From: Hyphomicrobiales bacterium | GTDB lineage: Bacteria > Pseudomonadota > Alphaproteobacteria > Rhizobiales > Beijerinckiaceae | DNA: 64,000 bases | NCBI GenBank assembly: GCA_028290285.1 | Contig: JAQGKD010000110.1 | Location: forward strand, 1 to 64,000 | Direction: 5' to 3' | In this document: positions 1 to 64,000 of the stretch, piece by piece | How positions within the stretch are numbered: position 1 is the first letter of the stretch | Layout of the letters: every line of letters begins with the position of its first letter | Notes under the pieces: model-generated | The model's input: the letters and a program-made list of their open reading frames with translations, nothing else | What the model was told of the DNA's origin: nothing | Database searches by the model: none | Translations under genes and position numbers: made by a program

Positions 1-163
1 GATCGAACCGCGATTTGACACGAGGGCTGCGGTTTCGCAGTCCCCGATCAGGGCATAGTCCTCGATGCGACACGTCAATCCTCACCCCGGCCCTGTCAGA
101 GTTTCGTACTCGTTCAACTCGTCCCAGGAGCTTGGGAGTCAACCGTGGCATTGGAATGGCGGC

Positions 164-1111
164 TCAGGCGACGATGCGCACGCGATCGGCGACGGCGACG
201 GAAAGCTTGCAAAGCTGGGGAATGACGATGTCCGAAAAAATGTCGCGAGAGGCCTGCGCGACCATCTGGGCCGCGGCTCCCCCGCGCTCGGGCACCCAGG
301 CGAGGTTGATGCAACGCACCGGTGTCGCCGTGGGAAAGGGCGCGATGGTCACGTCATCCGCGCTGATCCCTGCGCAATACATGCAGAGCGGCGTCGTGGC
401 GGTCCAGCCCAGCCCGTTGCGCACCTGGTCAAAAACAGCAAAGGAGGAATCGAACTCGAGCGTGCCATGCGTCTCGATGCCGAAACGCTCGAACTGATGC
501 TCGACGATGCGACCCAGCCGGCGCTTGCGCCCGTAACGAACCATGTCGAGCTTTGCAGCCAGCTCCGCCATGTCGTTCCAGTCGCGCGGCGCCTCCACGC
601 CACGCGGAAGGCAGAGAACGACAGGCTCGGTGAGCAGCGGCATCAACTCCGCACCCTCGATACCCTCGGCCTGCTCCGAGGTGATGATCATGTCTATTTC
701 GCCGCGCATCATCTCCGGCACCATTGGATGCGTGGTGCCGCTCGTGATCGAGAGATTGCCAACCTTTCCCGTGAGGCGATTCACGAGATGCGGCAGCAGC
801 GCCGCTGCGACCGACTCGATGAGGCCAATCTTCAATTCCGGAATGTCATTGTCGCGATAGCGCTGGAGCCCGTTCTCCATTTCGGAGATATCGCCGAACA
901 GCTTGCGCGCACGCCGGCGCAGAAACTCTCCCGCTGATGTAGGGCGCGGGGGCCGCACCGACCGATCGACGAGCCGCAGACCGAGGTCACGCTCGAGCTT
1001 TGTCAGATGCTGCGAGATGGCTGCCTGGGTGACATCGAGGGAGCGCGCCGCCGTCGTCAATCCACCGGTTTCACAAACTGCGAGGAAGATTTCGAGCCCT
1101 CTTATGTCCAA
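164..1111 (-). CDS. LysR-family transcriptional regulator
   Basis: Predicted DNA-binding regulator of 315 residues. Residues 1-60 form the winged helix-turn-helix, with the typical TQAAISQHLTKLERDLG stretch; the rest has the length and character of a LysR effector-binding domain. I start it at a TTG (1109-1111) because GGAGGG lies 8 bases upstream and the first residues (LDIRGLEIFLAV) then match where LysR proteins normally begin. An in-frame ATG 48 bases upstream would add 16 atypical residues and has no such site. It is the last gene of a minus-strand unit after an ABC importer and two amidase-like genes, so it probably controls them. Its effector is unknown. Confidence 0.9.
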   Translation of the reverse strand: MDIRGLEIFLAVCETGGLTTAARSLDVTQAAISQHLTKLERDLGLRLVDRSVRPPRPTSAGEFLRRRARKLFGDISEMENGLQRYRDNDIPELKIGLIESVAAALLPHLVNRLTGKVGNLSITSGTTHPMVPEMMRGEIDMIITSEQAEGIEGAELMPLLTEPVVLCLPRGVEAPRDWNDMAELAAKLDMVRYGRKRRLGRIVEHQFERFGIETHGTLEFDSSFAVFDQVRNGLGWTATTPLCMYCAGISADDVTIAPFPTATPVRCINLAWVPERGGAAAQMVAQASRDIFSDIVIPQLCKLSVAVADRVRIVA

Positions 1112-1197
1112 CGAACAATCCCTCCGGGGCACGCAATGTGCCCAACGGAGAAAGTGCAAGCGCCGTGCCGCAGCTTATGAAAATGCCACAACAACCG

Positions 1198-1989
1198 TCA
1201 GCTGGAAGAGACGAGCTTGAGGTGTGCCCCCTCTGGCGCCGGTGCCTTCGGAAGCCCGGGAAAAAGGCCGTCGGAGAGCGTCGCGATATACTCGAGAATT
1301 TCAGCAGCCGGCAGAACGTCTGCATACTTCGCGTGCATATCGCACAGGTTTACGGCGTGACTGGCTTGCGAACGATCAAAGCAACCATCCTCCGCAATGG
1401 CCACGCGAAAGTTCAGGCTGAACGCGTCGATGACCGTCGCGCGCACGCAGCCCGACGTGGTCGTGCCCGTGACGATCACGCTGTCCGCGCCAAGCAGCTG
1501 AAGATAACTCGCCAGATTGCTTCCAAAGAAGCCGGACGGCTTCTGCTTGAAGATGACGAGATCCTGCGGGGCCGGCTCGATCTGCGCGACAATCTCGTTC
1601 GCGTCGAGCTCCTGCGCGGGCTTGGGTACGGATTCGCCCGTGCGAGTGTTCTTCCACGACCAGCTGCCCATGTCCCATCCGTCGGGCCGCGTCTGTCCGG
1701 TCGTGTAGATGACAGGCAGTTTCTTGCCCCGGAAGGCCTCTGCGAGCGATCCTATGACGGAGATCGCATCCCAGCTTTCCGCGCCGCAGGAATTGCTCCA
1801 GCGCTTGATGGAGTCGAGGATCGGCTCAGGCTTGTCGCCCGCGAACCCGTAGCTCACGTCGATGATAAGCAGCGCGGGCCTCTTGCCGAAGCCTGCCCGC
1901 GCGCCAAAGCCCGATGTGGCGAAGACCTGTTTGTCGCGCTCCGTGAGATACGCGTCCCAGATCCGGCCGGCTTTCATGTCTTCGCCCAT
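1198..1989 (-). CDS. Isochorismatase-fold cysteine amidohydrolase (copy 1)
   Basis: Predicted cytosolic amidase of 263 residues in the isochorismatase/N-carbamoylsarcosine amidohydrolase superfamily. The expected triad is visible: Asp44 in LLIIDVSYGF, Lys148 or Lys150 in FKQKPSGFFG, and Cys181 in TTTSGCVRAT. The motif around Cys181 and the later DRSQASHAVNLCDM stretch resemble N-carbamoylsarcosine or maleamate amidohydrolases more than true isochorismatases. The start at 1989 follows GAGGAGG and sits 10 bases after the stop of a close paralogue. An ABC importer and a LysR gene flank the pair, which suggests hydrolysis of an imported amide or carbamoyl compound. The exact substrate is not deducible. 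Confidence 0.9.
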   Translation of the reverse strand: MGEDMKAGRIWDAYLTERDKQVFATSGFGARAGFGKRPALLIIDVSYGFAGDKPEPILDSIKRWSNSCGAESWDAISVIGSLAEAFRGKKLPVIYTTGQTRPDGWDMGSWSWKNTRTGESVPKPAQELDANEIVAQIEPAPQDLVIFKQKPSGFFGSNLASYLQLLGADSVIVTGTTTSGCVRATVIDAFSLNFRVAIAEDGCFDRSQASHAVNLCDMHAKYADVLPAAEILEYIATLSDGLFPGLPKAPAPEGAHLKLVSSS

Positions 1990-1999
1990 CGTCGCCTCC

Positions 2000-2764
2000 T
2001 CAGTAGTTGACGGCCTTGGCCTCGACCGGTGTCGCGCCCTTCGGCAGATCGTACATCCCGGCTTCGAGTCCATGGAAGAAGGTCAGCACTTCCGCCGTTT
2101 TCACCACGTCGGCATATTTTGCGTTCATGTCGCAGAGATTGATCGCATGACTCGCCTGCGAACGATCGAAGCAACCCTCTTCCGCGAGAGCGACCCGGAA
2201 GTTCAGGCTGAACGCATCCAGCACCGTCGCTCGCACGCAGCCCGATGTCGTGGTGCCCGTGACGACCACGCTGTCGCAGCCGAGCAATTGCAGGTAGCTC
2301 GCCATGTTCGTTCCGAAGAAACCCGACGGCTTCTGCTTCAGGATAACGATGTCCTGCGGTCCAGGCGCGATCTCCGCGACGATCTGGTTACCGTCGATGT
2401 TGCTCACCGGCACCTTCGGCTTTTCGCCACCGCGACTGTTCTTCCAGCCCCAGGAGCCCGCATCCCAGTTGTCTTCGCGACGCACGCCCGTCGTGTAGAT
2501 AACGGGAATGCCCTTCACGTGCGCCTTGTCGACAAGCGACTTGATGGCGGCGACCGCCGGCCAGCTTTCCTCGCCGCAGGAATTGCGCCAGCGCTTGATG
2601 GATTCGAGAATGTGCTCGGACTTGTCGCCGCAGAACGCATAGTTCACATCGATGACGAGAAGCGCAGGCTTCTTGCCGAAGCCGCCGCGCGCGCCGTATC
2701 CCGATGCCTCGAACACGGCCTTGTCGCGTTCCGTCAGAAACTTGTCCCAGATCGCTTCAGTCAT
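2000..2764 (-). CDS. Isochorismatase-fold cysteine amidohydrolase (copy 2)
   Basis: Paralogue of the next gene downstream: 254 residues, alignable over nearly its whole length. The triad is Asp39 (LLVIDVNYAF), Lys143 or Lys145 (LKQKPSGFFG) and Cys176 (TTTSGCVRAT). Divergence is greatest near the start and in the last 30 residues, where copy 2 ends in a different tail. The tandem may be a recent duplication, a heteromeric enzyme, or two enzymes with different substrates; N-carbamoylsarcosine amidases are tetrameric, so mixed oligomers are conceivable. The gene lies 47 bases after the ABC binding-protein gene in the same transcription direction. Confidence 0.9.
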   Translation of the reverse strand: MTEAIWDKFLTERDKAVFEASGYGARGGFGKKPALLVIDVNYAFCGDKSEHILESIKRWRNSCGEESWPAVAAIKSLVDKAHVKGIPVIYTTGVRREDNWDAGSWGWKNSRGGEKPKVPVSNIDGNQIVAEIAPGPQDIVILKQKPSGFFGTNMASYLQLLGCDSVVVTGTTTSGCVRATVLDAFSLNFRVALAEEGCFDRSQASHAINLCDMNAKYADVVKTAEVLTFFHGLEAGMYDLPKGATPVEAKAVNY

Positions 2765-2811
2765 CGTGAAATCTCCAGTTCATATGCTGCGTAAGGATGC
2801 TGTCCCGCGTA

Positions 2812-3816
2812 TCACTTCACCGCTTCGGCTTTGACTGCCTTCAGGAAGCGGTTGTCGATGATCTCATCATACTTCACGTCCTGCTTCAGGATACCCGCGT
2901 CGCGCACGACGGAGCTGCCGGTGTCCCACGACGCCTGCGAGATCGAGCCGTCCTTGCTCCAGAGCTGATCCTTGAAGGTGCGGTCGAGAGTCGCCTTCAG
3001 GTCTTCTTCCGACATCGTCGGGAATTCCTTCTTGGCGACCTTGGTCGCTTCGTCAGGATGCGCATAGGTGAACTTCAAGCCCTTCACGACGCCGTTGACG
3101 AACTTCTGCACCGAGTCTGGATCCTTCTCGATGGAGTCGAGACGGACATTCAGGGTCGAATAGGCATACGGGCCGAGATCGGCGGGAACGGACAGGAAGG
3201 GCTCGCCCCACAGGCCTTCCTTGATACCGCGCGAGATCAGCGGCTCGGAGACGTTGCCGATTTCGGCCGCGCCGGTCTTCACCGTCGCGATGACGGCTGC
3301 CGTGGAGGTCTCGATGAGCGTCACGTCGGTCTTCACGTCGAGATTGTACTTCTTCATGAGATAGCGCGTGATCGAATTGGGAGTTCCGCTGTACTGGCCG
3401 ACGCCGATTTTCTTTCCCTTGAAATAGTCCGCCATGCTCTCGCCGGGCTTCGGCTCCAGTCCCTTGCGGGCCACGAAATAGACGTTTCCGCGATCGACGA
3501 CGTTCACGACGGCACGCAGCTCCGCGCCCTTGAGCTTGGCGAAGGCGTTATGCTCGGGGCCGCCTATGAAGGCGAAGGCCTGGCCTGTCAGCACTGCATT
3601 GGTGTGGCCCGAGCCGCTGTCGATGGTGATGACCTTCACCTCGATGCCCTGCTCCGTGAAATAGCCGTTGGCGATTGCGACATACAGCGGCAGGTAGCCG
3701 ATGCCATGCGTCGGCTCGGCGACGAGAAGCGGCTTCTTTTCCTGGGCGAGAGCACCCGACGCCACGCCGGTGGCGAGGATCGTTGCAAGCGCGACACGAC
3801 GCGTGATGGCATACAT
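2812..3816 (-). CDS. ABC transporter substrate-binding protein, NMT1/SsuA-like
   Basis: Periplasmic binding protein of 334 residues. A signal peptide is evident (RRVALATILATGVASGALAQ), cleaved around residue 24. The mature part begins with EKKPLLVAEPTHGIGYLPLYVAIANGYF, the hallmark of the NMT1/THI5-like and SsuA/TauA/ThiY group that binds small nitrogen or sulfur organics. The start at 3816 follows GGAG at 7 bases; an earlier in-frame ATG would overlap the permease gene. Permease and ATPase genes lie directly upstream, so this is a complete importer. The ligand is unknown, but the two downstream amidase-like genes favour a nitrogen-containing compound. Confidence 0.92.
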   Translation of the reverse strand: MYAITRRVALATILATGVASGALAQEKKPLLVAEPTHGIGYLPLYVAIANGYFTEQGIEVKVITIDSGSGHTNAVLTGQAFAFIGGPEHNAFAKLKGAELRAVVNVVDRGNVYFVARKGLEPKPGESMADYFKGKKIGVGQYSGTPNSITRYLMKKYNLDVKTDVTLIETSTAAVIATVKTGAAEIGNVSEPLISRGIKEGLWGEPFLSVPADLGPYAYSTLNVRLDSIEKDPDSVQKFVNGVVKGLKFTYAHPDEATKVAKKEFPTMSEEDLKATLDRTFKDQLWSKDGSISQASWDTGSSVVRDAGILKQDVKYDEIIDNRFLKAVKAEAVK

Positions 3817-3854
3817 GAATGTCTCCGTTACAGCGGTTTTCCGGAAGCCGAAAA

Positions 3855-4730
3855 TCAATGGACGATGCCCTTGCGCAGGACTTTTTCGAGGTAGGCGACG
3901 GCCACGTACATGACCATCGACAAGGCGGAGAGAACGAACACCGCCACCCAGACGAGCGGGATTTCATAGGTCTGGCCGGCATAGATGATCGTACGGCCGA
4001 GGCCGTGCTGAGACGACACGAATTCGCCCACGATCGCACCGGTCAACGCGAGGCCGATGTTCACGCGCAGGATCGAGATGATCCATGGGGTGCAGGACGG
4101 GGCGACGAGCTTGGTGAAAACCTGCCACCGGCTCGCACCCAGCGAATAGAACAACCGCTCCTGGTCATGATCGACAGCCTTCACGCCCGCATAGGCGGTC
4201 AGCGTCGAGACGACGAGCGTGAGCGCCGTGGCGATTGCCACCTTGGACGAAAGGCCCATGCCGAAGACGAGAATGATCAGCGGCGCGAGGGCGAGCTTGG
4301 GCAGGGACTCCAGGCAGATGATGTAGGGCTGCATGATCCGCGCATAATTGCTCGACCACCAGAAGGACATGCCAAGCAGGGCCCCACCCGTCGTGCCGAT
4401 GAAGAAGCCGAGCAGCGTCGAGCGGAAGGTAAACGCGATATCGGTGAAGGCCTCGCCCTCCTGGAAGAAGATCACGCCCGTCGACCAGATGGCGCTCGGC
4501 TGCGACCAGAAGAAGGGGTCGATGAACTTGGTGCGAGCCGCCACCTCCCAGCCGCCGACGAACGCGACGAGAATGGAGATCTGCACGAGCGCAACGACCC
4601 AGCCTGGCCAGTCGCGCCGCACGGGCAGACGACGCACCGGGCGGGGCCGGGTCTCGGGCGAACTCGACAGGCGAGGCACCGCCGCCCAAAGCGAACGTGC
4701 AGACGGAAAGGAGGAGGTCTTGGTGGCCAT
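3855..4730 (-). CDS. ABC transporter permease, SsuC/TauC/ThiX-like
   Basis: Inner-membrane permease of about 291 residues with the BPD_transp_1 fold. It has a long cytoplasmic N-terminus, then a first membrane segment (WPGWVVALVQISILVAFVGGWEV) and several more helices. The ATPase-contacting EAA-like loop is near SLGASRWQVFTKLVAPSCTPWI. The start at 4730 (MATKTSSFPSA) follows AAAGG; an upstream ATG at 4745 is possible. It sits between its ATPase gene (32 bases upstream) and its binding protein gene (38 bases downstream). Confidence 0.92.
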   Translation of the reverse strand: MATKTSSFPSARSLWAAVPRLSSSPETRPRPVRRLPVRRDWPGWVVALVQISILVAFVGGWEVAARTKFIDPFFWSQPSAIWSTGVIFFQEGEAFTDIAFTFRSTLLGFFIGTTGGALLGMSFWWSSNYARIMQPYIICLESLPKLALAPLIILVFGMGLSSKVAIATALTLVVSTLTAYAGVKAVDHDQERLFYSLGASRWQVFTKLVAPSCTPWIISILRVNIGLALTGAIVGEFVSSQHGLGRTIIYAGQTYEIPLVWVAVFVLSALSMVMYVAVAYLEKVLRKGIVH

Positions 4731-4762
4731 GAGGCGACCTTTCATTCTGGAATCGCGAGGAG

Positions 4763-5557
4763 TCAGGCAGCAATATCGCCGTGGGTATCGGGCGACGCGA
4801 GATGCAGGAGATCGAGGCAATATTTCTTCATGGCTACGAAGCGCGGCGAGGACACCACCGAGCGGTCGCGCGGGCGCGGCAAGTCAATCGGCAGCTTCTC
4901 GATCACGCGGCCGGGACGGCTCGCCATGACGTAGATCTCGTCCGACAGGAAGATCGCTTCCTCGACATCATGCGTGACGAACACGACCGTGCGTCCGAAA
5001 TCGTTGAACAACTGAAGCAGCCATTCCTGCATCCGGGCCTTGGTCTGCGCATCGAGCGCACCGAAAGGCTCGTCGAGCAGCACGACATCCTGGTCGACCA
5101 GCAATGTGCGCAACAGGGCTGCGCGCTGCCGCATGCCGCCGGACAGTGAACCGGGATAGCGATGCTCGAAACCGCCGAGGCCGTAACGGGCTAGCAGTGG
5201 CAACGCCCGCGCGCGCGCCTCGCTCATCTTGAAGCCGCGGATTTCCATGCCCAGCGCTACATTGTCTAGCACTGTGCGCCACGGCAGCAGCAGATCCTTC
5301 TGGAGCATATAACCAACACGCCCGATCAGGCCCGTCGCATCCTCGCCGTCGATCAGCACGCGGCCTGTCGTGGGCGGCTGAAGCCCCGCCACGATGTTGA
5401 AAATCGTGCTCTTTCCGCAGCCTGAGGGGCCGATCAGAGAGATGAATTTGCCAGCGGGTATTTCGAGATCGACGGGAGCCAGAGCCGTGAACGGCTTGCC
5501 GTCGGCCTCGAAGGTCATCGAGACATTTTCGAGTACGAGCTTGGAAGTGCCCGACAT
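4763..5557 (-). CDS. ABC transporter ATP-binding protein, SsuB/TauB-like
   Basis: ATPase subunit of about 264 residues. The Walker A motif is GPSGCGKST (about residues 43-51), the signature is LSGGMRQRAALLR, Walker B is VVLLDEPFGALDA, and the H-loop is FVTHDVEEA. The signature LSGGMRQR is usual in SsuB/TauB/NrtD-type ATPases. Translation likely starts at the ATG at 5557, 7 bases after GGAGG, rather than at an upstream codon that would add MAVWRLWRRR. It is the first gene of the importer, amidase and LysR unit, and a sigma-54-like promoter element lies about 55-70 bases upstream. Confidence 0.93.
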   Translation of the reverse strand: MSGTSKLVLENVSMTFEADGKPFTALAPVDLEIPAGKFISLIGPSGCGKSTIFNIVAGLQPPTTGRVLIDGEDATGLIGRVGYMLQKDLLLPWRTVLDNVALGMEIRGFKMSEARARALPLLARYGLGGFEHRYPGSLSGGMRQRAALLRTLLVDQDVVLLDEPFGALDAQTKARMQEWLLQLFNDFGRTVVFVTHDVEEAIFLSDEIYVMASRPGRVIEKLPIDLPRPRDRSVVSSPRFVAMKKYCLDLLHLASPDTHGDIAA

Positions 5558-5871
5558 CCTTCGCCTCCATAAGCGCCAGACCGCCACCGCGCGGCCTCTC
5601 CCTTACGCAAGCATACCCCGTGCCAAGCGGATTACTCTTTTCAAAACAGAGGACTAGTCAAACCGGACACGTACGCTGGGCTCCACGGCGTCCTGCGAGC
5701 CTCGCCGCCGCCATGCAATCGATGCTTCCCGCGCCTCCGGCATAGCGCGCTTGCCGCAGCGCGACGCTGCCAGAACATGCAACGTTTTCAGGGGCCATGC
5801 GGGCGTCTTCACCGCAACTGATGCGACATTGCCCAAAAATACGCCACGCATGCCCAATCCTGAGACATGCC
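5558..5871. other. Non-coding gap between the ABC importer unit and the MFS gene
   Basis: About 314 bases without a convincing gene; the open frames here have no recognisable content. The part nearest 5557 holds a minus-strand sigma-54-like element. At 5859-5876 there is a short inverted repeat (CCTGAG/CTCAGG) overlapping the stop of the MFS gene. It lacks a U-tract, so it is at best a weak terminator. Confidence 0.6.
5610..5626 (-). promoter_or_regulatory. Candidate sigma-54 (RpoN) -24/-12 promoter
   Basis: On the minus strand this reads TTGGCACGGGGTATGCT. It matches the RpoN consensus YTGGCACG-N4-TTGCW at all but one core position (A for the first T of TTGC), with correct GG/GC spacing. 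The predicted start site is near 5600, giving a leader of about 42 bases before the ATPase gene. Sigma-54 control would fit a nitrogen-scavenging operon, but no enhancer-binding activator gene is visible nearby. Confidence 0.55.
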
Positions 5872-7146
5872 TCAGGTAAGAGCGTTCCTGTCGCGCAATT
5901 TCGGGAACAGGCGGGCACACAGGCCTGCGACACCGATCGTTCCCACCCCGCCGAGCACAACCGCCATGACCGGGCCGACCAAAGACGCGACGAGGCCAGA
6001 CTCGAACTGGCCGAGTTCGTTGGATGCGCCGATGAACACCGTATTCACGGCAGCGACGCGCCCGCGCATCTCGTCGGGGGTTTCAACCTGGATAAGCGTC
6101 GAACGGATGAAAACGCTGATCATGTCGGATGCGCCAAGGATCAGGAGAAAGGGCAGCGCCACCCAGAAACTCGTCGAAAGTCCGAAGCCAATCGTCGCCA
6201 CGCCGAACAGTGCCACCGTCTGGAACATGCGAAGCCCGGCCTTGCTGCGAAGCGGCATGTGCGCGAGCAGCAGCGACGTGGTGAACGCGCCGAGCGCCGG
6301 TGCGCTGCGCAGAAGGCCTAGGCCCCACGGACCAACCATGAAGATATCGCGCGCATAGATCGGCAGCAGGGCCGTGGCCCCGCCCAGCAGGACGGCGAAG
6401 AGATCGAGCGTGATGGCGCCCAGAATGATGGGTTGCGAGAAGATGAAACGTACGCCGGCTGTCATATAGGGGAAGCTGAACTTCTCGGGCCGCGCCTTCA
6501 CGCCCCGCTTGTTCATGATGAGATAGGCGACGAGGCTGAGCCCGAAACAGAAGGTCGTCGCGCCGAAGACCACCGAGGGACCGAACGCATAAAGAAGGCC
6601 GCCGAGCGCCGGACCAGCGATGGTTGCCGTCTGGTAGGCCGACGAGGCGAGAGCCACTGCATTGCCCAGATGCTCCGGCGGAACGAGGCTCGGGATCATC
6701 GCCTGGCTCGCAGGTCCCGAGAAGGCGCGTGACGTGCCGAACACCGCGATCAGCATAAAGAGCACGGGAACGCTGATCTGCGTCTGCAGGGATGCGATCA
6801 GAAGGCCGAGCGCGGCGGTGGTCGAGACGAGATTGCAGACGACCAGCACATACTTTCGATCGAACATATCGGCCACCTGCCCGGCCAGCAGGGCGAAGAG
6901 AACGTTCGGCACGAAGATGCAGAGGCCGACGAGCCCGAGCGCAAAGGCGCTGTCGGTCAGGGCATAGACCAGCCAGCCGATGCCGACATCCACCATCTGG
7001 ACGGCCAGCGCATTGAAGACACGCGCAATGTAAAAGGCTGTGAAATCACGATAGCGAAACGCGATGAACCCGGCATGTGTGGCCACAAGCAGCGCACTTT
7101 CTGATGAGGTGGACGACACGCCACGGTGACGCGGAGTGCGCGACAC
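5872..7146 (-). CDS. MFS transporter, EntS-like (MFS_3 type)
   Basis: Integral membrane protein of up to 424 residues with about 12 hydrophobic helices. The N-terminal RYRDFTAFYIARVFNALAVQM, the loop DMFDRKYVLVVCNL and FALGLVGLCIFVPNVLFALL are typical of the enterobactin-exporter-like MFS_3 group, usually proton-driven exporters. The start is uncertain: the first in-frame start codon is a GTG at 7146 whose purine-rich sequence is too close, and later GTG codons are possible. It follows a LysR gene by 45 bases on the same strand and may export a metabolite or toxic intermediate of the adjacent catabolic genes. Confidence 0.85.
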   Translation of the reverse strand: MSRTPRHRGVSSTSSESALLVATHAGFIAFRYRDFTAFYIARVFNALAVQMVDVGIGWLVYALTDSAFALGLVGLCIFVPNVLFALLAGQVADMFDRKYVLVVCNLVSTTAALGLLIASLQTQISVPVLFMLIAVFGTSRAFSGPASQAMIPSLVPPEHLGNAVALASSAYQTATIAGPALGGLLYAFGPSVVFGATTFCFGLSLVAYLIMNKRGVKARPEKFSFPYMTAGVRFIFSQPIILGAITLDLFAVLLGGATALLPIYARDIFMVGPWGLGLLRSAPALGAFTTSLLLAHMPLRSKAGLRMFQTVALFGVATIGFGLSTSFWVALPFLLILGASDMISVFIRSTLIQVETPDEMRGRVAAVNTVFIGASNELGQFESGLVASLVGPVMAVVLGGVGTIGVAGLCARLFPKLRDRNALT

Positions 7147-7191
7147 TCCTATGGGCGAGATCGCCTGTCAATTCACGGATGCTGGCGCGCT

Positions 7192-8115
7192 CTACTTCAG
7201 TGGCCTGCCGAATTGTCCAAGCGCTTCGAGAATTTTCGTCTCGAGCTTTTCCATGAAGCGCAGCATATCCGAGTCATGCGCGTGCGCGTGTCGTCCCGCC
7301 GGCAAGACGGCATAGAGCGTGCGGGTAATCGCGGGACGATCGATGCGGCGGCCGACCAGCGTGCCCCGCTTCAACTCTTCCGCCGCAAGGCTGTAGGGCA
7401 TGATGCCAGCGCCGACGCCGCGCGCGATCAGCGATTTCATGGAATTCATGGAATGCACCTCAAAGGCCAGCCTGACTTTCAGGGATAGCCTCTGCGCCTC
7501 TGCGTCAACGATGGAACGAAGCAGTCCGCGCTCTCCCCCGATCACGAGTTCCGAGTCCAGTGCCTCCGCGAAACTCACCGTGGGTTCCGCGCCTGCCTTT
7601 TCCGGAGCGGTGACGAAGACGAAATCCTCTTCCAGGGTAGCCTTCCGCTCGAAGCCGGGCCGCGGCCCTATATTATAGGCGAGAATGACGTCGAGCTGCT
7701 CGCGCTCGAGTGCTTCGGCAAGGACAACGCTGCGCTCTTCCGAAAGGCTCAGGAAAATGCCCGGCATTTCCTTGCGCGCCTCGATCAGGACGTCGGGACC
7801 GATCAACAGCATGATGCTGGGCGACAGGCCGAGCACGATGGAATCCTTGCGCACATGACCGAGCGTCTGCACCTCGCGGCGCATCTCCTCCACGTCCCGC
7901 AGGATCGCCTTCGTGCGTTCGCAAAGCAGCCGCCCGGCTTCGGTCGGCGAAACGCCCCGTGAATGGCGCACCAGCAGGGCGACCGACAGTTCCTTTTCGA
8001 GCTGGCGGATCTGCGAGCCGAGCGCCGGCTGCGCGAGGTTGAGCTGCTCGGCGGCCGCGGTCATGTTCCCGGCTTCGACGACACGCATGAAATAGGTGAG
8101 CTGCTTCAGGTTGAT
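7192..8115 (-). CDS. LysR-family transcriptional regulator with probable ATC start
   Basis: Regulator of 307 residues if translation begins at ATC 8113-8115. The protein then starts (M)NLKQLTYFMRVVEAGNMTAAAEQLNLAQPALGSQIRQLE, exactly the usual LysR N-terminus. AGGAGG lies 6 bases before that ATC. No ATG, GTG or TTG gives a normal N-terminus: the nearest upstream in-frame alternative is a TTG about 90 bases away without a ribosome-binding site, and the first internal ATG would cut into helix 1. The effector domain is intact to the end. It lies between the amidohydrolase terminator and the MFS gene. Confidence 0.85.
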   Translation of the reverse strand: MNLKQLTYFMRVVEAGNMTAAAEQLNLAQPALGSQIRQLEKELSVALLVRHSRGVSPTEAGRLLCERTKAILRDVEEMRREVQTLGHVRKDSIVLGLSPSIMLLIGPDVLIEARKEMPGIFLSLSEERSVVLAEALEREQLDVILAYNIGPRPGFERKATLEEDFVFVTAPEKAGAEPTVSFAEALDSELVIGGERGLLRSIVDAEAQRLSLKVRLAFEVHSMNSMKSLIARGVGAGIMPYSLAAEELKRGTLVGRRIDRPAITRTLYAVLPAGRHAHAHDSDMLRFMEKLETKILEALGQFGRPLK

Positions 8116-8223
8116 GTCTGGCCTCCTCGCGCGGCGCGGACCCGTTCCGCCGCGAAGGGAGATCCTACACGAGCCTAAGCGCAGGCGGGAGACTGCCGTC
8201 GGCTCCAAACGGGAGCGAAACAG

Positions 8224-8250
8224 AAAAAAGGCGGCTCGAAAGCCGCCTTT
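8224..8250 (-). terminator. Rho-independent terminator after the amidohydrolase gene
   Basis: On the minus strand, AAAGGCGGCT and its complement flank a 4-base loop, and the stem is followed by a run of T (TTTTTTCTGTTT). The perfect stem plus U-tract, placed between the amidohydrolase stop (8316) and the LysR gene, makes this the clearest terminator in the window. Confidence 0.85.
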
Positions 8251-8315
8251 CAGGTAAGAACCGTTGACCGGTTTCTTCATGGTCCGGGCTTGGCGCCGGT
8301 ACACCGTCCCCAGGG

Positions 8316-9554
8316 TTAGCCTGCGGTGTAATTTCCGTATTTGATGAGGTTCTGCTTCTGCGTCTCGTTGCGCGGCTCCAGCTTGAACAGGCGCGCAGCG
8401 GTTCCGCCGACGATGTTGTGCTTGGCCTTTTCCGACAGGAACGGCAGGTCCCAGATCGTGCTCGGCAGGTCGAAGTCCCAGTGCGGGTAGTCGGAGGCAT
8501 AGAGCAGCTGCGTTTCCGCGTTGATCATGCGGAACGTGCATTCCAGCGCGTCCATGTCCTGTATTTCCATCGGCTGCGACGAGTAGAACATGTCGCGCAT
8601 GTAGTCCGACGGGCGCTTCTTCAGCAGTGGCGCTTCCGACGGGCGCATCATGTATTCGTGGTCGAGGCGCTGCATCAGGAACGGGATCCAGGCGAGGCCC
8701 GCCTCGATCCAGATCACCGGCAGCTTGGGGAAGCGCTCGCCCATGCCGTTGATGACCCAGTTGGTGCAATGCAGGATGTTGTAGAAGCTGAAGCCCAGAG
8801 CATGCACCGACAGGAAGCGGTTGCACCCTTTGAACACCGGCTCGCCCCAGTTCGGACCTGAGTGGAAGGCGAGGCTGAGGCCCCGCTCTTCAATGGCCCG
8901 GTAGACCTTCATCAGCGAGTTGTCGTGCACCGGCAAGGTGCGAACCGTCGTCACCATGAAGCCCGTGACGCCCTTGCAATGACCGAACTTCTCGACCTGA
9001 CGCAGGCACGCATCAGGATCCGACAGCGGCAGCGCGAGCTGCGAATAGAAGCGGCCGTGATGCTCGGGCAGCACGACTTCAGTGAGCCAGCGATTGTAGG
9101 CCCAGCACAGCTCGACTTCCATTTCCTTTTGCGGATGCAGGCCGACGTTGAGCATGCCGGTGGGAAACAGGCAGGAATAATCCACGCCCATCGCATCCAT
9201 CCAGCGCTCCCCGAGCTGCGCATCGCGCAACTTTCCGGGCTCGGTCTTTTCTGAATTGCGCAGCGGATAACGCGTCACGCGTCCGCCCATGTCCTGGTAG
9301 CCGACCTGGCCGGGCACGATGCTGTGACGGCCCTTGGCACGGCCCGACATGGTCAGCTGGCGCAGGACGTCGTTTTCCATGAACGGCAGGATCTCGCCGA
9401 AATTCTCATTTTCGTAATGATGCGCGTCGCAATCGACGATCATCACGTCTTCATACTTGCGGTCGCGCGCCTGTTCGGCGGCATGGGCGAGCAGCTTGGT
9501 GGTGTTGAGTTCTTCAACGGTGACGCGGCGTCCGCGGTCGGCAATAAGGTCCAT
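8316..9554 (-). CDS. TIM-barrel metal-dependent amidohydrolase (amidohydrolase_2 family)
   Basis: Predicted metal-dependent hydrolase or decarboxylase of 412 residues. The N-terminal strand carries IVDCDAHHYENENFGE, a variant of the metal-binding HxH region; FHSGPNWGEP supplies a later His; and YASDYPHWDFD near residue 370 is the conserved C-terminal Asp motif. These belong to the ACMSD/LigW/gamma-resorcylate decarboxylase-like superfamily, which hydrolyses or non-oxidatively decarboxylates aromatic or ring-derived acids. It follows the Rieske gene and a 104-residue gene in a tight unit (39 bases from the latter) and ends at a strong terminator. The substrate is unknown. Confidence 0.88.
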   Translation of the reverse strand: MDLIADRGRRVTVEELNTTKLLAHAAEQARDRKYEDVMIVDCDAHHYENENFGEILPFMENDVLRQLTMSGRAKGRHSIVPGQVGYQDMGGRVTRYPLRNSEKTEPGKLRDAQLGERWMDAMGVDYSCLFPTGMLNVGLHPQKEMEVELCWAYNRWLTEVVLPEHHGRFYSQLALPLSDPDACLRQVEKFGHCKGVTGFMVTTVRTLPVHDNSLMKVYRAIEERGLSLAFHSGPNWGEPVFKGCNRFLSVHALGFSFYNILHCTNWVINGMGERFPKLPVIWIEAGLAWIPFLMQRLDHEYMMRPSEAPLLKKRPSDYMRDMFYSSQPMEIQDMDALECTFRMINAETQLLYASDYPHWDFDLPSTIWDLPFLSEKAKHNIVGGTAARLFKLEPRNETQKQNLIKYGNYTAG

Positions 9555-9593
9555 GGGTCCCTCCTGATTTACTTCGTGTGGCGAGCTGTGAGG

Positions 9594-9908
9594 TCAGCGA
9601 CCCGTCCAGCTCTGCCACATGCCGAGTTCGAACACCTGCAGATCCGCCGCCTTCAGCATGGCGCCGCACAGGACGAGCACGTCTGTCCCAGAAACCGAGC
9701 CGGGACCGGCGAGCACCGGATAGCCGTTGCCGGCTTCCATATTCGCGCCATAGCTCTTTGCGAGCGCCGACAGCATGGCCTGCAAGGCCTGCGGCGACAG
9801 CGCGTCGAGCTTGCCGGCCATCGTGGCCGCCTCGATCTCGCGGGCGAGCGCGACGACGCGATTGGACAGCCCGAGATCGACGGCGGGTGCGGTCTCAGGC
9901 GACGACAT
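9594..9908 (-). CDS. Small protein of unknown function in the Rieske-amidohydrolase cassette
   Basis: A 104-residue acidic to neutral soluble protein that I do not recognise. The first two thirds look helical (LSNRVVALAREIEAATMAGKLDALSPQALQAMLSALAKSY); the C-terminal part (SGTDVLVLCGAMLKAADLQVFELGMWQSW) has one Cys and Trp residues. Its ATG lies 14 bases inside the end of the Rieske gene, so the two are translationally coupled. The placement suggests an accessory subunit for the Rieske protein or the amidohydrolase. No cofactor motif is visible. Confidence 0.75.
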   Translation of the reverse strand: MSSPETAPAVDLGLSNRVVALAREIEAATMAGKLDALSPQALQAMLSALAKSYGANMEAGNGYPVLAGPGSVSGTDVLVLCGAMLKAADLQVFELGMWQSWTGR

Positions 9909-10260
9909 AGATATCGTCCCCTTTTTGAACGACGTCGAAGCGCTTCAGCTTCAGGCGGCGATCGGAGATGCACTCGCCGGACTTCATGTCGTACTCATAT
10001 CCGTGCCACGGGCAGACGAAGTTCATTTCGGTCTCGGAGAAGAAAAGGCCCATCGAGGTCTTGTCCTCGCGCAGGTGCTCTTCGACCCGCGCGATGGTCA
10101 GGCCTTCGCAGGCAGGTCCGCCTTGATGCAGGCAGTAATTGCTGTAGGCGAAGAACTCACCCTCGTGACGGAAAATGCCGATCTCGGTGTTCCCGAGCTT
10201 GACGATCTGACGGGCGCCGTCTGCGAACTCGGAAATTCGTCCAACGAATTGCTCGGCCAT
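9895..10260 (-). CDS. Rieske [2Fe-2S] protein with an unusually long inter-motif loop
   Basis: Small Rieske-fold protein of 121 residues, starting at the ATG at 10260 after GGGGGG. The cluster ligands are in CLH and CPWHGYEYD, so two Cys and two His are present, but 37 residues separate the two motifs instead of the usual 12-17. The insert includes ACEGLTIARVEEHLREDKT. The remainder (FRHEGEFFAYSNYC and SDRRLKLKRFDVV) is standard for Rieske ferredoxins or oxygenase N-terminal domains. No oxygenase catalytic domain is attached or adjacent, so it may be a ferredoxin serving a distant oxygenase or a partner of the amidohydrolase. Confidence 0.88.
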   Translation of the reverse strand: MAEQFVGRISEFADGARQIVKLGNTEIGIFRHEGEFFAYSNYCLHQGGPACEGLTIARVEEHLREDKTSMGLFFSETEMNFVCPWHGYEYDMKSGECISDRRLKLKRFDVVQKGDDIYVVA

Positions 10261-10402
10261 CGATCTCGATCCCCCCTGGTTGGATGAGCCAGCTCGGTCG
10301 GGGCTTTTGCCCTCGTTCCGACAGTGAGGCACCCTACCGGCGCCTCAACCATCAGCTCGACCTGCGGCTTCGATGGCTGCAAACTAGAAAGACTTCAGAG
10401 TT

Positions 10403-10450
10403 CTGTCCAAAACAATCCTTTTCGACCTGTCCAAAGTTTTCCTTTGGTCG
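10403..10450. repeat. Two 24-base imperfect direct repeats before the Rieske cassette
   Basis: CTGTCCAAA occurs at 10403 and again at 10427, each followed 4 bases later by TCCTTT, so the unit length is 24 bases. The pair lies between the upstream hydrolase stop (10452) and the Rieske start (10260). On the minus strand each copy contains TTTGGACAG. The spacing of just over two helical turns suggests same-face binding of a regulator, or tandem -35-like elements. Confidence 0.55.
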
Positions 10451-10451
10451 C

Positions 10452-11562
10452 TCAGTCGGCTGCGGTGCGCAGAGCGAGATCGAGCAGTTCGCTCTCCGCC
10501 CGCAGGTCCTCGAGCAGATCGAAATGGTGCCGGCCCGCAACGACGAGCGGAGCCGGGGCGCCCCACGCCTCCGCCATTTCCCGGGATTGCCGTTTGAACT
10601 CGTCCGTCTCAAGCCCGCCGAGCGCCACGCCGATTCGAGCCGATGGCGCGGGATAGGACATGGGCGACAGCGAGCGGATCATAGCGTCCCCCTCGAGCCC
10701 GATCATCGGGCCCATCGGCAGATGCGCAATCGGCGCCAGATCGAACACGCCCGACAGAAGCAGCGCCGAGCGCACCGGCGGCCCCTTCTCGTCGAGCGCC
10801 GCCATCCCCGCGAGTTGCGCCCCGGCGCTGTGGCCGGCGAGATGCAGGCGCGCGGGATCGAACCCGAGCGCATCGGCCTGCCCCACGAGAAAGGTCAGTG
10901 CGCGCCGGACCTGGAGCACGATTTCCGTCAGGGGCGTCTCGGGCGCGAGGCCGTAATCCAGATTGGCGAAAGCGAAGCCATGCCGTAACATGCCCTCGGC
11001 GAATTGCCCATGCTGATCCTTCGTGCAGGCCTGCCAATAGCCCCCGTGCAGAAAGACCCACACGGGAGCGCGCGGATCTCTCGCAGCTACGAAATCGAGG
11101 CTCTCGTCGCGGCTGGGCCCATAGGCCAGATCGAGCCCGGTTTGTCCCGCCCGGGCCAGCGCGCCGTCATGGTTCCAGCGGCGAAACACGCCCTGCATGT
11201 CGGCTTGCTGGCGCGGGCTGTAGGCGCGGGCAATCTCGGGCACGCTCATGCCTCGCCAGACCGGGAGCGCAGGAATCGGCTGCCGCACATGCGCTTCCGC
11301 CCGCAGGGTCAGCTCAGTGCCGCCTCGCGCGTAGCGCAGCGGCCGCCGCAACCCTCCACACACCTCCCGCCATGCGCCATCGATCTCACGCCGCGAGAGG
11401 TGGAAGCCCTGTGGCTCGGGCGCAGTGAGCGTGAGACCTGCGATATCGCCGGGCGTCGCCCCCTCGCGCGCCAATGCACCCAGCAGTTCGGAAAGCCCCT
11501 CCCGCAGGGCATCGGCAGGATCGGCGTGCGACGAACGCCCCTGCGCGAAGACGATGCGCGGG

Positions 11563-11576
<14 letters not shown>
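10452..11576 (-). CDS. RidA-like/alpha-beta hydrolase (arylformamidase-like) fusion protein
   Basis: A 374-residue two-part protein. Residues 1 to about 105 resemble the RidA/YjgF fold: an AREGATPGDIAGLTL helix-strand unit, EIDGAWREV, and a final LTLRAEAHVRQ strand like the RidA C-terminus. From about residue 125 comes an alpha/beta hydrolase with the oxyanion HGGYWQ motif typical of kynurenine formamidases, the nucleophile elbow GHSAGA, and a late HHFDLL that probably supplies the catalytic His. The ATG at 11576 overlaps the LivF gene by 14 bases, so it is co-translated with the Liv importer. RidA proteins clear reactive enamines and arylformamidases cleave N-formyl amides, so an imported amide or amino compound is a reasonable substrate. 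Confidence 0.82.
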
Positions 11577-12263
<687 letters not shown>

Positions 12264-12264
<1 letters not shown>

Positions 12265-13010
12265 CACGCATCCTCCGTGCCGAGATAAGCGATGCGCACG
12301 TTCGGGTCCGCCTGGACCTCCGCCGCCGTTCCCGAAGCGATGATGCGCCCGTAGACCAGCACCGAAATGCGATCCGCCAGCGCGAAGACGGCGGGCATGT
12401 CATGCTCGACCAGCAGCATCGCGACCTTGCCCCGAAGCCCTCGCAAGACCTCGACCATCTGCGCGCTCTCATGGGGTCCCAGACCGGCCATGGGCTCATC
12501 GAGAAGCAGCACACGGGGGCGCGTGGCGAGCGCCACCGCCAGTTCGAGCAGCTTGCGTTCGCCATGCGCGAGATCGGCGGCACGCATGTCCCCGCGCCCC
12601 TCGAGACCCGCGTGGACGAGAAACGTGTCGGCCTCCGCCGCCAGCGTGGAATCGCGCCTCGGGTTGAAGAAGAACCGCCCGGTCGGACGCGCCATCAGCG
12701 CGGCCAGCACATTGTCGCGCGCGCTGTATTCCCCGAGCACTTCAGGAACCTGGAACGTGCGCGCCAGTCCGCGCCGCACGCGCCGCGCCTGCGAGAGGCG
12801 CGCTAGGTCGCGCCCAGCGAGCAGCACACGGCCGCCATCCGGCGCGATCTCGCCCATGACCTGGCCGATCAGCGTGCTCTTGCCTGCGCCGTTCGGGCCG
12901 ATGAGCGCATGGATTTCCTGCGCGGCGACGGAGAGCGTCACGTCGTCGGTCACGCGCAATCCGCCGAAGCTTTTGTTCAGGCCGTCAATGGCGAGAATGG
13001 GTTCAGGCAT
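12264..13010 (-). CDS. livG: Branched-chain amino acid-type ABC transporter ATPase LivG
   Basis: ATPase of 248 residues. It has Walker A GPNGAGKST, Walker B RVLLLDEPMAGLGP and VAMLLVEHDMPAVFALADRI after it. The signature region reads LAHGERKLLELA, close to the LivG LSYGQQR pattern. The ATG at 13010 overlaps the LivM stop by one base. The open frame extends about 440 bases further upstream, but that stretch is antisense-like sequence inside livM. Confidence 0.94.
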
Positions 13011-13996
13011 CAGCGCCCTCCCCCACGCAGCCGCGCCAGTCCGCCCCGGAAGGTCAGTGCGAGGAGCACGATGCACGGCCCCAGAACGATCTGCCAATGC
13101 TCGGTCCAGGATGCGAGCAGGCTTTCCAGCGCGATGAGTGCGAAGGCGCCGATCACAGGCCCGAAGATCGTCCCCGCGCCGCCCAGCACCACCATGATCA
13201 GCAACTCGCCCGACTGCGTCCAGTGCATCAGGTCGGGGCTGACGAAGCGGCCGAGATTGGCCATCAGCGCGCCCGCGAGCCCCGTCCCCATGCCGGAAAT
13301 GACAAAGGCCAGCCAGCGCGTGCGCACCGTGTCCACGCCGATCGCCTGCATGCGCCGTTCGCTCTGCCTGATGCCGCCGAGCAGCAGCCCGAACCGCGAA
13401 TGCAGGAGACGTGCGCTGACCGCCAGCCAGACGAGCAGCGCGGCGAGGCACGTGTAATAGAAGGTGGCGTCATCCCGCATGTTCAGCCCGGCAAGGGCAT
13501 TGCGACGGCGCATGGAAAGACCGTCGTCGCCGCCATATGCCTTCAGAGCGACGAACAGGAAGAACAGCATCTGCGCGAAAGCGAGCGTAATCATGATGAA
13601 CTGCACGCCGCTGGTGCGCAGCGCCAATGCGCCGATGATCGCAGCCACGAGCCCGCTGGCCAGCATCGCGGCGAGCAGGGTCACGGCGAGCTGCTCGCTG
13701 CCGGGAATGAAGCCGAGGAACGGGATGCCGGACACCGCATGTGTCGTAAGAATGCCGACGCTATAGGCCCCGATCCCGTAGAAGGCCGCATGGCCGAAAC
13801 TGACGAGTCCGCCCATGCCGAGCGCGATGTTCAGGCCGCTCGCGGCGAGCCCGAGGATCAGCATGCGCGTGGCGAGCGTCGTCCAGGCCGGCTGCCCCAA
13901 AGCCTGCGCCGCGAAGGGCAGCACCAGCAGCAGGCACAAGGCTGCAAGCGGCAAAAGCCGCCGGACGCGGCTGGTATCTCGCTTTTGCTCATCCAT
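13010..13996 (-). CDS. livM: Branched-chain amino acid-type ABC permease LivM
   Basis: Membrane permease of 328 residues with 8-10 hydrophobic helices. The LivM landmark GLNIALGMGGLVSFGHAAFYGIGAY is present (the G-Q/V-S-x-GHA motif), as is FVISGMGTGLAGALMANLGRFVSP, the usual LivM C-terminal half. The start at 13996 overlaps the LivH end by 8 bases. MDEQKRDTSRVRR precedes the first helix. Confidence 0.94.
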   Translation of the reverse strand: MDEQKRDTSRVRRLLPLAALCLLLVLPFAAQALGQPAWTTLATRMLILGLAASGLNIALGMGGLVSFGHAAFYGIGAYSVGILTTHAVSGIPFLGFIPGSEQLAVTLLAAMLASGLVAAIIGALALRTSGVQFIMITLAFAQMLFFLFVALKAYGGDDGLSMRRRNALAGLNMRDDATFYYTCLAALLVWLAVSARLLHSRFGLLLGGIRQSERRMQAIGVDTVRTRWLAFVISGMGTGLAGALMANLGRFVSPDLMHWTQSGELLIMVVLGGAGTIFGPVIGAFALIALESLLASWTEHWQIVLGPCIVLLALTFRGGLARLRGGGR

Positions 13997-14900
13997 GGGC
14001 GGGGAACAGTCCCTTCGGACGGACGAGAAGCACAATGGCCATCACCAGATAGACGCCCATCGCGGAAAAGCCCGCCGCCAGTGCGTCGGCCTCCGAGCCG
14101 TTCATCACGCCGCGCAGGAGCGAGGGCAGGAAGGCGCGCAGCGACGTATCGACCACGCCGACCAGCAGCGCACCCGTGAAGGCACCCGCGACAGAGCCCA
14201 GCCCGCCGATCACCACGACGACGAAAGTGAGGATGAGGATCTGCTCGCCCATGCCCACCTGGACGGACAGCAGCGGCCCCGCCATCAGTCCCGCGAGCCC
14301 AGCCAGCAGGGCGCCGAGCCCGAACACGAAGGTCATGAGCAGGCGGATGTCTATGCCGAGCGCCTGCACCATCTCGCGATGCGTCGCCCCGGCGCGCACG
14401 AGCATGCCGAGCCGCGTGCGCTGGATCAGCCAGAACAGCGCACCGGCCGTGCCGAGCCCCACGCCTATGATGCACAGCCGGTAGATCGGATAGGAGAACA
14501 GCCCGAGGTCGACCGCGCCCGCGAGAGCAGGCGGGATCTGCACGAACATCGGCTGCCGCCCGAAAGTCAGCACCATCAGCTGGTTGAAGAACAAAATGAG
14601 CCCGAAGGTCGCCAGCACCTGATCGAGATGATCGCGTGCATAGAGCCGCCGTATCACGACGAGTTCGACGACGATCCCGGCCAGGGCGGCAGCGGCCAGC
14701 CCCGCCGGGATGGCCAGCAGGAACGAGCCTGTGCGCTGCGCGGCAAAGGCCGCAGCGTAAGCGCCCACCATATAAAGCGAACCATGGGCGAGATTGATGA
14801 CGCCCATGATGCCGAAGATCAGTGTCAGCCCCGCCGCGAGCAGGAACAGCATGACGCCGAACTGAACCCCGTTCAGAATCTGCTCGAGCACCAGCGCCAT
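13989..14900 (-). CDS. livH: Branched-chain amino acid-type ABC permease LivH
   Basis: Membrane permease of 303 residues starting MALVLEQILNGVQFGVMLFL, a standard LivH N-terminus; AGAGGTG lies just upstream of this ATG. GLTLIFGIMGVINLAHGSLYMVGAY is the conserved LivH signature. The binding-protein gene lies 100 bases upstream, separated by a strong hairpin. Confidence 0.94.
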   Translation of the reverse strand: MALVLEQILNGVQFGVMLFLLAAGLTLIFGIMGVINLAHGSLYMVGAYAAAFAAQRTGSFLLAIPAGLAAAALAGIVVELVVIRRLYARDHLDQVLATFGLILFFNQLMVLTFGRQPMFVQIPPALAGAVDLGLFSYPIYRLCIIGVGLGTAGALFWLIQRTRLGMLVRAGATHREMVQALGIDIRLLMTFVFGLGALLAGLAGLMAGPLLSVQVGMGEQILILTFVVVVIGGLGSVAGAFTGALLVGVVDTSLRAFLPSLLRGVMNGSEADALAAGFSAMGVYLVMAIVLLVRPKGLFPAHG

Positions 14901-14947
14901 ACACACCTCTGGAGACATTCAGACCAGCGCATGAGGCGCGGTCTATC

Positions 14948-14970
14948 CCCCTCCCCCTTGTGGGGAGGGG
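14948..14970 (-). terminator. Strong hairpin between liv binding-protein gene and livH
   Basis: A perfect 9-base GC stem (CCCCTCCCC/GGGGAGGGG) with a 5-base loop, 31 bases after the binding-protein stop. There is no U-tract. In ABC operons such hairpins often stabilise the upstream binding-protein mRNA so it is produced in excess of the membrane subunits; partial termination is the alternative. Confidence 0.55.
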
Positions 14971-15000
14971 CCAGGCTTGAACGTCAGGGCCGCCTCGAAT

Positions 15001-16170
15001 TCAGAGCTTGCAATCCTTGGCGTAGAAGTCGCCCTGATCCGACGAGATCTTGCCCTTCGTGCGAATTGCCAGCACGCCTGCATCGTCCTTTTCGACGCGC
15101 ATCGAATACCAGTCCTGGATAGGATGCTGGTTGCGGCCGAACTTGAAGTCGCCGCGCACCGATTTGAAATCGGCTTTCAGCATCGACGTCCGGAACGCCT
15201 TGGCATCGTCGATCTTGCCGCCGGTGCCCTTCAGCGCCGCGCCGATGGCGAGCGCGGTGTCGTAGCCCTGGCTTGCATAATAGGTGATCGGGCGGTTGTA
15301 CTTCTTCGTCCAGGCCGCCACGAATTCCTTGTTGGCGGCATTGTCGAAGTCGCTGTTCCACTGCGCCGAGACATTCAGCCCGAGCGCGGGCGCACCCACG
15401 GCCTGCAGCGTCACGGCATCCATCGAGGGCGAGGGCACGACCATCGGCACGGCCTCGACGAGACCCGCCTGCTGGTACTGGCGCAGGAAGGCGATGCCCG
15501 CTCCGCCCGGATGGAACTGGAACACGACATCGGGCTTGGCCGCGCGGATCTGCGCCATTTCAGGAGCGAAATCGGTCTGATCGAGACGGGTGAAGACCTC
15601 CCCCACGATCTCGCCCTTGAACGTGCGCTTGAAGCCTTCGAGCGCGTCCTTGCCGGCCTGATAGTTCGGCGCGAGGATGAAGGCCTTCTTGTAGCCGAGG
15701 TTGTTGGCGTTCTGCCCGGCGCTTTCGTGCAGGGAATCGTTCTGCCACGACACGACGTAATAATTCGCGTTGCACTCCTTGCCAGCCAGCGTGGACGGGC
15801 CGGCGTTCGGGCTCACATAGATACCGTCGTTGTCGAGCACGTCGGGAACCACCGCCAGCGCGACGTTCGAGAATACGATGCCGGTGAGAAGCTTGATCTT
15901 CTCGGTCTTCATGAACTTGTCGGCGATCTGCTTGCCCTGGCCCGGCTTCAGCGCATCGTCCTCGACGAGAACCTGCACCGGCGTGCCACCCAGCTTGCCG
16001 CCCTGCATCTCGACCGCGAGATTGAAAGCATCGCGGATGTCCTGCCCCAGATAGCCGCCCGGCCCCGAAAGGGTCGTGATCATGCCGATCTTCAGAGGCT
16101 CCTGCGCCGAAGCGCCCGTGGCGGCAAACATGGCCGCAGCCGCGAAAACAGCTTTGCGTAAAACGCTCAT
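15001..16170 (-). CDS. ABC transporter substrate-binding protein, LivJ/LivK-like (Peripla_BP_6)
   Basis: Periplasmic binding protein of 389 residues. The signal peptide is MSVLRKAVFAAAAMFAATGASAQ; the mature protein opens EPLKIGMITTLSGPGGYLGQDIRDAF, the standard opening of this family. The ATG at 16170 follows GAGGGG. Later segments (AQIRAAKPDVVFQFHPGGAGIAF and YYASQGYDTALAIGAAL) fit the two-lobed fold. It is the ligand receptor for the following LivHMGF. Members of this subgroup bind amino acids, aromatic acids or amides. Confidence 0.93.
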   Translation of the reverse strand: MSVLRKAVFAAAAMFAATGASAQEPLKIGMITTLSGPGGYLGQDIRDAFNLAVEMQGGKLGGTPVQVLVEDDALKPGQGKQIADKFMKTEKIKLLTGIVFSNVALAVVPDVLDNDGIYVSPNAGPSTLAGKECNANYYVVSWQNDSLHESAGQNANNLGYKKAFILAPNYQAGKDALEGFKRTFKGEIVGEVFTRLDQTDFAPEMAQIRAAKPDVVFQFHPGGAGIAFLRQYQQAGLVEAVPMVVPSPSMDAVTLQAVGAPALGLNVSAQWNSDFDNAANKEFVAAWTKKYNRPITYYASQGYDTALAIGAALKGTGGKIDDAKAFRTSMLKADFKSVRGDFKFGRNQHPIQDWYSMRVEKDDAGVLAIRTKGKISSDQGDFYAKDCKL

Positions 16171-16287
16171 CTCGTCCCCTCTCGAACCGGTGCTCCCGAT
16201 CTTTGTAGAGGGCGACAGGCGCCGCTGGCAAGTCTCGGCAAAGCCTGTGGCTGGCGGCCCCGGCACGAGCCGGAACCGCCCCTCGGC

Positions 16288-17283
16288 TCACCTGGCCCGC
16301 AGGCGCTCCAGATAGCTCTGGTCTATGTACTTGCTCGGCGGCGACACGCTCGCAGCGCCGTAGACGCTGCGGAGCTTCAGCACCATGTCGACGCCCTTGG
16401 GGTTGATCTCGGCGTGGCGCGTCAGCCCGCCCGGCCCGATCAGGCGGTCATACATCGCGGCTACGTCGGCGTCCGAAGCGCCGGGTGTCCGGGCCTTCAG
16501 CACGGCCATGGCGCCGGCCTTGTTCTCAAACACGTAATCCTGCGCCGCGATCACGGCCCGCATCAGGGCCTGCAACTCCGTCGGATGCGCCTTCGCCCAG
16601 CTCTGGCGCACGACATAGGCGCTGCCCTGGTAATCGCCGATCGCAGCCGCCGCATCGTCGAGAATCCTGAAACCCTCCTTCTGCAACTGCACGTCCTGCG
16701 GAAGCGACACGATGGCGACCTGCGCGGTGCCGTCCTGAAGCGCCTTGACGCGCCCCTCGGTGCCGCCGACCGAGATGATTTTGTAGTCCTTGTCCTTCTC
16801 CAGCCCCTTGTTCTTCAAGATCTGGTAGAGGACCGTCGCATAGCCCGAAGCCACGGCATCGACGGCGACCGTCTTGCCGCGCAGGTCCGCGTAGCTCTTG
16901 ATCTCCGGCCGCACCACGACGCTGTTCAGGCCCGAGTGGACGCCAAGCACGGCGACAATGTCGAAGTCATCGAATTTCGTCGCTCCCTGTCCGTCCGCAT
17001 AGGCCACGATATTGTCGAAGGCGGACGTGGCGAATTGGTACTTGCCGGACATGATGTCCTGGATCTGCTCCTTCGAGCCGGTGGTGCGGTCGAGCGTGAC
17101 CGCGAGGCCTTGGCTTTCGAAAAAGCCCTTGTCGACGGCCACCCAGACGGGAAGGTTCGTCGCTCCCCCGAAGCCGATCATCTTGATCGGCGTCAGCTCG
17201 GCGCCGGCCGCGCCGCCCGCGACGAACGCAAGCGGCAGGCCAACCATCAGCGCGAGAGCCGCGCGGCGGGCATATGTCATCAT
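16288..17283 (-). CDS. Orphan ABC substrate-binding protein, NMT1/SsuA-like
   Basis: Exported binding protein of 331 residues. The leader (RRAALALMVGLPLAFVAGGAAGA) is followed by ELTPIKMIGFGGATNLPVWVAVDKGFFESQGLAVTL, typical of nitrate/sulfonate/taurine-type receptors. No matching permease or ATPase is adjacent; it sits between a ring-cleavage dioxygenase-like gene (24 bases upstream) and the Liv receptor gene. It may share a permease encoded elsewhere or act as a sensor. Confidence 0.88.
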   Translation of the reverse strand: MMTYARRAALALMVGLPLAFVAGGAAGAELTPIKMIGFGGATNLPVWVAVDKGFFESQGLAVTLDRTTGSKEQIQDIMSGKYQFATSAFDNIVAYADGQGATKFDDFDIVAVLGVHSGLNSVVVRPEIKSYADLRGKTVAVDAVASGYATVLYQILKNKGLEKDKDYKIISVGGTEGRVKALQDGTAQVAIVSLPQDVQLQKEGFRILDDAAAAIGDYQGSAYVVRQSWAKAHPTELQALMRAVIAAQDYVFENKAGAMAVLKARTPGASDADVAAMYDRLIGPGGLTRHAEINPKGVDMVLKLRSVYGAASVSPPSKYIDQSYLERLRAR

Positions 17284-17307
17284 GTCGGCTTCTCCTGCGG
17301 CCAGTTC

Positions 17308-18201
17308 TTACGGGTATCCGGGATAGGTGCGCTCCGAACCGAAGCCCCAGTAATTGCGAAGCGTCTCGGGTCCCCAGGTCTTCGGACGCTGCGGCCGGTC
17401 CTGATGCCACGGACGGGGCTCGAAATAGCCGAGTTCCTCGTCCTTCATCTGGTCCATCTCGCAGAAGAACTCGACGCGCACGCCGTCGGCATTGCGATGA
17501 TAGCAGGCGACGTTGTGGCCGATGATGTGACGGCCCGGACCCCACACGAGATGGATGCCGTTCTTCGCCAGCGTCTCGGCGGCGCGATGGATCTCGCCCC
17601 AGTCCTTCAGCTCGAAAGCGATGTGGTGCAGCGTCGGGTTCTCGTCGACGACGAAATTCACCGTGTGATGATCGACACCGCAGCGCAGGAACGCGAAAAA
17701 ATCGCCACGGAAGTCCGACGTACGGAAGCCGAGCATTTCATTGTAGAACTTGACGGTCTGGACGACGTCCTTCACGCGGTAGGCGACGTGGCCGAACTTC
17801 ACCGGCATGATGCCGACCTGCTGCTTGTCGTCGGGCGCGAAGGTGTAATCGGCGTAGATCTCGAGCATCGTGCCCTTGTTGTCATTGAAACACAAAGCAT
17901 CCGCCACGCCCGGCGTAATGCCCGTGCGGCGCTCGGCCTTGACGCCTTCTTTCTGGAGCTTGCTCGCGAGCTCGCCCAGATCGGAACCGGGCTTGATCTG
18001 GAACGACAGGCGCGTCAGCTGACCCGCCGTATCGGCCTGTTCGAGAACGATGGATTCCTGCCCCATCTTGGTCGCGAGCACCGCGCTCGTCTTCGTGCGC
18101 TCCACGAGGCTCAGGCCCACAATGCGCGTATAATAATCAAGCTGACGTTCCAGATCGGTCGTCGTCAGCGTGGCATGCGCCAGTCTTTTCACCTGAATCA
18201 T
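17308..18201 (-). CDS. VOC-superfamily extradiol ring-cleavage dioxygenase-like protein
   Basis: A 297-residue protein with two vicinal-oxygen-chelate domains, the layout of type I extradiol dioxygenases such as 2,3-dihydroxybiphenyl or catechol 2,3-dioxygenase. Candidate Fe(II) ligands are His138 (FGHVAY), His192 or His193 (LHHIAF) and Glu244 (VRVEFFCE), all in the expected C-terminal domain positions. The start at 18201 follows GGAG. It is 30 bases downstream of an FAH-family hydrolase gene, a pairing common in meta-cleavage pathways. The catecholic or heterocyclic substrate is unknown. Confidence 0.88.
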   Translation of the reverse strand: MIQVKRLAHATLTTTDLERQLDYYTRIVGLSLVERTKTSAVLATKMGQESIVLEQADTAGQLTRLSFQIKPGSDLGELASKLQKEGVKAERRTGITPGVADALCFNDNKGTMLEIYADYTFAPDDKQQVGIMPVKFGHVAYRVKDVVQTVKFYNEMLGFRTSDFRGDFFAFLRCGVDHHTVNFVVDENPTLHHIAFELKDWGEIHRAAETLAKNGIHLVWGPGRHIIGHNVACYHRNADGVRVEFFCEMDQMKDEELGYFEPRPWHQDRPQRPKTWGPETLRNYWGFGSERTYPGYP

Positions 18202-18231
18202 GTCGAGTTCTCCGAATTTTCCTGAAGTGGA

Positions 18232-19104
18232 TCAGCCGCCGATTTTGTGGGCGCGAACCGCGATCTGCAATGTGCCGAGCGCCGGCACGGATGCGACCCG
18301 CACGACATCGCCCGGTTGCACGGGACCGACACCTTCGGGCGTGCCCGTGAAGAGCAGGTCGCCGGGATGCAGCGTGTAGAAGGACGACGCGAATTCGATC
18401 AGGCGCCGCACGCTGTAGACCATTTCCGACGTGTTCGAATCCTGCCGCTTCTCGTCGTTGACATGCAGCGTGAACGATACGTCGTCCGGATTGGGAACTT
18501 CATCGGCCGTCACCATCCACGGCCCAACCGGCGAGTAGCTGTCGACGGACTTGCGGAAGCTGCGATCCTCCGGCCCACGCACGGTCATGTCGAGGCCCAG
18601 CGCGTAGCCGGCCACATAATCGAGCGCCCGGTCCATCGGAATATCCGTCCCCTTCTTGCCGATCACGACGACGAGTTCCGCCTCGTGATCGTTTCGCCGG
18701 TCGGGGAAGCGGATCGCGATCCCCTCGGACGCTCCAACCACGGATGAATTCGCCTTGAGGAACAGACCGGCCTTGCCGATGTCCGGGCCCATCTTGGAAG
18801 GCGCGCCCGCGCGATTGGCCTCCATTTCCGCGATATGCTTGCGGTAGTTCGTCGGCGCGGCCATCGTCTTCGTCCAGCGCGCAACGGGCGACAGCAGCTT
18901 GACGCTGGAGAGCGGAACAGGTGGCGCGGCCTTCGCAGCCTCCTCCAGCCGTGTGCGCCATTCCGGCAGGGCCGCAATGACCGCATCGCCCATCATCGCA
19001 TATGGCGCGGCGGCGCGGATCTGGTCCTGCACGGCGCTGACATCATGCACATTGTCACCGATGACCACGCCCAGCCGGTCGTTATCGTAGCGGCAAATTT
19101 TCAT
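18232..19104 (-). CDS. Fumarylacetoacetate hydrolase (FAH) family protein
   Basis: A 290-residue protein with the FAH fold. PTNYRKHIAEM, then FPDRRNDHEAELVVVIGKKG (metal-binding acidic cluster including the HEAEL Glu residues), GYALGLDMTVRGPED and FTGTPEGVGPVQPGDVV are all family hallmarks. Members are Mg/Mn-dependent hydrolases, decarboxylases or isomerases acting on 2-oxo-dienoic or acylpyruvate ring-cleavage products. It directly precedes the extradiol-like gene, so it probably acts on that enzyme's product. Confidence 0.9.
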   Translation of the reverse strand: MKICRYDNDRLGVVIGDNVHDVSAVQDQIRAAAPYAMMGDAVIAALPEWRTRLEEAAKAAPPVPLSSVKLLSPVARWTKTMAAPTNYRKHIAEMEANRAGAPSKMGPDIGKAGLFLKANSSVVGASEGIAIRFPDRRNDHEAELVVVIGKKGTDIPMDRALDYVAGYALGLDMTVRGPEDRSFRKSVDSYSPVGPWMVTADEVPNPDDVSFTLHVNDEKRQDSNTSEMVYSVRRLIEFASSFYTLHPGDLLFTGTPEGVGPVQPGDVVRVASVPALGTLQIAVRAHKIGG

Positions 19105-19132
19105 CTTCCATCCCCCGGATTTGTTGTGTTTG

Positions 19133-20878
19133 TCAGGTGCCCTGCACGCGGCGTTCCAGCCAGCGCAGGAGGGCGACGATAAGGATCAGCGGCAGGATCT
19201 GGATGACGCCGAGCGCGCAGACAGCGCCATAGCTTCCCCCCTCCTCCCACATGGTGAGGCTGATCGTGCCGAGCACATGCGTACCGGGGCCAACCAGCAT
19301 GATGGATGCACCGAGTTCACGCACGGCCAGCACGAAAATGTAGATCCATGCCGACAGGGCGACGGGGATGAGCAGCGGCAGCAGCACGCGCCGGAATGTC
19401 TGTCCGTAGCTCGCCCCGCTCGTATGCGCGGCCTCCTCCAGCTCCTTGTGGATCTGCATCAGCCCGCCGGTGGCGAAACGCATGCCGTAGGGCATGAACA
19501 AGGTGAGATAGGCGATAAGCAGGATCCAGATCGTGTTGTAGACGGGGATCGGCAGCATCAGATAGGCGAACAGGATGCTCGCGCCCACGATGATGCTGGG
19601 GAAGGCGATCGGCAGGAACGCCAGCAGATCGAGCACCCAGCCGAAACGCGGCAACGCGCGTTGTGCGATCCACGCCATCAGGAACGTCAGGCCGACAATG
19701 ATCGTCGCCGCCATTGCTCCAAGCGTGACGCTTGTCGTTACCGCGTCGGCGAAGATCGGATAGCCGAAGACGAACCTGTAATTGGAAAGCGTCATGTCGC
19801 CTGCACCCGCCATAAAGGGCAGCGTCGGCTTCAGGAACAGCGATTGCCAGACCAGCGTCGCGACCGGCAGGCCGAGTGCGAAGGCAAACAGCAGACCGAT
19901 GACGAAGACCAGCGGCCAACGCCAGACGCCGAGCTTCATGCGCGTCGGCTTGTAGCCCTTGCCGGTGATCGTTGCGAAAGCCTCGGCATTGCGCGTCGAG
20001 CGGCGGTAGAGATAGACGGTCACGACGCAGATCGCGAGCAGCGTCAGGCTCAGCGCGCTCGCCACGCCGAGTTCGGGCGTCGAGCCGCGGATCGCAGCCT
20101 GGATGTCGGTTGTGAACACCTCGATCCGCGCGGGATTGCCTATGAGGCGCGGGACCTCGAAGGATTCGATGCCACGAATGAAAAGCAGCAGCAGCGTCGA
20201 GAGGATCGCGGGCTTCATCAGGGGCATGGTGACGCGCCGCGCAATCTGCATCTGCCGCGCGCCCGACATATAGGCCGCCTCCTCCATCCGCACGTCGAGC
20301 GACCGAAAAGCCGGGCCGAGCAGCAGATAGGCGAGCGGGAAGTAATGGGCTGAGAGAACCCAGATCATCCCCGTCATGGAATAGATGTTCAGCGGCGCGG
20401 ATTCGAGGCCGAAGCCGATGCGCAGGAGGGAGTTCACCCAGCCCACGTTCGGGCTGAGGATCAGCATCCAGGCCATGGTCGTGAGCAGCCCCGGAAGCGC
20501 GAAACTCAGCAAGGTGAGATTGTGAAAGATCTCGCGTCCCGGCATATCCGTGCGTTCGACGGCCCAGGCCACGAACCCGCCCATGATAAGCGTGAGAATG
20601 CCCGCGCCGCCGGCGAAGACGAGCGAGTTCCAGAACAGCGTCAGCAGATGCCATTGCGTATAGGCGGTGACGAAATTCTGGAACGTGAAGTCGCCCGGAC
20701 CATAGATCGTATCTTCGCTGAACGCTGTCAGCAGAAGCGCGGCGAGCGGCACAAGGACGAGCCACGTCACCAGCAACACGCCCGTGACTGCGATCAGCTT
20801 CGCAATCGAGATGCGATGCAGTCGGTCGCGCACCTGACCGAACCGGACAGCAACATCGAAGCCACTAGAATATGCCAA
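19133..20878 (-). CDS. Fused double-domain ABC permease, Fe(III)/thiamine type
   Basis: A 581-residue membrane protein with two BPD_transp_1 permease domains in one chain, as in SfuB/FbpB or ThiP. EAA-type loops are visible in both halves: around EEAAYMSGARQMQIARRVTMPLM and around LEEAAHTSGASYGQTFRRVLLPLL. The start is probably TTG at 20878, 8 bases after GGGGAG. The binding-protein gene lies 68 bases upstream, but no third-component ATPase gene follows; the next genes are the FAH and dioxygenase-like genes. The ATPase must come from elsewhere or be shared. Confidence 0.9.
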   Translation of the reverse strand: MAYSSGFDVAVRFGQVRDRLHRISIAKLIAVTGVLLVTWLVLVPLAALLLTAFSEDTIYGPGDFTFQNFVTAYTQWHLLTLFWNSLVFAGGAGILTLIMGGFVAWAVERTDMPGREIFHNLTLLSFALPGLLTTMAWMLILSPNVGWVNSLLRIGFGLESAPLNIYSMTGMIWVLSAHYFPLAYLLLGPAFRSLDVRMEEAAYMSGARQMQIARRVTMPLMKPAILSTLLLLFIRGIESFEVPRLIGNPARIEVFTTDIQAAIRGSTPELGVASALSLTLLAICVVTVYLYRRSTRNAEAFATITGKGYKPTRMKLGVWRWPLVFVIGLLFAFALGLPVATLVWQSLFLKPTLPFMAGAGDMTLSNYRFVFGYPIFADAVTTSVTLGAMAATIIVGLTFLMAWIAQRALPRFGWVLDLLAFLPIAFPSIIVGASILFAYLMLPIPVYNTIWILLIAYLTLFMPYGMRFATGGLMQIHKELEEAAHTSGASYGQTFRRVLLPLLIPVALSAWIYIFVLAVRELGASIMLVGPGTHVLGTISLTMWEEGGSYGAVCALGVIQILPLILIVALLRWLERRVQGT

Positions 20879-20946
20879 GCTCGCAACTCCCCAGGCGCGG
20901 GACTTACGCCCGCTTGTTCTTCTTCATCGAAAGCAACAGGCCCCGG

Positions 20947-22005
20947 TCAGCGGGGCCGCAGCAATTCGTTCGTGATCTTCTGCCACTTGCGCTCATCCTC
21001 GGGCGAAAAGCTCGATGTGACGATCGTGTTGGCGCCGAACCGCTTCACGGCATCGGGAGGGTTGGGCGCGACATCCGTGCGCACCGGAAGACGACCCGCC
21101 TTGGTCAGCAATTGCTGGGCATCCTTGCTGACGAGAAAGTTCGCCGCCAGCAGGGCCGTCTTGGGATGGGGCGCGCGCGCATTGACCGCCGCCTGGCCGA
21201 AGAACAGCGCAATAGGATCGAGCGCCCAGTAATCGGTCGAGCCGCCGCTCAGCATGACGTTGATCGTGAGGTTGGTGTAGTTGTTCAGCCCGACCCAATA
21301 TTCCCCGAGCCCGATCGAACGGGCGAGCGCCAGATGTCCGTCGACGATGACGGGCCGCAGGTTCGCAACGAGATCGCCGATGATCTTGCGGGCACTCGGC
21401 TCGCCGAATTTCTGAAACAGCGCATAGACCCACTGGCTGTCGGTCGCGTCGATCGCGACCTTCCCCGCCCAGTCCTTGCGGGTCGCGAATTCCTCATAGG
21501 ATTGCGGCAGGTTCTTGCCGTCGACGAACTTCGTATTGTAGGCGGGCGTATTGTAATTGGCGTAGACGCCATACCACTTGCGCTGCGGATCGATGGCCTG
21601 CGCCATGATATTCTTGCTTTCCGGCAGGTCGATCTGCGCGAGGAACTCCTGCGGCAATTTGCTGACCGCCGTTGTCACGACAAGATCCCATGACCGCTGC
21701 TGCGCGCGGGCCTCCAGCACGATGCGGCTCATCAATCCGGTGTCGGACGAGCGCACATATTTGACCACGAGCCCAGTCGCGGTCTCGAAAGCCTTCCAGA
21801 GGGGCAGCGCCTCCTGCTCGTTCATCGAGCCGTAGATGACGATCTCACCGCCCTCGGCCTTGGCGGCAGCAATGGTTTCGGGCGTCGTCCATGAAGCCGA
21901 TGATGCGGTGCGCTCCTGAGCGCGCGCGCCCGCCCATCCGGACAGCCCCAGTCCCGCAACTCCCAACGCGCTCGCGCGCAGGACGTCTCGACGCCGAAAG
22001 CTCAT
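20947..22005 (-). CDS. ABC substrate-binding protein, Fe(III)/family 1 type, Tat-exported
   Basis: A 352-residue periplasmic receptor. The N-terminus MSFRRRDVLRASALGVAGLGLSG has a twin-arginine motif, indicating export of the folded protein. EGGEIVIYGSMNEQEALPLWKAFE and VKYVRSSDTGLMSRI match the iron/2-aminoethylphosphonate-type SBP_bac family. ATG 22005 is chosen over a GTG 6 bases earlier because GAGGG is best spaced for it. It is followed by a fused permease gene. The ligand may be a ferric complex, but this family also binds phosphonates and polyols. Confidence 0.9.
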   Translation of the reverse strand: MSFRRRDVLRASALGVAGLGLSGWAGARAQERTASSASWTTPETIAAAKAEGGEIVIYGSMNEQEALPLWKAFETATGLVVKYVRSSDTGLMSRIVLEARAQQRSWDLVVTTAVSKLPQEFLAQIDLPESKNIMAQAIDPQRKWYGVYANYNTPAYNTKFVDGKNLPQSYEEFATRKDWAGKVAIDATDSQWVYALFQKFGEPSARKIIGDLVANLRPVIVDGHLALARSIGLGEYWVGLNNYTNLTINVMLSGGSTDYWALDPIALFFGQAAVNARAPHPKTALLAANFLVSKDAQQLLTKAGRLPVRTDVAPNPPDAVKRFGANTIVTSSFSPEDERKWQKITNELLRPR

Positions 22006-22108
22006 CTCCACCCTCCCTCGCTGTCGCTCTTTGCGGCCCGGGTGAACCCGGGCGGCACGGCAAACTTGGCGGCACCACTATGGCCCGCGCGGGAGGGCTT
22101 AGGCAAGT

Positions 22109-22135
22109 CCGGGCTGAGGTGTGTCCTCAGCCCGG
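22109..22135 (-). terminator. Hairpin downstream of the PRC-barrel gene
   Basis: An 11-base GC stem (CCGGGCTGAGG and its complement) around a 5-base loop, starting about 10 bases after the PRC-barrel stop. No U-tract follows on either strand, so it may be a transcript-end stabiliser rather than an intrinsic terminator. Confidence 0.5.
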
Positions 22136-22144
22136 GCGGGCGCC

Positions 22145-22738
22145 CTAGCGGGGCGTCGCCGGGGCCGTGCCTGAGTTCGAACTGGTGCTGGACGCATAAT
22201 TGAACTGCGGCGCGCTCTGCAGGTCCTGCTTGCTCATGCGAACCGTTGCACGGTCAGGGTAGTCATGCATGGTCGACGAGCTGGCGACCGTGCTCGGCGC
22301 GCTGGTCGTCTGACGCGCGGCGCCCGTCGATGCCGGAGCGTTCGAACCGGTCGTGGTCTGTGCGACGCCACCCGCCGACGGAGCCACCGGGGCGGTCGCG
22401 CTGGCCGTGCTCGACGCTGCGTCGTTACGGCCCCATTCCACCTTGTCGAAGGGAATTGCGACGTTCTTCTCCCCGATGCCGAGGAAGCCGCCCACGCCGA
22501 TGACGATGGCCTTGATTGCCCCGCCGCGATCTACGACGATTTCATTGATGTCACCGATCTTGGCGTTATCGGATCCATAGACGTCGACACCCACGAGCTT
22601 CGAGCCGCGCCACTGATCCGCGGTCATCTGCGTCATGAATTGCCCCCCGTCGGGTGCCGGCGTGGCGGTCTGGGCATAGCCGGGGGAGGCCAGAAAGCAC
22701 GTCCCCAGAAGAAACGCGGTCGAGAGCTGCTTGATCAT
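22145..22738 (-). CDS. Exported PRC-barrel domain protein
   Basis: A 197-residue protein with an N-terminal signal peptide (LSTAFLLGTCFLASPGYAQ). One PRC-barrel spans about residues 40-105: WRGSKLVGVDVYGSDNAKIGDINEIVVD, then IGVGGFLGIGEKNVAIPFDKVEW. It ends in a long Ala/Ser/Thr/Pro-rich tail (TASATAPVAPSAGG onward) of low complexity. PRC-barrels of this exported type are common in rhizobia, with unknown periplasmic roles. The start follows AGGAG at 6 bases. It is divergent from the YihY gene. Confidence 0.88.
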   Translation of the reverse strand: MIKQLSTAFLLGTCFLASPGYAQTATPAPDGGQFMTQMTADQWRGSKLVGVDVYGSDNAKIGDINEIVVDRGGAIKAIVIGVGGFLGIGEKNVAIPFDKVEWGRNDAASSTASATAPVAPSAGGVAQTTTGSNAPASTGAARQTTSAPSTVASSSTMHDYPDRATVRMSKQDLQSAPQFNYASSTSSNSGTAPATPR

Positions 22739-22858
22739 CACGAACTCCTGTCGAAAGCGCCGGAACGGCGTGCGACACTAACCATTAAGCTCACGTCTGG
22801 TTCGCCCGCTTTGAAAAAAGGCGGAACATGCGCTGCAGGATTTGAGGAGTACTTTTCG

Positions 22859-23758
22859 ATGGCGCGGTCTCACGCGACGGGGCACCTGGGATGGGGCGCG
22901 ATCAAGCGCATCGTCCTGCGTCTCTCGTCCGACAACATCACCTTGGTCGCGGCGGGCGTGGCTTTTTACGCCATGCTCGCGATCTTCCCGGCGCTCGCAG
23001 CGCTGATCTCCATCTGCGGACTCTTCATGGACGCCTCGCGCATCCGAGACCAGATCGCCGCGCTCGCCGCCCTACTACCGCAAGAGGCTATGGAGTTGCT
23101 CGTCAACGCACTGCAAAGCTTCGCCACTAATGGATCGGACAAGCTGAACACGGCTTTCCTGATTGGGCTCGCCATTGCCATTTGGAGCGCCAAGGCCGGT
23201 ATGTCGTCGCTGATGACCGGGCTGAACATCGTGAACCGCGAGCCGGAACGGCGCAGCCTCATCGTCAGCGAGTTGACCGCCCTTGTGCTGACACTGGCCG
23301 CAATCCTGTTCGCGATCTTCGCCCTGAGCGCCATTGCCGGACTGCCTATCGCTTTGAACGTCCTGCCGCTGACAGACGAGGTGCGCACCTGGCTAAGCCT
23401 CGGACGCTGGCCTCTTCTCGCCGTCATGGTCAGCTTGGGGATCGCAGTGCTCTATCGCTTCGGTCCGTCCAAAGACAAGGCGGAATGGCGCTGGATGACG
23501 TGGGGTGCGGCCATCGCGACGGCGCTCTGGATCGCCGGCTCGCTGGGCCTGTCGTATTACGTCTCCAATTTCGGATCGTACGACGCGACCTACGGCTCAC
23601 TCGCCGCGGTCGTTATCCTGCTGCTCTGGTTCTGGGTGGGCGCGCTCGTCGTGCTGCTCGGCGCCGAAGTCGACGCCGAACTGCAGGGACAACGCGATAC
23701 CGTCACGAGTGAGAAGGCTGAAAACGTCCCCGAAGGTCTTGCCGGAGTTCAGGGCTAG
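22859..23758 (+). CDS. YihY/BrkB-family inner membrane protein
   Basis: A 299-residue membrane protein with six hydrophobic helices. The opening DNITLVAAGVAFYAMLAIFPALAALIS carries the family's conserved AFYxLLAxFPA motif; GLNIVNREPERRS and SFGSYDATYGSLAAVVILLLWFWVGALVVLLGAEVDAE are the other hallmarks. The start at 22859 follows GAGGAG at 9 bases. The family was once annotated as ribonuclease BN, which is incorrect; its true function is unsettled. It converges with tex and the two stop codons share CTAG. Confidence 0.92.
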   Translation: MARSHATGHLGWGAIKRIVLRLSSDNITLVAAGVAFYAMLAIFPALAALISICGLFMDASRIRDQIAALAALLPQEAMELLVNALQSFATNGSDKLNTAFLIGLAIAIWSAKAGMSSLMTGLNIVNREPERRSLIVSELTALVLTLAAILFAIFALSAIAGLPIALNVLPLTDEVRTWLSLGRWPLLAVMVSLGIAVLYRFGPSKDKAEWRWMTWGAAIATALWIAGSLGLSYYVSNFGSYDATYGSLAAVVILLLWFWVGALVVLLGAEVDAELQGQRDTVTSEKAENVPEGLAGVQG

Positions 23759-26106
23759 CGGCCGCCCGGCCGCTTGTCGGGCTTGGCAACGTCGGGATTG
23801 GCCATACCCGCGCGGCGCAGCGCGTCGGCGAGCAAGCCACCCGCGGAAGACGACGGCGGCTGTTGCGTCGGTCGCGCAGACTTCGGGATGGACGTCGGCG
23901 CGCTATTGCGCTGGCGCGGCCCGCTCTCGGCAGCATCCTGATCCATGCGCATCGTCAGCGCGATCCGCTTGCGCTGAGGATCGACCTCCAGCACCTTTAC
24001 GCGAACCACATCCCCGGGCTTGGCGACTTCACGCGGGTCTTTGACGAAGGTGCTCGACATTGCCGAGATATGCACCAGACCGTCCTGATGGACGCCGATA
24101 TCCACGAAAGCACCGAATGCCGCGACATTGGTCACGACGCCTTCGAGCATCATGCCGGGCTTCAGGTCGCTGATCTTTTCCACCCCATCCTGGAACGACG
24201 CCGTCTTGAAGCTCGGCCGTGGATCGCGTCCTGGCTTCTCGAGTTCCTTGATGATGTCTGTGATGGTCGGGAGGCCGAAATGCTCATCGACGAACTGGGC
24301 CGGCTTCAAGGACCGCAGGGACGTGACATTGCCGATGAGCACGTTGATGTCGCTCTTCGTGGCGGCAAGTATCCGCCGTACGACGGGATAGGCCTCTGGA
24401 TGCACGCTCGATTGGTCGAGCGGATCGTCGCCATCGCGAATGCGCAGGAAGCCCGCGCAAAGCTCGAACGCCTTGGCGCCGAGACGCGGAACTTGACGCA
24501 GCGCGGTGCGGCTCTTGAACGGCCCGTTCTGGTCGCGATGCTGCACGATGTTCTGCGCAAGGCTTTCGCTCAGGCCCGACACACGCGAGAGCAGCGGCGC
24601 GGACGCGGTATTCACATCGACGCCGACAGCGTTCACGCAATCCTCGACGACTGCATCGAGCGAACGCGAGAGTTTGACCTCGCTGAGATCGTGCTGGTAC
24701 TGGCCGACGCCGATCGACTTCGGATCGATCTTTACGAGTTCCGCAAGCGGATCCTGAAGGCGGCGGGCAATCGACACGGCGCCACGGATCGACACGTCGA
24801 GGTCCGGCAATTCCTGCGAAGCATAGGCCGACGCGGAGTAGACCGACGCGCCAGCTTCCGAAACCATCACCTTCGTCAATTTCTGGTCCGGCATGGCCTT
24901 GAGAAGATCGATCGCAAGACGATCCGTCTCGCGCGACGCAGTGCCATTGCCGATCGCAACAAGATCGACGTTATGTTTTCGGCAGAGCTTGGTCAGCACG
25001 GCGAGCGACTCGTCCCAGCGCTTCTGGGGCTCGTGCGGATAGATGGTGGCGATATCGACCACCTTGCCGGTCGCATCCACGACGGCGACCTTGACGCCCG
25101 TCCGAAAGCCCGGATCGAGCCCCAGCGTCGCACGCGCGCCAGCGGGCGCGGCGAGCAGCAGGTCTCGCAGGTTTCCAGCAAAGACCTTCACACCGTCTTC
25201 TTCGGCCTTCTGCCAGAGGCGCACGCGGAGATCGACGGAAAGGCTGGATTCCATGCGCGTGCGCCACGCCCAGCGCACGACGTCTCCCAGCCACTTGTCG
25301 GCGGGACGACCCTGAGCGGAGACACCAGCGCGCGCGGCGATGCGGTTCTCGTAAAGTCCCGGCGTGCCGGGCGGCGGCGCGACGGGCTCGGACTCGAGCT
25401 TGAGATCGAGAATCTCTTCCTTCTCACCACGAAACACAGCGAGAATGCGGTGCGAGGGAAGCTTGGCGAAGGGCTCGGTGAAATCGAAATAATCCGAAAA
25501 CTTCGCCCCTTCGGCTTCCTTGCCGGGACGCACCGATGAGCGAAGCTGACCTTGGGACCAGAATGTTTCGCGCAGCGAACCGATCAGCTCCGCATCTTCC
25601 GCGAAGCGTTCCACGAGAATGGAGCGCGCGCCATCCAGCGCGGCCTCGACAGTCTCGATGCCCTTGGCGGGATCGATGAAGGCCTGCGCCTCCACCTTCG
25701 GCTCCTTGCGCGGATCGGCGAGAAGGTCGAACGCCAGAGGTTCGAGCCCGGCCTCACGCGCGATCTGCGCCTTGGTGCGGCGCTTGGGCTTGAAGGGCAG
25801 ATAAATATCTTCGAGGCGTGCCTTCGTCTCGGCGCCGTTGACGAGCACCAGAAGCGCATCGTCGAGCTTGCCCTGTTCGCGGATGCTGTCGAGCACAGCC
25901 TTGCGGCGGTCTTCCAGCTCACGCAGATATCGCAGCCTCTCATCGAGCAGACGCAGCTGAATGTCGTCCAGCGTGCCCGTCACCTCCTTTCGGTAACGGG
26001 CGATGAACGGAACCGTCGCGCCTGAGTCGATCAGGTCGACGGCAGCCGCGACCTGCCACTCCTGGACGCCGATTTCTTCGGCGAGGCGCTGATTGATGGA
26101 TTTCAT
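23755..26106 (-). CDS. tex: Tex-family RNA-binding transcription accessory protein
   Basis: A 783-residue protein with the full Tex architecture: N-terminal helical domain (NQRLAEEIGVQEWQVAAAVDLIDSG and VPFIARYRKEVTG), YqgF/RNase-H-like domain (LGLDPGFRTGVKVAVVD), helix-hairpin-helix region (VNTASAPLLSRVSGLSESLAQNIV) and a C-terminal S1 domain (GMMLEGVVTNVAAFGAFVDIGVHQDGLVHIS). It ends in a low-complexity Ser/Pro/Arg tail. The start MKSINQRLAEE at 26106 fits the family. Tex binds nucleic acid and influences transcription and stress survival. Confidence 0.96.
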   Translation of the reverse strand: MKSINQRLAEEIGVQEWQVAAAVDLIDSGATVPFIARYRKEVTGTLDDIQLRLLDERLRYLRELEDRRKAVLDSIREQGKLDDALLVLVNGAETKARLEDIYLPFKPKRRTKAQIAREAGLEPLAFDLLADPRKEPKVEAQAFIDPAKGIETVEAALDGARSILVERFAEDAELIGSLRETFWSQGQLRSSVRPGKEAEGAKFSDYFDFTEPFAKLPSHRILAVFRGEKEEILDLKLESEPVAPPPGTPGLYENRIAARAGVSAQGRPADKWLGDVVRWAWRTRMESSLSVDLRVRLWQKAEEDGVKVFAGNLRDLLLAAPAGARATLGLDPGFRTGVKVAVVDATGKVVDIATIYPHEPQKRWDESLAVLTKLCRKHNVDLVAIGNGTASRETDRLAIDLLKAMPDQKLTKVMVSEAGASVYSASAYASQELPDLDVSIRGAVSIARRLQDPLAELVKIDPKSIGVGQYQHDLSEVKLSRSLDAVVEDCVNAVGVDVNTASAPLLSRVSGLSESLAQNIVQHRDQNGPFKSRTALRQVPRLGAKAFELCAGFLRIRDGDDPLDQSSVHPEAYPVVRRILAATKSDINVLIGNVTSLRSLKPAQFVDEHFGLPTITDIIKELEKPGRDPRPSFKTASFQDGVEKISDLKPGMMLEGVVTNVAAFGAFVDIGVHQDGLVHISAMSSTFVKDPREVAKPGDVVRVKVLEVDPQRKRIALTMRMDQDAAESGPRQRNSAPTSIPKSARPTQQPPSSSAGGLLADALRRAGMANPDVAKPDKRPGGR

Positions 26107-26307
26107 ACACAGATCCTGCGAATCGCTTCTCGGCCCCACTGACTAAGACGCACGGCCGTCCGGGTCAAAGCCTCACGCAAGCCCCCTGTGGGCAAATGGA
26201 CGGGGCGAGAGCGTGGCCGAAGGTGGGCGGGAACCTTTGCCGAAAGCCACGCGTTTTACCGCAGGAAATCGAGCGGCCCGAGAGGAAAAGCTCAGGAACG
26301 GGAAGTT

Positions 26308-26460
26308 ATGAAACTACAAAACAACATGTCGGAACAAGAGCTTCACCATGAAGCCTCCAGTATGGACAAGCGCGGTGAGACTGACGAAGCGCTCCTGAAG
26401 CTCGAGGGCGGATTGACGCGTGAAGAATTGCGCGTGCTTGTCGTCGAGATGATCGGCTGA
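26308..26460 (+). CDS. Possible 50-residue hypothetical protein
   Basis: A short frame from the ATG at 26308 after GGAACGGGAAG, giving a charged soluble peptide (NMSEQELHHEASSMDKRGETD, then LKLEGGLTREELRVLVVEMIG). The C-terminal part looks like an amphipathic helix. The frame is open further upstream, but that stretch has no recognisable content. No family recognised; it may be a real small protein or chance. Confidence 0.4.
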   Translation: MKLQNNMSEQELHHEASSMDKRGETDEALLKLEGGLTREELRVLVVEMIG

Positions 26461-26494
26461 CGATCGGCAAAGAGAGCGCCTGACGACATTCGTT

Positions 26495-26790
26495 TTACAT
26501 CTCGGCTGGACGACCAGCCAGAGCCTGGCAAATGGTGCGAGTCAGAATTTCAGGCCGGTCAGGCTTCGGAATGAGCACGAAACTCTCCGCCATGACCTTG
26601 GCCGCAGCATCGTGTAGCCGTTCGCGAGAGCGATCGACATCTATGGCAGCGTTGGCGAAGGATACGGGCGAGGTCGAGGCCCGTCATCTTGCCTGGCATG
26701 ACCAGGTCGGACAGAACCGGTTCAATCCCCGCGTCTTCATTCAGGATTTCGAGCGCGCACCGCTGCCGTCCTCTCGCATGAACCTGCCTT
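26495..26790 (-). pseudogene. Decayed response-regulator receiver domain
   Basis: Fragments of a receiver domain appear in three minus-strand frames. One frame carries ALEILNEDAGIEPVLSDLVMPGKMTGLDLAR (the phospho-acceptor Asp strand and MPG loop). Another, just downstream, reads IALANGYT (the conserved Thr/Ala strand). A third reads DAAAKVMAESFVLIPKPDRPEIL and ends ATG-TAA at 26495. The order matches an intact domain of the hybrid histidine kinase type, so at least two frameshifts broke it. The upstream part is not recognisable. Confidence 0.65.
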
Positions 26791-26882
26791 GGCAACTCCA
26801 TCGCATCGCTACGCCAGCGTCGCCGCAATAGCGCAAGATCTGCGGCCAAGTTCCCGACCCGCGACAGCTTACTGTGAGCAGG

Positions 26883-26919
26883 AGCTTCCCGCGCGACACA
26901 CGTCACGCGGGGGCTTTTT
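26883..26919 (+). terminator. Possible plus-strand terminator beside the glgX stop
   Basis: CCCGCG and CGCGGG form a stem, extended with a bulge by AGC/GCT, then TTTTT. It could end transcription from the small ORF at 26308 before it enters glgX antisense. On the minus strand there is no U-tract. Confidence 0.35.
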
Positions 26920-29102
26920 CAGGCTCCCTGATTGCGCCGGGATTTCACCTCGAACAGAAGTAGAGAGCGCGCTGTCACTGTGTACTCTACGCCGAAGGCA
27001 AAGACTTCGTCGTCGTCCGGATTGGGCAGATTTGTATCGACGAGGCGCATCCAGCCCATCCCGCCAACCACTTCAGGGAGCTTGAAGTTTACGATGTCGT
27101 GATGGGCGTTCAGCACCATCAGCAGGGTCGCATCCGTTCCGCGTTGCCTGACTCCCGTCGGCTGCGCCCGGCCGTCAAGCAGCATACCAAAGCATCGGCC
27201 GTTCGTGTCGTGCCAGTTCTCCTCAACCATCTCCTCCCCACCTGGAGTAAGCCAGCCGACATCCTTGAGATCGAGCTCCTCGTTGTAGGCTCCGCTCAGG
27301 AAGCGCCCTCGGCGCAGCATCGGCTGGCGTCGCCGGATGCGAACGAGATGACGCGTGAAATCGAGAAGATCGGCGCCCTCCTCGTCGATCTTTTCCCAGT
27401 CGATCCAGCTGATCTCATTGTCTTGTGCATAGGCATTGTTGTTGCCGCTCTGGCTGCGGCCGAACTCGTCGCCCCCGAGGATCATCGGCGTGCCCTGCGA
27501 AAACAGCAGGGTTGCAAGCATGTTTCGCGCCTGCCGGGCCCTGATCTCCCTGATTTCCGGGTCGTCGGTCGGACCTTCCACACCGTAATTGTTCGAGAGA
27601 TTGTTCGAGTGCCCGTCGCGATTGTCCTCGCCGTTGGCTTCGTTGTGCTTGTCGTTGTAGGAGACCAGATCCTTCAGCGTGAAGCCGTCGTGCGCGGTGA
27701 TGAAGTTCACCGAGGCCCAGGGCTTGCGCCCCCGCATATTGAACAGATCGGCCGAGCCCGTCATCCGCGCTGCGAGATCTGCAAGCTTGCCTTCGTCCCC
27801 GCGCCAGAAGCCACGCACGGTATCGCGGTATCGATCGTTCCATTCCGCCCAACCCGGCGAAAAGCGGCCGACCTGATAACCGCCGGGACCGCAATCCCAG
27901 GGCTCGGCGATCAGCTTGACGGAACTCAGCACGGGATCCTGCCGGCAGGCGTCGAGGAAGCCACCGCCCTCGTCGAAGCCATGCGGCTCACGCGCGAGGA
28001 TGGTGGCGAGGTCGAAACGGAAACCGTCGACCCGCATCTCCTCCGCCCAGTAACGCAGCGAATCCGTCACCATCTGCAACACACGCTGATGACTGAGATT
28101 AACGGTGTTTCCGGTGCCAGTGTCGTTGATGTAGTAACGCTTGTCTGGAGCAAGCCGATAATAGGACGCGTTGTCGATGCCTTTGAAGGACAACGTCGGC
28201 CCGAGCTCGTTGCCCTCGGCCGTGTGGTTATACACGACGTCGAGGATCACCTCGATGCCGGCATTGTGCATATGTGCCACGACTTCCTTGATCTCGTTGA
28301 CGAAGGGCGTCGCGAGATATCGCTGCTTGGGCGCGAAGAAGCCGATGGTGTTGTAGCCCCAGTAATTGTGGAGCTTCTTCTCGACGAGGTAATCGTCGTC
28401 GACAAAGGAATGGATCGGCAAAAGCTCGATCGCGGTGATGCCGAGGCGGCGCAGATGATCGACCACCGCGCCAGTCATCAATCCCGAGAATGTACCGCGA
28501 TCAGCCTCCGGCACGTCGGGATGCATTTGCGTGAAGCCGCGCAAATGAGCCTCGTAGAGAATCGTCTGGTCCCACGGTGTCTGCGGCCTGCGATCTCTCC
28601 CCCATGTGAATGCAGGATCGATCACCCGGCATTTCGGAACGAAGGCTGCACTATCGCGCTCGTCGAAGGAAAGGTCGCCGTCCGGCGATCCGATCGTATA
28701 GCCGAACAACGCCGGATCCCATGTCACCTCGCCGACGAGCTGCTTTGCATAGGGGTCCATCAGCAGCTTGTTGTGGTTGAAGCGATGTCCCTCGGCCGGC
28801 GCATAGGGGCCATGCACGCGATAGCCGTAGACCGTTCCCGGACGCGCATCTTCGAGGTAACCGTGCCACACTTCGTCCGTATATTCCGGCAGCTCGATGC
28901 GTTCGATCTCTCGCTGCCCCTCGATGTCGAAGAGGCACAGTTCAACTTTCGTGGCGTGGGCGGAAAACAGCGCGAAATTGACGCCGATTCCGTCCCACGT
29001 AGCGCCGAGCGGAAAAGGTCGTCCTTCGCGAATCCGCGGGCCTTTCGGCGCGCGTCCAACGGCAGCCCGGGGCGGACTTGTGGGCTTCTCTTGTATGTTC
29101 AT
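26919..29102 (-). CDS. glgX: Glycogen debranching enzyme GlgX
   Basis: A 727-residue GH13 isoamylase-type debranching enzyme that hydrolyses alpha-1,6 branches of phosphorylase-limited glycogen. It has an N-terminal CBM48 domain (PLGATWDGIGVNFALFSAHATKVELCLF) and a catalytic barrel with DVVYNHTAEGNE, GFRFDLATILAR (nucleophile Asp), LIAEPWDCG (acid/base Glu) and FITAHDGFTLKDLVSYNDKHN. The start at 29102 (MNIQEKPTSPP) follows AGGA. Other glycogen genes are not adjacent. Confidence 0.95.
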   Translation of the reverse strand: MNIQEKPTSPPRAAVGRAPKGPRIREGRPFPLGATWDGIGVNFALFSAHATKVELCLFDIEGQREIERIELPEYTDEVWHGYLEDARPGTVYGYRVHGPYAPAEGHRFNHNKLLMDPYAKQLVGEVTWDPALFGYTIGSPDGDLSFDERDSAAFVPKCRVIDPAFTWGRDRRPQTPWDQTILYEAHLRGFTQMHPDVPEADRGTFSGLMTGAVVDHLRRLGITAIELLPIHSFVDDDYLVEKKLHNYWGYNTIGFFAPKQRYLATPFVNEIKEVVAHMHNAGIEVILDVVYNHTAEGNELGPTLSFKGIDNASYYRLAPDKRYYINDTGTGNTVNLSHQRVLQMVTDSLRYWAEEMRVDGFRFDLATILAREPHGFDEGGGFLDACRQDPVLSSVKLIAEPWDCGPGGYQVGRFSPGWAEWNDRYRDTVRGFWRGDEGKLADLAARMTGSADLFNMRGRKPWASVNFITAHDGFTLKDLVSYNDKHNEANGEDNRDGHSNNLSNNYGVEGPTDDPEIREIRARQARNMLATLLFSQGTPMILGGDEFGRSQSGNNNAYAQDNEISWIDWEKIDEEGADLLDFTRHLVRIRRRQPMLRRGRFLSGAYNEELDLKDVGWLTPGGEEMVEENWHDTNGRCFGMLLDGRAQPTGVRQRGTDATLLMVLNAHHDIVNFKLPEVVGGMGWMRLVDTNLPNPDDDEVFAFGVEYTVTARSLLLFEVKSRRNQGA

Positions 29103-29220
29103 ATGGGCGTCCTGGAGCACAGCAGGGCTGGAGCTGCCACAACGCGCAAGCCACAAGAAAGTCCCATCGGTTTACGGAGTTTACTGCCGAATGTGCTGCC
29201 GCCCGGATGTTCTTTGATGA

Positions 29221-29254
29221 CCCTTTCGCCCGCACCTTCGCGCGGGCGAAAGGG
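29221..29254. terminator. Very strong hairpin between glgX and a tctC gene
   Basis: A perfect 13-base stem (CCCTTTCGCCCGC and its complement) with an 8-base loop, 8 bases downstream of the tctC stop (29262) and about 120 bases before the glgX start. No T-run follows on the minus strand. It may terminate tctC transcription or be a dispersed palindromic repeat unit. Confidence 0.55.
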
Positions 29255-29261
29255 GGCTGGC

Positions 29262-30329
29262 TCATGGCTTGGCAGGCGCCGTCCCCGCGATCACCGCCTT
29301 CGCCTTCGCCACGACCTCCGGCGACGAGCGATAGAGCTCCTGAATGAGCTTCGTCACCTCGGCGCCCGAGATCGGATCGACCTCCAGAGCCAGCGACTTC
29401 GCCTCCGCAAGGAACGACGGATCTTTCATCGTATTGTCGAAGGCGACCCGCAGGGCGTCCCTGCGGTCGTCGGGAATTCCGGGAGGGGCAGCAAAGGGAC
29501 GCGCCACGACCTGCCGGCTCACGATCAGTTTGACGATTTCGCGATCGCTTTCCGACTTCGCCTTTTCGAGAACGGTCGGAATGTCAGGCATCTCGTGGTT
29601 GCGCTCGAGCGTCATCTGCAACAGCACGCGCAGTTTGTGCGGCCCCGCGGCCCAATCGGGGCGCGTCGCCTTGATCGATCCCCACGACCAGCCGCAGCGA
29701 CCGTCCAACTCGCCCCTTTCGATGGCGAGCGTCATGTCGTTGCCGCCGGGATAACCCGTGACAAGCTTCATCTTCGACCCGAAGAGATTGCGCACGAGCA
29801 TCGCGTAGGTGTCGGGATCGGAGCCAGAGCCCTCGCCGCCCACTGCGGACTCCGTTGCGAGCGAGTCCTCGAATGTCATGATTCTGGACTTGTCCGTCAC
29901 CGCGCAGACGCTGAGTTCGTTCGAGGCGCTGCCGATCCAGGTGAGCTTCGTTGCGTCGTATTGCACCTTCGATGTGCCGATCAGCGGCTCCATCGCCAGC
30001 CCGCGTCCGAATGTAGCCAGCGTCAGGCCATCCTTCGGCGCGACATTATAAAGGTAGTTGAGCGCGACCACGCTGCCCGCTCCCGGCATGTTGGTGACCG
30101 TGACCTTGGGATTGCCGGGAATATGGTCGCTCAGGTGCCGGGCGATGGCGCGAGCATAGATGTCGTAGCCGCCGCCTGCGCTGTAGCCCACGATCATATT
30201 GACCGATTTCCCCCGATAGAAATCCGCAGCGGATTCGGCATGCGCCACACCGGTCAGGGGCAAGGCGAGGGCAAATGCCAACGCCAGCGCAGTAGGACAA
30301 AACCGGCTCAGGGTGTGCGTGCGCAGCAT
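29262..30329 (-). CDS. TctC/Bug-family tripartite tricarboxylate transporter receptor (1)
   Basis: A 355-residue exported receptor. The leader (LALAFALALPLTGVAHA) is followed by ESAADFYRGKSVNMIVGYSAGGGYDIYARAIARHL, the Bug-family opening. MERGELDGR-type sequence (AIERGELDGRCGW) and an EVDPISGAEVTKLI tail are family landmarks. The start at 30329 follows AGGAG. No TctA or TctB gene is adjacent. It is divergent from the aldolase/molybdenum-hydroxylase genes. Such receptors bind carboxylates, aromatic acids or amides. Confidence 0.92.
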   Translation of the reverse strand: MLRTHTLSRFCPTALALAFALALPLTGVAHAESAADFYRGKSVNMIVGYSAGGGYDIYARAIARHLSDHIPGNPKVTVTNMPGAGSVVALNYLYNVAPKDGLTLATFGRGLAMEPLIGTSKVQYDATKLTWIGSASNELSVCAVTDKSRIMTFEDSLATESAVGGEGSGSDPDTYAMLVRNLFGSKMKLVTGYPGGNDMTLAIERGELDGRCGWSWGSIKATRPDWAAGPHKLRVLLQMTLERNHEMPDIPTVLEKAKSESDREIVKLIVSRQVVARPFAAPPGIPDDRRDALRVAFDNTMKDPSFLAEAKSLALEVDPISGAEVTKLIQELYRSSPEVVAKAKAVIAGTAPAKP

Positions 30330-30517
30330 GAGGATCGCTCCTATTCGGATGGCCGCCAGTAGGCCACGACGTGAGCCTAGAGAAAAGCAAGCGATGTGCC
30401 AAATTCGGTATTTTGACCTTGCAGCGCAACAAATGCTCCCCCACAATGCGTTTTGGAACAGTGCCGCGGCATCTTGCTTTGCAGAGAGCAGCCGCCTGCG
30501 CGAAACGAGGGCAGACG

Positions 30518-31210
30518 ATGACGCCGGATGAGGCGAAACAGGCACTGGTCGAGGCCGGGCGCATTCTCGAGGCTCACGGGCACGCAGATTTCACGAACGG
30601 TCACGTTTCTGTCCGTGTGCCGGGAAGCACCGAGCACTTCTTGATGAAGCCCCACAGCATCGGCTTCGGCGAGATCACACTCGACAACATCCTGACCGTC
30701 GATCTGGATGGAGTCGTCGTCGCAGGTTCGGGCAGGCGCCACAGCGAAGTCTTCATCCACACGGAAGTCTATCGCGCCCGCCCCGATCTCGCCTCGGTCA
30801 TGCATTCGCACCCCGCCCATGCTGTCGCCCTTTCCTGCACGGGCGAGACGTTGCGGCCGATCAGCCAGCCCGCCGCGCTCTTCTTCGAGGCGCTGCCAAC
30901 CTACGAGGATGAAATCGACCTCATCCGCACACCCGAGATGGGTCGCGGCATTGCGCGGGTGCTCGGCCCCCATCGCGCAGTCCTCATGCGCAACCATGGC
31001 ATCGTCGTGGGCGGAACCTCCGTGCAGGAAACAACGATCACCGCCCTGATGCTGGAGCAGGCGGCGATGATCCAGATTCTCGCCATGGCGACCGGCAAGG
31101 CGGCTCCCGAGTTTTCATCCGAAAAGGTACTTGCGCTTCGAAAGAACCTGAACCGTCCCGACCAGCACGCCGTGAACTTCAACTATCTGCTGCGCCAGTT
31201 GCCGCATTGA
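30518..31210 (+). CDS. Class II aldolase/adducin family protein
   Basis: A 230-residue Zn-dependent aldolase-fold protein. Zn ligands appear in VMHSHPAHAVAL (HxH) and a later His in RNHGIVVGG; the Glu-containing region EVYRARPDLASVMH fits the fuculose/ribulose phosphate aldolase group. The N-terminal FTNGHVSVRVPG is the usual phosphate-loop region. The start at 30518 follows GAGGG. It precedes the molybdenum hydroxylase genes by 79 bases and probably belongs to the same unit. It could be a decarboxylase or aldolase on a ring-derived intermediate. Confidence 0.88.
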   Translation: MTPDEAKQALVEAGRILEAHGHADFTNGHVSVRVPGSTEHFLMKPHSIGFGEITLDNILTVDLDGVVVAGSGRRHSEVFIHTEVYRARPDLASVMHSHPAHAVALSCTGETLRPISQPAALFFEALPTYEDEIDLIRTPEMGRGIARVLGPHRAVLMRNHGIVVGGTSVQETTITALMLEQAAMIQILAMATGKAAPEFSSEKVLALRKNLNRPDQHAVNFNYLLRQLPH

Positions 31211-31289
31211 AGTTTTATTCCAAGCGCTTGCATGGCCGCCACACAGCAGGCACCCTGCCGCTCCGCCTCCGCGATGATCGAGGACAACA

Positions 31290-32147
31290 GTGAAGCCGGC
31301 CCCATTCATCCATCACCGCCCCAGGACCATCGAGGAGGCCGTGCGCATCCTCGCCGAAGTCGCACCCGACGACGGGCGCGTTCTCGCCGGCGGCCAGAGC
31401 CTCGTTCCCATCATGGCCTTCCGCATGGCGCGGCCGCCCCATCTCGTCGATATCAACGAGATCGAAGGGCTGGACCGGCTCGTCGTTCAAGACGACAGGC
31501 TGCATATCGGCGCATGCGTGCGTCACGCGGCTTTTGGCAAGGGCGCCATCGAAGGGCCGACAGGCGACTTTCTCGCCAAGGTGATGCGCAAAATCGCTCA
31601 TCACCCCATCCGCACGCGCGGCACATTCTGCGGCAGCCTCGCTCATGCGGACCCGGCCTCCGAATGGTGCGCGGTCGCCGCGGTGCTCGATGCAGTGCTG
31701 GTCGCACGCAGTCACGAAGGCACGCGTGAGATACGAGCGCGCGACTTCTTCGAAGCGGTCATGACGACGGCGCTGCGAGCGGACGAAATTCTCGTCGAAG
31801 CGCAGCTGCCTTTGCTGCCCGCCGGCACGCGGACCGGCTTCTGCGAGTTCAGCCGTCGCGCGGGCGATTTCGCCATCGCGATGGTGCTCGTCGCCTGGCG
31901 CATCGAGAATGACTGCATCGTCGAGGCCCGCTTCGGCATCGGCGGAGCGGAAGCCTTTCCAAGACGCCTCACCGACGTCGAGGCGTGCCTGAACGGCGCT
32001 CGCCCCGAACAAAGCACATGGGACGAGGCCGCCGAAATGGCCGCCGCCGCTCTCGATCCGCTGGAAGACGCCGTGACGAGCGGCGACTATCGCCGCGATC
32101 TCGTGCGCTCACTGAGCCGTCAAGCGTTCGAACAGGCCTGCGCATGA
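31290..32147 (+). CDS. Molybdenum hydroxylase, FAD-binding medium subunit (CoxM/XDH type)
   Basis: A 285-residue subunit. LAGGQSLVPIMAFRMARP and TRGTFCGSLAHADPASEW are the two FAD-contact motifs of the CO dehydrogenase/xanthine dehydrogenase medium subunit, and GTRTGFCEFSRRAGDFAIAMV is the C-terminal domain signature. It passes electrons from the iron-sulfur subunit to the acceptor. The stop overlaps the small-subunit ATG by 4 bases. Confidence 0.93.
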   Translation: MKPAPFIHHRPRTIEEAVRILAEVAPDDGRVLAGGQSLVPIMAFRMARPPHLVDINEIEGLDRLVVQDDRLHIGACVRHAAFGKGAIEGPTGDFLAKVMRKIAHHPIRTRGTFCGSLAHADPASEWCAVAAVLDAVLVARSHEGTREIRARDFFEAVMTTALRADEILVEAQLPLLPAGTRTGFCEFSRRAGDFAIAMVLVAWRIENDCIVEARFGIGGAEAFPRRLTDVEACLNGARPEQSTWDEAAEMAAAALDPLEDAVTSGDYRRDLVRSLSRQAFEQACA

Positions 32148-32623
32148 CCAAGCAAGACATCTCACTGAACGTGAACGGACGCCGCTACGACATCCGCGTC
32201 GAGCCCCGCAAGACTCTCGCGGATGCACTGCGCGACGATTGCAATCTCACCGGCACGCATCTGGGTTGCGAGCACGGTGTCTGCGGCGCCTGCACCATCA
32301 TCGTCGACGGCGAGACCGTGCGCTCCTGCCTGATGTTCGCGGTACAGGCCGACGGTCGCACGCTTCGGACCGTCGAAGGTCTCGCCAAGGGCAATGAGCT
32401 TCACCCCCTGCAATCCGCCTTCATGGAACATCATGCCCTGCAATGCGGCTATTGCACGCCTGGTTTCCTGATGCTCGCGACGGGCGTGCTGGAACGCGAA
32501 CCCGACATTTCGGATGAGGACTTGCGCGATGTCCTGTCGTCCAACCTCTGCCGCTGCACAGGCTATGAGAACATCGTGAAGGCCGTGCGCGCCGCGGCCG
32601 AACAGATGAGGCCGGCTCGATGA
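32144..32623 (+). CDS. Molybdenum hydroxylase, [2Fe-2S] small subunit (CoxS type)
   Basis: A 159-residue iron-sulfur subunit with two clusters. The plant-ferredoxin-type cluster uses CEHGVCGACTIIVDG and a later Cys (VRSCLMF); the second uses QCGYCTPGF and LCRCTGYENIVKAV. All eight ligand Cys are present. The ATG overlaps the medium-subunit stop (ATGA), as does the next gene's start with its own stop, so the three subunits are translationally coupled. Confidence 0.95.
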   Translation: MTKQDISLNVNGRRYDIRVEPRKTLADALRDDCNLTGTHLGCEHGVCGACTIIVDGETVRSCLMFAVQADGRTLRTVEGLAKGNELHPLQSAFMEHHALQCGYCTPGFLMLATGVLEREPDISDEDLRDVLSSNLCRCTGYENIVKAVRAAAEQMRPAR

Positions 32624-34932
32624 CCCACGCAGAAACCGGACCCATCGGCCAGTCGCTCACGCGCGTGGAAGATCCGCCGCTCGTCACCGGCAAGGGCCGC
32701 TTCGTCGCCGACATCTCTTTCCCGCATCAATTGCACATGCGCATCGTTCGCTCGAGCCATGCGCACGCGCGGATTGTTTCGATCTCGGTTGACGCCGCGC
32801 TCGCGCTGCCCGGCGTGCACGCCGTATGGACCGCCAAGGATATTCCTGAAATCGGCCCCATCGACTTTCGCGAAGGCAAGATAGAAAAGCTCGAGCCCTA
32901 TCGCCAGCCCGTGCTCGCAGTGGACATGCTTCGCTATGTCGGTGAACCCGTCGCAGCGGTCTTCGCAACCGACGCCTACATTGCCGAGGACGCGGCGGAT
33001 CTCGTCACCATCGAGGTCGAGGAACTGCCCGTCATCATCGCAGCCGATGCGACGCCGGGCGAATTCGCCCCCGGCCTGTCCACGGAGGCGGCCATTGTCA
33101 CGCAGGGCTTCGGCGACGTCGAGACCGCCTTCGCGACCGCCCACGCCATCGTGGAACTCGATCTCACGGTCGGCCGCCACTCTGGCGTGCCGCTTGAAAC
33201 ACGCGGGGCCATCGGCCGCTACGACACGGCGCGCGACGTGCTGGAACTGCACGGCGCAGCCAAGGTGCCGCACAAGAACCGCGAGTCGCTCGCGCGCCTC
33301 TTCGGCCGCAGCACGGCGGCTCTGCATCTGTTCGAAGCCCACGTCGGCGGTGGTTTCGGCGTGAGGGGCGAGATCTATCCGGAAGACATCCTCGTTCTCG
33401 CGGCGGCCTTGCGTTTTGAGGGCGCCGTGAAATGGATCGAGGATCGGCGCGAGCATCTGATCGCCACAAACCACTCGCGCCAGCAGCGCCACAAGATCCG
33501 CGCGGCGGTGGATGCCCAGGGCACGCTGCTCGCCATCGAGAACGAGTTCTGGCACGATCAGGGCGCCTATCCGCGCACACACGCGATGCGCGTCGCCGAG
33601 ACCACGTGCGGCATTCTTCCGGGCCCCTATCGGCTGGGCGCCTACAAGGCGACGGGCCATTATCGCCTTACCAACAAAACCCCCGCTGCGACCTATCGTG
33701 CGCCTGGACGCTACGAGACGAATTTCGTCCGCGAGCGCCTGCTCGACGCCATCGCGGCGCGTCTCGACATGTCACGCGTCGATGTACGCCGCCGCAATCT
33801 CATCCGCTCGGACGAGATGCCCTACGCCCGCCCGCTCAGTGTGCTTGAAGACGACGTCTCCTACGATTCCGGTGACTACGAGGGACTTCTGGACAAGTCC
33901 CTCGCGCTGATCGGCTGGGACGACCTGCAACTCGAGCTCCGCGAGCGTCGCGCAAGCGGTGAATGCGTCGGCGTTGGCATCGCCCTTTTCGTCGAGAAAA
34001 GCGGTCTGGGGCCGAGCGACGGCGCGCATGTCAATGTCGACACGACTGGCGCCATCGAAGTCATCACAGGCGGCGCGTCGGTCGGACAGGGGTTCGAGAC
34101 CGTCATGGCGCAGGTCTGCGCTGAGGCGCTGGGTACCGACTACCGTCGCATCCGCGTCGTGCACGGCCAGACGAACCGCATAGAATATGGCATCGGCGCA
34201 CATGCCTCGCGCGCAACGGTCATGACAGCGAATGCCGTTCATGCAGCCGCGACCAAGGTGCGTGAAAAAGCCCTCGCGCTGGCCGGCGAGTTGCTTCAAA
34301 GCGACCCGGCCGACCTCGACATCGCCGGCGGCAAGGTCATCCAGCGTGACAGGCCGGACGGCCCGTCCATCACGCTCGGCCAGCTCGCCCACCACCTGCG
34401 TCCCTCATCCCCGACACGCGGCGGGCACGATCCGGGACTGAGTTCCGACGGCTGGTTCAACACCGCGCATCAGACATATCCCTACGGCAATCAGCTAGCA
34501 GTCGTGCGCGTCGATCGCGAGACCGGCGCGGTCACCGTGGAGCGTTACGTGATCGCCTACGACATCGGCCGCGCGATCAATCCGATGCTGGTGCGCGGGC
34601 AGATTCTCGGCGGCTTCGTGCAAGGCCTCGGCGGCGCGCTCTATGAGGAATTCCTCTACGACGACCGCGGCGAGCCGCTCTGCGTCACCTTCGCCGATTA
34701 TCTCATTCCGACCCTCAGCGAAGTGCCGCCTGTCGACGTCATCATTGCAGAAGATGCGCCCAGTACCCGCAATCCATTAGGCATCAAGGGCGCAGGCGAA
34801 AGCGGTATCGCGGCGGTGGGCGCGGCGATCGCGTCCGCCATCGACGATGCGCTCGGCGTTCCCGGCTCCATCACCAGCCTGCCGGTGACGCCGCAACGCC
34901 TCAAGCGCATCATCGACAGGCTGAAAACCTGA
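32620..34932 (+). CDS. Molybdenum hydroxylase, Moco-binding large subunit
   Basis: A 770-residue molybdopterin cytosine dinucleotide-type large subunit. It has the a/b hammerhead start (SLTRVEDPPLVTGKGRFVADI), AHVGGGFGVRGEIYPED, and the active-site loop TYRAPGRYETNF. The C-terminal region has GIKGAGESGIAAVGAAI with the catalytic Glu. The active-site loop is not AYxCSFR, so this is not form I CO dehydrogenase; it fits hydroxylases of N-heterocycles, aldehydes or aromatic acids. The ring or aldehyde substrate is unknown. Confidence 0.93.
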   Translation: MTHAETGPIGQSLTRVEDPPLVTGKGRFVADISFPHQLHMRIVRSSHAHARIVSISVDAALALPGVHAVWTAKDIPEIGPIDFREGKIEKLEPYRQPVLAVDMLRYVGEPVAAVFATDAYIAEDAADLVTIEVEELPVIIAADATPGEFAPGLSTEAAIVTQGFGDVETAFATAHAIVELDLTVGRHSGVPLETRGAIGRYDTARDVLELHGAAKVPHKNRESLARLFGRSTAALHLFEAHVGGGFGVRGEIYPEDILVLAAALRFEGAVKWIEDRREHLIATNHSRQQRHKIRAAVDAQGTLLAIENEFWHDQGAYPRTHAMRVAETTCGILPGPYRLGAYKATGHYRLTNKTPAATYRAPGRYETNFVRERLLDAIAARLDMSRVDVRRRNLIRSDEMPYARPLSVLEDDVSYDSGDYEGLLDKSLALIGWDDLQLELRERRASGECVGVGIALFVEKSGLGPSDGAHVNVDTTGAIEVITGGASVGQGFETVMAQVCAEALGTDYRRIRVVHGQTNRIEYGIGAHASRATVMTANAVHAAATKVREKALALAGELLQSDPADLDIAGGKVIQRDRPDGPSITLGQLAHHLRPSSPTRGGHDPGLSSDGWFNTAHQTYPYGNQLAVVRVDRETGAVTVERYVIAYDIGRAINPMLVRGQILGGFVQGLGGALYEEFLYDDRGEPLCVTFADYLIPTLSEVPPVDVIIAEDAPSTRNPLGIKGAGESGIAAVGAAIASAIDDALGVPGSITSLPVTPQRLKRIIDRLKT

Positions 34933-35952
34933 TCAGTTCCCGGCGGATTTCAACGCCGCCTTGACCCGCGCGACGACGTCGGGCGGCGTCGCCGAAACCT
35001 GTTCGACGAGCTTGGCTACATCCTCGCCGGTCATTGGGCTGACCTCGAGCTGCGCCTTGCCTGCATCGGCAAGATAGGCGGGGTCTTTCATTGTCTCGTC
35101 GAAAGCGCGACGAAGGATTTGCACACGCGCGGCGGGCACATCTGGCGGCAGGAAGAACGGGCGGCCATATTCGAGGCGCGACACGATCAGCTTCAAGGCC
35201 TGCCGGTCCGCCTCGTTTGCAGCAAGGCTGAATACGGTCGGCACGTTGGGGAGATCGGGGTTTTTGTCGAGCCCGTATTGCAGGATGACCTTCACCTTGC
35301 CCTCGTCGAGCCAATTGCTGTTCAGCGCTTTCAGGCTCATCCAGGCATTCGCTCCCATGCCCTGCACCTCGCCGCGCTCCATGGCGACATGGATGTTGGT
35401 GGTGCCCTCGTAGCCACTGATGACTTTGTATTTCAGGCCGAGAATCTGCTGCGCGACGACGGGAAAATCGACCTGCGTCGTGCCAGGAGCTGTCGCACCT
35501 ACAACAAGCTGCGTGTTGCGCAGCTCCTCGACATTCTGAACGGGCGCGCTCTTCCACACATAAGAGACCTGCGTGTCGTGGTTGGTGCTGCCGATCCAGT
35601 TGAACTTCACGGGATCGAAGCGCACGAGCTCCGGCGCCAGCAGATGCAAGGTCGGCATGCCGTTGATTGCAGCGCCGATGACCGTGCCGTCGCGGGGCGA
35701 AGAATTATAGAGCGCCGTCGCCATGGTCGCGCTGCCTGCGCCGACCTGGTTCTGCACGATCACCGTCGGCTTGCCGGGGATGTGGTCGCCCAGATGACGC
35801 GCCAGCACGCGCGCATTGATGTCATAGCCGGAGCCGGCGGACGAGCCGACCACGATCTTGATCTGCTTGTCCTTGAAGAACATCTCCTGCGCCTGAGCGG
35901 CTGTTCCGGCCACGAGCGCCAGCCCGGCTGCGATCCATTTCACTGCGGACAT
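34933..35952 (-). CDS. TctC/Bug-family receptor (2)
   Basis: A 339-residue exported receptor. The signal peptide (MSAVKWIAAGLALVAGTAAQAQ) is followed by EMFFKDKQIKIVVGSSAGSGYDINARVLARHLGDHIPG. The central MERGEVQGMGAN and the C-terminal SPMTGEDVAKLVEQV are typical. Its stop abuts the large-subunit stop of the opposite strand with no base between (TGATCA). It follows another tctC gene by 16 bases; the pair belongs to the SDR-cupin unit. Confidence 0.93.
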   Translation of the reverse strand: MSAVKWIAAGLALVAGTAAQAQEMFFKDKQIKIVVGSSAGSGYDINARVLARHLGDHIPGKPTVIVQNQVGAGSATMATALYNSSPRDGTVIGAAINGMPTLHLLAPELVRFDPVKFNWIGSTNHDTQVSYVWKSAPVQNVEELRNTQLVVGATAPGTTQVDFPVVAQQILGLKYKVISGYEGTTNIHVAMERGEVQGMGANAWMSLKALNSNWLDEGKVKVILQYGLDKNPDLPNVPTVFSLAANEADRQALKLIVSRLEYGRPFFLPPDVPAARVQILRRAFDETMKDPAYLADAGKAQLEVSPMTGEDVAKLVEQVSATPPDVVARVKAALKSAGN

Positions 35953-35968
35953 TTTGTCCTCCCCTGCG

Positions 35969-37015
35969 TTATTTCTTGTCGGGATTGATGATGTCGGCCA
36001 CGCGATCGACGATTGCCTTGGGCGCGCGTTCGATCTCTTCGATAAGTTGTGTCATCTGCTCGCCGCTGAAGGGATCGATATCGAGGCCGAGCCGCCCCGC
36101 TTCAGCCAGGAACTCTGGGTCCTTCATGGTCTCATCGAAGGCTTTGCGCAGCGCCGCCACGCGATCGGCAGGCACATCGGGCGAGACGACGAGCGGATAG
36201 GCCATGCTGAACTTGAGCGCATAAAACCGCAGCATTTCGCGGTCTTCCGGCGCGGTCGCAAGCTCGACGGCTGTCGGCACATCCGGCAGCGCGGCGAGTC
36301 GCTTCGCACCCATCTGCACGAGCACGCGTACCAGCTTGTCGCGAACCCAGGCGGGCTTGGCCGAGGTCAGATTGGGAAGCACGGCGCTGTTGCCGTGGAT
36401 TTCGCCACGCTCGGCTGCGATGAAGATATCGTTCTGGCCCTCATAGCCGGAGATGATCTTCATCTTGGTGCCGAGCACCTTGTTCATCAGGGTCGGCACC
36501 ATCGTGTTGTCGCCGCCCGCCGCCGTCGCACCGATCAAGAGGACATTGGTCTTCAAATCCTCCGCCGTCTGCGCGGGCGCGGCATGCCACACCCAGAGCA
36601 CATGGGGCTGTTGCACGGGCGAGCCAATCCATTGCAACTTGCGCACGTCGAAGCCCACATGTCCCCCGCCCTTCGACAGCATCTTAAGCGGGCGCTCCAG
36701 CGCGATATTGCTGTTGGTCATGCCGATCACCGTGCCGTCCTTCTTTGCGGTATTGGTGAGCTGGTTCATCATCGGCAAGCTGGATGCGCCGGGAAGATTG
36801 GACACGACGAATTGCGGACGGCCGGGAATATGGCGACCCATATGATTAGCCACTGCGCGCGACACCAAATCGTAGGCGCCGCCTGCCGCTGCGCCGACTG
36901 TGATGGTGATTGTCTTACCCTTGTAGAAATCGGCGACATTTTGCGCCTGCGCTGCACTGGCGGCCACGCAGAAGAAAAAGGCCCCTGCGAGCCTCATCGC
37001 GCCTTGCTGAATCAT
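35969..37015 (-). CDS. TctC/Bug-family receptor (3)
   Basis: A 348-residue exported receptor, paralogous but clearly diverged from its neighbour. The leader (AMRLAGAFFFCVAASAAQAQ) precedes NVADFYKGKTITITVGAAAGGAYDLVSRAVANHMG. The start at 37015 follows GGGAGG; ATG 36997 is an alternative. It carries the same DIDPFSGEQMTQLIEEI C-terminal motif. Two receptors in tandem without the TctAB membrane part suggests a shared permease elsewhere. Confidence 0.92.
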   Translation of the reverse strand: MIQQGAMRLAGAFFFCVAASAAQAQNVADFYKGKTITITVGAAAGGAYDLVSRAVANHMGRHIPGRPQFVVSNLPGASSLPMMNQLTNTAKKDGTVIGMTNSNIALERPLKMLSKGGGHVGFDVRKLQWIGSPVQQPHVLWVWHAAPAQTAEDLKTNVLLIGATAAGGDNTMVPTLMNKVLGTKMKIISGYEGQNDIFIAAERGEIHGNSAVLPNLTSAKPAWVRDKLVRVLVQMGAKRLAALPDVPTAVELATAPEDREMLRFYALKFSMAYPLVVSPDVPADRVAALRKAFDETMKDPEFLAEAGRLGLDIDPFSGEQMTQLIEEIERAPKAIVDRVADIINPDKK

Positions 37016-37064
37016 GATGTCCTCCCTGCCCGAGGCCCTCACGGAGCCCGAGTCTCTTATCGTT

Positions 37065-38183
37065 TCAGCGCGCGGGCGCTGCGGCCTCGTCGATGTATTT
37101 GCCCATATCGCTCTGCATGCCGGCCTTGCGCATTTCCTCGAGCCAGATCACGTGAATGCGCGCGTCCTGCTCCACATAGTCGATCTGCATCCCGCCCTCC
37201 TTCACATTGACCTCGCTGCCGAGCACGGCTTCGCGACGCATGCGAATGAAGGGGTAGCGCCGGCTGCCGATGCCCACCGCGATGTAACGCGCGGGCTGCG
37301 CGGCCGTATTGAAGTGCTGGTGGAACATGAGATGCGGCGGCGCATACATCACACCATGACGCCACGGCACGTTCCGGAACTCCTGCTCGCCCTCGTGCCA
37401 GAACAAGGAATAGCCGGTACCCGTGACAGCGAAGACATGCATGCCGTCGCCGTGACGATGGCCCTTCTTGTAGCGGCCCGCCGGAATCTCCGACATATGC
37501 GTGTGCATCGTGCCATCTGCCAGGACGAAGGCAATGTTGGACGAGCCCGCGCCCCGTGCCTCCCATGCTTTCAATTCGAAGTTCGTGAGATCGGGAACGA
37601 AATTCGTCTCCCACAAATGACTGCCGGGACGAATGCTCGTGAAATCACCGTCGCCGCTGGAATGCTTGTCAGGCCCCATGCGCTCGGCGAAGACGTAATC
37701 GTTGGCGAAAATGAAATCCGCATTGTGGAAGAGGTTCATCACAACGGGCATGTCGTGCGTGGAGGCGAGCAACGCGCGGTCGCGGCCCGAGGCGTTGAAA
37801 TGCTGGTAGCGCGTGTTCAGCGGCAGAGCGAAGAGACTCTTCGGCCCCCATTCGAACGAATGCTTGCGTCCGTCGGCGGCTTCAATTGTCGTCGAGCCGT
37901 GGCCTTCGAGCACATACACCACTTCCTCGAAAAGATGCTTCTGCGGCGACGTGCGCCCGCCGGGCACGAGTTCCAGCGCGAAGGTCGCGCAGAAATCGCC
38001 GCGGCCCTTCGCGTGGATGAAAGCACCGCGCGCATCGAACCGGTCCCAGCGCGCCGTCTCGACCGCGAGGATATCGATCCCGAAATCCTCGTAGGTCGGG
38101 ATGCCCTCACCCTTGGTCCATTCAAGATAGGGATCGAGAAGAAAGCGGCGGTCGTAGTCGGTATCGAGCGTCAATTGTGCCAC
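37065..38183 (-). CDS. Bicupin protein, possible dioxygenase
   Basis: A 372-residue two-cupin protein. The first cupin (around GGRTSPQKHLFEEVVYVLEGHG) keeps one His and the Glu but lacks the usual HxH pair. The second (around GHRHGDGMHVFAVTGTGYS, then HQHFNTAA) retains several His and is the likelier metal site. The overall layout resembles gentisate dioxygenase-like or ethanolamine-related bicupins, but the length and sequence do not let me name an activity. It is 10 bases after the SDR gene and followed by two tctC genes. Confidence 0.85.
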   Translation of the reverse strand: MAQLTLDTDYDRRFLLDPYLEWTKGEGIPTYEDFGIDILAVETARWDRFDARGAFIHAKGRGDFCATFALELVPGGRTSPQKHLFEEVVYVLEGHGSTTIEAADGRKHSFEWGPKSLFALPLNTRYQHFNASGRDRALLASTHDMPVVMNLFHNADFIFANDYVFAERMGPDKHSSGDGDFTSIRPGSHLWETNFVPDLTNFELKAWEARGAGSSNIAFVLADGTMHTHMSEIPAGRYKKGHRHGDGMHVFAVTGTGYSLFWHEGEQEFRNVPWRHGVMYAPPHLMFHQHFNTAAQPARYIAVGIGSRRYPFIRMRREAVLGSEVNVKEGGMQIDYVEQDARIHVIWLEEMRKAGMQSDMGKYIDEAAAPAR

Positions 38184-38193
38184 GAAATAATCC

Positions 38194-39012
38194 TCAAACT
38201 GGTGAGCGAAGCACGGGTGCCTCGCGTGCCTTTTCGGCAGCTTCGCGCGGCGGCAGCGTGTCGTCCCAACCGGTCGCCACGAAGCGCTGGCCTGTCACGC
38301 CGTCGGACAGGTGCGATGCAAGCCAGATCGCAGGCGCGTCCATGATATCGACCGGCAGCAGACGCCCGCGCGGCGACTGGCGGTGCGGGTCGTCATCGGT
38401 TTTCACCATACCGCCCGGCAGAAGCGAATTGCAGGTCACGCCTGTGCCTTCGAGATCCTGCGCCCAGATCATCGTCGCGGCCTCCAGGGCGGCCTTGCTG
38501 ACTCCATACGGCGAGTTGTGGCGGCGCTGCATCGTGTCGAGGCTGGTGCTGATGTTGATGATGCGGCCGAAGCCGCGCGCGATCATCTGCGGTGCGAGCA
38601 CATGCGAAATCAGGAATGTGCCGTTGACGTTGATCTCGATGGCCTCGCGCCAGATGTCGGGATCGGTCTGCCACAGGGGGAGTGAATTGCCGCTGACGGG
38701 AAGGCCAGGTCCGCGCTGCGGACGCCGCGCATTGTTGACCAGCACGTCAACCTGCCCGAAGCGCCGCGTAGCCTGCGCAAGGAGACAATCGCAGTCTTCC
38801 CGGCGCGTAATGTCCGTCACCACGGCGAGCGCACAGTCGCGTCCGGTTTCGCTGGCGATCTCGCCAGCGGCCTGCGACAGCAATTCCGTTTCAGGTGATG
38901 CGAGAACGACATTCGCGCCAGCCCGCGCAAAGGCGGACGCCATGGAGCGACCGAGACCACGGCTCGCACCGGTCACGACGACCACGAGACCATCGAGCGA
39001 AATGGCCGACAT
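38194..39012 (-). CDS. Short-chain dehydrogenase/reductase (SDR)
   Basis: A 272-residue classical SDR. The cofactor motif is TGASRGLGRSMA (TGxxxGxG) at about residues 14-25; VLVNNARRPQ replaces the usual NNAG; IINISTS provides the catalytic Ser region and YGVSK gives Tyr and Lys. TDITRRE matches a D-x-T/S loop. The start at 39012 follows GGGAGG. It heads the SDR-cupin-TctC-TctC unit, transcribed away from the racemase-family gene. Confidence 0.92.
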   Translation of the reverse strand: MSAISLDGLVVVVTGASRGLGRSMASAFARAGANVVLASPETELLSQAAGEIASETGRDCALAVVTDITRREDCDCLLAQATRRFGQVDVLVNNARRPQRGPGLPVSGNSLPLWQTDPDIWREAIEINVNGTFLISHVLAPQMIARGFGRIINISTSLDTMQRRHNSPYGVSKAALEAATMIWAQDLEGTGVTCNSLLPGGMVKTDDDPHRQSPRGRLLPVDIMDAPAIWLASHLSDGVTGQRFVATGWDDTLPPREAAEKAREAPVLRSPV

Positions 39013-39042
39013 TTTTCCTCCCTCGCCCGGCTTATTTTTTAA

Positions 39043-39061
39043 CTTCCTCATTGAGAGGAAG
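39043..39061. promoter_or_regulatory. Palindrome in the SDR/racemase divergent promoter region
   Basis: CTTCCTC-ATTGA-GAGGAAG is a perfect inverted repeat with 7-base arms and a 5-base spacer, located 31 bases upstream of the SDR start and about 127 bases before the racemase-family start. It has the size of a dimeric regulator site, but its half-sites point opposite to the IclR-type TGGAA-N5-TTCCA site found 1.6 kb away. Confidence 0.5.
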
Positions 39062-39187
39062 CTCAGCCGGTACGGCGCGAGTTTAGACGCCCCCCGCCCC
39101 GAGGGTCAATCGCGCTTGCGCGCGCGAAGCACTTCGCCCTACATTCGGACAAGAACAAGCTATCAAGAACAAAAGGGAGGAATCGCC

Positions 39188-39901
39188 ATGGTCCAGCGCG
39201 TCGGACTCATCATTCCATCCTCGAACCGCATGGTTGAGGAGGAGATGGTACATTTCTATCCCAAGGGAGTGGTGGCGCATGTGACGCGCCTGCGCATGAC
39301 CGGTCCGCACAAGAAGCCACTCGCAGACCTTCTCGGCGAAATACAGACCGCAGCTGCCGCTCTGGTCGATGCCAAATGCGACGTCGTGACCTTTCATTGT
39401 ACTGTTACCTCCATGTCGGATGGCCCCGAGGGCGAGGCGCGGATTCTGGATGCGCTGAAAGCCGCTGGCGCGCCGTGCGTCGCGACCACATCGACCGCCG
39501 TGCGCGCAGCGCTCGATGCCTGCGGCGCCCAGCGCATCGCACTCGTCACGCCCTACGATTCGCACAAGACGGACGAGGAAATCGAATTCCTGTCACACGC
39601 GGGCTATCAGGTCGTCGCCGCCAAGGGCTACGATCTCAAGAACAGCGATGCCTATTGCGCGACGCCTTCCAGCGTCTGGCGCGAGCGCGTTCTCGAGGCC
39701 GCGCGGCCCGATGTGGATGCCTATTTCCTCAGCTGCGCCAACATTCAAGGCATCGGCGAGATCGCCGGACTGGAAGCGAAACTCGGCAAGCCCGTCCTGA
39801 CCAGCAATCAGGTTGTCGTCTGGGACGCGTTGCGTCAGCTCGGACACCCCGCTCGCAACGACATGCCCGGCTCGTTATTCGGCAGGCAGAACGCCGCCTG
39901 A
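39188..39901 (+). CDS. Asp/Glu racemase superfamily protein (maleate isomerase/AMDase-like)
   Basis: A 237-residue cytosolic enzyme. RVGLIIPSSNRMVEEEM is the opening of the maleate cis-trans isomerase/arylmalonate decarboxylase group. Two catalytic-type Cys are visible: Cys71 in VTFHCTVTSM and Cys183 in FLSCANIQGIG, both at the expected positions for the two-Cys mechanism. LTSNQVVVWDALRQLG is the conserved C-terminal segment. AAAGGGAGG precedes the ATG. Its last 27 bases overlap the end of iclR on the other strand. Isomerisation of maleate-like or ring-opened diacids is plausible. Confidence 0.88.
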   Translation: MVQRVGLIIPSSNRMVEEEMVHFYPKGVVAHVTRLRMTGPHKKPLADLLGEIQTAAAALVDAKCDVVTFHCTVTSMSDGPEGEARILDALKAAGAPCVATTSTAVRAALDACGAQRIALVTPYDSHKTDEEIEFLSHAGYQVVAAKGYDLKNSDAYCATPSSVWRERVLEAARPDVDAYFLSCANIQGIGEIAGLEAKLGKPVLTSNQVVVWDALRQLGHPARNDMPGSLFGRQNAA

Positions 39902-40615
39902 AGCGGTTTCGCGTGCAAACAGCCCGGGGTCTCCGCTCAGGCCCGTCGTCATGAGCTGCGCCGCCGCCAGAATGTCGCGTGTCATGGCCTCGATCCGCAC
40001 GGCGTCGAAGCGATGCGCCGGGCCGCTGAGCGCCAACGCGCCTGCGACACCGCTTGCGTCAAAAACCGGAGCACAGACACTCGCGACTTCGGGCGTGATT
40101 TCGGCGACCGACACGTCGACAATCGTGCGGCGAATGGCTGAAAATTGCGGCGAATGCGGCTGCGTGAAGGCGAGGATCACGCGCCCCGCCGCGCCCTTGT
40201 CCATCGGCAGGATACTGCCGGGCCGCAGATTGTCCCGCACCATGCGCGGCGAATCCACACGATAGAGACAGACGCGGAAATCGCCCTGCCGCACCATGAA
40301 GGAGGCGCTTTCTCCTGTGGTACTCGCCAGCTCGCGCAGCAGCGGCTGCACCACATCGGCGGGGGACAGCATCGACTGGAAGATCGCGCCGAGTTGCAGC
40401 GGCTTCGGGCCGATGGCATAGGCGCCATCTTCGCGCCGCTGAAGGTAGCCGTGTTTCTCGAGCGTCGCGGCGAGACGCAGGATAGTGCTCTTGCTCATGG
40501 TGGAACGCCGCGTCAGTTCCGCGAGCGACAGCGGCCCGTCGCCCATCCGGAAGGCTTCCAGCAGCGCCAGCGCCCGGTCCACGGCCGCCACCGACTTTTC
40601 CGCGTCCTCGGTCAT
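39875..40615 (-). CDS. IclR-family transcriptional regulator
   Basis: A 246-residue regulator with an N-terminal winged helix (LSLAELTRRSTMSKSTILRLAATLEKHGYLQR, about residues 30-60) and an IclR effector domain with ASVCAPVFDASGVAGALALSGPAHRF. IclR proteins bind small acids and repress or activate adjacent catabolic operons. It is divergent from the luciferase-like monooxygenase gene, and a TGGAA-N5-TTCCA palindrome lies between them. Confidence 0.94.
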   Translation of the reverse strand: MTEDAEKSVAAVDRALALLEAFRMGDGPLSLAELTRRSTMSKSTILRLAATLEKHGYLQRREDGAYAIGPKPLQLGAIFQSMLSPADVVQPLLRELASTTGESASFMVRQGDFRVCLYRVDSPRMVRDNLRPGSILPMDKGAAGRVILAFTQPHSPQFSAIRRTIVDVSVAEITPEVASVCAPVFDASGVAGALALSGPAHRFDAVRIEAMTRDILAAAQLMTTGLSGDPGLFARETASGGVLPAE

Positions 40616-40632
40616 CGACCGCTGCTCCAAAC

Positions 40633-40661
40633 TTGACACTCGCCAAACCCGCTGCCTACTC
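40633..40661 (+). promoter_or_regulatory. Candidate promoter of the luciferase-like monooxygenase gene
   Basis: TTGACA at 40633-40638 is a consensus -35 box. After a 17-base spacer comes CTACTC, a weak -10. The predicted start site near 40668 falls at the left edge of the palindrome, an arrangement expected for repression. Confidence 0.45.
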
Positions 40662-40667
40662 TCGCGC

Positions 40668-40690
40668 AAAATGGAACGCTATTCCATTTT
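40668..40690. promoter_or_regulatory. Candidate IclR operator
   Basis: A perfect palindrome centred on TGGAACGCTATTCCA, extended on each side by four more complementary bases (AAAA and TTTT), so the arms are 9 bases with a 5-base spacer. TGGAA-N5-TTCCA is the layout of E. coli IclR sites. It lies 35 bases before the monooxygenase ATG and 53 before the iclR ATG, so one site could control both. Confidence 0.72.
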
Positions 40691-40724
40691 CAAGAAAGAA
40701 CAAGGCGAGCCGAGGGAGGCGACC

Positions 40725-41852
40725 ATGACCGACCGCAACGCGACGATGCAGAACCGCACCGCGATGTATAACGACAACGCCCTGAAAATTGGCCTCTTCG
40801 GAGCCAATTGCTCGTCGGGCCGCGCCGTCACCACCGTGCCCGAGCGCTGGTCCGGCAGTTGGAAGGATTGCCTCGCCCTTGCCAAGGCGGCCGATGAGGC
40901 CGGCATCGACTTCATGCTGCCGATCGGTCGCTGGAAGGGCTATGGCGGCGACACCGACTATCAGGGGGCGACGCTCGAAACCCTGACCTGGGCCAGCGGC
41001 CTTCTCGCGGCCACCAATCGCATCTGCGTCTTCGGCACGGTTCACGCGCCGCTCTTTCACCCGCTGATCGCCTCCAAGGAATTCGTGACGGCCGATCATA
41101 TCGGCGAAGGCCGTTTCGGGCTCAATGTCGTCTGCGGCTGGAATGAGGGCGAGTTCGAAATGTTCGGCGTCGAGCAGCGCAATCACGAGCGCCGCTACGA
41201 TTACGCGCAGGAATGGATCGACATCGTCAAGCGCGCCTGGTCGCCGGAAAACGATTTCAACTACAAGGGCGAATTCTTCGACCTGAAGGGTGTGCGCACC
41301 AAGCCCAAGCCCTATGGCGACACGCGCCCGATGATCATGAATGCGGGCTCCTCCGCCGCGGGGCGCTCCTTCGCGCTGCGCAATTGCGATGGCTTCTTCA
41401 CCACGGCGTCCCGCGTTTCGCTGGAAGAGACCGCCGAGAAGGTGCAGGGCATCAAGGCGCAGGCTGCGGAATATGGCCGTGGGATCGACGTGTTCACCGT
41501 GGGTGTCGTCACCCTGCGCAAGACCATGAAGGAAGCGCAGGATTACTACCGTTATTCCGTCATCGACGGCGCCGACTGGAACGCCGTGCGCGACATTCTC
41601 GCGCTGAAGAACATTTTGCCCGAGACGGTCGGACAGGAAGAATACGACACCAAGCGCAAGCAATATGCCAATGGCATGGGGGGCTTGCCGATCGTCGGCG
41701 ACCCCGACACGGTCGCCGAAATGTTCGCGGGCCTCAGCCGCGCGGGGCTTCGCGGCATCGGCATTTCCATGGTCAATTACGCCGACGAGCTGCCCCTCTT
41801 CGTCGAGGAAGTTCTGCCCCGGCTCAAGAAGATGGGCGTGCGCGCGATCTGA
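40725..41852 (+). CDS. Luciferase-like flavin-dependent monooxygenase (RutA-like)
   Basis: A 375-residue TIM-barrel flavin monooxygenase of the bacterial luciferase-like superfamily. RFGLNVVCGWNEGEFEMFG is the conserved flavin-site segment seen in RutA, alkanesulfonate and dibenzothiophene-sulfone monooxygenases; the N-terminal ANCSSGRAVTTVPERW fits the RutA/DszA branch. The start at 40725 follows GAGGGAGG. It needs FMNH2 from a separate reductase, and none is adjacent. The IclR gene and operator next to it suggest substrate-induced expression. Ring-opening or C-N/C-S cleavage is possible; the substrate is unknown. Confidence 0.92.
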   Translation: MTDRNATMQNRTAMYNDNALKIGLFGANCSSGRAVTTVPERWSGSWKDCLALAKAADEAGIDFMLPIGRWKGYGGDTDYQGATLETLTWASGLLAATNRICVFGTVHAPLFHPLIASKEFVTADHIGEGRFGLNVVCGWNEGEFEMFGVEQRNHERRYDYAQEWIDIVKRAWSPENDFNYKGEFFDLKGVRTKPKPYGDTRPMIMNAGSSAAGRSFALRNCDGFFTTASRVSLEETAEKVQGIKAQAAEYGRGIDVFTVGVVTLRKTMKEAQDYYRYSVIDGADWNAVRDILALKNILPETVGQEEYDTKRKQYANGMGGLPIVGDPDTVAEMFAGLSRAGLRGIGISMVNYADELPLFVEEVLPRLKKMGVRAI

Positions 41853-42890
41853 TCACGGACCGCTCGTCCCCAGTGCCGTCTGGGTCCGGGCAATCACATC
41901 GGCAGGTGTCGAAAGCACCTGCCGGATCGCCGTTTCTACCTCTTCGCCAGTCATCGGGTCGATATCCACCTGCATCCTCGCGGCCTCCGCAAGAAAAGCG
42001 GGGTCTCGCATGGTGGCGTCGAACGCGCGGCGCAGCACTGCAACGCGCTCGGCAGGAACACGCGGCGGGGCTGCGAGCGGCCGGCTGATCGCGGTGGTCA
42101 GCGACAGAAAGCGCGCCACGGGCTCACGCTGCGCGTCGCCTGCCACCAGGTCAGTGAGCAGCGGCACATCGGGCAGATCGGGATCCTTCTTCAAGCCGAT
42201 CTGCACGAGCGGCACGAGCTTCCGCTCCCGCACTGCATCGGCAAAAGTCGACTTGTAGCTCGGCCACGTATTTGTGCCGCGCCCGTCCAGTTCGCCGCGC
42301 TCCATGGCGAGGTTGATCTGCGCGCCGCCCGTATAGCCGGTCACGACCTTGAAGCGCGTGCCGAGCAAAGCGTTGTAAACGCGCGGCATCTGCGCATCTG
42401 GAGCCCCTGCCCCGGTCGAACCCATCGTCGCCTCGACCCGCTTTGCATCGTCCACCGTCTTCACCGGAGATGTGTGCCAGACAGCGGTGACATTGGGCGA
42501 CTGGCTGGAATTGCCGATCCAGTTCATGTCGCCGAGCGAGGCCTGTAATCCGGCCTGCCCCGTAGGCTCGAAGATCAGCAGCCCCTGCCCGACCAGCGTC
42601 AGGAACGTACCGTCCTGCGGCGCGATGCGCGCGGCATAATTGAAGGCTGTCAGGCCACCCGCACCGGGCTGGTTCGTCACGATGATCGAGGGCGAGCCGG
42701 GAATATGTTTGCCGAGATGTCGCGAGATCAGGCGGATCAGCGTGTCATAGCCTCCACCCGGCCCCGTATGCGTCGAGAGCGTGATGGTGCGGCCCGCATA
42801 GAAATCCTGCGCGAGCACCGGAGTCGCACCCGAAAGGTACAAGCCGAGAGACAGCGCGTGAAAGGCGCGGATCCCCATTCCCCGGCTCAT
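41853..42890 (-). CDS. TctC/Bug-family receptor (4)
   Basis: A 345-residue exported receptor. The leader (FHALSLGLYLSGATPVLAQ) is followed by DFYAGRTITLSTHTGPGGGYDTLIRLISRHLGKHIPG. MERGELDGRGTNTW is the family's central motif, and DIDPMTGEEVETAI its C-terminal one. Its stop abuts the monooxygenase stop at TGATCA. Its ATG overlaps the stop of the NMT1-type receptor gene by 4 bases, so two receptors of different transporter classes are co-translated. Confidence 0.92.
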   Translation of the reverse strand: MSRGMGIRAFHALSLGLYLSGATPVLAQDFYAGRTITLSTHTGPGGGYDTLIRLISRHLGKHIPGSPSIIVTNQPGAGGLTAFNYAARIAPQDGTFLTLVGQGLLIFEPTGQAGLQASLGDMNWIGNSSQSPNVTAVWHTSPVKTVDDAKRVEATMGSTGAGAPDAQMPRVYNALLGTRFKVVTGYTGGAQINLAMERGELDGRGTNTWPSYKSTFADAVRERKLVPLVQIGLKKDPDLPDVPLLTDLVAGDAQREPVARFLSLTTAISRPLAAPPRVPAERVAVLRRAFDATMRDPAFLAEAARMQVDIDPMTGEEVETAIRQVLSTPADVIARTQTALGTSGP

Positions 42891-43918
42891 CGCACGTCCC
42901 TATAGGGTCCGAGTTCTTTCAACACCGCGTCGAGGAAGCTCAGGTCGACGGCCTGCTCGACCTCCACCTGGCCCTGAATGAGGCCGGCATCGCGGAAGAC
43001 CTGCAGGTCTTCCTTCATGCTGGGCAGATCGAGTTTGCCGTCGGGGTTGATGGCGCTGAGGATGAAGGACCGATGCACCGCCGGATCCTTCACGAGACTG
43101 TATTCGGTGAGGATCGCGACCACCTCGTCGCCCTTGGGGCCGGCGAACTTTCCGTCCACCAGCGCGTCGTTGTGGTCGCGCACACCACGCAGATAGGCTT
43201 TCAGGAACCGCCGGGCGAGCGCCGGGTCGCGCTTGGCGAAGATGCCGGAAAACAGCACGGCGGAGATCTGGTGATTGGGATAGATCTCGTCGTCGCTGAC
43301 GATGCGAACCGCGCCATCCTCCATTGCCTGCGTCGCCTGCGGCTCGGCCGGCAGCGCCGCATCGACGGCCTTGTTACGGAGCGCCAGTACCATCTGCGAG
43401 AAGGACATGTTCACCTCCTCGATGTCGGTGCGCTTCAGGCCGCCCTTTTCAAGGATCTTCACCATCGTGCCCATGGCCGCCGTACCGGGCGCGGAGGTTG
43501 CGATGCGCATGCCTTTGAGGTCCGCTAAACCTTTGAAACGGCCGCTATCCACAAGATCTTTACGTAACAGGAGCTTCTGGCTGGAGCGCCCGGGCGGGGT
43601 AGAATTCTTGTCGGCGACAATGCGAATATCGATCCCGCGAGCAATTGCATTGTAGAGACCGGCCGACATTCCGCCCGCGCCTACACTCAATTCTCCGGTG
43701 CCGAAAAGGGAGTTCATCCGTGCGGCGGAGTCGAACTGGATGAACTTGGCTTGGATGCCCTCCTCCCGGAAATATCCTTTCTTATCAGCGATGAAGAAGC
43801 CGACATCAGTCGCCGAATTGGTCAGCCCGACACTGACCTCGACGAGTTCGGCGGCACGCGCTGCCCCCATGGAAATGGATAGGAGGCTCGCGAACGCGAG
43901 CACCAGCCGAGCAATCAT
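42887..43918 (-). CDS. Orphan ABC substrate-binding protein, NMT1/THI5-like
   Basis: A 343-residue exported receptor. The leader (LVLAFASLLSISMGAARAAE) precedes LVEVSVGLTNSATDVGFFIADKKGYFREEGIQAKF. The start at 43918 follows GGGAGG. No permease or ATPase gene is adjacent; the next gene is a tctC gene with which it overlaps. Its sequence differs clearly from the other two NMT1-type receptors of the window. Confidence 0.9.
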   Translation of the reverse strand: MIARLVLAFASLLSISMGAARAAELVEVSVGLTNSATDVGFFIADKKGYFREEGIQAKFIQFDSAARMNSLFGTGELSVGAGGMSAGLYNAIARGIDIRIVADKNSTPPGRSSQKLLLRKDLVDSGRFKGLADLKGMRIATSAPGTAAMGTMVKILEKGGLKRTDIEEVNMSFSQMVLALRNKAVDAALPAEPQATQAMEDGAVRIVSDDEIYPNHQISAVLFSGIFAKRDPALARRFLKAYLRGVRDHNDALVDGKFAGPKGDEVVAILTEYSLVKDPAVHRSFILSAINPDGKLDLPSMKEDLQVFRDAGLIQGQVEVEQAVDLSFLDAVLKELGPYRDVR

Positions 43919-44107
43919 GTCATCCTCCCTGGAGTCCACGTCCGCGGTCCAACGGCGTGGCTCACGCGCTCCGGTTCCAGCCGAAACGCTTTTTTAACCA
44001 TTCCCGACTTTCGCTCGAATCACCGTAAACGACAATGGGTTGTTGTTTGCGGGGGCGCGAATATGAGCGGCATTCGAGCGGTCAATAAAATCAGGATCAA
44101 AGCCTCG

Positions 44108-44123
44108 TTAACCATTTGTTAAC
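44108..44123 (+). promoter_or_regulatory. CtrA-type box upstream of the 80-residue gene
   Basis: TTAACCATTTGTTAAC is a perfect TTAA-N7-TTAAC CtrA motif. A third TTAAC follows at 44140 in inverted context (TTGGTTAAC). It lies 48 bases before the start at 44171, in a promoter-sized intergenic region. Confidence 0.6.
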
Positions 44124-44170
44124 CAAACCGTCGGATTGGTTAACAACATGATTTCGCGGAGGTTTTCGTA

Positions 44171-44413
44171 ATGGACGTGTCCACCAGGGCAGGCGCTGAC
44201 GCGCCGCGTACGCTGTATCTCCCCCAGACCGGCGAGGACGGCTGTTCTTACGTCATCATCACGCGGCCGGGTGAAGCTCCCGAGTACCACCCCTGCCGCG
44301 ACAAGGAAGAAGCTTGCTTCTGGGCCCGCCGCTGGATGTGGCGCGACCGCATTCAGCGCTGGGAAGGCGATCTCTTCGGCACGGCATGGATCGACAGCCA
44401 GAACGATCACTGA
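44171..44413 (+). CDS. Small conserved-looking protein of unknown function
   Basis: An 80-residue soluble protein, rich in Trp, Arg and Asp toward the end (EEACFWARRWMWRDRIQRWEGDLFGTAWI). GGAGG lies 8 bases before the ATG. I recognise no family. The upstream CtrA-type box suggests cell-cycle-linked expression. The gene is bounded by the RND efflux genes, 38 bases after its stop. Confidence 0.75.
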   Translation: MDVSTRAGADAPRTLYLPQTGEDGCSYVIITRPGEAPEYHPCRDKEEACFWARRWMWRDRIQRWEGDLFGTAWIDSQNDH

Positions 44414-44451
44414 GGAAGCCGCCGCGGCCATGGAGCCGCGGCAGCGGGTTT

Positions 44452-47400
44452 TCACTCCGCGGGATGCGTCTGCGCAACGACCGGCTTCGGCTTGCGCGAA
44501 CGCGTCACCAGCATGAAGAACATCGGCACGAAGAAAATGGCGATGAATGTCGCTGCCAGCATGCCGCCGATCACGCCCGTGCCGATCGAGTGCCGGCTCG
44601 CCGAGCCCGCGCCCGTGCTGATCGCCAGCGGCACCACACCCAGGATGAAGGCCAGCGAGGTCATCACGATGGGGCGGAAGCGCAGGCGCGCCGCCGACAT
44701 CGCGGACTCATAGACCGACAATCCCTCGCGGTGTTTCTCCGACGCGAATTCCACGATCAGGATGGCATTTTTCGCAGCCAGCCCGATCAGCGTGATCAGG
44801 CCGATCTGGAAATAGACGTCGTTTTCCATGCCGCGCAGATAGATCGCCAGAATGGCGCCGAACACCGCGAAGGGCACCGCCGTGATGACCGCGATGGGGA
44901 GCGACCACTTTTCATACTGGGCCGCAAGAATCAGGAACACCATGACCAGGCCGAAGATGAAGCCGAGGTTGCCCGAGCCCGCCGTGGAGATCTCCTGAAA
45001 GGCCGCGCCGGTCCACCCCATCGTGTACTCCGTGCCGAGAGTCTGCGCGACGACCTCGCGCATCGCCTCGATGGCCTGCCCGGAGGAATAACCCGGCGCC
45101 GGATTGCCCTGGATGCGCGCGGCCGGAAAGATGTTGAAGCGATCCACGACATCGGGTCCGGTGATGCGCGTCACCTTCACGAGCACGTCGAGTGGCACCA
45201 TGCTGGCGGCATCCGAGCGCACGAAGACGTGGCGCAAATCGTCGGGGGATTGGCGGAAATCTCCCTCGGAGGACAGGCTGACGCGATAGGTCCGCCCGAA
45301 CAGCGTGAAATCATTCACATAGAAACTGCCGAACGTGCTCTGCATCGTGTCGAAGATGTTCGCAATCGGCACGGACAGGGCCTTGGCCTTCTCCTTGTCG
45401 ACATCGATCCGGTATTGCGGCACGCCCGTGTTGAAGGTCGTCGCGACGCCCCGCACTTCGGGCCGCTGGTTGGCGGCGGCGATGACCTTCTGCGCGGCCT
45501 GCGAGAGCCCCTCGAGGGAACCGCCAGTCCGATCCTGCAGGAAGAACTCAAACCCGCCCGTCGTGCTGATGCCCTGGATGGGCGGGGGGTTGAAGCCGAT
45601 CACGACGCCGTCGCGGAAATCGGCATTGAGAGAGGCGAAGCCGGGCGCGAGAACGCGCGCATCCTGCCGCGTCTCCTTACGCTCGGCCCAGTCCTTCAGT
45701 GTCACGAAAGAAACGCCCGAACTCGTCTTCTGCGCCCCCGACAACAGATCGAACCCGGAGAAGGTGACGATATTGGCAACAGCATCGTTCTTCCGCGCGC
45801 CCTCGGTCACCTGCGTGGTGATCGCACGCGTGCGGCTGAGCGATGCTGCGGGCGGCAATGCCGTGACGAGGAAGATGTAGCCCTGGTCCTCGTTGGGCAC
45901 GAGGCCCGAGGGCACCCGCTGGAATAGCACGTAGGTTGCGCCGAGCATGAGCGCAACGAGCCCGAGGCCGACAGCCACATTGCGAAGCAGGAAGGAAACG
46001 CCGCCCGTGAAGCGCCGCGTCAACCAGCCGAAGCCCCGGTTGAAGAGCCGGAACGGTAGCGCAGGTTCGCTGTGCGATTCCTTCAGAAGCAGGGCGCACA
46101 GCGCAGGCGTGAGTGTCAGCGCGACGATGCCCGAGATAACAACCGACACCGCGATGGTGACTGCGAACTGCCGATAGAGTTCGCCCGCGAGGCCGCCGAG
46201 AAACGAAACGGGGATGAACACGGCGCACAGCACCAGCACGATGGCGATGACAGGACCGCTCACCTCCTCCATCGCCTTGATCGCAGCCGCGCGGGGCGGC
46301 AGCTTCTCCGTCGACATGATGCGCTCGACGTTTTCAAGCACGACGATGGCGTCGTCCACGACGATGCCGATGGCGAGCACCATGCCAAACAGCGTGAGCA
46401 GGTTGATCGAAAAGCCGAGCACATACATGCCTGCGAACGTGCCGATCAGCGACACGGGCACGGCGATGATCGGAATGATCGTCGCCCTCACGTTCTGCAG
46501 GAACATGAAGACAACGAGCACGACGAGGATGATCGCCTCGATGAAGGTGTGGATCACCTCCTGGATCGACACTTCCACGAAGCGCGTCGTGTTGAAGGGA
46601 ATGTCGTAGGCAAGCCCGTCGGGAAAGCGCTTCGACAGCCGCTCCATCGTCGACTTCACGGCGTCCGCGACCTGGAGCGCATTCGCGCCCGGCTGCAGGT
46701 ACACACCGATCGGCACCGTGGGCGAGCCATTGTAGGTGGCCGAGAACGCATAATTCTGCGAGCCCAGCTCCACGCGCGCCACATCCTTCAACCGCAGCGC
46801 GCCGCCATTGGCGTCCGAGCGGACGATGATGTTTTCGAACTCGCGCGGATCGACAAGCCGGCCCGGGGTCGTGACCGAATAGGTGAACGCTTGCGCTTCC
46901 TTCATCGGCTCCTCGCCGAAGCGGCCGGCCGCGAACTGCGCATTCTGCTCGCGGATCGCGGCCGCGATATCGCCCGGCGTAAGATTATATTGCGCGACCT
47001 TGTCGGGCCGCAGCCAGATCCGCATCGAATAATCCGACGCGCCGAAAAGCGAGGCGTCGCCGACACCGGGCGTGCGGCGCAACTCGTCGATGATGTTGAT
47101 CAGCGCATAGTTGGAAACGAAGATCGTGTCGTACCGGCCATTGGGCGAGGACAGCGCCAGCACCTGCAGGATCGAACTCGACTTCTTGTTCACGGTGACG
47201 CCCTGGCGGCTCACCTCTGCGGGCAGGAGCGGCAAGGCGCGCTGCACGCGATTGTTGACGTTGATCGTCGCCTGATCGGGGTTGGTGCCGATGGCAAAGG
47301 ACACGCTGAGGCTGAGCGTGCCCGACCCCGTCGATGTCGAGCGCATGTAGAGCATGTTCTCGACGCCGTTGATCTGCTGTTCCAGCGGAGCGGCGACGGT

Positions 47401-47580
47401 CTCGGCGATGGTCTGGGCATTCGCGCCCGGATAATTGGCTGTAATCACCACCTCCGGCGGCACGATCTGCGGATATTGCGAGATCGGCAGCGCGCGCATG
47501 GCCATGAGCCCTGCCAGCACGATGACGATGGAGAGAACCGAAGCGAAGACGGGCCGGTCGATGAAAAAACGGGAGATCAC
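44452..47580 (-). CDS. RND multidrug efflux transporter, AcrB/MexB-like
   Basis: A 1042-residue inner-membrane pump, full length for the HAE1 family. It has [26 protein letters not shown] at the N-terminus, two large periplasmic loops, and the proton-relay Asp pair in [23 protein letters not shown] at 47580 is the start and overlaps the adaptor stop (GTGA). It forms a pump with the adaptor gene just upstream; an outer-membrane TolC-type gene is not present. Confidence 0.96.
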
Positions 47581-48758
47581 TTCTGCTCACCCTTGGCTGG
47601 CGTGGCGTTGGCCTGCATGGCGCCCGGGCGAACCGTGGCGCCGGGACGCACGCGGATGAGGCCATCGACGATCACGCGCTCCGCACCATCCAGACCGCTC
47701 TGGATAACCCATCCCGCAGGCACTTCCTGCCCGAGCTTCACCGGCCGCACCTGCGCGGAATCCTTGTCGTTGACGACATAGACGAACGGCCCCTGGGGCC
47801 CTTGCGAGATCGCCTGCTTGGGCACGACCACCGCCTTCGGCAGGGTGATGCCGCGAATGACGACACGAACGAACTGCCCCGGCAACAGAGCGCCATTGGC
47901 GTTCGGGAAGATCGTCCGAACCTGGATCGTGCCGGTGCGCATGTCGACATTACTGGCCGAGACCTGAACCTTTCCGTGCGAGGGATACAGCGTCCCCGAT
48001 CCGTCCTGCAGTTCGACGTCGAGATCGCTCTCGGTGATCGGCTTGGCCCGTTGCTCGTTCAGCGCGCGGAAGGCCTGGAACTCGGTATCCGTGATGGAAA
48101 AATTCACATAGGCCGGATCGAGCTGCGTCAGTGTTGTCAGCAGCGTCTGCTGCGCCTGGATCAGGCTGCCGACCTGCGGGGACTGGAGCGCCGTATTTGC
48201 CGAGACCGGCGCGCTGATGACCGTATAGCCGAGGTTGAGCTCGGCGTTGTTCAGCTCCGCCTGCGCAAGCTGCACGCCGGCCTGCGCCTGATCGCGGGCG
48301 GTGCGCGCCTGTTCGAAAGCCTGCTCGGTCGACACCTGGCGGCGCACCAGCTCCTCGATGCGCTTGAAATTATCATCAGCCTGACGCGACGTTGCCTCGG
48401 CCTGCGCAAGTTGCGCGCGCGCACGGTCGCGAGCAACCTCATAAGGCCGCCGGTCGATGCGAAACAGCACCTGCCCCGCGTTCACTTTCGCGCCATCCTC
48501 ATAGGCGCGCTCGAGCAGGATGCCGCTGACCTGAGGGCGGATCTCGACGTCGCGATAGCTGGCCACACGCCCCGAATAGGTCACTGTCAACGGCACCTCG
48601 ACCGCCTGCGTGGTCATGATGCCGACTTCGGCTGGCGGCGGGGCTGGCGGTGCGGCTGACTTCGCCTGAGTCTGCGCATCCGTGGACTGTTTCCACCAGA
48701 CATAGCCCCCGATCGCCAGAACGGCGCAAAGTGCGATGAGGATGAGACGTCTGACCAT
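47577..48758 (-). CDS. RND efflux periplasmic adaptor, AcrA/MexA-like
   Basis: A 393-residue membrane-fusion protein. A single N-terminal membrane anchor ([20 protein letters not shown]) precedes a lipoyl-type hairpin (VAPVSANTA-like [21 protein letters not shown]), a long coiled-coil ([25 protein letters not shown]) and a beta-barrel domain ([20 protein letters not shown]). It bridges the inner-membrane pump to an outer-membrane channel. Divergent from the tetR gene with an operator between. Confidence 0.94.
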
Positions 48759-48786
48759 GTTGCAAGCTCGCGGATGTGTCGATAAT

Positions 48787-48803
48787 TTAGACAGACTGTC
48801 TAA
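48787..48803. promoter_or_regulatory. Candidate TetR-family operator
   Basis: TTAGACAGACTGTCTAA is a perfect 17-base palindrome centred on one A, between the divergent adaptor (start 48758) and tetR (start 48827) genes. Each arm contains TAGACAG, close to a -35 box, so bound repressor would block both promoters. Confidence 0.7.
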
Positions 48804-48826
48804 TTCTGTCGGCCGAGGAATAGAGA

Positions 48827-49504
48827 ATGACGGGCGCCGTGACAAGAGCTGCCGGACCTGCGGGCGAGGAACGATCTCGTGTTCGCAACCCCAAAGTTCG
48901 GGCGCCCAAGCTGCGGGCCTGCAATCGCGAAGCGATAATGATTGCGGCCGCCGAGATGTTCCTGAACGCAGGCTTTGCCGGCACCTGCCTCGAAGCCGTC
49001 GCGGAGCACGCAGGCGTCAGCCGGCAGACGATTTATAATGGCTTCGCCTCGAAGGACGATCTCTTCCGAGCCATCTGCGGCGACCTCGTCGACGAGATCA
49101 TCGCCCCGATTTCGCGCGCCGTTCAGCAGGAAGCAGGCTTGCGCGACAGCCTCGTGACCATCGGCGAAAACCTTCTCGCCACGGGGCTGCGGCCGAAGTC
49201 CCTCGCCCTCTATCGCCTCATCGTGACCGAGGCAGCCCGCTTTCCCGAACTCGGGCGCAGTCTATACGCCACGGGTCCAGGCCGCGCGGTGAAGGAACTC
49301 GCAGCCTACTTCCGGGCGGAGGTTGTACGGGGCCGGTTGAACATAACCGACCCCGAAACGGCAGCGGAACAATTCTTCGGAATGCTGAATGGGCACAACC
49401 AGCTGCGGGCCCTGATGGGGGTCGCAACGCGCCCCTCGGCCAGCAAGCGGCGCGCAGTGGCGGAATCCGTAGCCGACACGTTTTTGCGCGCCTTCGGAGC
49501 GTGA
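48827..49504 (+). CDS. TetR/AcrR-family transcriptional regulator
   Basis: A 225-residue regulator. The N-terminal helix-turn-helix is AVAEHAGVSRQTIYNGFASKDDLFRAI (about residues 55-80). The rest is helical, with LARRPSASKRRAVAESVADTF-like C-terminal sequence. GAGGAA precedes the ATG at 6 bases. Divergent orientation and the palindrome between point to control of the RND pump and itself, as in acrR/ttgR systems. The inducer is unknown. Confidence 0.93.
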   Translation: MTGAVTRAAGPAGEERSRVRNPKVRAPKLRACNREAIMIAAAEMFLNAGFAGTCLEAVAEHAGVSRQTIYNGFASKDDLFRAICGDLVDEIIAPISRAVQQEAGLRDSLVTIGENLLATGLRPKSLALYRLIVTEAARFPELGRSLYATGPGRAVKELAAYFRAEVVRGRLNITDPETAAEQFFGMLNGHNQLRALMGVATRPSASKRRAVAESVADTFLRAFGA

Positions 49505-49589
49505 TGCTCGGCCACAAGTCGCGCTAGCGCCAGGCGCGCTGACGCGGCATCATCGCAGCCAGCGCAGTACGGTGCCTGTCGAGGACAGC

Positions 49590-50957
49590 ATGAACGGCAA
49601 TTTCATCTCCGAGCTTCTCCAGACGATCACCGAGCGCGGCCGCGATCTGCTGGCAAAGGCCTGGGGACAGGAAGACCCGACGCCCGCCGGCCTCCTGCGC
49701 CTCACCGACGATCTCCTCAAGCGCCGTGGTGAAGCCACGGGCGTCGCCATGGCCGAGGCCATCCTCACCCGCTACGAGGAATTGCCCGATGAGGGCCGCC
49801 GCGAGGTGCTGCTCCACATGGCGAGCGATTACGGGCCGGATCGCGAAAAACTCGACCGCGCCATCGATGCCTATCGCAACGCGCCGGATGAGACGGCCGC
49901 GCTACGGCTGCATGAAGCTGCCGAGCCTCGCCGGCAGGAGTTGATCCGCCGGCTGAACCAGGCACCGGGCGGCACTGCCGCGCTGGTGCATATGCGTGAG
50001 GATCTTTTCCGCCACGAAAGCGAAAACCCGGACCTGGCCGCGCTCGACGCCGACTTCCGGCACTTGTTCTCGTCCTGGTTCAACCGGGGCTTCCTCGTCC
50101 TGCGCCGTATCGACTGGACGACCCCGGCAAACATCCTCGAGAAGATCATCCGCTACGAGGCGGTTCATGCGATCCAGAATTGGGACGACCTGCGCGGACG
50201 GCTGGAGCCGCAGGATCGGCGCTGCTTCGCCTTCTTCCATCCGCGCCTCGTCGACGAGCCGCTGATTTTCGTCGAGGTCGCCCTGACGGCCGAAATCCCC
50301 GGCGCCATCGCCCCCCTGCTCTCATCCGCCCGCAACGCGCTTCCCGCGAGCGCCGCGACGACCGCCGTTTTCTATTCGATCTCGAATTGCCAGAAGGGCT
50401 TGCGCGGCATTTCCTTCGGCAACTTCCTCATCAAGCAGGTGGTCGAAGAGTTGCGCCGCGAACTGCCCAAGCTGACGACCTTCGTCACGCTGTCGCCGGT
50501 GCCGGATTTTGCGCGCTGGCTCGCAGCCGATCTGAGCGCCGAGAAGGGGCTCATTCCGGCCGACCTCCGGCTGGCCCTCGAAGGCGCGACGAGCGAGGCT
50601 GGGCCCACTGCCCCGGTCCACAGCCGCAACGCGCTCCTCGCAGCTGCCGCGATCTATTACCTGCAAGCCAAGATCGCGAACGGCCAGCCGCGCGATTCCG
50701 TCGCGCGCTTCCACCTGGGCAACGGCGCGCGGCTGGAGCGGATCAACTGGCACGGCGACCTCTCGCCCAAGGGCCTCCAGCAAGGCCACGGCCTTATGGT
50801 CAACTATCTCTATTCGCTGGACGACATCGAGGCCAATCACGAAGCCTTCGCCGACCGGGGCGAAGTCATCGTATCCACCGAAGTCCGCCAGCTTCTGAAA
50901 CGCAAGTACACGCCCCGCCCCAACGACCGGCCGGAGCCGGCGCCCCTCGCCAAATAG
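49590..50957 (+). CDS. matA: Malonyl-CoA decarboxylase
   Basis: A 455-residue GNAT-fold malonyl-CoA decarboxylase converting malonyl-CoA to acetyl-CoA. It has the helical N-terminal domain (GLLRLTDDLLKRRGEATGVAMAEAILTRY) and catalytic-domain motifs ISNCQKGLRGISFGNFLIKQV, TLSPVPDFARWL and FHLGNGARLERINWHGDLSPKGLQQ. The His in the last segments is typical of the active site. ATG 49590 follows GAGGA; a GTG 18 bases earlier is an alternative. The malonate partners matB and matC are not adjacent. Confidence 0.95.
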   Translation: MNGNFISELLQTITERGRDLLAKAWGQEDPTPAGLLRLTDDLLKRRGEATGVAMAEAILTRYEELPDEGRREVLLHMASDYGPDREKLDRAIDAYRNAPDETAALRLHEAAEPRRQELIRRLNQAPGGTAALVHMREDLFRHESENPDLAALDADFRHLFSSWFNRGFLVLRRIDWTTPANILEKIIRYEAVHAIQNWDDLRGRLEPQDRRCFAFFHPRLVDEPLIFVEVALTAEIPGAIAPLLSSARNALPASAATTAVFYSISNCQKGLRGISFGNFLIKQVVEELRRELPKLTTFVTLSPVPDFARWLAADLSAEKGLIPADLRLALEGATSEAGPTAPVHSRNALLAAAAIYYLQAKIANGQPRDSVARFHLGNGARLERINWHGDLSPKGLQQGHGLMVNYLYSLDDIEANHEAFADRGEVIVSTEVRQLLKRKYTPRPNDRPEPAPLAK

Positions 50958-51045
50958 CCGCACAAGTCTGCGGCACTGGCGGGCATTCAACTTCCAGACG
51001 ACTCGGTCTAATATGCCGTTCCAATTTTGAAACGGAGGAGACCCA

Positions 51046-51639
51046 ATGGCGCTGGATGTACCGGCCGAGGCCACGCGTAAGGAAGAGGGCCCTCAGGCTC
51101 CGCCTCTGTCTCAAATCTTCTGGTCGTTCCTGAAGGTCGGCGCATCCGCGTTCGGCGGCAGCACCCAGGCCCTCATCCACCGCGAGGCGGTCGAACGTCG
51201 CCACTGGCTCGACGAGCAGGCATTTCTGGCGGGCTTCGCCATCTCCCAGGTCTTGCCCGGCGCTAACCCGGTCAACCTTGCGCTCTACATCGGCCTGAAG
51301 GCCCGTGGCGGTCTCGGCGCGACAGTGGCGGTCGTCGCCATGATCATCCCCGCCTTTTGCATCATCATGGCTATGGGCTTCGTCTACGGAAAATTGTCCG
51401 GCATGCCCGTGACCCATTTCGTGCTCGGCGGCGTGGCTGCCGCGGGCGTGGGGGCCACGCTGTCGGTCGGCGCCAAGGTCGTCTCGAGACTGCCGCGCAA
51501 CTTCACGCCCTTTCTCGTCGCAGCAGCCGTCTTCGCGTCGGTGGGAATCCTGCGTTGGCCGATGGTTCCGGTCGTCCTCGTCGCGGTCCCGCTCAGCGTC
51601 CTCCTCGCCTATCTCAACGGGCGCGAGGCACGTTCCTGA
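51046..51639 (+). CDS. Chromate transporter, ChrA N-terminal half (split pair, part 1)
   Basis: A 197-residue membrane protein with a single chromate-transport domain. SFLKVGASAFGGSTQALIHREAVERRHWLDEQAFLAGFAISQVLPGANPVNLALYIGL is the ChrA family signature (FGG...PGP-like motif). ACGGAGGAG precedes the ATG. A second half follows with a one-base overlap, so the pair is the short-chain two-gene form of ChrA. These act as antiparallel heterodimers exporting chromate or importing sulfate-like anions. Confidence 0.92.
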   Translation: MALDVPAEATRKEEGPQAPPLSQIFWSFLKVGASAFGGSTQALIHREAVERRHWLDEQAFLAGFAISQVLPGANPVNLALYIGLKARGGLGATVAVVAMIIPAFCIIMAMGFVYGKLSGMPVTHFVLGGVAAAGVGATLSVGAKVVSRLPRNFTPFLVAAAVFASVGILRWPMVPVVLVAVPLSVLLAYLNGREARS

Positions 51640-52169
51640 TGGACAATCGCCTGATCGGCCTTCTCATCGTCTTCGCACCGCTGTCGCTGCTGTCCTTCGG
51701 TGGCGGACAGGCCATCGTCGCCGATATTCAGCACCAGACGGTGGACGTGCATCAGTTCCTGACCAACCAGGAATTCACCGACATGTTCGCCATCGCTCGC
51801 GCCGCCCCCGGCCCGAGCACGTTGATCGCGGCGCTGATCGGCTTTCAGGTCGCCGGATTGCTCGGCGCAATCACTGGATGCCTCGCGATCTACATCCCGT
51901 CGTCTCTGCTCGTCTACGGCATCTCAAGCTGGTGGCAGCGCCACCGTGTTTCGCCGCTGAAGACGGCGATCGAAAGCGGCCTCGCACCTGTCGCCGTCGG
52001 CCTGATCTTCGCGGGCGCGATGGCTGTCATTCGCGCGGCGCATGTCGGGCCGCTCGAAGCGCTAACCATCGCCGTCTGCGCGGCCCTTTTCTACATGACG
52101 AAGGTCAGCCCCTACGTGCTCGTTCTTTCAGTCGCGCTCGTCTTTGGCATGATTCATACTTTCGTCTGA
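51639..52169 (+). CDS. Chromate transporter, ChrA C-terminal half (split pair, part 2)
   Basis: A 176-residue membrane protein with the second chromate-transport domain. FAPLSLLSFGGGQAIVADIQHQTVDV and FAIARAAPGPSTLIAALIGFQVAGLLGA carry the FGGG and APGP motifs. Its ATG is within the partner's TGA (TGATG). It probably forms a heterodimer with part 1. Confidence 0.92.
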   Translation: MDNRLIGLLIVFAPLSLLSFGGGQAIVADIQHQTVDVHQFLTNQEFTDMFAIARAAPGPSTLIAALIGFQVAGLLGAITGCLAIYIPSSLLVYGISSWWQRHRVSPLKTAIESGLAPVAVGLIFAGAMAVIRAAHVGPLEALTIAVCAALFYMTKVSPYVLVLSVALVFGMIHTFV

Positions 52170-52353
52170 AGAGAGGACGCGGCGGCGTTCGATTGCGGCT
52201 CGACGTGCGGCCCGTGACGATGCGCCGCGAGCACGGTCCGCTAGCGCACTCCATGCAAATTCCTGTTGTGACTGAGGAATTTCCAATCACTATCAGGGAG
52301 CAAGCCGACACGAAGGCTCACGAAACCAAGACGACCCGCCTGGAGGGACCGCC

Positions 52354-52647
52354 ATGACCTCTCGTCCTCATGGAAAGGAATTTCTGCCGCTGGACGATCT
52401 CGTCCGCATGGCCTGCGCCATGCTGAAGTCCTGCCCGCGCTTCTGTGACGTCGAGGACGTAGAGATCAGGCCGGTCGATCCGAAGTGCGGATGGGGTTGG
52501 CGGGTCACGGCGGTGTGGATGCCGCACCGTGTCGAGGAACCGGTCTGGGACACGGTCGCCGCCGAGCGCCTGAACCGCCTGCGCGCCCGCTACGACATCC
52601 TCCCCGACGCCATGAATCTATTCGTGCCGCATCGCACGCGCCATTGA
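52354..52647 (+). CDS. Small hypothetical protein
   Basis: A 97-residue soluble protein with Cys and Trp residues (ACAMLKSCPRFCDVEDVEIRP, then CGWGWRVTAVWMP) and a basic C-terminus. GGAGG lies just upstream of the ATG. No family recognised. The 185-base gap before it holds nothing else that I see. Confidence 0.7.
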   Translation: MTSRPHGKEFLPLDDLVRMACAMLKSCPRFCDVEDVEIRPVDPKCGWGWRVTAVWMPHRVEEPVWDTVAAERLNRLRARYDILPDAMNLFVPHRTRH

Positions 52648-52713
52648 TGCAGCGCGCAACCATACGCATGCATCGACGTTTCGCCGATGAGCGTTTGGTT
52701 GAGGAGGCCACGA

Positions 52714-52950
52714 ATGCATTCCGGGGATGAAGAAAACGTCCGGCGCCTGGCGTACGAACTCTGGGAGAAAGAGGGGCGTCCGCAGGGTCGCCACGACCAC
52801 CATTGGCATGAGGCGCGGCAGGCCAACTCACCCCCGGTCACGCAAGCAGGTTCAGCGCAGACGCCCGCCCCCGAAGAGGGGCCGGCCCCCGCCGAGCGCG
52901 CGAAACCCGTCAAGGCGAAATCCGGCAAGCTGGCAAAAAAGAAGAGCTGA
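52714..52950 (+). CDS. DUF2934 family protein
   Basis: A 78-residue protein whose N-terminal NVRRLAYELWEKEGRPQGR, followed by DHHWHEARQ, matches DUF2934. The remainder is a Pro/Ala/Lys-rich tail ending KSGKLAKKKS. GGAGG precedes the ATG at 52714. DUF2934 proteins are common in rhizobia, with unknown, often stress-linked roles. Confidence 0.85.
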   Translation: MHSGDEENVRRLAYELWEKEGRPQGRHDHHWHEARQANSPPVTQAGSAQTPAPEEGPAPAERAKPVKAKSGKLAKKKS

Positions 52951-52964
52951 GGGCACCCCTCAGC

Positions 52965-53873
52965 TCACTTCGTCCTGACCGGACGCAGGAAAACACGCTT
53001 CACCGAGGGATGCGCAAGTTGCAGCGCGCTCATCAGATCTCGCGCGGCGGCCTCGATCTCGAAGCCCGACAATTCATCCCTGAAATCGATTGCGACGGCG
53101 AGCAGGATGTCGTTCGGCCCAAGGTGAAGACTGAGAAGCTCGTCGACCCTCTCGACCCGCGCGTCGCTCTCGATGACGCCACGCACATCGCCGAGCACCT
53201 CGCGCGACGCACTCTCTCCGGTCATCAGGCTCAGCGTCTCGCGCCCAAGAAAGCCTGCGGTGGCGATCAGAAGGATGCCGATTGCGATCGAGGCAATGGC
53301 ATCGAAGATCGGCATATCCAGGACAAGTGCGAGGCCAAGGCCCACGCCCGCCAGAAGCAGGCCGCTCAGGGCTGCGAGATCTTCCAGCAGGACGGCGAAT
53401 ACACCGGGATCCTTGCTACTGCGAACCGCCGACCAGAAGCCCCTGCCCGGCGACTGCGCCTTCAACTCCCGATAGGCCACGCTGAACGAGTAGGTCTCCA
53501 GCGCGACTGAAATGCCCAGGACAACGAAGTTGACCCAGGCGTTCGTGACCGGCTCCGCATGTCCGAGCTTGCTGACGCCCTCGTAGATCGAGATCGCACC
53601 GCCGAAGGCGAAGATCAGAAGGGCCACGACGAAGGCCCAGAAATAGAGTTCCATCCCATGGCCGAAGGGGTGTGACGGGGTGGCCGGGCGCGCAGCGCGC
53701 TTCAGCCCGAACAGCAGCAGCAGCTGGTTGAGCGTGTCGACGAGCGAGTGGATCGCCTCGCTCAGCATCGCGCTCGAGCCCGTATAAAAGGCAGCTGCCC
53801 CCTTGGTGATCGCGATCCCGAAATTCCCAGCCAGCGCGGCGTAGATAACGCCGCGCGTGTCAGCATGCGCCAT
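52965..53873 (-). CDS. Cation diffusion facilitator (CDF) transporter
   Basis: A 302-residue membrane protein with six hydrophobic helices and a C-terminal cytosolic domain. HSLVDTLNQLLLLFG supplies the HxxxD metal site of helix 2, and FDAIASIAIGILLI the Asp of helix 5. SAMLSEAIHSLVDT is the CDF signature. It exports a divalent cation such as Zn, Co or Fe in exchange for protons. It follows a RutB-like amidase gene by 8 bases. Confidence 0.92.
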   Translation of the reverse strand: MAHADTRGVIYAALAGNFGIAITKGAAAFYTGSSAMLSEAIHSLVDTLNQLLLLFGLKRAARPATPSHPFGHGMELYFWAFVVALLIFAFGGAISIYEGVSKLGHAEPVTNAWVNFVVLGISVALETYSFSVAYRELKAQSPGRGFWSAVRSSKDPGVFAVLLEDLAALSGLLLAGVGLGLALVLDMPIFDAIASIAIGILLIATAGFLGRETLSLMTGESASREVLGDVRGVIESDARVERVDELLSLHLGPNDILLAVAIDFRDELSGFEIEAAARDLMSALQLAHPSVKRVFLRPVRTK

Positions 53874-53881
53874 GTCGGACC

Positions 53882-54583
53882 CTATTCCGCCGCGACCATC
53901 GCCGCCTGTTCGCAACGTGCCACGATCATGTCCGTCGGCATGATGTCGCCGAAGGTGAGATAGAACGCGATGAGAGCTGCATTGTGCTCATCGTCGGTCG
54001 CCGCAGCATTGCCATCGGTCACCATGATGGTCTTGAAATTGCGCATCATCGCGTCGCGCGCGGTCGACTCGCAGCACACGCTCGTCACGGTCCCCGTGAT
54101 GATTACCGTGTCGATGCCCTTGGCGCGCAGGATCGTTTCGAGGTCCGAGGAGCCCTGGATGAAGGCGCTGAAGCGCAGCTTCTCGACGTAGAGGTCCTCG
54201 GGCAAGGCCTCGAGCTTGGACCACAGGGCGTAACCGATCGACCCCGGCTTCAAAGCTTCGCTGCGTTTGGCAGTCCGGCTCGGGACCGACATGTCGTGCA
54301 TGGTCGACCAGCTCACCAGCGATTCATCGGTGAACGCCGTCTGTATCCACACGACCTCTCCGCCGGCAGCCCGCAGGCTGCGTGCCAGCCGATTGATGTT
54401 GGGGACGATATCGAGCGCCACCTGGCAGGGGGAATGAGCCACCCCCTCCATCATGAAGGCATTCTGCATGTCGACCACGACCAGCGCGGTGCGCGCGGGA
54501 TCGAAGTCGGCGAACACATGTTCACGCCCGCGGCGGGCCAGGACACGCTCGACGACCGAGGGCGGGATGACGATCTGATGCAT
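53882..54583 (-). CDS. Isochorismatase-fold amidohydrolase (RutB-like)
   Basis: A 233-residue cysteine hydrolase, different from the pair at 1198-2764. The triad is Asp38 (LVVVDMQNAF), Lys135 (VEKLRFSAF) and Cys170 (VTSVCCESTARDAMM). The sequence is closer to RutB-type ureidoacrylate and related amidohydrolases. GGAGG precedes the ATG at 54583. It is co-oriented with the CDF gene; the link is not obvious. Confidence 0.88.
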   Translation of the reverse strand: MHQIVIPPSVVERVLARRGREHVFADFDPARTALVVVDMQNAFMMEGVAHSPCQVALDIVPNINRLARSLRAAGGEVVWIQTAFTDESLVSWSTMHDMSVPSRTAKRSEALKPGSIGYALWSKLEALPEDLYVEKLRFSAFIQGSSDLETILRAKGIDTVIITGTVTSVCCESTARDAMMRNFKTIMVTDGNAAATDDEHNAALIAFYLTFGDIMPTDMIVARCEQAAMVAAE

Positions 54584-54766
54584 GATGCCTGCCTCCAAAG
54601 CTCAGAGCGTCATGCTAGCGTCCCGTCACCGCGGGGCAAGGACAAAGAAACACCACGCCAATGATGCTTCCCGCGTCACCTGACGCAAAGGAACGGCGAT
54701 GCACTGTGGCAAAGTTAACAAGACAACAACAAAACCTTGCGGGAACCTTGCTGTAGCCGGCCCCAG

Positions 54767-54783
54767 TTAAGATTTCGTTAACC
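54767..54783 (+). promoter_or_regulatory. CtrA-type box upstream of minCDE
   Basis: TTAAGATTTCGTTAACC is a perfect TTAA-N7-TTAAC motif, 43 bases before the minC start. In Sinorhizobium meliloti CtrA controls the min genes, so the placement matches a known rhizobial circuit. Confidence 0.75.
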
Positions 54784-54825
54784 AAATCACGGTCACATGG
54801 GCTCTCAAACCCGGCGAGCACTCCA

Positions 54826-55533
54826 GTGACCATTCAAACCCGTCCCACACGCGCAATCAGGTTCAGAGGCCGGTCCTTCTTGGCCCTGGTCCTCAATCCT
54901 GAAGGACCGTTGGCAGACTGGCTGGCCGAGGTCGATGCCTGGCTCGAGCGCTCCCCCGGCTTCTTCGGAGGCAAGCCCGTCGTCCTGGATGTTGCAGGCC
55001 TGGAACTGGACAAGGTGGCCTTGCCGATCCTGATCCGGGATCTCGCCGCGCGCGACATTCGCATCATGGGCATCGAGAACGCCGACCCACGCCTCGCCGG
55101 GCCCGACATTCCGCCATTCCTGAATGGCGGACGCTCCGCATCCTTTCTGGGCACCCCCGCTCCGGTACCGGAGACGAAGCCCGCCACGCCCGCGACTCCG
55201 ACCGCGAATGCGCTGGTAATCGAGGCACCCGTCCGGTCCGGCCAGTCGATCGTTTTCCCCGAAGGCGACGTCACCATCCTCGGCTCGATCGGTTCCGGCG
55301 CAGAAGTCATCGCCGGCGGCTCCATCCATATCTACGGCACCTTGCGCGGACGCGCGATGGCGGGCGCCTATGGCAATGCGCGCGCGCGCATCTTCTGCCG
55401 CAAGCTCGAAGCCGAACTGATCGCCATCGACGGTCTCTACAAGATCGCAGACGAAATCGAGCCGCAGCTTCGCAAGAAGCCGGTGCAGGCCTGGCTCGAA
55501 AACGAAACCATGAAAATCACCCTGCTCGACTGA
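54826..55533 (+). CDS. minC: Septum site-determining protein MinC
   Basis: A 235-residue FtsZ-assembly inhibitor. It has an N-terminal FtsZ-binding domain (residues 1-105) and, after a Pro/Thr/Ala linker, the C-terminal beta-helix (GSIGSGAEVIAGGSIHIYGTLRGRAMAGAYGN), which is the MinD-binding part. GTG is the start codon. MinD and MinE follow in order, a complete Min system. Confidence 0.96.
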   Translation: MTIQTRPTRAIRFRGRSFLALVLNPEGPLADWLAEVDAWLERSPGFFGGKPVVLDVAGLELDKVALPILIRDLAARDIRIMGIENADPRLAGPDIPPFLNGGRSASFLGTPAPVPETKPATPATPTANALVIEAPVRSGQSIVFPEGDVTILGSIGSGAEVIAGGSIHIYGTLRGRAMAGAYGNARARIFCRKLEAELIAIDGLYKIADEIEPQLRKKPVQAWLENETMKITLLD

Positions 55534-55548
55534 GAGGAACAAACACCA

Positions 55549-56364
55549 ATGGCTGAGGTCCTGGTGGTCACATCCGGTAAAGGCGGCGTCGGCAAGACGA
55601 CGTCCACCGCCGCACTCGGCGCCGCACTGGCGCAAACGGGGCAGACCGTCGCTGTCGTCGACTTCGACGTCGGCTTGCGCAATCTCGATCTCGTCATGGG
55701 CGCCGAGCGCCGGGTCGTATACGATCTCATCAACGTCGCCAATGGCGAGGCCAGGCTGCATCAGGCGCTCATCCGCGACAAACGCATCGAGACGCTCTAC
55801 CTGCTGCCCGCCTCCCAGACGCGCGACAAGGATGCCCTGACCGAAGAGGGCGTGAAGCGCGTCATCAGCGAATTGCGCGAGCGTTTCGACTGGATCATCT
55901 GTGACAGCCCCGCCGGTATCGAGCGCGGCGCGACGCTCGCCATGAGATATGCCGACCTCGCCGTCGTCATCGCCAATCCGGAAGTCTCCTCCGTTCGCGA
56001 CTCCGATCGCATCATAGGCCTCCTTGACGCCAAGACCGAGCGCGCCGAGAACGGCCAGCGGATGGAAAAGCACCTCCTGCTCACCCGCTACGACGCTGCC
56101 CGCGCCGGGCGCGGCGAAATGCTGAGCGTCGAGGACGTGCTCGAAATCCTGTCGATCCCCCTGCTGGGCATCATCCCGGAGAGCGAAGAGGTGCTGCGCG
56201 CGTCGAACGTCGGCTCGCCGGTCACCCTCAACAATGCATCGAGTGCGCCCGCACGCGCCTATATGGACGCGGCGCGCCGGCTCTGTGGCGAAGACATCCC
56301 CATGAGCATTCCCATGCACAAGAAAGGAATTCTCGACAGACTCTTCGGCCGGAGGGCGGCATGA
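55549..56364 (+). CDS. minD: Septum site-determining protein MinD
   Basis: A 271-residue Walker-type ATPase. The deviant Walker A motif is [26 protein letters not shown] and [19 protein letters not shown] are the switch motifs. The C-terminal [10 protein letters not shown] is the amphipathic membrane-targeting helix. It lies 15 bases after minC. MinD-ATP recruits MinC to the membrane and is released by MinE. Confidence 0.97.
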
Positions 56365-56702
56365 GCATCTTCAGCCTGTTCAACCGGCGCACGAGTGCTC
56401 CTGTCGCGCGGGAACGCCTGCAGATCCTGCTCGCGCACGAGCGCGGCACGAATTGCAATTCGGACCTGATCGCCCTTCTACAGAAGGAAGTGCTGGCGGC
56501 CATCGCCAAGCACATCGACGTCGATCCCGACAAGGTCCAGATCAAAATGGAGCGTCGCGAGGAAGTTTCCCTGCTCGAAATCGACGTGGAGATCCCGACG
56601 CCCAAGCCGAAAGGCGGCAAGCCGGCCGAGACACGGGACCGCCAGGGCGACGCCAAGGCAGCCGACCGCTACGCGGTGCGCCGCGCGGGCCGGGCTGCCT
56701 GA
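56361..56702 (+). CDS. minE: Cell division topological specificity factor MinE
   Basis: A 113-residue protein, longer than E. coli MinE by about 25 residues. The membrane-targeting/anti-MinCD part is [27 protein letters not shown], followed by the topological domain ([24 protein letters not shown]). The extra C-terminus is a charged, low-complexity tail. The ATG overlaps the minD stop by 4 bases. Confidence 0.95.
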
Positions 56703-56756
56703 AACTTCAGTTACGATCGGGAGAGGGGCGCGCTGCAGGCGGTCCCTCTTTCTGCG

Positions 56757-57440
56757 TCAGAGGTGCGGAATCCAGCCGCCGAGCGTATCGCCGACGGACG
56801 AGAGTGTGCTCACCACCTTTTCCTTCAGCGGCAGGACATTCGGCACGCTCACTTCGGGCAGCCAGTTCCGGATGCCGTCGAAGGATTTTACGGGCGCAGA
56901 CTGGGCGGTCACATCGGTGAACGCTGCCACCTGAACGGGCGCCGATTCGACCGGGGCAGAATGCTGAGCCAGAGCGATGGGCCGTCGCGGCGGAAGACTT
57001 GCCGGCACATGCGGACGCTGCGACCAGGCACTCTGTTTAACCGGAGGGTTCCATTCGGCTCTCGCGACCCGCACCGCAGGCTGGCCATCTGGCGTGGCCC
57101 AACCCGCGATCTTCATGTCGGGCCCAGCATCCCCCCGCGCGACATGCAGCACGTATTCGGAGAACAAATTTTCCGTGGACGCCCCGCCGAAGCCATCGAG
57201 CGTGAAGGCAGACGACAGCGGCACGACGACGCCCTCTGGAGCGCGATACGCGGGCGACATCGTTACGCGGGCCGATGACTTGGCCACATCCTGCGCGGAT
57301 GGCTGCGCGGCGATATAGGGGAGCACCATGCTCGTGACCGCGCCTGCGCAGATTGCTGTTGCGATGGAGAAGGTGAACTGCCCGCCGAAGCGGGCGACAC
57401 GCCGAAGGCCGGATCGTACGATTGTGGGATGGAGAACCAT
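56757..57440 (-). CDS. Hypothetical membrane-anchored protein
   Basis: A 227-residue protein with one N-terminal membrane segment (FTFSIATAICAGAVTSMVLPYIA) and a long periplasmic part rich in Ala, Pro and Val. The end (NVLPLKEKVVSTLSSVGDTLGGWIPHL) looks like an amphipathic helix. No family recognised. It converges with minE. Confidence 0.75.
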   Translation of the reverse strand: MVLHPTIVRSGLRRVARFGGQFTFSIATAICAGAVTSMVLPYIAAQPSAQDVAKSSARVTMSPAYRAPEGVVVPLSSAFTLDGFGGASTENLFSEYVLHVARGDAGPDMKIAGWATPDGQPAVRVARAEWNPPVKQSAWSQRPHVPASLPPRRPIALAQHSAPVESAPVQVAAFTDVTAQSAPVKSFDGIRNWLPEVSVPNVLPLKEKVVSTLSSVGDTLGGWIPHL

Positions 57441-57511
57441 GGCGACTCACCCGGTGGAAACTGATGCAACCTACTTGGCCGTGCGTTTGAGCCGAGATTG
57501 AGGCAAGCGCG

Positions 57512-58255
57512 TCACTCGTCTTGCGAGGGTGCGCCTTCGTCCGGCGTTTCCACCTTCCGCTGCCGCTGCAACCACAGCGCCGCGAGCCACCAGCCCAGCG
57601 CCCAGCACGACCCGACGGCCCAACCGGCGATCACGTCGGTGGGCCAATGCACGCCGAGATAGACGCGGCTGACACCCACGACGACCGTCAACAGCACCGC
57701 GCATGTCAGGAGATACACACGCACACGGGGCGCAGCCTGCGTACGGGCGAGCAACGCCCCGAGCGTCAGGTAGACGACCGCCGACATCATCGCGTGGCTG
57801 CTCGGAAAACTGAGCGTGTACACCTCCATGCCATGCGGCACGAGATCGGGACGCGGCCGGTCGAACCCGTATTTCAGGAGGTTGCTCAGCAAAACGCCGC
57901 CCACGATGGACACGGTAACGAGCAGGGCCGAGCGCCTCTTTCCGCTGATGGCGAGATAGCCGACGACGAACAGCGTGATCGTGGCCAGCACCGCCGTCCC
58001 GCCCAGCGCCGTGAAATCGCGCATGACCTCCTCGAACCATCGCGGTCCCAAGGGATCTGACAGATCCAGTGGATTCCTGAAGGCCAGCAGAATGGCGTTG
58101 TCGAAACCATGCGTCTCGCCCTCGAACACCTCGGAGGCCGTCTGGACGAAGATGTAAAGCGCGCTCGCCGCCAGGGCCAGCACGATCAGGAACCCGCGCT
58201 CCACGAGGCTCGCACGCTTCAGGAGCCGGCTGAGGATGTTCGCGTCATCGCGCAT
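57512..58255 (-). CDS. PAP2-family phosphatase
   Basis: A 247-residue membrane phosphatase. The three PAP2 motifs are KYGFDRPRPD (KxxxxxxRP), FPSSHAMMS (PSGH-like) and SRVYLGVHWPTDVIAG (SRxxxxxHxxxD). At least five hydrophobic helices surround them. It probably dephosphorylates lipid phosphates such as undecaprenyl pyrophosphate or phosphatidate. Confidence 0.93.
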   Translation of the reverse strand: MRDDANILSRLLKRASLVERGFLIVLALAASALYIFVQTASEVFEGETHGFDNAILLAFRNPLDLSDPLGPRWFEEVMRDFTALGGTAVLATITLFVVGYLAISGKRRSALLVTVSIVGGVLLSNLLKYGFDRPRPDLVPHGMEVYTLSFPSSHAMMSAVVYLTLGALLARTQAAPRVRVYLLTCAVLLTVVVGVSRVYLGVHWPTDVIAGWAVGSCWALGWWLAALWLQRQRKVETPDEGAPSQDE

Positions 58256-58405
58256 GAAGGTCCTGGAGTTCGTTTGGTGAGCGGCCGAGCAGTGCGCTTC
58301 GGTCGGGCCTGGTCAAGCCCGTCCCGCAAAGTCGCAGCCTGACCCTTGTTGCGGCGGGCTCGCATATCTAGCTTCACGACTCATCCATCGCGGGAGCCCG
58401 TTCCA

Positions 58406-60448
58406 TTGGCGCACGAAAATCCTTTCTTCGAAACCTGGGCGACACCCTTCGGCATGCCTCCCTTCGATCGCATCGAAACCCGGCACTATATGCCGGCGTT
58501 TGAGCGGGCAGTGGAAGACCATCGCGCCGAGATCGACGCTATCCGCAATGATCCGGCTGCCCCGACGTTCCAGAACAGTGTCGAGGCTTTTGAGCGCAGT
58601 GGCGCGGATCTCGTGCGCGTCAGCCTCGTGTTCCGCAACCTTGCAGGCACGGAATCGGACGAGGCCATTCGCGCTGTCGAGCGCGACCTGTCGCCGATCC
58701 TCGCACGTCACCGCAGCTCGATCTATCTGGATGCAACCCTTTTTGCGCGGATGGACGCAGTCCTCGACGGCCCCGAAGGGGCGAGTCTCGACCCGGAGCA
58801 GAAGCGTCTGACCGAGCGCCTGCACAAGGCCTTCGTGCGCTCGGGCGCCCGCCTCTCGGAGACTGAGCGCGCCCGCCTTTCCGACATCACCGCCCGCCTG
58901 GCCACGCTCGGCACGCAATTCTCACAGAACGTGCTGCAGGATGAGTCGGATTACATCCTTCTCCTCAAGGAAGAGGCCGACCTCGCGGGCATGTCCGACG
59001 ATTTTCGCCTCGCGGCTGCGACACTCGCGCAGGCTCGTGGCCACGAAGGGCTGCACGCAGTGTCGCTTTCGCGCGGCAATGTGGAATCCTTCCTGACGCA
59101 ATCCACGCGGGCCGACCTGCGCGAGACGCTTCACGCAGCCTTTCTCGCGCGGGGTGAACGAGGCAGCACGACCGACAATCGCGACGTCATCGCCGAGACC
59201 ATCGCCTTGCGCGAAGAGCGCGCGAAGCTGCTCGGCTACGAGTCCTATGCTCACTACAAGCTCGACGACACGATGGCCGAGACGCCCGAAGCGGTGCGCG
59301 GCCTGCTCGATCGCGTCTGGGCCCCGGCCCGAGGCGCCGCCGCGCGCGAGCGTGACCGCCTCGCCGAAATTGCGTCGGACGAAGGCAATAACTCGCCCAT
59401 TCGCCAGCCGGACTGGCGTCATTATGCCGAAAAGCTGCGGCGCGCAGACTATGCGATCGACGATGGCGAGCTCCGCCCCTTCTTCCCCCTCGACCGCATG
59501 ATCGAGGCCGCCTTCTACGTGGCCGGACGTCTGTTCGGACTGACCTTCAAGGAGCGGAAAGATCTGCCGCTCTACGGCCGGCAGGTTCGCGCCTTCGAGG
59601 TCACCGGGGCGGACGGTCGTCACGTCGCAATCTTCCTCGGCGATTATTTCGCCCGTCCCTCGAAGCGCAGCGGCGCCTGGATGTCGGCCTTTCGCGTGCA
59701 GCAGAAGCTCGCGGGCGACATCAGGCCGATCATCATCAACGTCCTCAACATCGCGGAGCCCGCGCCCGGCGAACAGGCGCTTCTCAGCATTGACGAGGCG
59801 CGAACCTTGTTCCACGAGTTCGGCCACGCCCTGCATGGCATGCTCTCCAGCGTGAAGTACCCCTCGCTCGCAGGCACATCTGTCTCCTCAGACTTCGTGG
59901 AGCTTCCCTCGCAACTCTACGAGCATTGGCTGATGCAGCCGCAGGTCCTGCGCCTTTATGCGCGTCACGTCGAAACCGGCGAGCCCATCCCGGAAGATCT
60001 CATCAAGCGCCTGCACGCCGCGCGGGGCTTCAACCAGGGTTTCGGGACGGTCGAATATTGCGCCTCCGCGTTCGTGGATCTCGAAATGCATCTGTCGGCC
60101 CCGGAAGCGCGCAAGGACCCCCTCGCCTTCGAACGCAAGGTGCTCGACAGGATCGGCATGCCCGCGGAAATCGCCATGCGTCATCGCAGCCCGCATTTCA
60201 CCCACGTCTTCTCGGGCGAGGGTTATGCATCGGGCTACTACAGCTATCTTTGGTCCGAAGTTCTCGACGCCGACGCCTTTTCCGCCTTCGAGGAGACAGG
60301 CGATATCTTCGATCCGGCCACTGCGGCCCGCCTGCGCGATTTCGTTTATGCGGCTGGCAATCTTCGTGACCCCAAGGATGCCTACCTCGCCTTCAGGGGA
60401 AAGCTGCCCGGTGTCGAGCCCCTGCTCGAAACGCGGGGCCTGAGCTAA
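58406..60448 (+). CDS. M3-family oligopeptidase (peptidyl-dipeptidase Dcp-like)
   Basis: A 680-residue cytosolic zinc peptidase. HEFGHALHGML near residue 470 holds the HExxH zinc site; the later EYCASAFVDLEMH region follows the family pattern. The start is TTG 58406 (after GGGAG), giving AHENPFFETWATPFGMPPFDRI, the usual Dcp opening. An earlier TTG at 58346 would add 20 residues. It cleaves small peptides from the C-terminus or internally. Confidence 0.94.
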   Translation: MAHENPFFETWATPFGMPPFDRIETRHYMPAFERAVEDHRAEIDAIRNDPAAPTFQNSVEAFERSGADLVRVSLVFRNLAGTESDEAIRAVERDLSPILARHRSSIYLDATLFARMDAVLDGPEGASLDPEQKRLTERLHKAFVRSGARLSETERARLSDITARLATLGTQFSQNVLQDESDYILLLKEEADLAGMSDDFRLAAATLAQARGHEGLHAVSLSRGNVESFLTQSTRADLRETLHAAFLARGERGSTTDNRDVIAETIALREERAKLLGYESYAHYKLDDTMAETPEAVRGLLDRVWAPARGAAARERDRLAEIASDEGNNSPIRQPDWRHYAEKLRRADYAIDDGELRPFFPLDRMIEAAFYVAGRLFGLTFKERKDLPLYGRQVRAFEVTGADGRHVAIFLGDYFARPSKRSGAWMSAFRVQQKLAGDIRPIIINVLNIAEPAPGEQALLSIDEARTLFHEFGHALHGMLSSVKYPSLAGTSVSSDFVELPSQLYEHWLMQPQVLRLYARHVETGEPIPEDLIKRLHAARGFNQGFGTVEYCASAFVDLEMHLSAPEARKDPLAFERKVLDRIGMPAEIAMRHRSPHFTHVFSGEGYASGYYSYLWSEVLDADAFSAFEETGDIFDPATAARLRDFVYAAGNLRDPKDAYLAFRGKLPGVEPLLETRGLS

Positions 60449-60471
60449 GTGGTACCTGCTCGAGCGGAACA

Positions 60472-60702
60472 CTATTGGCGGCGGCTGCGAACCAGAAGTC
60501 CGCAGACGTAGCCGAGCTGAAGCGCAACAGCGCATGCGGCGACGTGCAGTAAGGCGCCGGCTTCGATCGAGGTTTGATCGGCGAGCGCCAAGGCTGCCGC
60601 CAGCGCAAGCGCCACGACCATAACGAGGATGAACACCACGATGCCAAAGCGCATCCCGCAGGCCATCCCAAGAAGCAGCGCGATTGTGACGATGATCATC
60701 AT
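60472..60702 (-). CDS. Small membrane protein
   Basis: A 76-residue protein with two or three hydrophobic helices (MIIVTIALLLGMACGMRFGIVVFILVMVVALALAAALAL and LLHVAACAVALQLGYVCGLLV) and a basic end. GGGGAATG lies before the start. No family recognised; plausible because the whole frame is hydrophobic and terminates with RSRRQ. Confidence 0.6.
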   Translation of the reverse strand: MMIIVTIALLLGMACGMRFGIVVFILVMVVALALAAALALADQTSIEAGALLHVAACAVALQLGYVCGLLVRSRRQ

Positions 60703-60828
60703 TCCCCGCTGCAGCGCGAATCAGAGGGAATTCGAACACGAAAATTTTAACGTCTTCGCTTCGCCTTTTTCCGCCCCGTGCGCGTTTCCGTTCGTGCTGC
60801 AGTGCAGCAGCGGCGAAAGCGAGGACGA

Positions 60829-61251
60829 ATGAGAGACGCTTATCAGGACACGCCCAAGGAACAGCTTGCCGCCCGCGTCGCTTGCGACGCAATACCCCGT
60901 ATGGCCAGCGTCCGCCGCTGGCCGGTCCTGGACATGGCGCTCGCGTTCTGTGTGACCTGTCTGTTGGCGCCACTACTCCTGTCCGTTGCCACGCTGGCGC
61001 TATTAAGCCAGGGACGGCCCCTGTTTCACAAGGTGGAAGGCACTGGCAGCAACGGACGCCGTTTTCGCAAGCTCACGTTCCGCGCGAGCCGGGTCGATAC
61101 GTCCTTCGGACGTGTACTGCGAAGCACAAATACCTCAGAGTTGCCCCTTCTCTGGAACATCCTGCGAGGCGACATGAGCTTCGCAAACCTGCGCGCGAGG
61201 GATGACGGGGCGTTCGCGAGCGCAGATACGCTTAACGCCCGCCATTCATAA
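60829..61251 (+). CDS. Truncated bacterial sugar transferase-like protein, probably inactive
   Basis: A 140-residue protein matching the N-terminal half of PF02397 (ExoY/WcaJ/PglC) sugar-phosphate transferases: one hydrophobic segment (MALAFCVTCLLAPLLLSVATLALL), then QGRPLFHKVEGTGSNGRRF, GRVLRSTNTSELPLLWNILRGDMSF. Canonical members read KfRTM, DELPQLwN and GdMSlVGPRP; here LTFRAS, SELPLLWN and GDMSFANLRA. The catalytic Asp of the DE dyad is Ser103. About 80 C-terminal residues are absent. It may be a regulatory or scaffold relic. Confidence 0.75.
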   Translation: MRDAYQDTPKEQLAARVACDAIPRMASVRRWPVLDMALAFCVTCLLAPLLLSVATLALLSQGRPLFHKVEGTGSNGRRFRKLTFRASRVDTSFGRVLRSTNTSELPLLWNILRGDMSFANLRARDDGAFASADTLNARHS

Positions 61252-61374
61252 ACTGGTCGCCCCTGGGATGATCCCGCCCGCAGGCCAGTGTTCGCGCATG
61301 GCCTTCGTGAGCTCGGCAACTCTTGTCTCAGCGAGGAATTTACCAGGACTGTCTGAACGGTACGGGGTACGGTC

Positions 61375-61878
61375 ATGACCAGTTTCAAAAACTTCGCGGT
61401 TGGATTCGTGCTTGTCGGAGGGCTCGTTGGCGGAACAGCCGAGGCCTATGCGCAGCGAGCGCACATTGGCGGCGGCGGTCACGCCATTCACGGCGGGTAC
61501 GGCCGGGGAGGATTTGGCTATTCGCGCGGATATGGTTGGGGCGGGGGCGGGTACGGCTGGGGCGGGTACGGCTGGGGTGGCGGATGGGGGCTTTTTGCTC
61601 CCGCTGCTCTCGCGGTCGGCACGATTGGTTTGCTCGCCGCGACGGCAAGCAGCGACTACGCCTATCCTCCAGGCAGCTATGGCTATGACATGGGCGCCTA
61701 TCCCGTCGGCGCCGGTTACTGGGGTCCCTATTCCGCGCCCGTGGTCTACGAGCCCTACGGCTACCCGGCCGGTGGAGGCTATTATTACACAGGGCGCGTG
61801 TTCCCCCGCGCATATCCCGGACCCCGCGTCGTTCACACGCATCGTGTCGTCCATACGCATCGCGTAGTTCACCGCTGA
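61375..61878 (+). CDS. Gly/Tyr-rich exported protein
   Basis: A 167-residue exported protein. The signal peptide (FAVGFVLVGGLVGGTAEAYAQ) is followed by a Gly/Tyr/Trp repeat region (GYGWGGGGYGWGGYGWGG) and a hydrophobic segment (LFAPAALAVGTIGLLAATA). It ends in a repeated HTHRVVHTHRVVHR motif, a possible metal-binding His array. No family recognised beyond rhizobial Gly-rich envelope proteins. Confidence 0.8.
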   Translation: MTSFKNFAVGFVLVGGLVGGTAEAYAQRAHIGGGGHAIHGGYGRGGFGYSRGYGWGGGGYGWGGYGWGGGWGLFAPAALAVGTIGLLAATASSDYAYPPGSYGYDMGAYPVGAGYWGPYSAPVVYEPYGYPAGGGYYYTGRVFPRAYPGPRVVHTHRVVHTHRVVHR

Positions 61879-61903
61879 ACGCGCCGGGATAACCGCCATT
61901 CGC

Positions 61904-64000
61904 TCAGCCAGTGACCGCATGCTCGTAAATGTCTTCCTCCTGCGCATTATGCATGCGCACGAGGAATTCAATGGACTCGATGACCCGTTGCGCGTCGCGG
62001 ATCAGATAGCGGTCGGCATCGGCCGGCGTGAGGTCGGTCGCGAGGCGATCGAGCAACCGCGCCAGATGCAGGATCTCCCTGTGGGCGCGGCTCATCGCGC
62101 CCAGACTCGTGCCGTCGGCCAGAAATTTGGAGAGGCTCGGATAGACGTTGCTCTCGTCCGAACGCTCATGCTCTACGATCTCCCGTCCAGCGATCCCGCT
62201 GGCCTCGACGATGAGCGCGACGGCGGCTGGCGGCTCGATCTCATCGAGGGCGTCGGCGATCTCGCGCAGTCGGTCGAGTGAGGTGTCGAGGTGCTGGTGT
62301 TCCGCGCGCAGGCTCGTCGCCGTCGCTGACGGCATGGGCGTGCGTGCAAAAAATCTGTGCCGCGGCACCAGCGCCCGCAGTGCGTTCAGGATGACAGTCA
62401 CGTCGATCGCCTCCTGCGTCAATGCGCCTGCCACCGGCGGCAGCCAGCCTAACGCTGCGAACCCCATTGCGATGCCCGACAGCGCCATGCCCGCCCCGAT
62501 GCTCTGCATGGCGATGCGCCGCGCGCGCTTGGCGATGACAACGGCCTCCGCGACGCGGTCCAGCCGATCCACGAGGATCACGACATCGGCGGCCTCGGAA
62601 GAGGCGCTGGCCCCTCGGGCACCCATGGCGATGCCGACATTGGCAGCCGCGAGCGCGGGCGCATCGTTGATCCCGTCGCCGACCATCAGCGTCGGGCTGA
62701 GGCGCTGTTCCATCGCCACGGCATCGACCTTGTCGGACGGCACGCGGTCGGCGAGGACCGCATCGAGATCGAGAGCCGCGCCAATGGTTTCGGCCGCGTC
62801 GGCCCGGTCCCCGGTTACCATGACGATCCGCGAGATGCCCGCGTTGCGGAGCATCTGTACCGCGTGCGGCGTCTCGCGCCTGAGTTCGTCGCCTAGCAGA
62901 AGCGCGCCGATGGTCTGGCCATCGACCGAAACGAAGACGCTCAGCGCCGAACGCCACGCGGCACGCCGCAGCACGCGCGAGGCCCAGGCCTCCGGCTTGC
63001 GACCGCCACACACGAGGTTATGCGAACCGACGCAGACGCGACGACCGCCCACCTGGCCTTCCAGCCCCGAGCCCATCGTTTCGTGGATATTTCCCGGCAT
63101 TTCCAGCGAGAGCCCCCGGGCGAGCGCGGCGGCGACGATGGATGCGGCCACGACATGGTGGGAGGCTTGCTCGAGCGAACCCGCCCATCGCAACACGTCG
63201 TCGGGACTCTCGCCCGGCCGCGCCTCGATCGCAATGAGGCGTGCGCCACCGATGGTGAGCGTGCCCGTCTTGTCGAACATGACAGTGCGCGTGCGGGCGA
63301 GCGCCTCCAGCGGCACGCCGCCCTTGATGAGAATGCCGATGCGGGCCGCCTGCGAGACGCCGCCGATAAAGGCCACGGGCGCGGCGAGAATGAGCGGACA
63401 TGGTGTCGCCGCGACCAGCACCGCCAGTCCACGGATCGGATCGCCCGAAAAGTACCAAGCTGCGCCCGCGATCAGGAGTGTGAGCGGCAGCAGCAGCAGC
63501 GCATAGCGATCGGCCATGCGGATGAACGGTGCCTTGGCGGTCTGCGCCGCAGTGACCAGCCGGACGATCTTGGCGTAGGTGCTCGCTCCCGCGGTCGCGG
63601 AGGCCCGCATCTCGAAGGTTTCGCCCGCATTAAGCGTGCCGCTCAGAGCCTTTTCGCCGCTCCGCCGCCCCACCGGGATAGGCTCGCCCGTCAGCGCCGA
63701 CTCGTCGAGCATCGCGCCGGGGCTGGTAATCAGGCCATCGACGGGGACGACTTCTCCCGCACGCACGAGGATGGCATCGCCCACTGCGACGAGATCGATG
63801 GCGACGTCCTCGACGCCCAACTCGCCGATGCGATGCGCCACCCTGGGCGCGCGGTCCACGAGGGATTTGAGATCACGTTCGGCGCGCGAGACTGCGAAAT
63901 CTTCGAGAACATTGCCGCCCGCATACATGACCGCGACGACGACGCCCGCGAGCGTCTCGCCGAAGACGAGAGCCGCCGACATCGAAACGAAGGCAATCGC
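61904..64000 (-). CDS. P1B-5-type metal ATPase with C-terminal hemerythrin domain (partial)
   Basis: The gene runs off the right edge; the visible 698 or so residues lack the N-terminus. The ATPase core has the TGEP loop (SALTGEPIPVG), TPCPLILAAPVAFIGGVS (TPC metal site in the transmembrane helix), FDKTGTLTIGG (phosphorylation Asp) and MVGDGINDAPALAAANVGIAMG (hinge). After the last helices comes a hemerythrin-type four-helix part (AEHQHLDTSLDRL, EIVEHERSDESNVYPSL, AHREILHLARLLDRL, MHNAQEEDIYEH), giving His and Glu ligands for a di-iron site. TPC plus hemerythrin defines the P1B-5 class, such as Nia of S. meliloti, linked to Ni and Fe export. Confidence 0.92.
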   Translation of the reverse strand, partial: AIAFVSMSAALVFGETLAGVVVAVMYAGGNVLEDFAVSRAERDLKSLVDRAPRVAHRIGELGVEDVAIDLVAVGDAILVRAGEVVPVDGLITSPGAMLDESALTGEPIPVGRRSGEKALSGTLNAGETFEMRASATAGASTYAKIVRLVTAAQTAKAPFIRMADRYALLLLPLTLLIAGAAWYFSGDPIRGLAVLVAATPCPLILAAPVAFIGGVSQAARIGILIKGGVPLEALARTRTVMFDKTGTLTIGGARLIAIEARPGESPDDVLRWAGSLEQASHHVVAASIVAAALARGLSLEMPGNIHETMGSGLEGQVGGRRVCVGSHNLVCGGRKPEAWASRVLRRAAWRSALSVFVSVDGQTIGALLLGDELRRETPHAVQMLRNAGISRIVMVTGDRADAAETIGAALDLDAVLADRVPSDKVDAVAMEQRLSPTLMVGDGINDAPALAAANVGIAMGARGASASSEAADVVILVDRLDRVAEAVVIAKRARRIAMQSIGAGMALSGIAMGFAALGWLPPVAGALTQEAIDVTVILNALRALVPRHRFFARTPMPSATATSLRAEHQHLDTSLDRLREIADALDEIEPPAAVALIVEASGIAGREIVEHERSDESNVYPSLSKFLADGTSLGAMSRAHREILHLARLLDRLATDLTPADADRYLIRDAQRVIESIEFLVRMHNAQEEDIYEHAVTG

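What the first reader, a model, noticed from the sequence alone, without database searches (positions are those of the whole stretch)
164..43918. Two catabolic blocks that together resemble an N-heterocycle or aromatic-amide degradation system
Directly seen: a molybdenum hydroxylase, RutA-like flavin monooxygenase, extradiol-like dioxygenase, FAH hydrolase, two tandem N-carbamoylsarcosine/maleamate-type amidases, an arylformamidase-like fusion, a metal amidohydrolase with a Rieske protein, and a maleate isomerase-like protein. Known pathways for nicotinate, pyrimidines and related rings use these same classes in order (ring hydroxylation, ring opening, deformylation or deamidation, maleamate to maleate to fumarate). 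Inference: the blocks encode one or more undescribed routes; no single known pathway accounts for the set. The two blocks are separated by 6 kb of unrelated genes.
Basis: partly seen in the sequence, partly recalled or inferred. Interest (0 to 1): 0.75.

Follow-up and report, generated by a model that had tools for sequence, protein, structure and literature searches.

The report
Amidohydrolase-type oxygenase operon with small partner
A gene that looks like an ordinary amide-splitting enzyme is very probably an oxygen-using enzyme that attacks C-H bonds; it usually travels with an iron-sulfur electron carrier and often with a small uncharacterised protein that may be an unrecognised third part of the machine.

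Summary
The "metal amidohydrolase" (8316-9554) is an amidohydrolase-related dinuclear oxygenase (ARO) candidate: its best solved relatives are the AROs 8SM7/8SM6/8SM9 and AibH2, and all six metal ligands are conserved. The Rieske protein beside it is its expected ferredoxin. Between them lies a 104-aa protein with no convincing Pfam or NCBIfam match and no Foldseek match. Searched alone in whole genomes, it appeared at 32 places: 32/32 have the Rieske gene and 31/32 the ARO gene in the held 1.5-kb flanks. Its start overlaps the Rieske stop by exactly 14 nt in 39 of 43 pairs. I propose it is an unrecognised coupling or assembly subunit. Block 1 (SBP8 to MFS) is a conserved cluster: syntenic, as far as contigs reach, in four related genomes, three of them without the extradiol gene. 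The tandem amidases form a separate conserved module with an ABC importer. Block 2 is not tied to the unit: three of the four genomes lack its Mo-hydroxylase and close LLM orthologues. Rut assignments fail; nicotinate stays open. The substrate is unknown, most likely a nitrogenous aromatic or amide.

The parts
8316..9554 (-). Amidohydrolase-related dinuclear oxygenase (ARO) candidate, 412 aa; ligands D43, H45, H231, E284, D355, H358; second-shell D360
   Evidence: Pfam PF04909; best PDB matches 8sm7 2e-37, 8sm6, 8sm9, 6m1w; ligand columns invariant in 83 of the 83 rows that span them (84 rows in all)
9594..9908 (-). 104-aa helical protein of unknown family; proposed third (coupling/assembly) component
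   Evidence: alignment A1; no convincing Pfam/NCBIfam match, best E 0.013 and 0.0028; AF2 four helices, pLDDT 83; no Foldseek match; 32 of 32 genomic places beside Rieske, 31 of 32 beside ARO
9895..10260 (-). Small Rieske [2Fe-2S] ferredoxin (C43-L-H45, C83-P-W-H86), proposed electron donor of the ARO; longest ORF reaches 10332
   Evidence: PF00355; motif; within 1.8 kb of the ARO in 62 of 80 loci, 2.1 kb in one more
10452..11576 (-). Fusion: N-terminal RidA-like fold (inferred) plus C-terminal kynurenine-formamidase-like alpha/beta hydrolase
   Evidence: directly beside LivF in 6 of the 6 homologues found in 24 other genomes
11563..16266 (-). Branched-chain-amino-acid/amide type ABC importer, LivF, LivG, LivM, LivH, LivK
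   Evidence: Pfam
16288..17283 (-). NMT1/SsuA-like solute-binding protein
   Evidence: Pfam
17308..18201 (-). Extradiol (vicinal-oxygen-chelate) dioxygenase; Fe ligands H138, H193, E244 by alignment to catechol 2,3-dioxygenase
18232..19104 (-). Fumarylacetoacetate-hydrolase-family (HpaG-like) protein
19133..20878 (-). Fused double ABC permease
   Evidence: PF00528, two stretches
20947..22011 (-). Solute-binding protein SBP_bac_8
7192..8280 (-). LysR regulator, kept beside the ARO in L071 (77%)
5872..7146 (-). MFS transporter, kept beside LysR in L071 (71%)
1198..2764 (-). Tandem isochorismatase-fold amidases Iso1 and Iso2 (N-carbamoylsarcosine/maleamate type), separate module
2812..5587 (-). 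ABC importer (NMT1-type binding protein, permease, ATPase) of the amidase module
   Evidence: kept in 8 of 12 fetched Iso2 loci
164..1156 (-). LysR regulator of the amidase module
   Evidence: kept in 4 of 12 fetched Iso2 loci
31290..34932 (+). Block 2: molybdenum hydroxylase CoxM/S/L-like (YRAPGR motif at 359)
39188..39901 (+). Block 2: maleate isomerase/EutA/arylmalonate decarboxylase-like protein, with Cys in FHCTVT and LSCANI
40725..41852 (+). Block 2: LLM flavin monooxygenase, SfnG/RutA-like

Best explanation
Block 1 is an aerobic catabolic cluster built round an amidohydrolase-related dinuclear oxygenase. Importers bring in a small, probably nitrogen-containing substrate. Electrons pass from an unlinked NADH-dependent reductase to the Rieske ferredoxin and on to the dinuclear (Mn/Fe or Fe2) site of the ARO, which activates O2 and hydroxylates a C-H bond. 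The 104-aa protein, probably translationally coupled to the ferredoxin, acts as a coupling, docking or assembly subunit of this oxygenase. In this strain the hydroxylated product is then probably ring-cleaved by the extradiol dioxygenase and trimmed by the FAH-family enzyme and the RidA/formamidase-like fusion; the adjacent amidase module removes amide nitrogen. Shown by sequence: ARO and Rieske family and motifs, the conserved triad, synteny of the cluster, the 14-nt overlap. Inferred: electron path, C-H hydroxylation, the role of the 104-aa protein. Speculative: substrate, order of later steps, and that the amidase module serves the same substrate. Block 2 is a set of separate catabolic genes.
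For: ARO: best PDB matches are the AROs 8sm7 (2e-37), 8sm6, 8sm9 and AibH2 6m1w, against 1.5e-14 for the best decarboxylase. The six ligands of AibH2 named in PMC7782822 align with D43, H45, H231, E284, D355, H358, invariant in 83 of 83 rows spanning them; the second-shell Asp (D342 in AibH2) is D360. Rieske within 1.8 kb in 62 of 80 loci, the 104-aa protein in 44, both in 44. 104-aa profile searched alone: 32 places in 21 genomes, 32 with Rieske, 31 with ARO; the exception has an ARO about 6 kb away on the same contig. The 11 ARO genomes of the 289-genome class sample are all positive, and the 6 other positives carry handles from outside that sample. 14-nt overlap in 39 of 43 pairs (window sequence). 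Synteny in L073, and as far as contigs reach in L071/L234, L233 and L232+L220.
Against: No activity, metal content or complex was measured. No ferredoxin reductase (AibF) and no AibH1-like partner was found in block 1. 18 of 80 ARO loci have no Rieske within 1.8 kb and 18 more have Rieske without the 104-aa protein, so it is not universal among AROs; on the tree its presence changes at least 13 times. The genome search scored at most 12 or 20 first-look candidates per genome, so weak copies away from AROs could be missed. The extradiol gene is absent from the cluster in G534, G535 and G536. The RidA-like N-domain rests on predicted topology and one Pfam hit at E 0.14. The 80 loci were recruited with patterns that include HHYENENF and DYPHWDFD, so ligand invariance there is partly selected for.
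Confidence: 0.7

Rival explanations
1. One reading: the two blocks together encode one N-heterocycle or aromatic-amide route (Mo hydroxylase, flavin ring opening, deformylation, deamidation, maleamate to maleate to fumarate).
For: All classes are present in one 44-kb stretch. In other genomes Mo-hydroxylase, extradiol and FAH genes lie near the ARO triad (L043, L058, L067). G537 holds orthologues from both blocks. MaleIso lies one or two genes from LLM in L214-L216, and an MFS relative (51-53%) lies near LLM in L211 and L213.
Against: G534, G535 and G536 hold the block-1 cluster without LLM above 47% or CoxL at E<=1e-180 (small assemblies). The 8 CoxL and 12 LLM contexts fetched lack close relatives of the block-1 enzymes. 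Rut cut-offs not met. No NicX-type gene was seen in the Pfam scans of the window's main ORFs (recalled family).
Confidence: 0.08
2. The 8316 protein is a mononuclear decarboxylase or hydrolase of the ACMSD/5-carboxyvanillate type, and the Rieske protein serves another enzyme.
For: Same Pfam family; weaker matches to 4icm, 2wm1, 2dvt.
Against: The best ARO match is more than 20 orders of magnitude better than the best decarboxylase; the ligands of both metals are conserved; the Rieske gene is near in 62 of 80 loci.
Confidence: 0.07
3. Block 1 is a pile of independent modules (ARO triad, Liv-RidA hydrolase, amidase module, SBP8/FAH) that share a neighbourhood but not a substrate.
For: Modules occur apart elsewhere: ARO triads without Liv, Liv-RidA_abh without ARO in L235, and no close ARO relative in any of the 12 Iso2 stretches fetched (L145 has two PF04909 relatives at 21-28%).
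Against: Order and strand are kept, as far as contigs reach, in four other genomes at 60-93% identity; the whole run from permease to ARO is seen in L073. Amidase and Liv-RidA modules are near each other again in L145.
Confidence: 0.3
4. The 104-aa protein is a regulator, antitoxin-like protein or metallochaperone rather than a subunit of the oxygenase.
For: Small, helical, no known family. A chaperone for a mixed-metal site would also be linked this tightly.
Against: No conserved Cys/His set for metal binding: the invariant and nearly invariant positions are T75, F93, E94, L95, G96, W98, Q99. Fixed overlap with the ferredoxin gene.
Confidence: 0.25

Closest known systems
AROs of Liu et al. 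2024 (SfbO 8SM6, 8SM7-8SM9; PMC10811679, parts 1 and 2 of 3 read, that is all of the main text and part of the references)
   Same: PF04909 oxygenase fold, six-ligand site, adjacent small Rieske ferredoxin
   Different: Here a conserved 104-aa protein lies between Rieske and ARO; none of six words searched for such a protein occurs in that main text (figures and supplement not seen, so their loci may have it too)
AibH1H2-AibG-AibF of Rhodococcus wratislaviensis (PMC7782822, outline and two result sections read)
   Same: AibH2-type metal ligands; Rieske ferredoxin; LysR regulator in the cluster
   Different: No AibH1 partner, no AibF reductase and none of the Aib-pathway dehydrogenases in block 1; extra 104-aa protein, which their Table 1 does not list
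Soluble methane monooxygenase and its coupling protein MmoB (recalled)
   Same: Works like: metal oxygenase, iron-sulfur electron donor, small extra protein
   Different: No match to any Pfam family at a convincing score, so no sign of kinship to MmoB; different oxygenase fold
Rut pyrimidine pathway (roles recalled; NCBIfam models)
   Same: LLM monooxygenase, isochorismatase-fold amidase, RidA-like plus alpha/beta hydrolase are all present
   Different: RutA and RutB models score far below cut-off; genes lie in separate modules; the hydrolase is formamidase-like
N-carbamoylsarcosine amidohydrolase (1nba, 26st) and 3ot4/3uao (which I recall as NicF; labelled putative isochorismatase)
   Same: Fold and the D, K, C motif positions of Iso1/Iso2 (triad recalled)
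   Different: Tandem pair with an ABC importer beside it; substrate unknown; Iso2 scores 85-88.5 bits to the former, 76.5 to the latter

Membership tests
ARO (amidohydrolase-related dinuclear oxygenase) | PF04909 domain | tested here: met
   E 1.7e-23
ARO (amidohydrolase-related dinuclear oxygenase) | Six metal-coordinating residues of AibH2 | tested here: met
   D43, H45, H231, E284, D355, H358 by alignment to 8sm6/8sm7/6m1w, positions, columns
ARO (amidohydrolase-related dinuclear oxygenase) | Adjacent small Rieske protein with CxH...CxxH | tested here: met
   9895-10260
ARO (amidohydrolase-related dinuclear oxygenase) | Dinuclear redox-active metal site and O2-dependent C-H oxidation | not testable with these tools
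   needs purified protein
Aib monooxygenase system | AibH1 partner subunit and AibF reductase in the cluster | tested here: not met
   one PF04909 gene and no reductase among the block-1 genes scanned
Rut pathway | RutA (TIGR03612) at cut-off | tested here: not met
   137 bits against 498.3
Rut pathway | RutB (TIGR03614) at cut-off | tested here: not met
   42.4 and 53.5 bits, 87.3 for the third isochorismatase, against 377.95
Nicotinate (Nic) lower pathway | Maleamate amidohydrolase NicF | tested here: inconclusive
   Iso2 matches 3ot4/3uao at 76.5 bits but N-carbamoylsarcosine amidohydrolases at 85-88.5
Nicotinate (Nic) lower pathway | Maleate isomerase | tested here: inconclusive
   39188-39901 matches 4fq7/2xed at 67-73 bits; NCBIfam best EutA 112 of 318
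Aerobic CO dehydrogenase | CoxL model at cut-off | tested here: not met
   641.9 of 950 and 407.4 of 991
Extradiol dioxygenase, catechol 2,3-type | 2-His-1-carboxylate ligands | tested here: met
   aligned to 1mpy, positions; which residues of 1mpy bind iron is recalled

The most novel reading that the evidence does not exclude
A large subfamily of AROs are three-protein monooxygenases whose third part, a 104-aa helical protein encoded in fixed 14-nt overlap with the Rieske gene, is an undescribed effector (an independent counterpart of MmoB-type coupling proteins) that controls O2 activation at a Mn/Fe or Fe2 site.
Probability: 0.4. Interest if true: 0.78.

Novelty: new variant of a known kind. 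Interest (0 to 1): 0.6.

Why it matters
AROs are a recently recognised class of C-H-hydroxylating metalloenzymes. For SfbO only a surrogate substrate with KM 83 mM was found (PMC10811679), and the first Aib study saw activity only in whole cells. A conserved, tightly linked third protein would be a direct, testable reason why some purified AROs work poorly, and a genomic handle for finding native systems. It also shows how 'amidohydrolase' annotations can hide oxygenases in catabolic clusters.

Tried and rejected
Rut pathway: class match, cut-offs failed. Nicotinate/maleamate route: no decisive member. Picolinate PicB as an ARO: recalled idea, no paper on it in the listing. A pyridine/Rieske/extradiol literature search gave nothing that fits (listing only). 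Riboflavin/lumichrome pathway (PMC12746152, passages seen): different enzyme set. CO dehydrogenase: cut-off not met. Known fold for the 104-aa protein: Foldseek gave 0 matches. RidA domain by Pfam: 6 of 7 N-domains without a RidA match, one at E 0.14. Louvain clusters on raw stop-to-stop ORFs were full of antisense shadows and were replaced by codon-based gene calls. That gene caller missed the 104-aa gene in some loci (among them L071, L073, L255, L256), so counts use profile searches of all open frames. Rows dropped: 3 of 41 candidate references (L048, L053, L076) were left out of alignment A1; L073 is truncated and was left out of the tree (83 of 84 rows) and of the ligand count (83 of 84). 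Mended on rechecking: Rieske of L075 lies 2.1 kb upstream, outside the 1.8-kb limit; the claim that the cluster is syntenic in four genomes now says how far the contigs reach.
Full report
The window is G000:C128:1-64000 of a 4.99-Mb assembly in 145 contigs. The closest ARO-bearing named records are Hyphomicrobiales/Beijerinckiaceae metagenome assemblies, so the host is probably of that order (inference).

Observation. Block 1 (164-22011) is one run of 22 minus-strand genes, most of them with short gaps or overlaps. The spacer (22145-29156) holds PRC, BrkB, Tex and GH13 genes. Block 2 (29262-43939) holds TctC and NMT1 binding proteins, an aldolase II, CoxM/S/L, a cupin, an SDR, an EutA/maleate-isomerase-like protein, IclR and an LLM monooxygenase.

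The key correction. The PF04909 protein at 8316-9554 has as best solved relatives 8sm7 (2e-37), 8sm6 (2e-31), 8sm9 (2e-26) and 6m1w/AibH2 (7.5e-25); decarboxylases come far behind (4icm, 1.5e-14). 8SM6-8SM9 are the amidohydrolase-related dinuclear oxygenases of Liu et al. 2024 (PMC10811679, parts 1-2 of 3 read), found by their adjacent Rieske genes. AibH2 is the Mn/Fe hydroxylase of Powell et al. 2023 (PMC10401708, passages and section 7). Ligands of AibH2 (D25, H27, H211, E265, D337, H340; PMC7782822, sections 7 and 8) correspond to D43, H45, H231, E284, D355, H358, invariant in 83 of the 83 rows that span them (84 rows in all). The Rieske protein next to it has CxH...CxxH. Powell et al. report 90% co-occurrence of a small Rieske gene with AibH2-like genes; here it was 62 of 80 loci within 1.8 kb, plus one at 2.1 kb.

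The third gene. Between Rieske and ARO lies a 104-aa gene (9594-9908). Relatives align over a conserved C-terminal half with a FELGMWQ stretch. None of 39 members has a convincing Pfam or NCBIfam match (best E 0.013 and 0.0028). The AlphaFold model has four helices (mean pLDDT 83.3) and no Foldseek match in the PDB. In 80 ARO loci it is near the ARO in 44, always with Rieske. Searched alone as a profile in whole genomes (249 of the order, 385 of the class, 398 of the phylum, overlapping samples, at most 12 or 20 first-look candidates scored per genome) it gave 32 distinct places in 21 genomes, two of the places in the window's own genome; the phylum search added none. Rieske is beside 32 of 32; the ARO is within the held 1.5 kb at 31 of 32, and in the exception (G011) an ARO lies about 6 kb away on the same contig. 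The 11 ARO genomes of the 289-genome class sample are all positive, whose 6 other positives have handles from outside that sample; I did not check that all 289 were drawn again. The start codon overlaps the Rieske stop by exactly 14 nt in 39 of 43 pairs (3 of 46 frames have no Rieske just upstream), among them the Rubrobacter locus L086. In the window the overlap reads YVVA-stop in one frame and MSSPE in the other. Of 31 plasmid records with an ARO relative I looked at three, all with the 104-aa frame between Rieske and ARO; in the two that have annotation, Phaeobacter and Neorhizobium, it is called hypothetical protein and also overlaps by 14 nt. On the ARO tree (quick method) the gene is scattered, with at least 13 changes: 18 ARO loci lack a near Rieske and 104-aa gene, and 18 have Rieske only.

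Neighbourhood. The order permease-FAH-NMT1_B-Liv-RidA_abh-Rieske-104-aa-ARO is seen whole in L073 (G535). L071/L234 (G534) shows it from FAH to the ARO and on to LysR and MFS; L233 (G536) shows it from the permease to the 104-aa gene, where the contig ends; G537 shows it in two contigs whose ends fit, NMT1_B to Rieske (L232) and SBP8 to the extradiol gene (L220). The extradiol gene is in this place only in G537 and the window. Extradiol relatives also lie near the triad in 5 of 37 close loci (L043, L053, L058, L059, L067) and FAH relatives in 7 of 37; I have no background rate for these. The 6 homologues of the RidA-like/formamidase-like fusion found in 24 other genomes all sit beside LivF. 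The amidase pair belongs to a module ABC ATPase-permease-NMT1-Iso2-(Iso1)-(LysR): importer with Iso2 in 8 of 12 fetched loci, Iso1 in tandem and LysR in 4 each. Iso2 at E<=1e-90 occurs in 13 of 22 other ARO genomes and in 2 of 149 other genomes of the order (Fisher p 4e-12, not corrected for kinship). In L145 this module lies one gene away from RidA_abh-Liv.

Two-block test. Of the four other genomes with the block-1 cluster in whole or part, three (3.0, 1.9 and 2.8 Mb) have LLM homologues of at most 47% identity and no CoxL at E<=1e-180; G537 has LLM 86% and CoxL 81%. Those three also lack Iso2 at E<=1e-40. LLM recurs within two genes of MaleIso in 3 of 12 fetched contexts (L214-L216), near an MFS relative in two (L211, L213), and beside TctC4 and NMT1_C in G537. 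The 8 CoxL contexts show no close block-1 relative.

Mechanism. Best supported: import, ARO hydroxylation with electrons through the Rieske protein, then cleavage and hydrolysis. The substrate is open. Weak similarities of binding proteins to urea, sulfonate and aminoethylphosphonate types are all far below cut-off and not used. Extradiol, FAH, RidA-like and formamidase-like steps would fit an aminated or hydroxylated aromatic (inference from family knowledge).

Novelty. ARO plus Rieske is known. Literature searches (listings) and word searches in the two ARO papers showed no mention of the third gene; figures and supplements were not seen, and subscription papers are mostly absent from the library, so this is not proof that it is undescribed.

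Noticed in passing
L093:8745-13743: Four ARO-like genes in tandem (uncultured Rhodospirillales), with a Rieske/104-aa pair before them and a second, reversed-order pair about 6 kb after them; tandem AROs also in G210:C2 and G104:C22.
   Followed up: no
L036, L037, L050, L055, L061, L063, L065, L068, L069, L070: Close ARO relatives (70-89%) with neither Rieske nor 104-aa gene nearby, several beside TctC binding proteins or a protein that I take for UbiD-like (recalled).
   Followed up: partly
G000:C43:13305-14543 and G000:C127:71481-72638: The window's genome has two further ARO genes (73% and 56%); the first also has the 104-aa and Rieske genes.
   Followed up: partly
L257:6983-8211: In the Neorhizobium galegae plasmid the ARO is annotated as two neighbouring ORFs after intact-looking Rieske and 104-aa genes.
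   Followed up: no
61904-63982: P-type ATPase domain fused to a C-terminal hemerythrin domain.
   Followed up: no
53882-54598: Third isochorismatase-fold hydrolase beside a cation efflux gene; an 82% relative lies near CoxMSL in G537.
   Followed up: partly
37065-38183: 372-aa cupin protein with a weak match to gentisate dioxygenase (3bu7); cupin relatives lie in the ARO loci L037-L039.
   Followed up: no
29262-43939: Four TctC-type and one NMT1-type solute-binding proteins in block 2; no membrane transport gene was found among the block-2 ORFs scanned.
   Followed up: no
L223, L224, L227: These extradiol contexts share an NMT1_B-type binding protein, an alpha/beta hydrolase and an FMN reductase (families named from the L223 copies), suggesting another conserved aromatic module.
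   Followed up: partly
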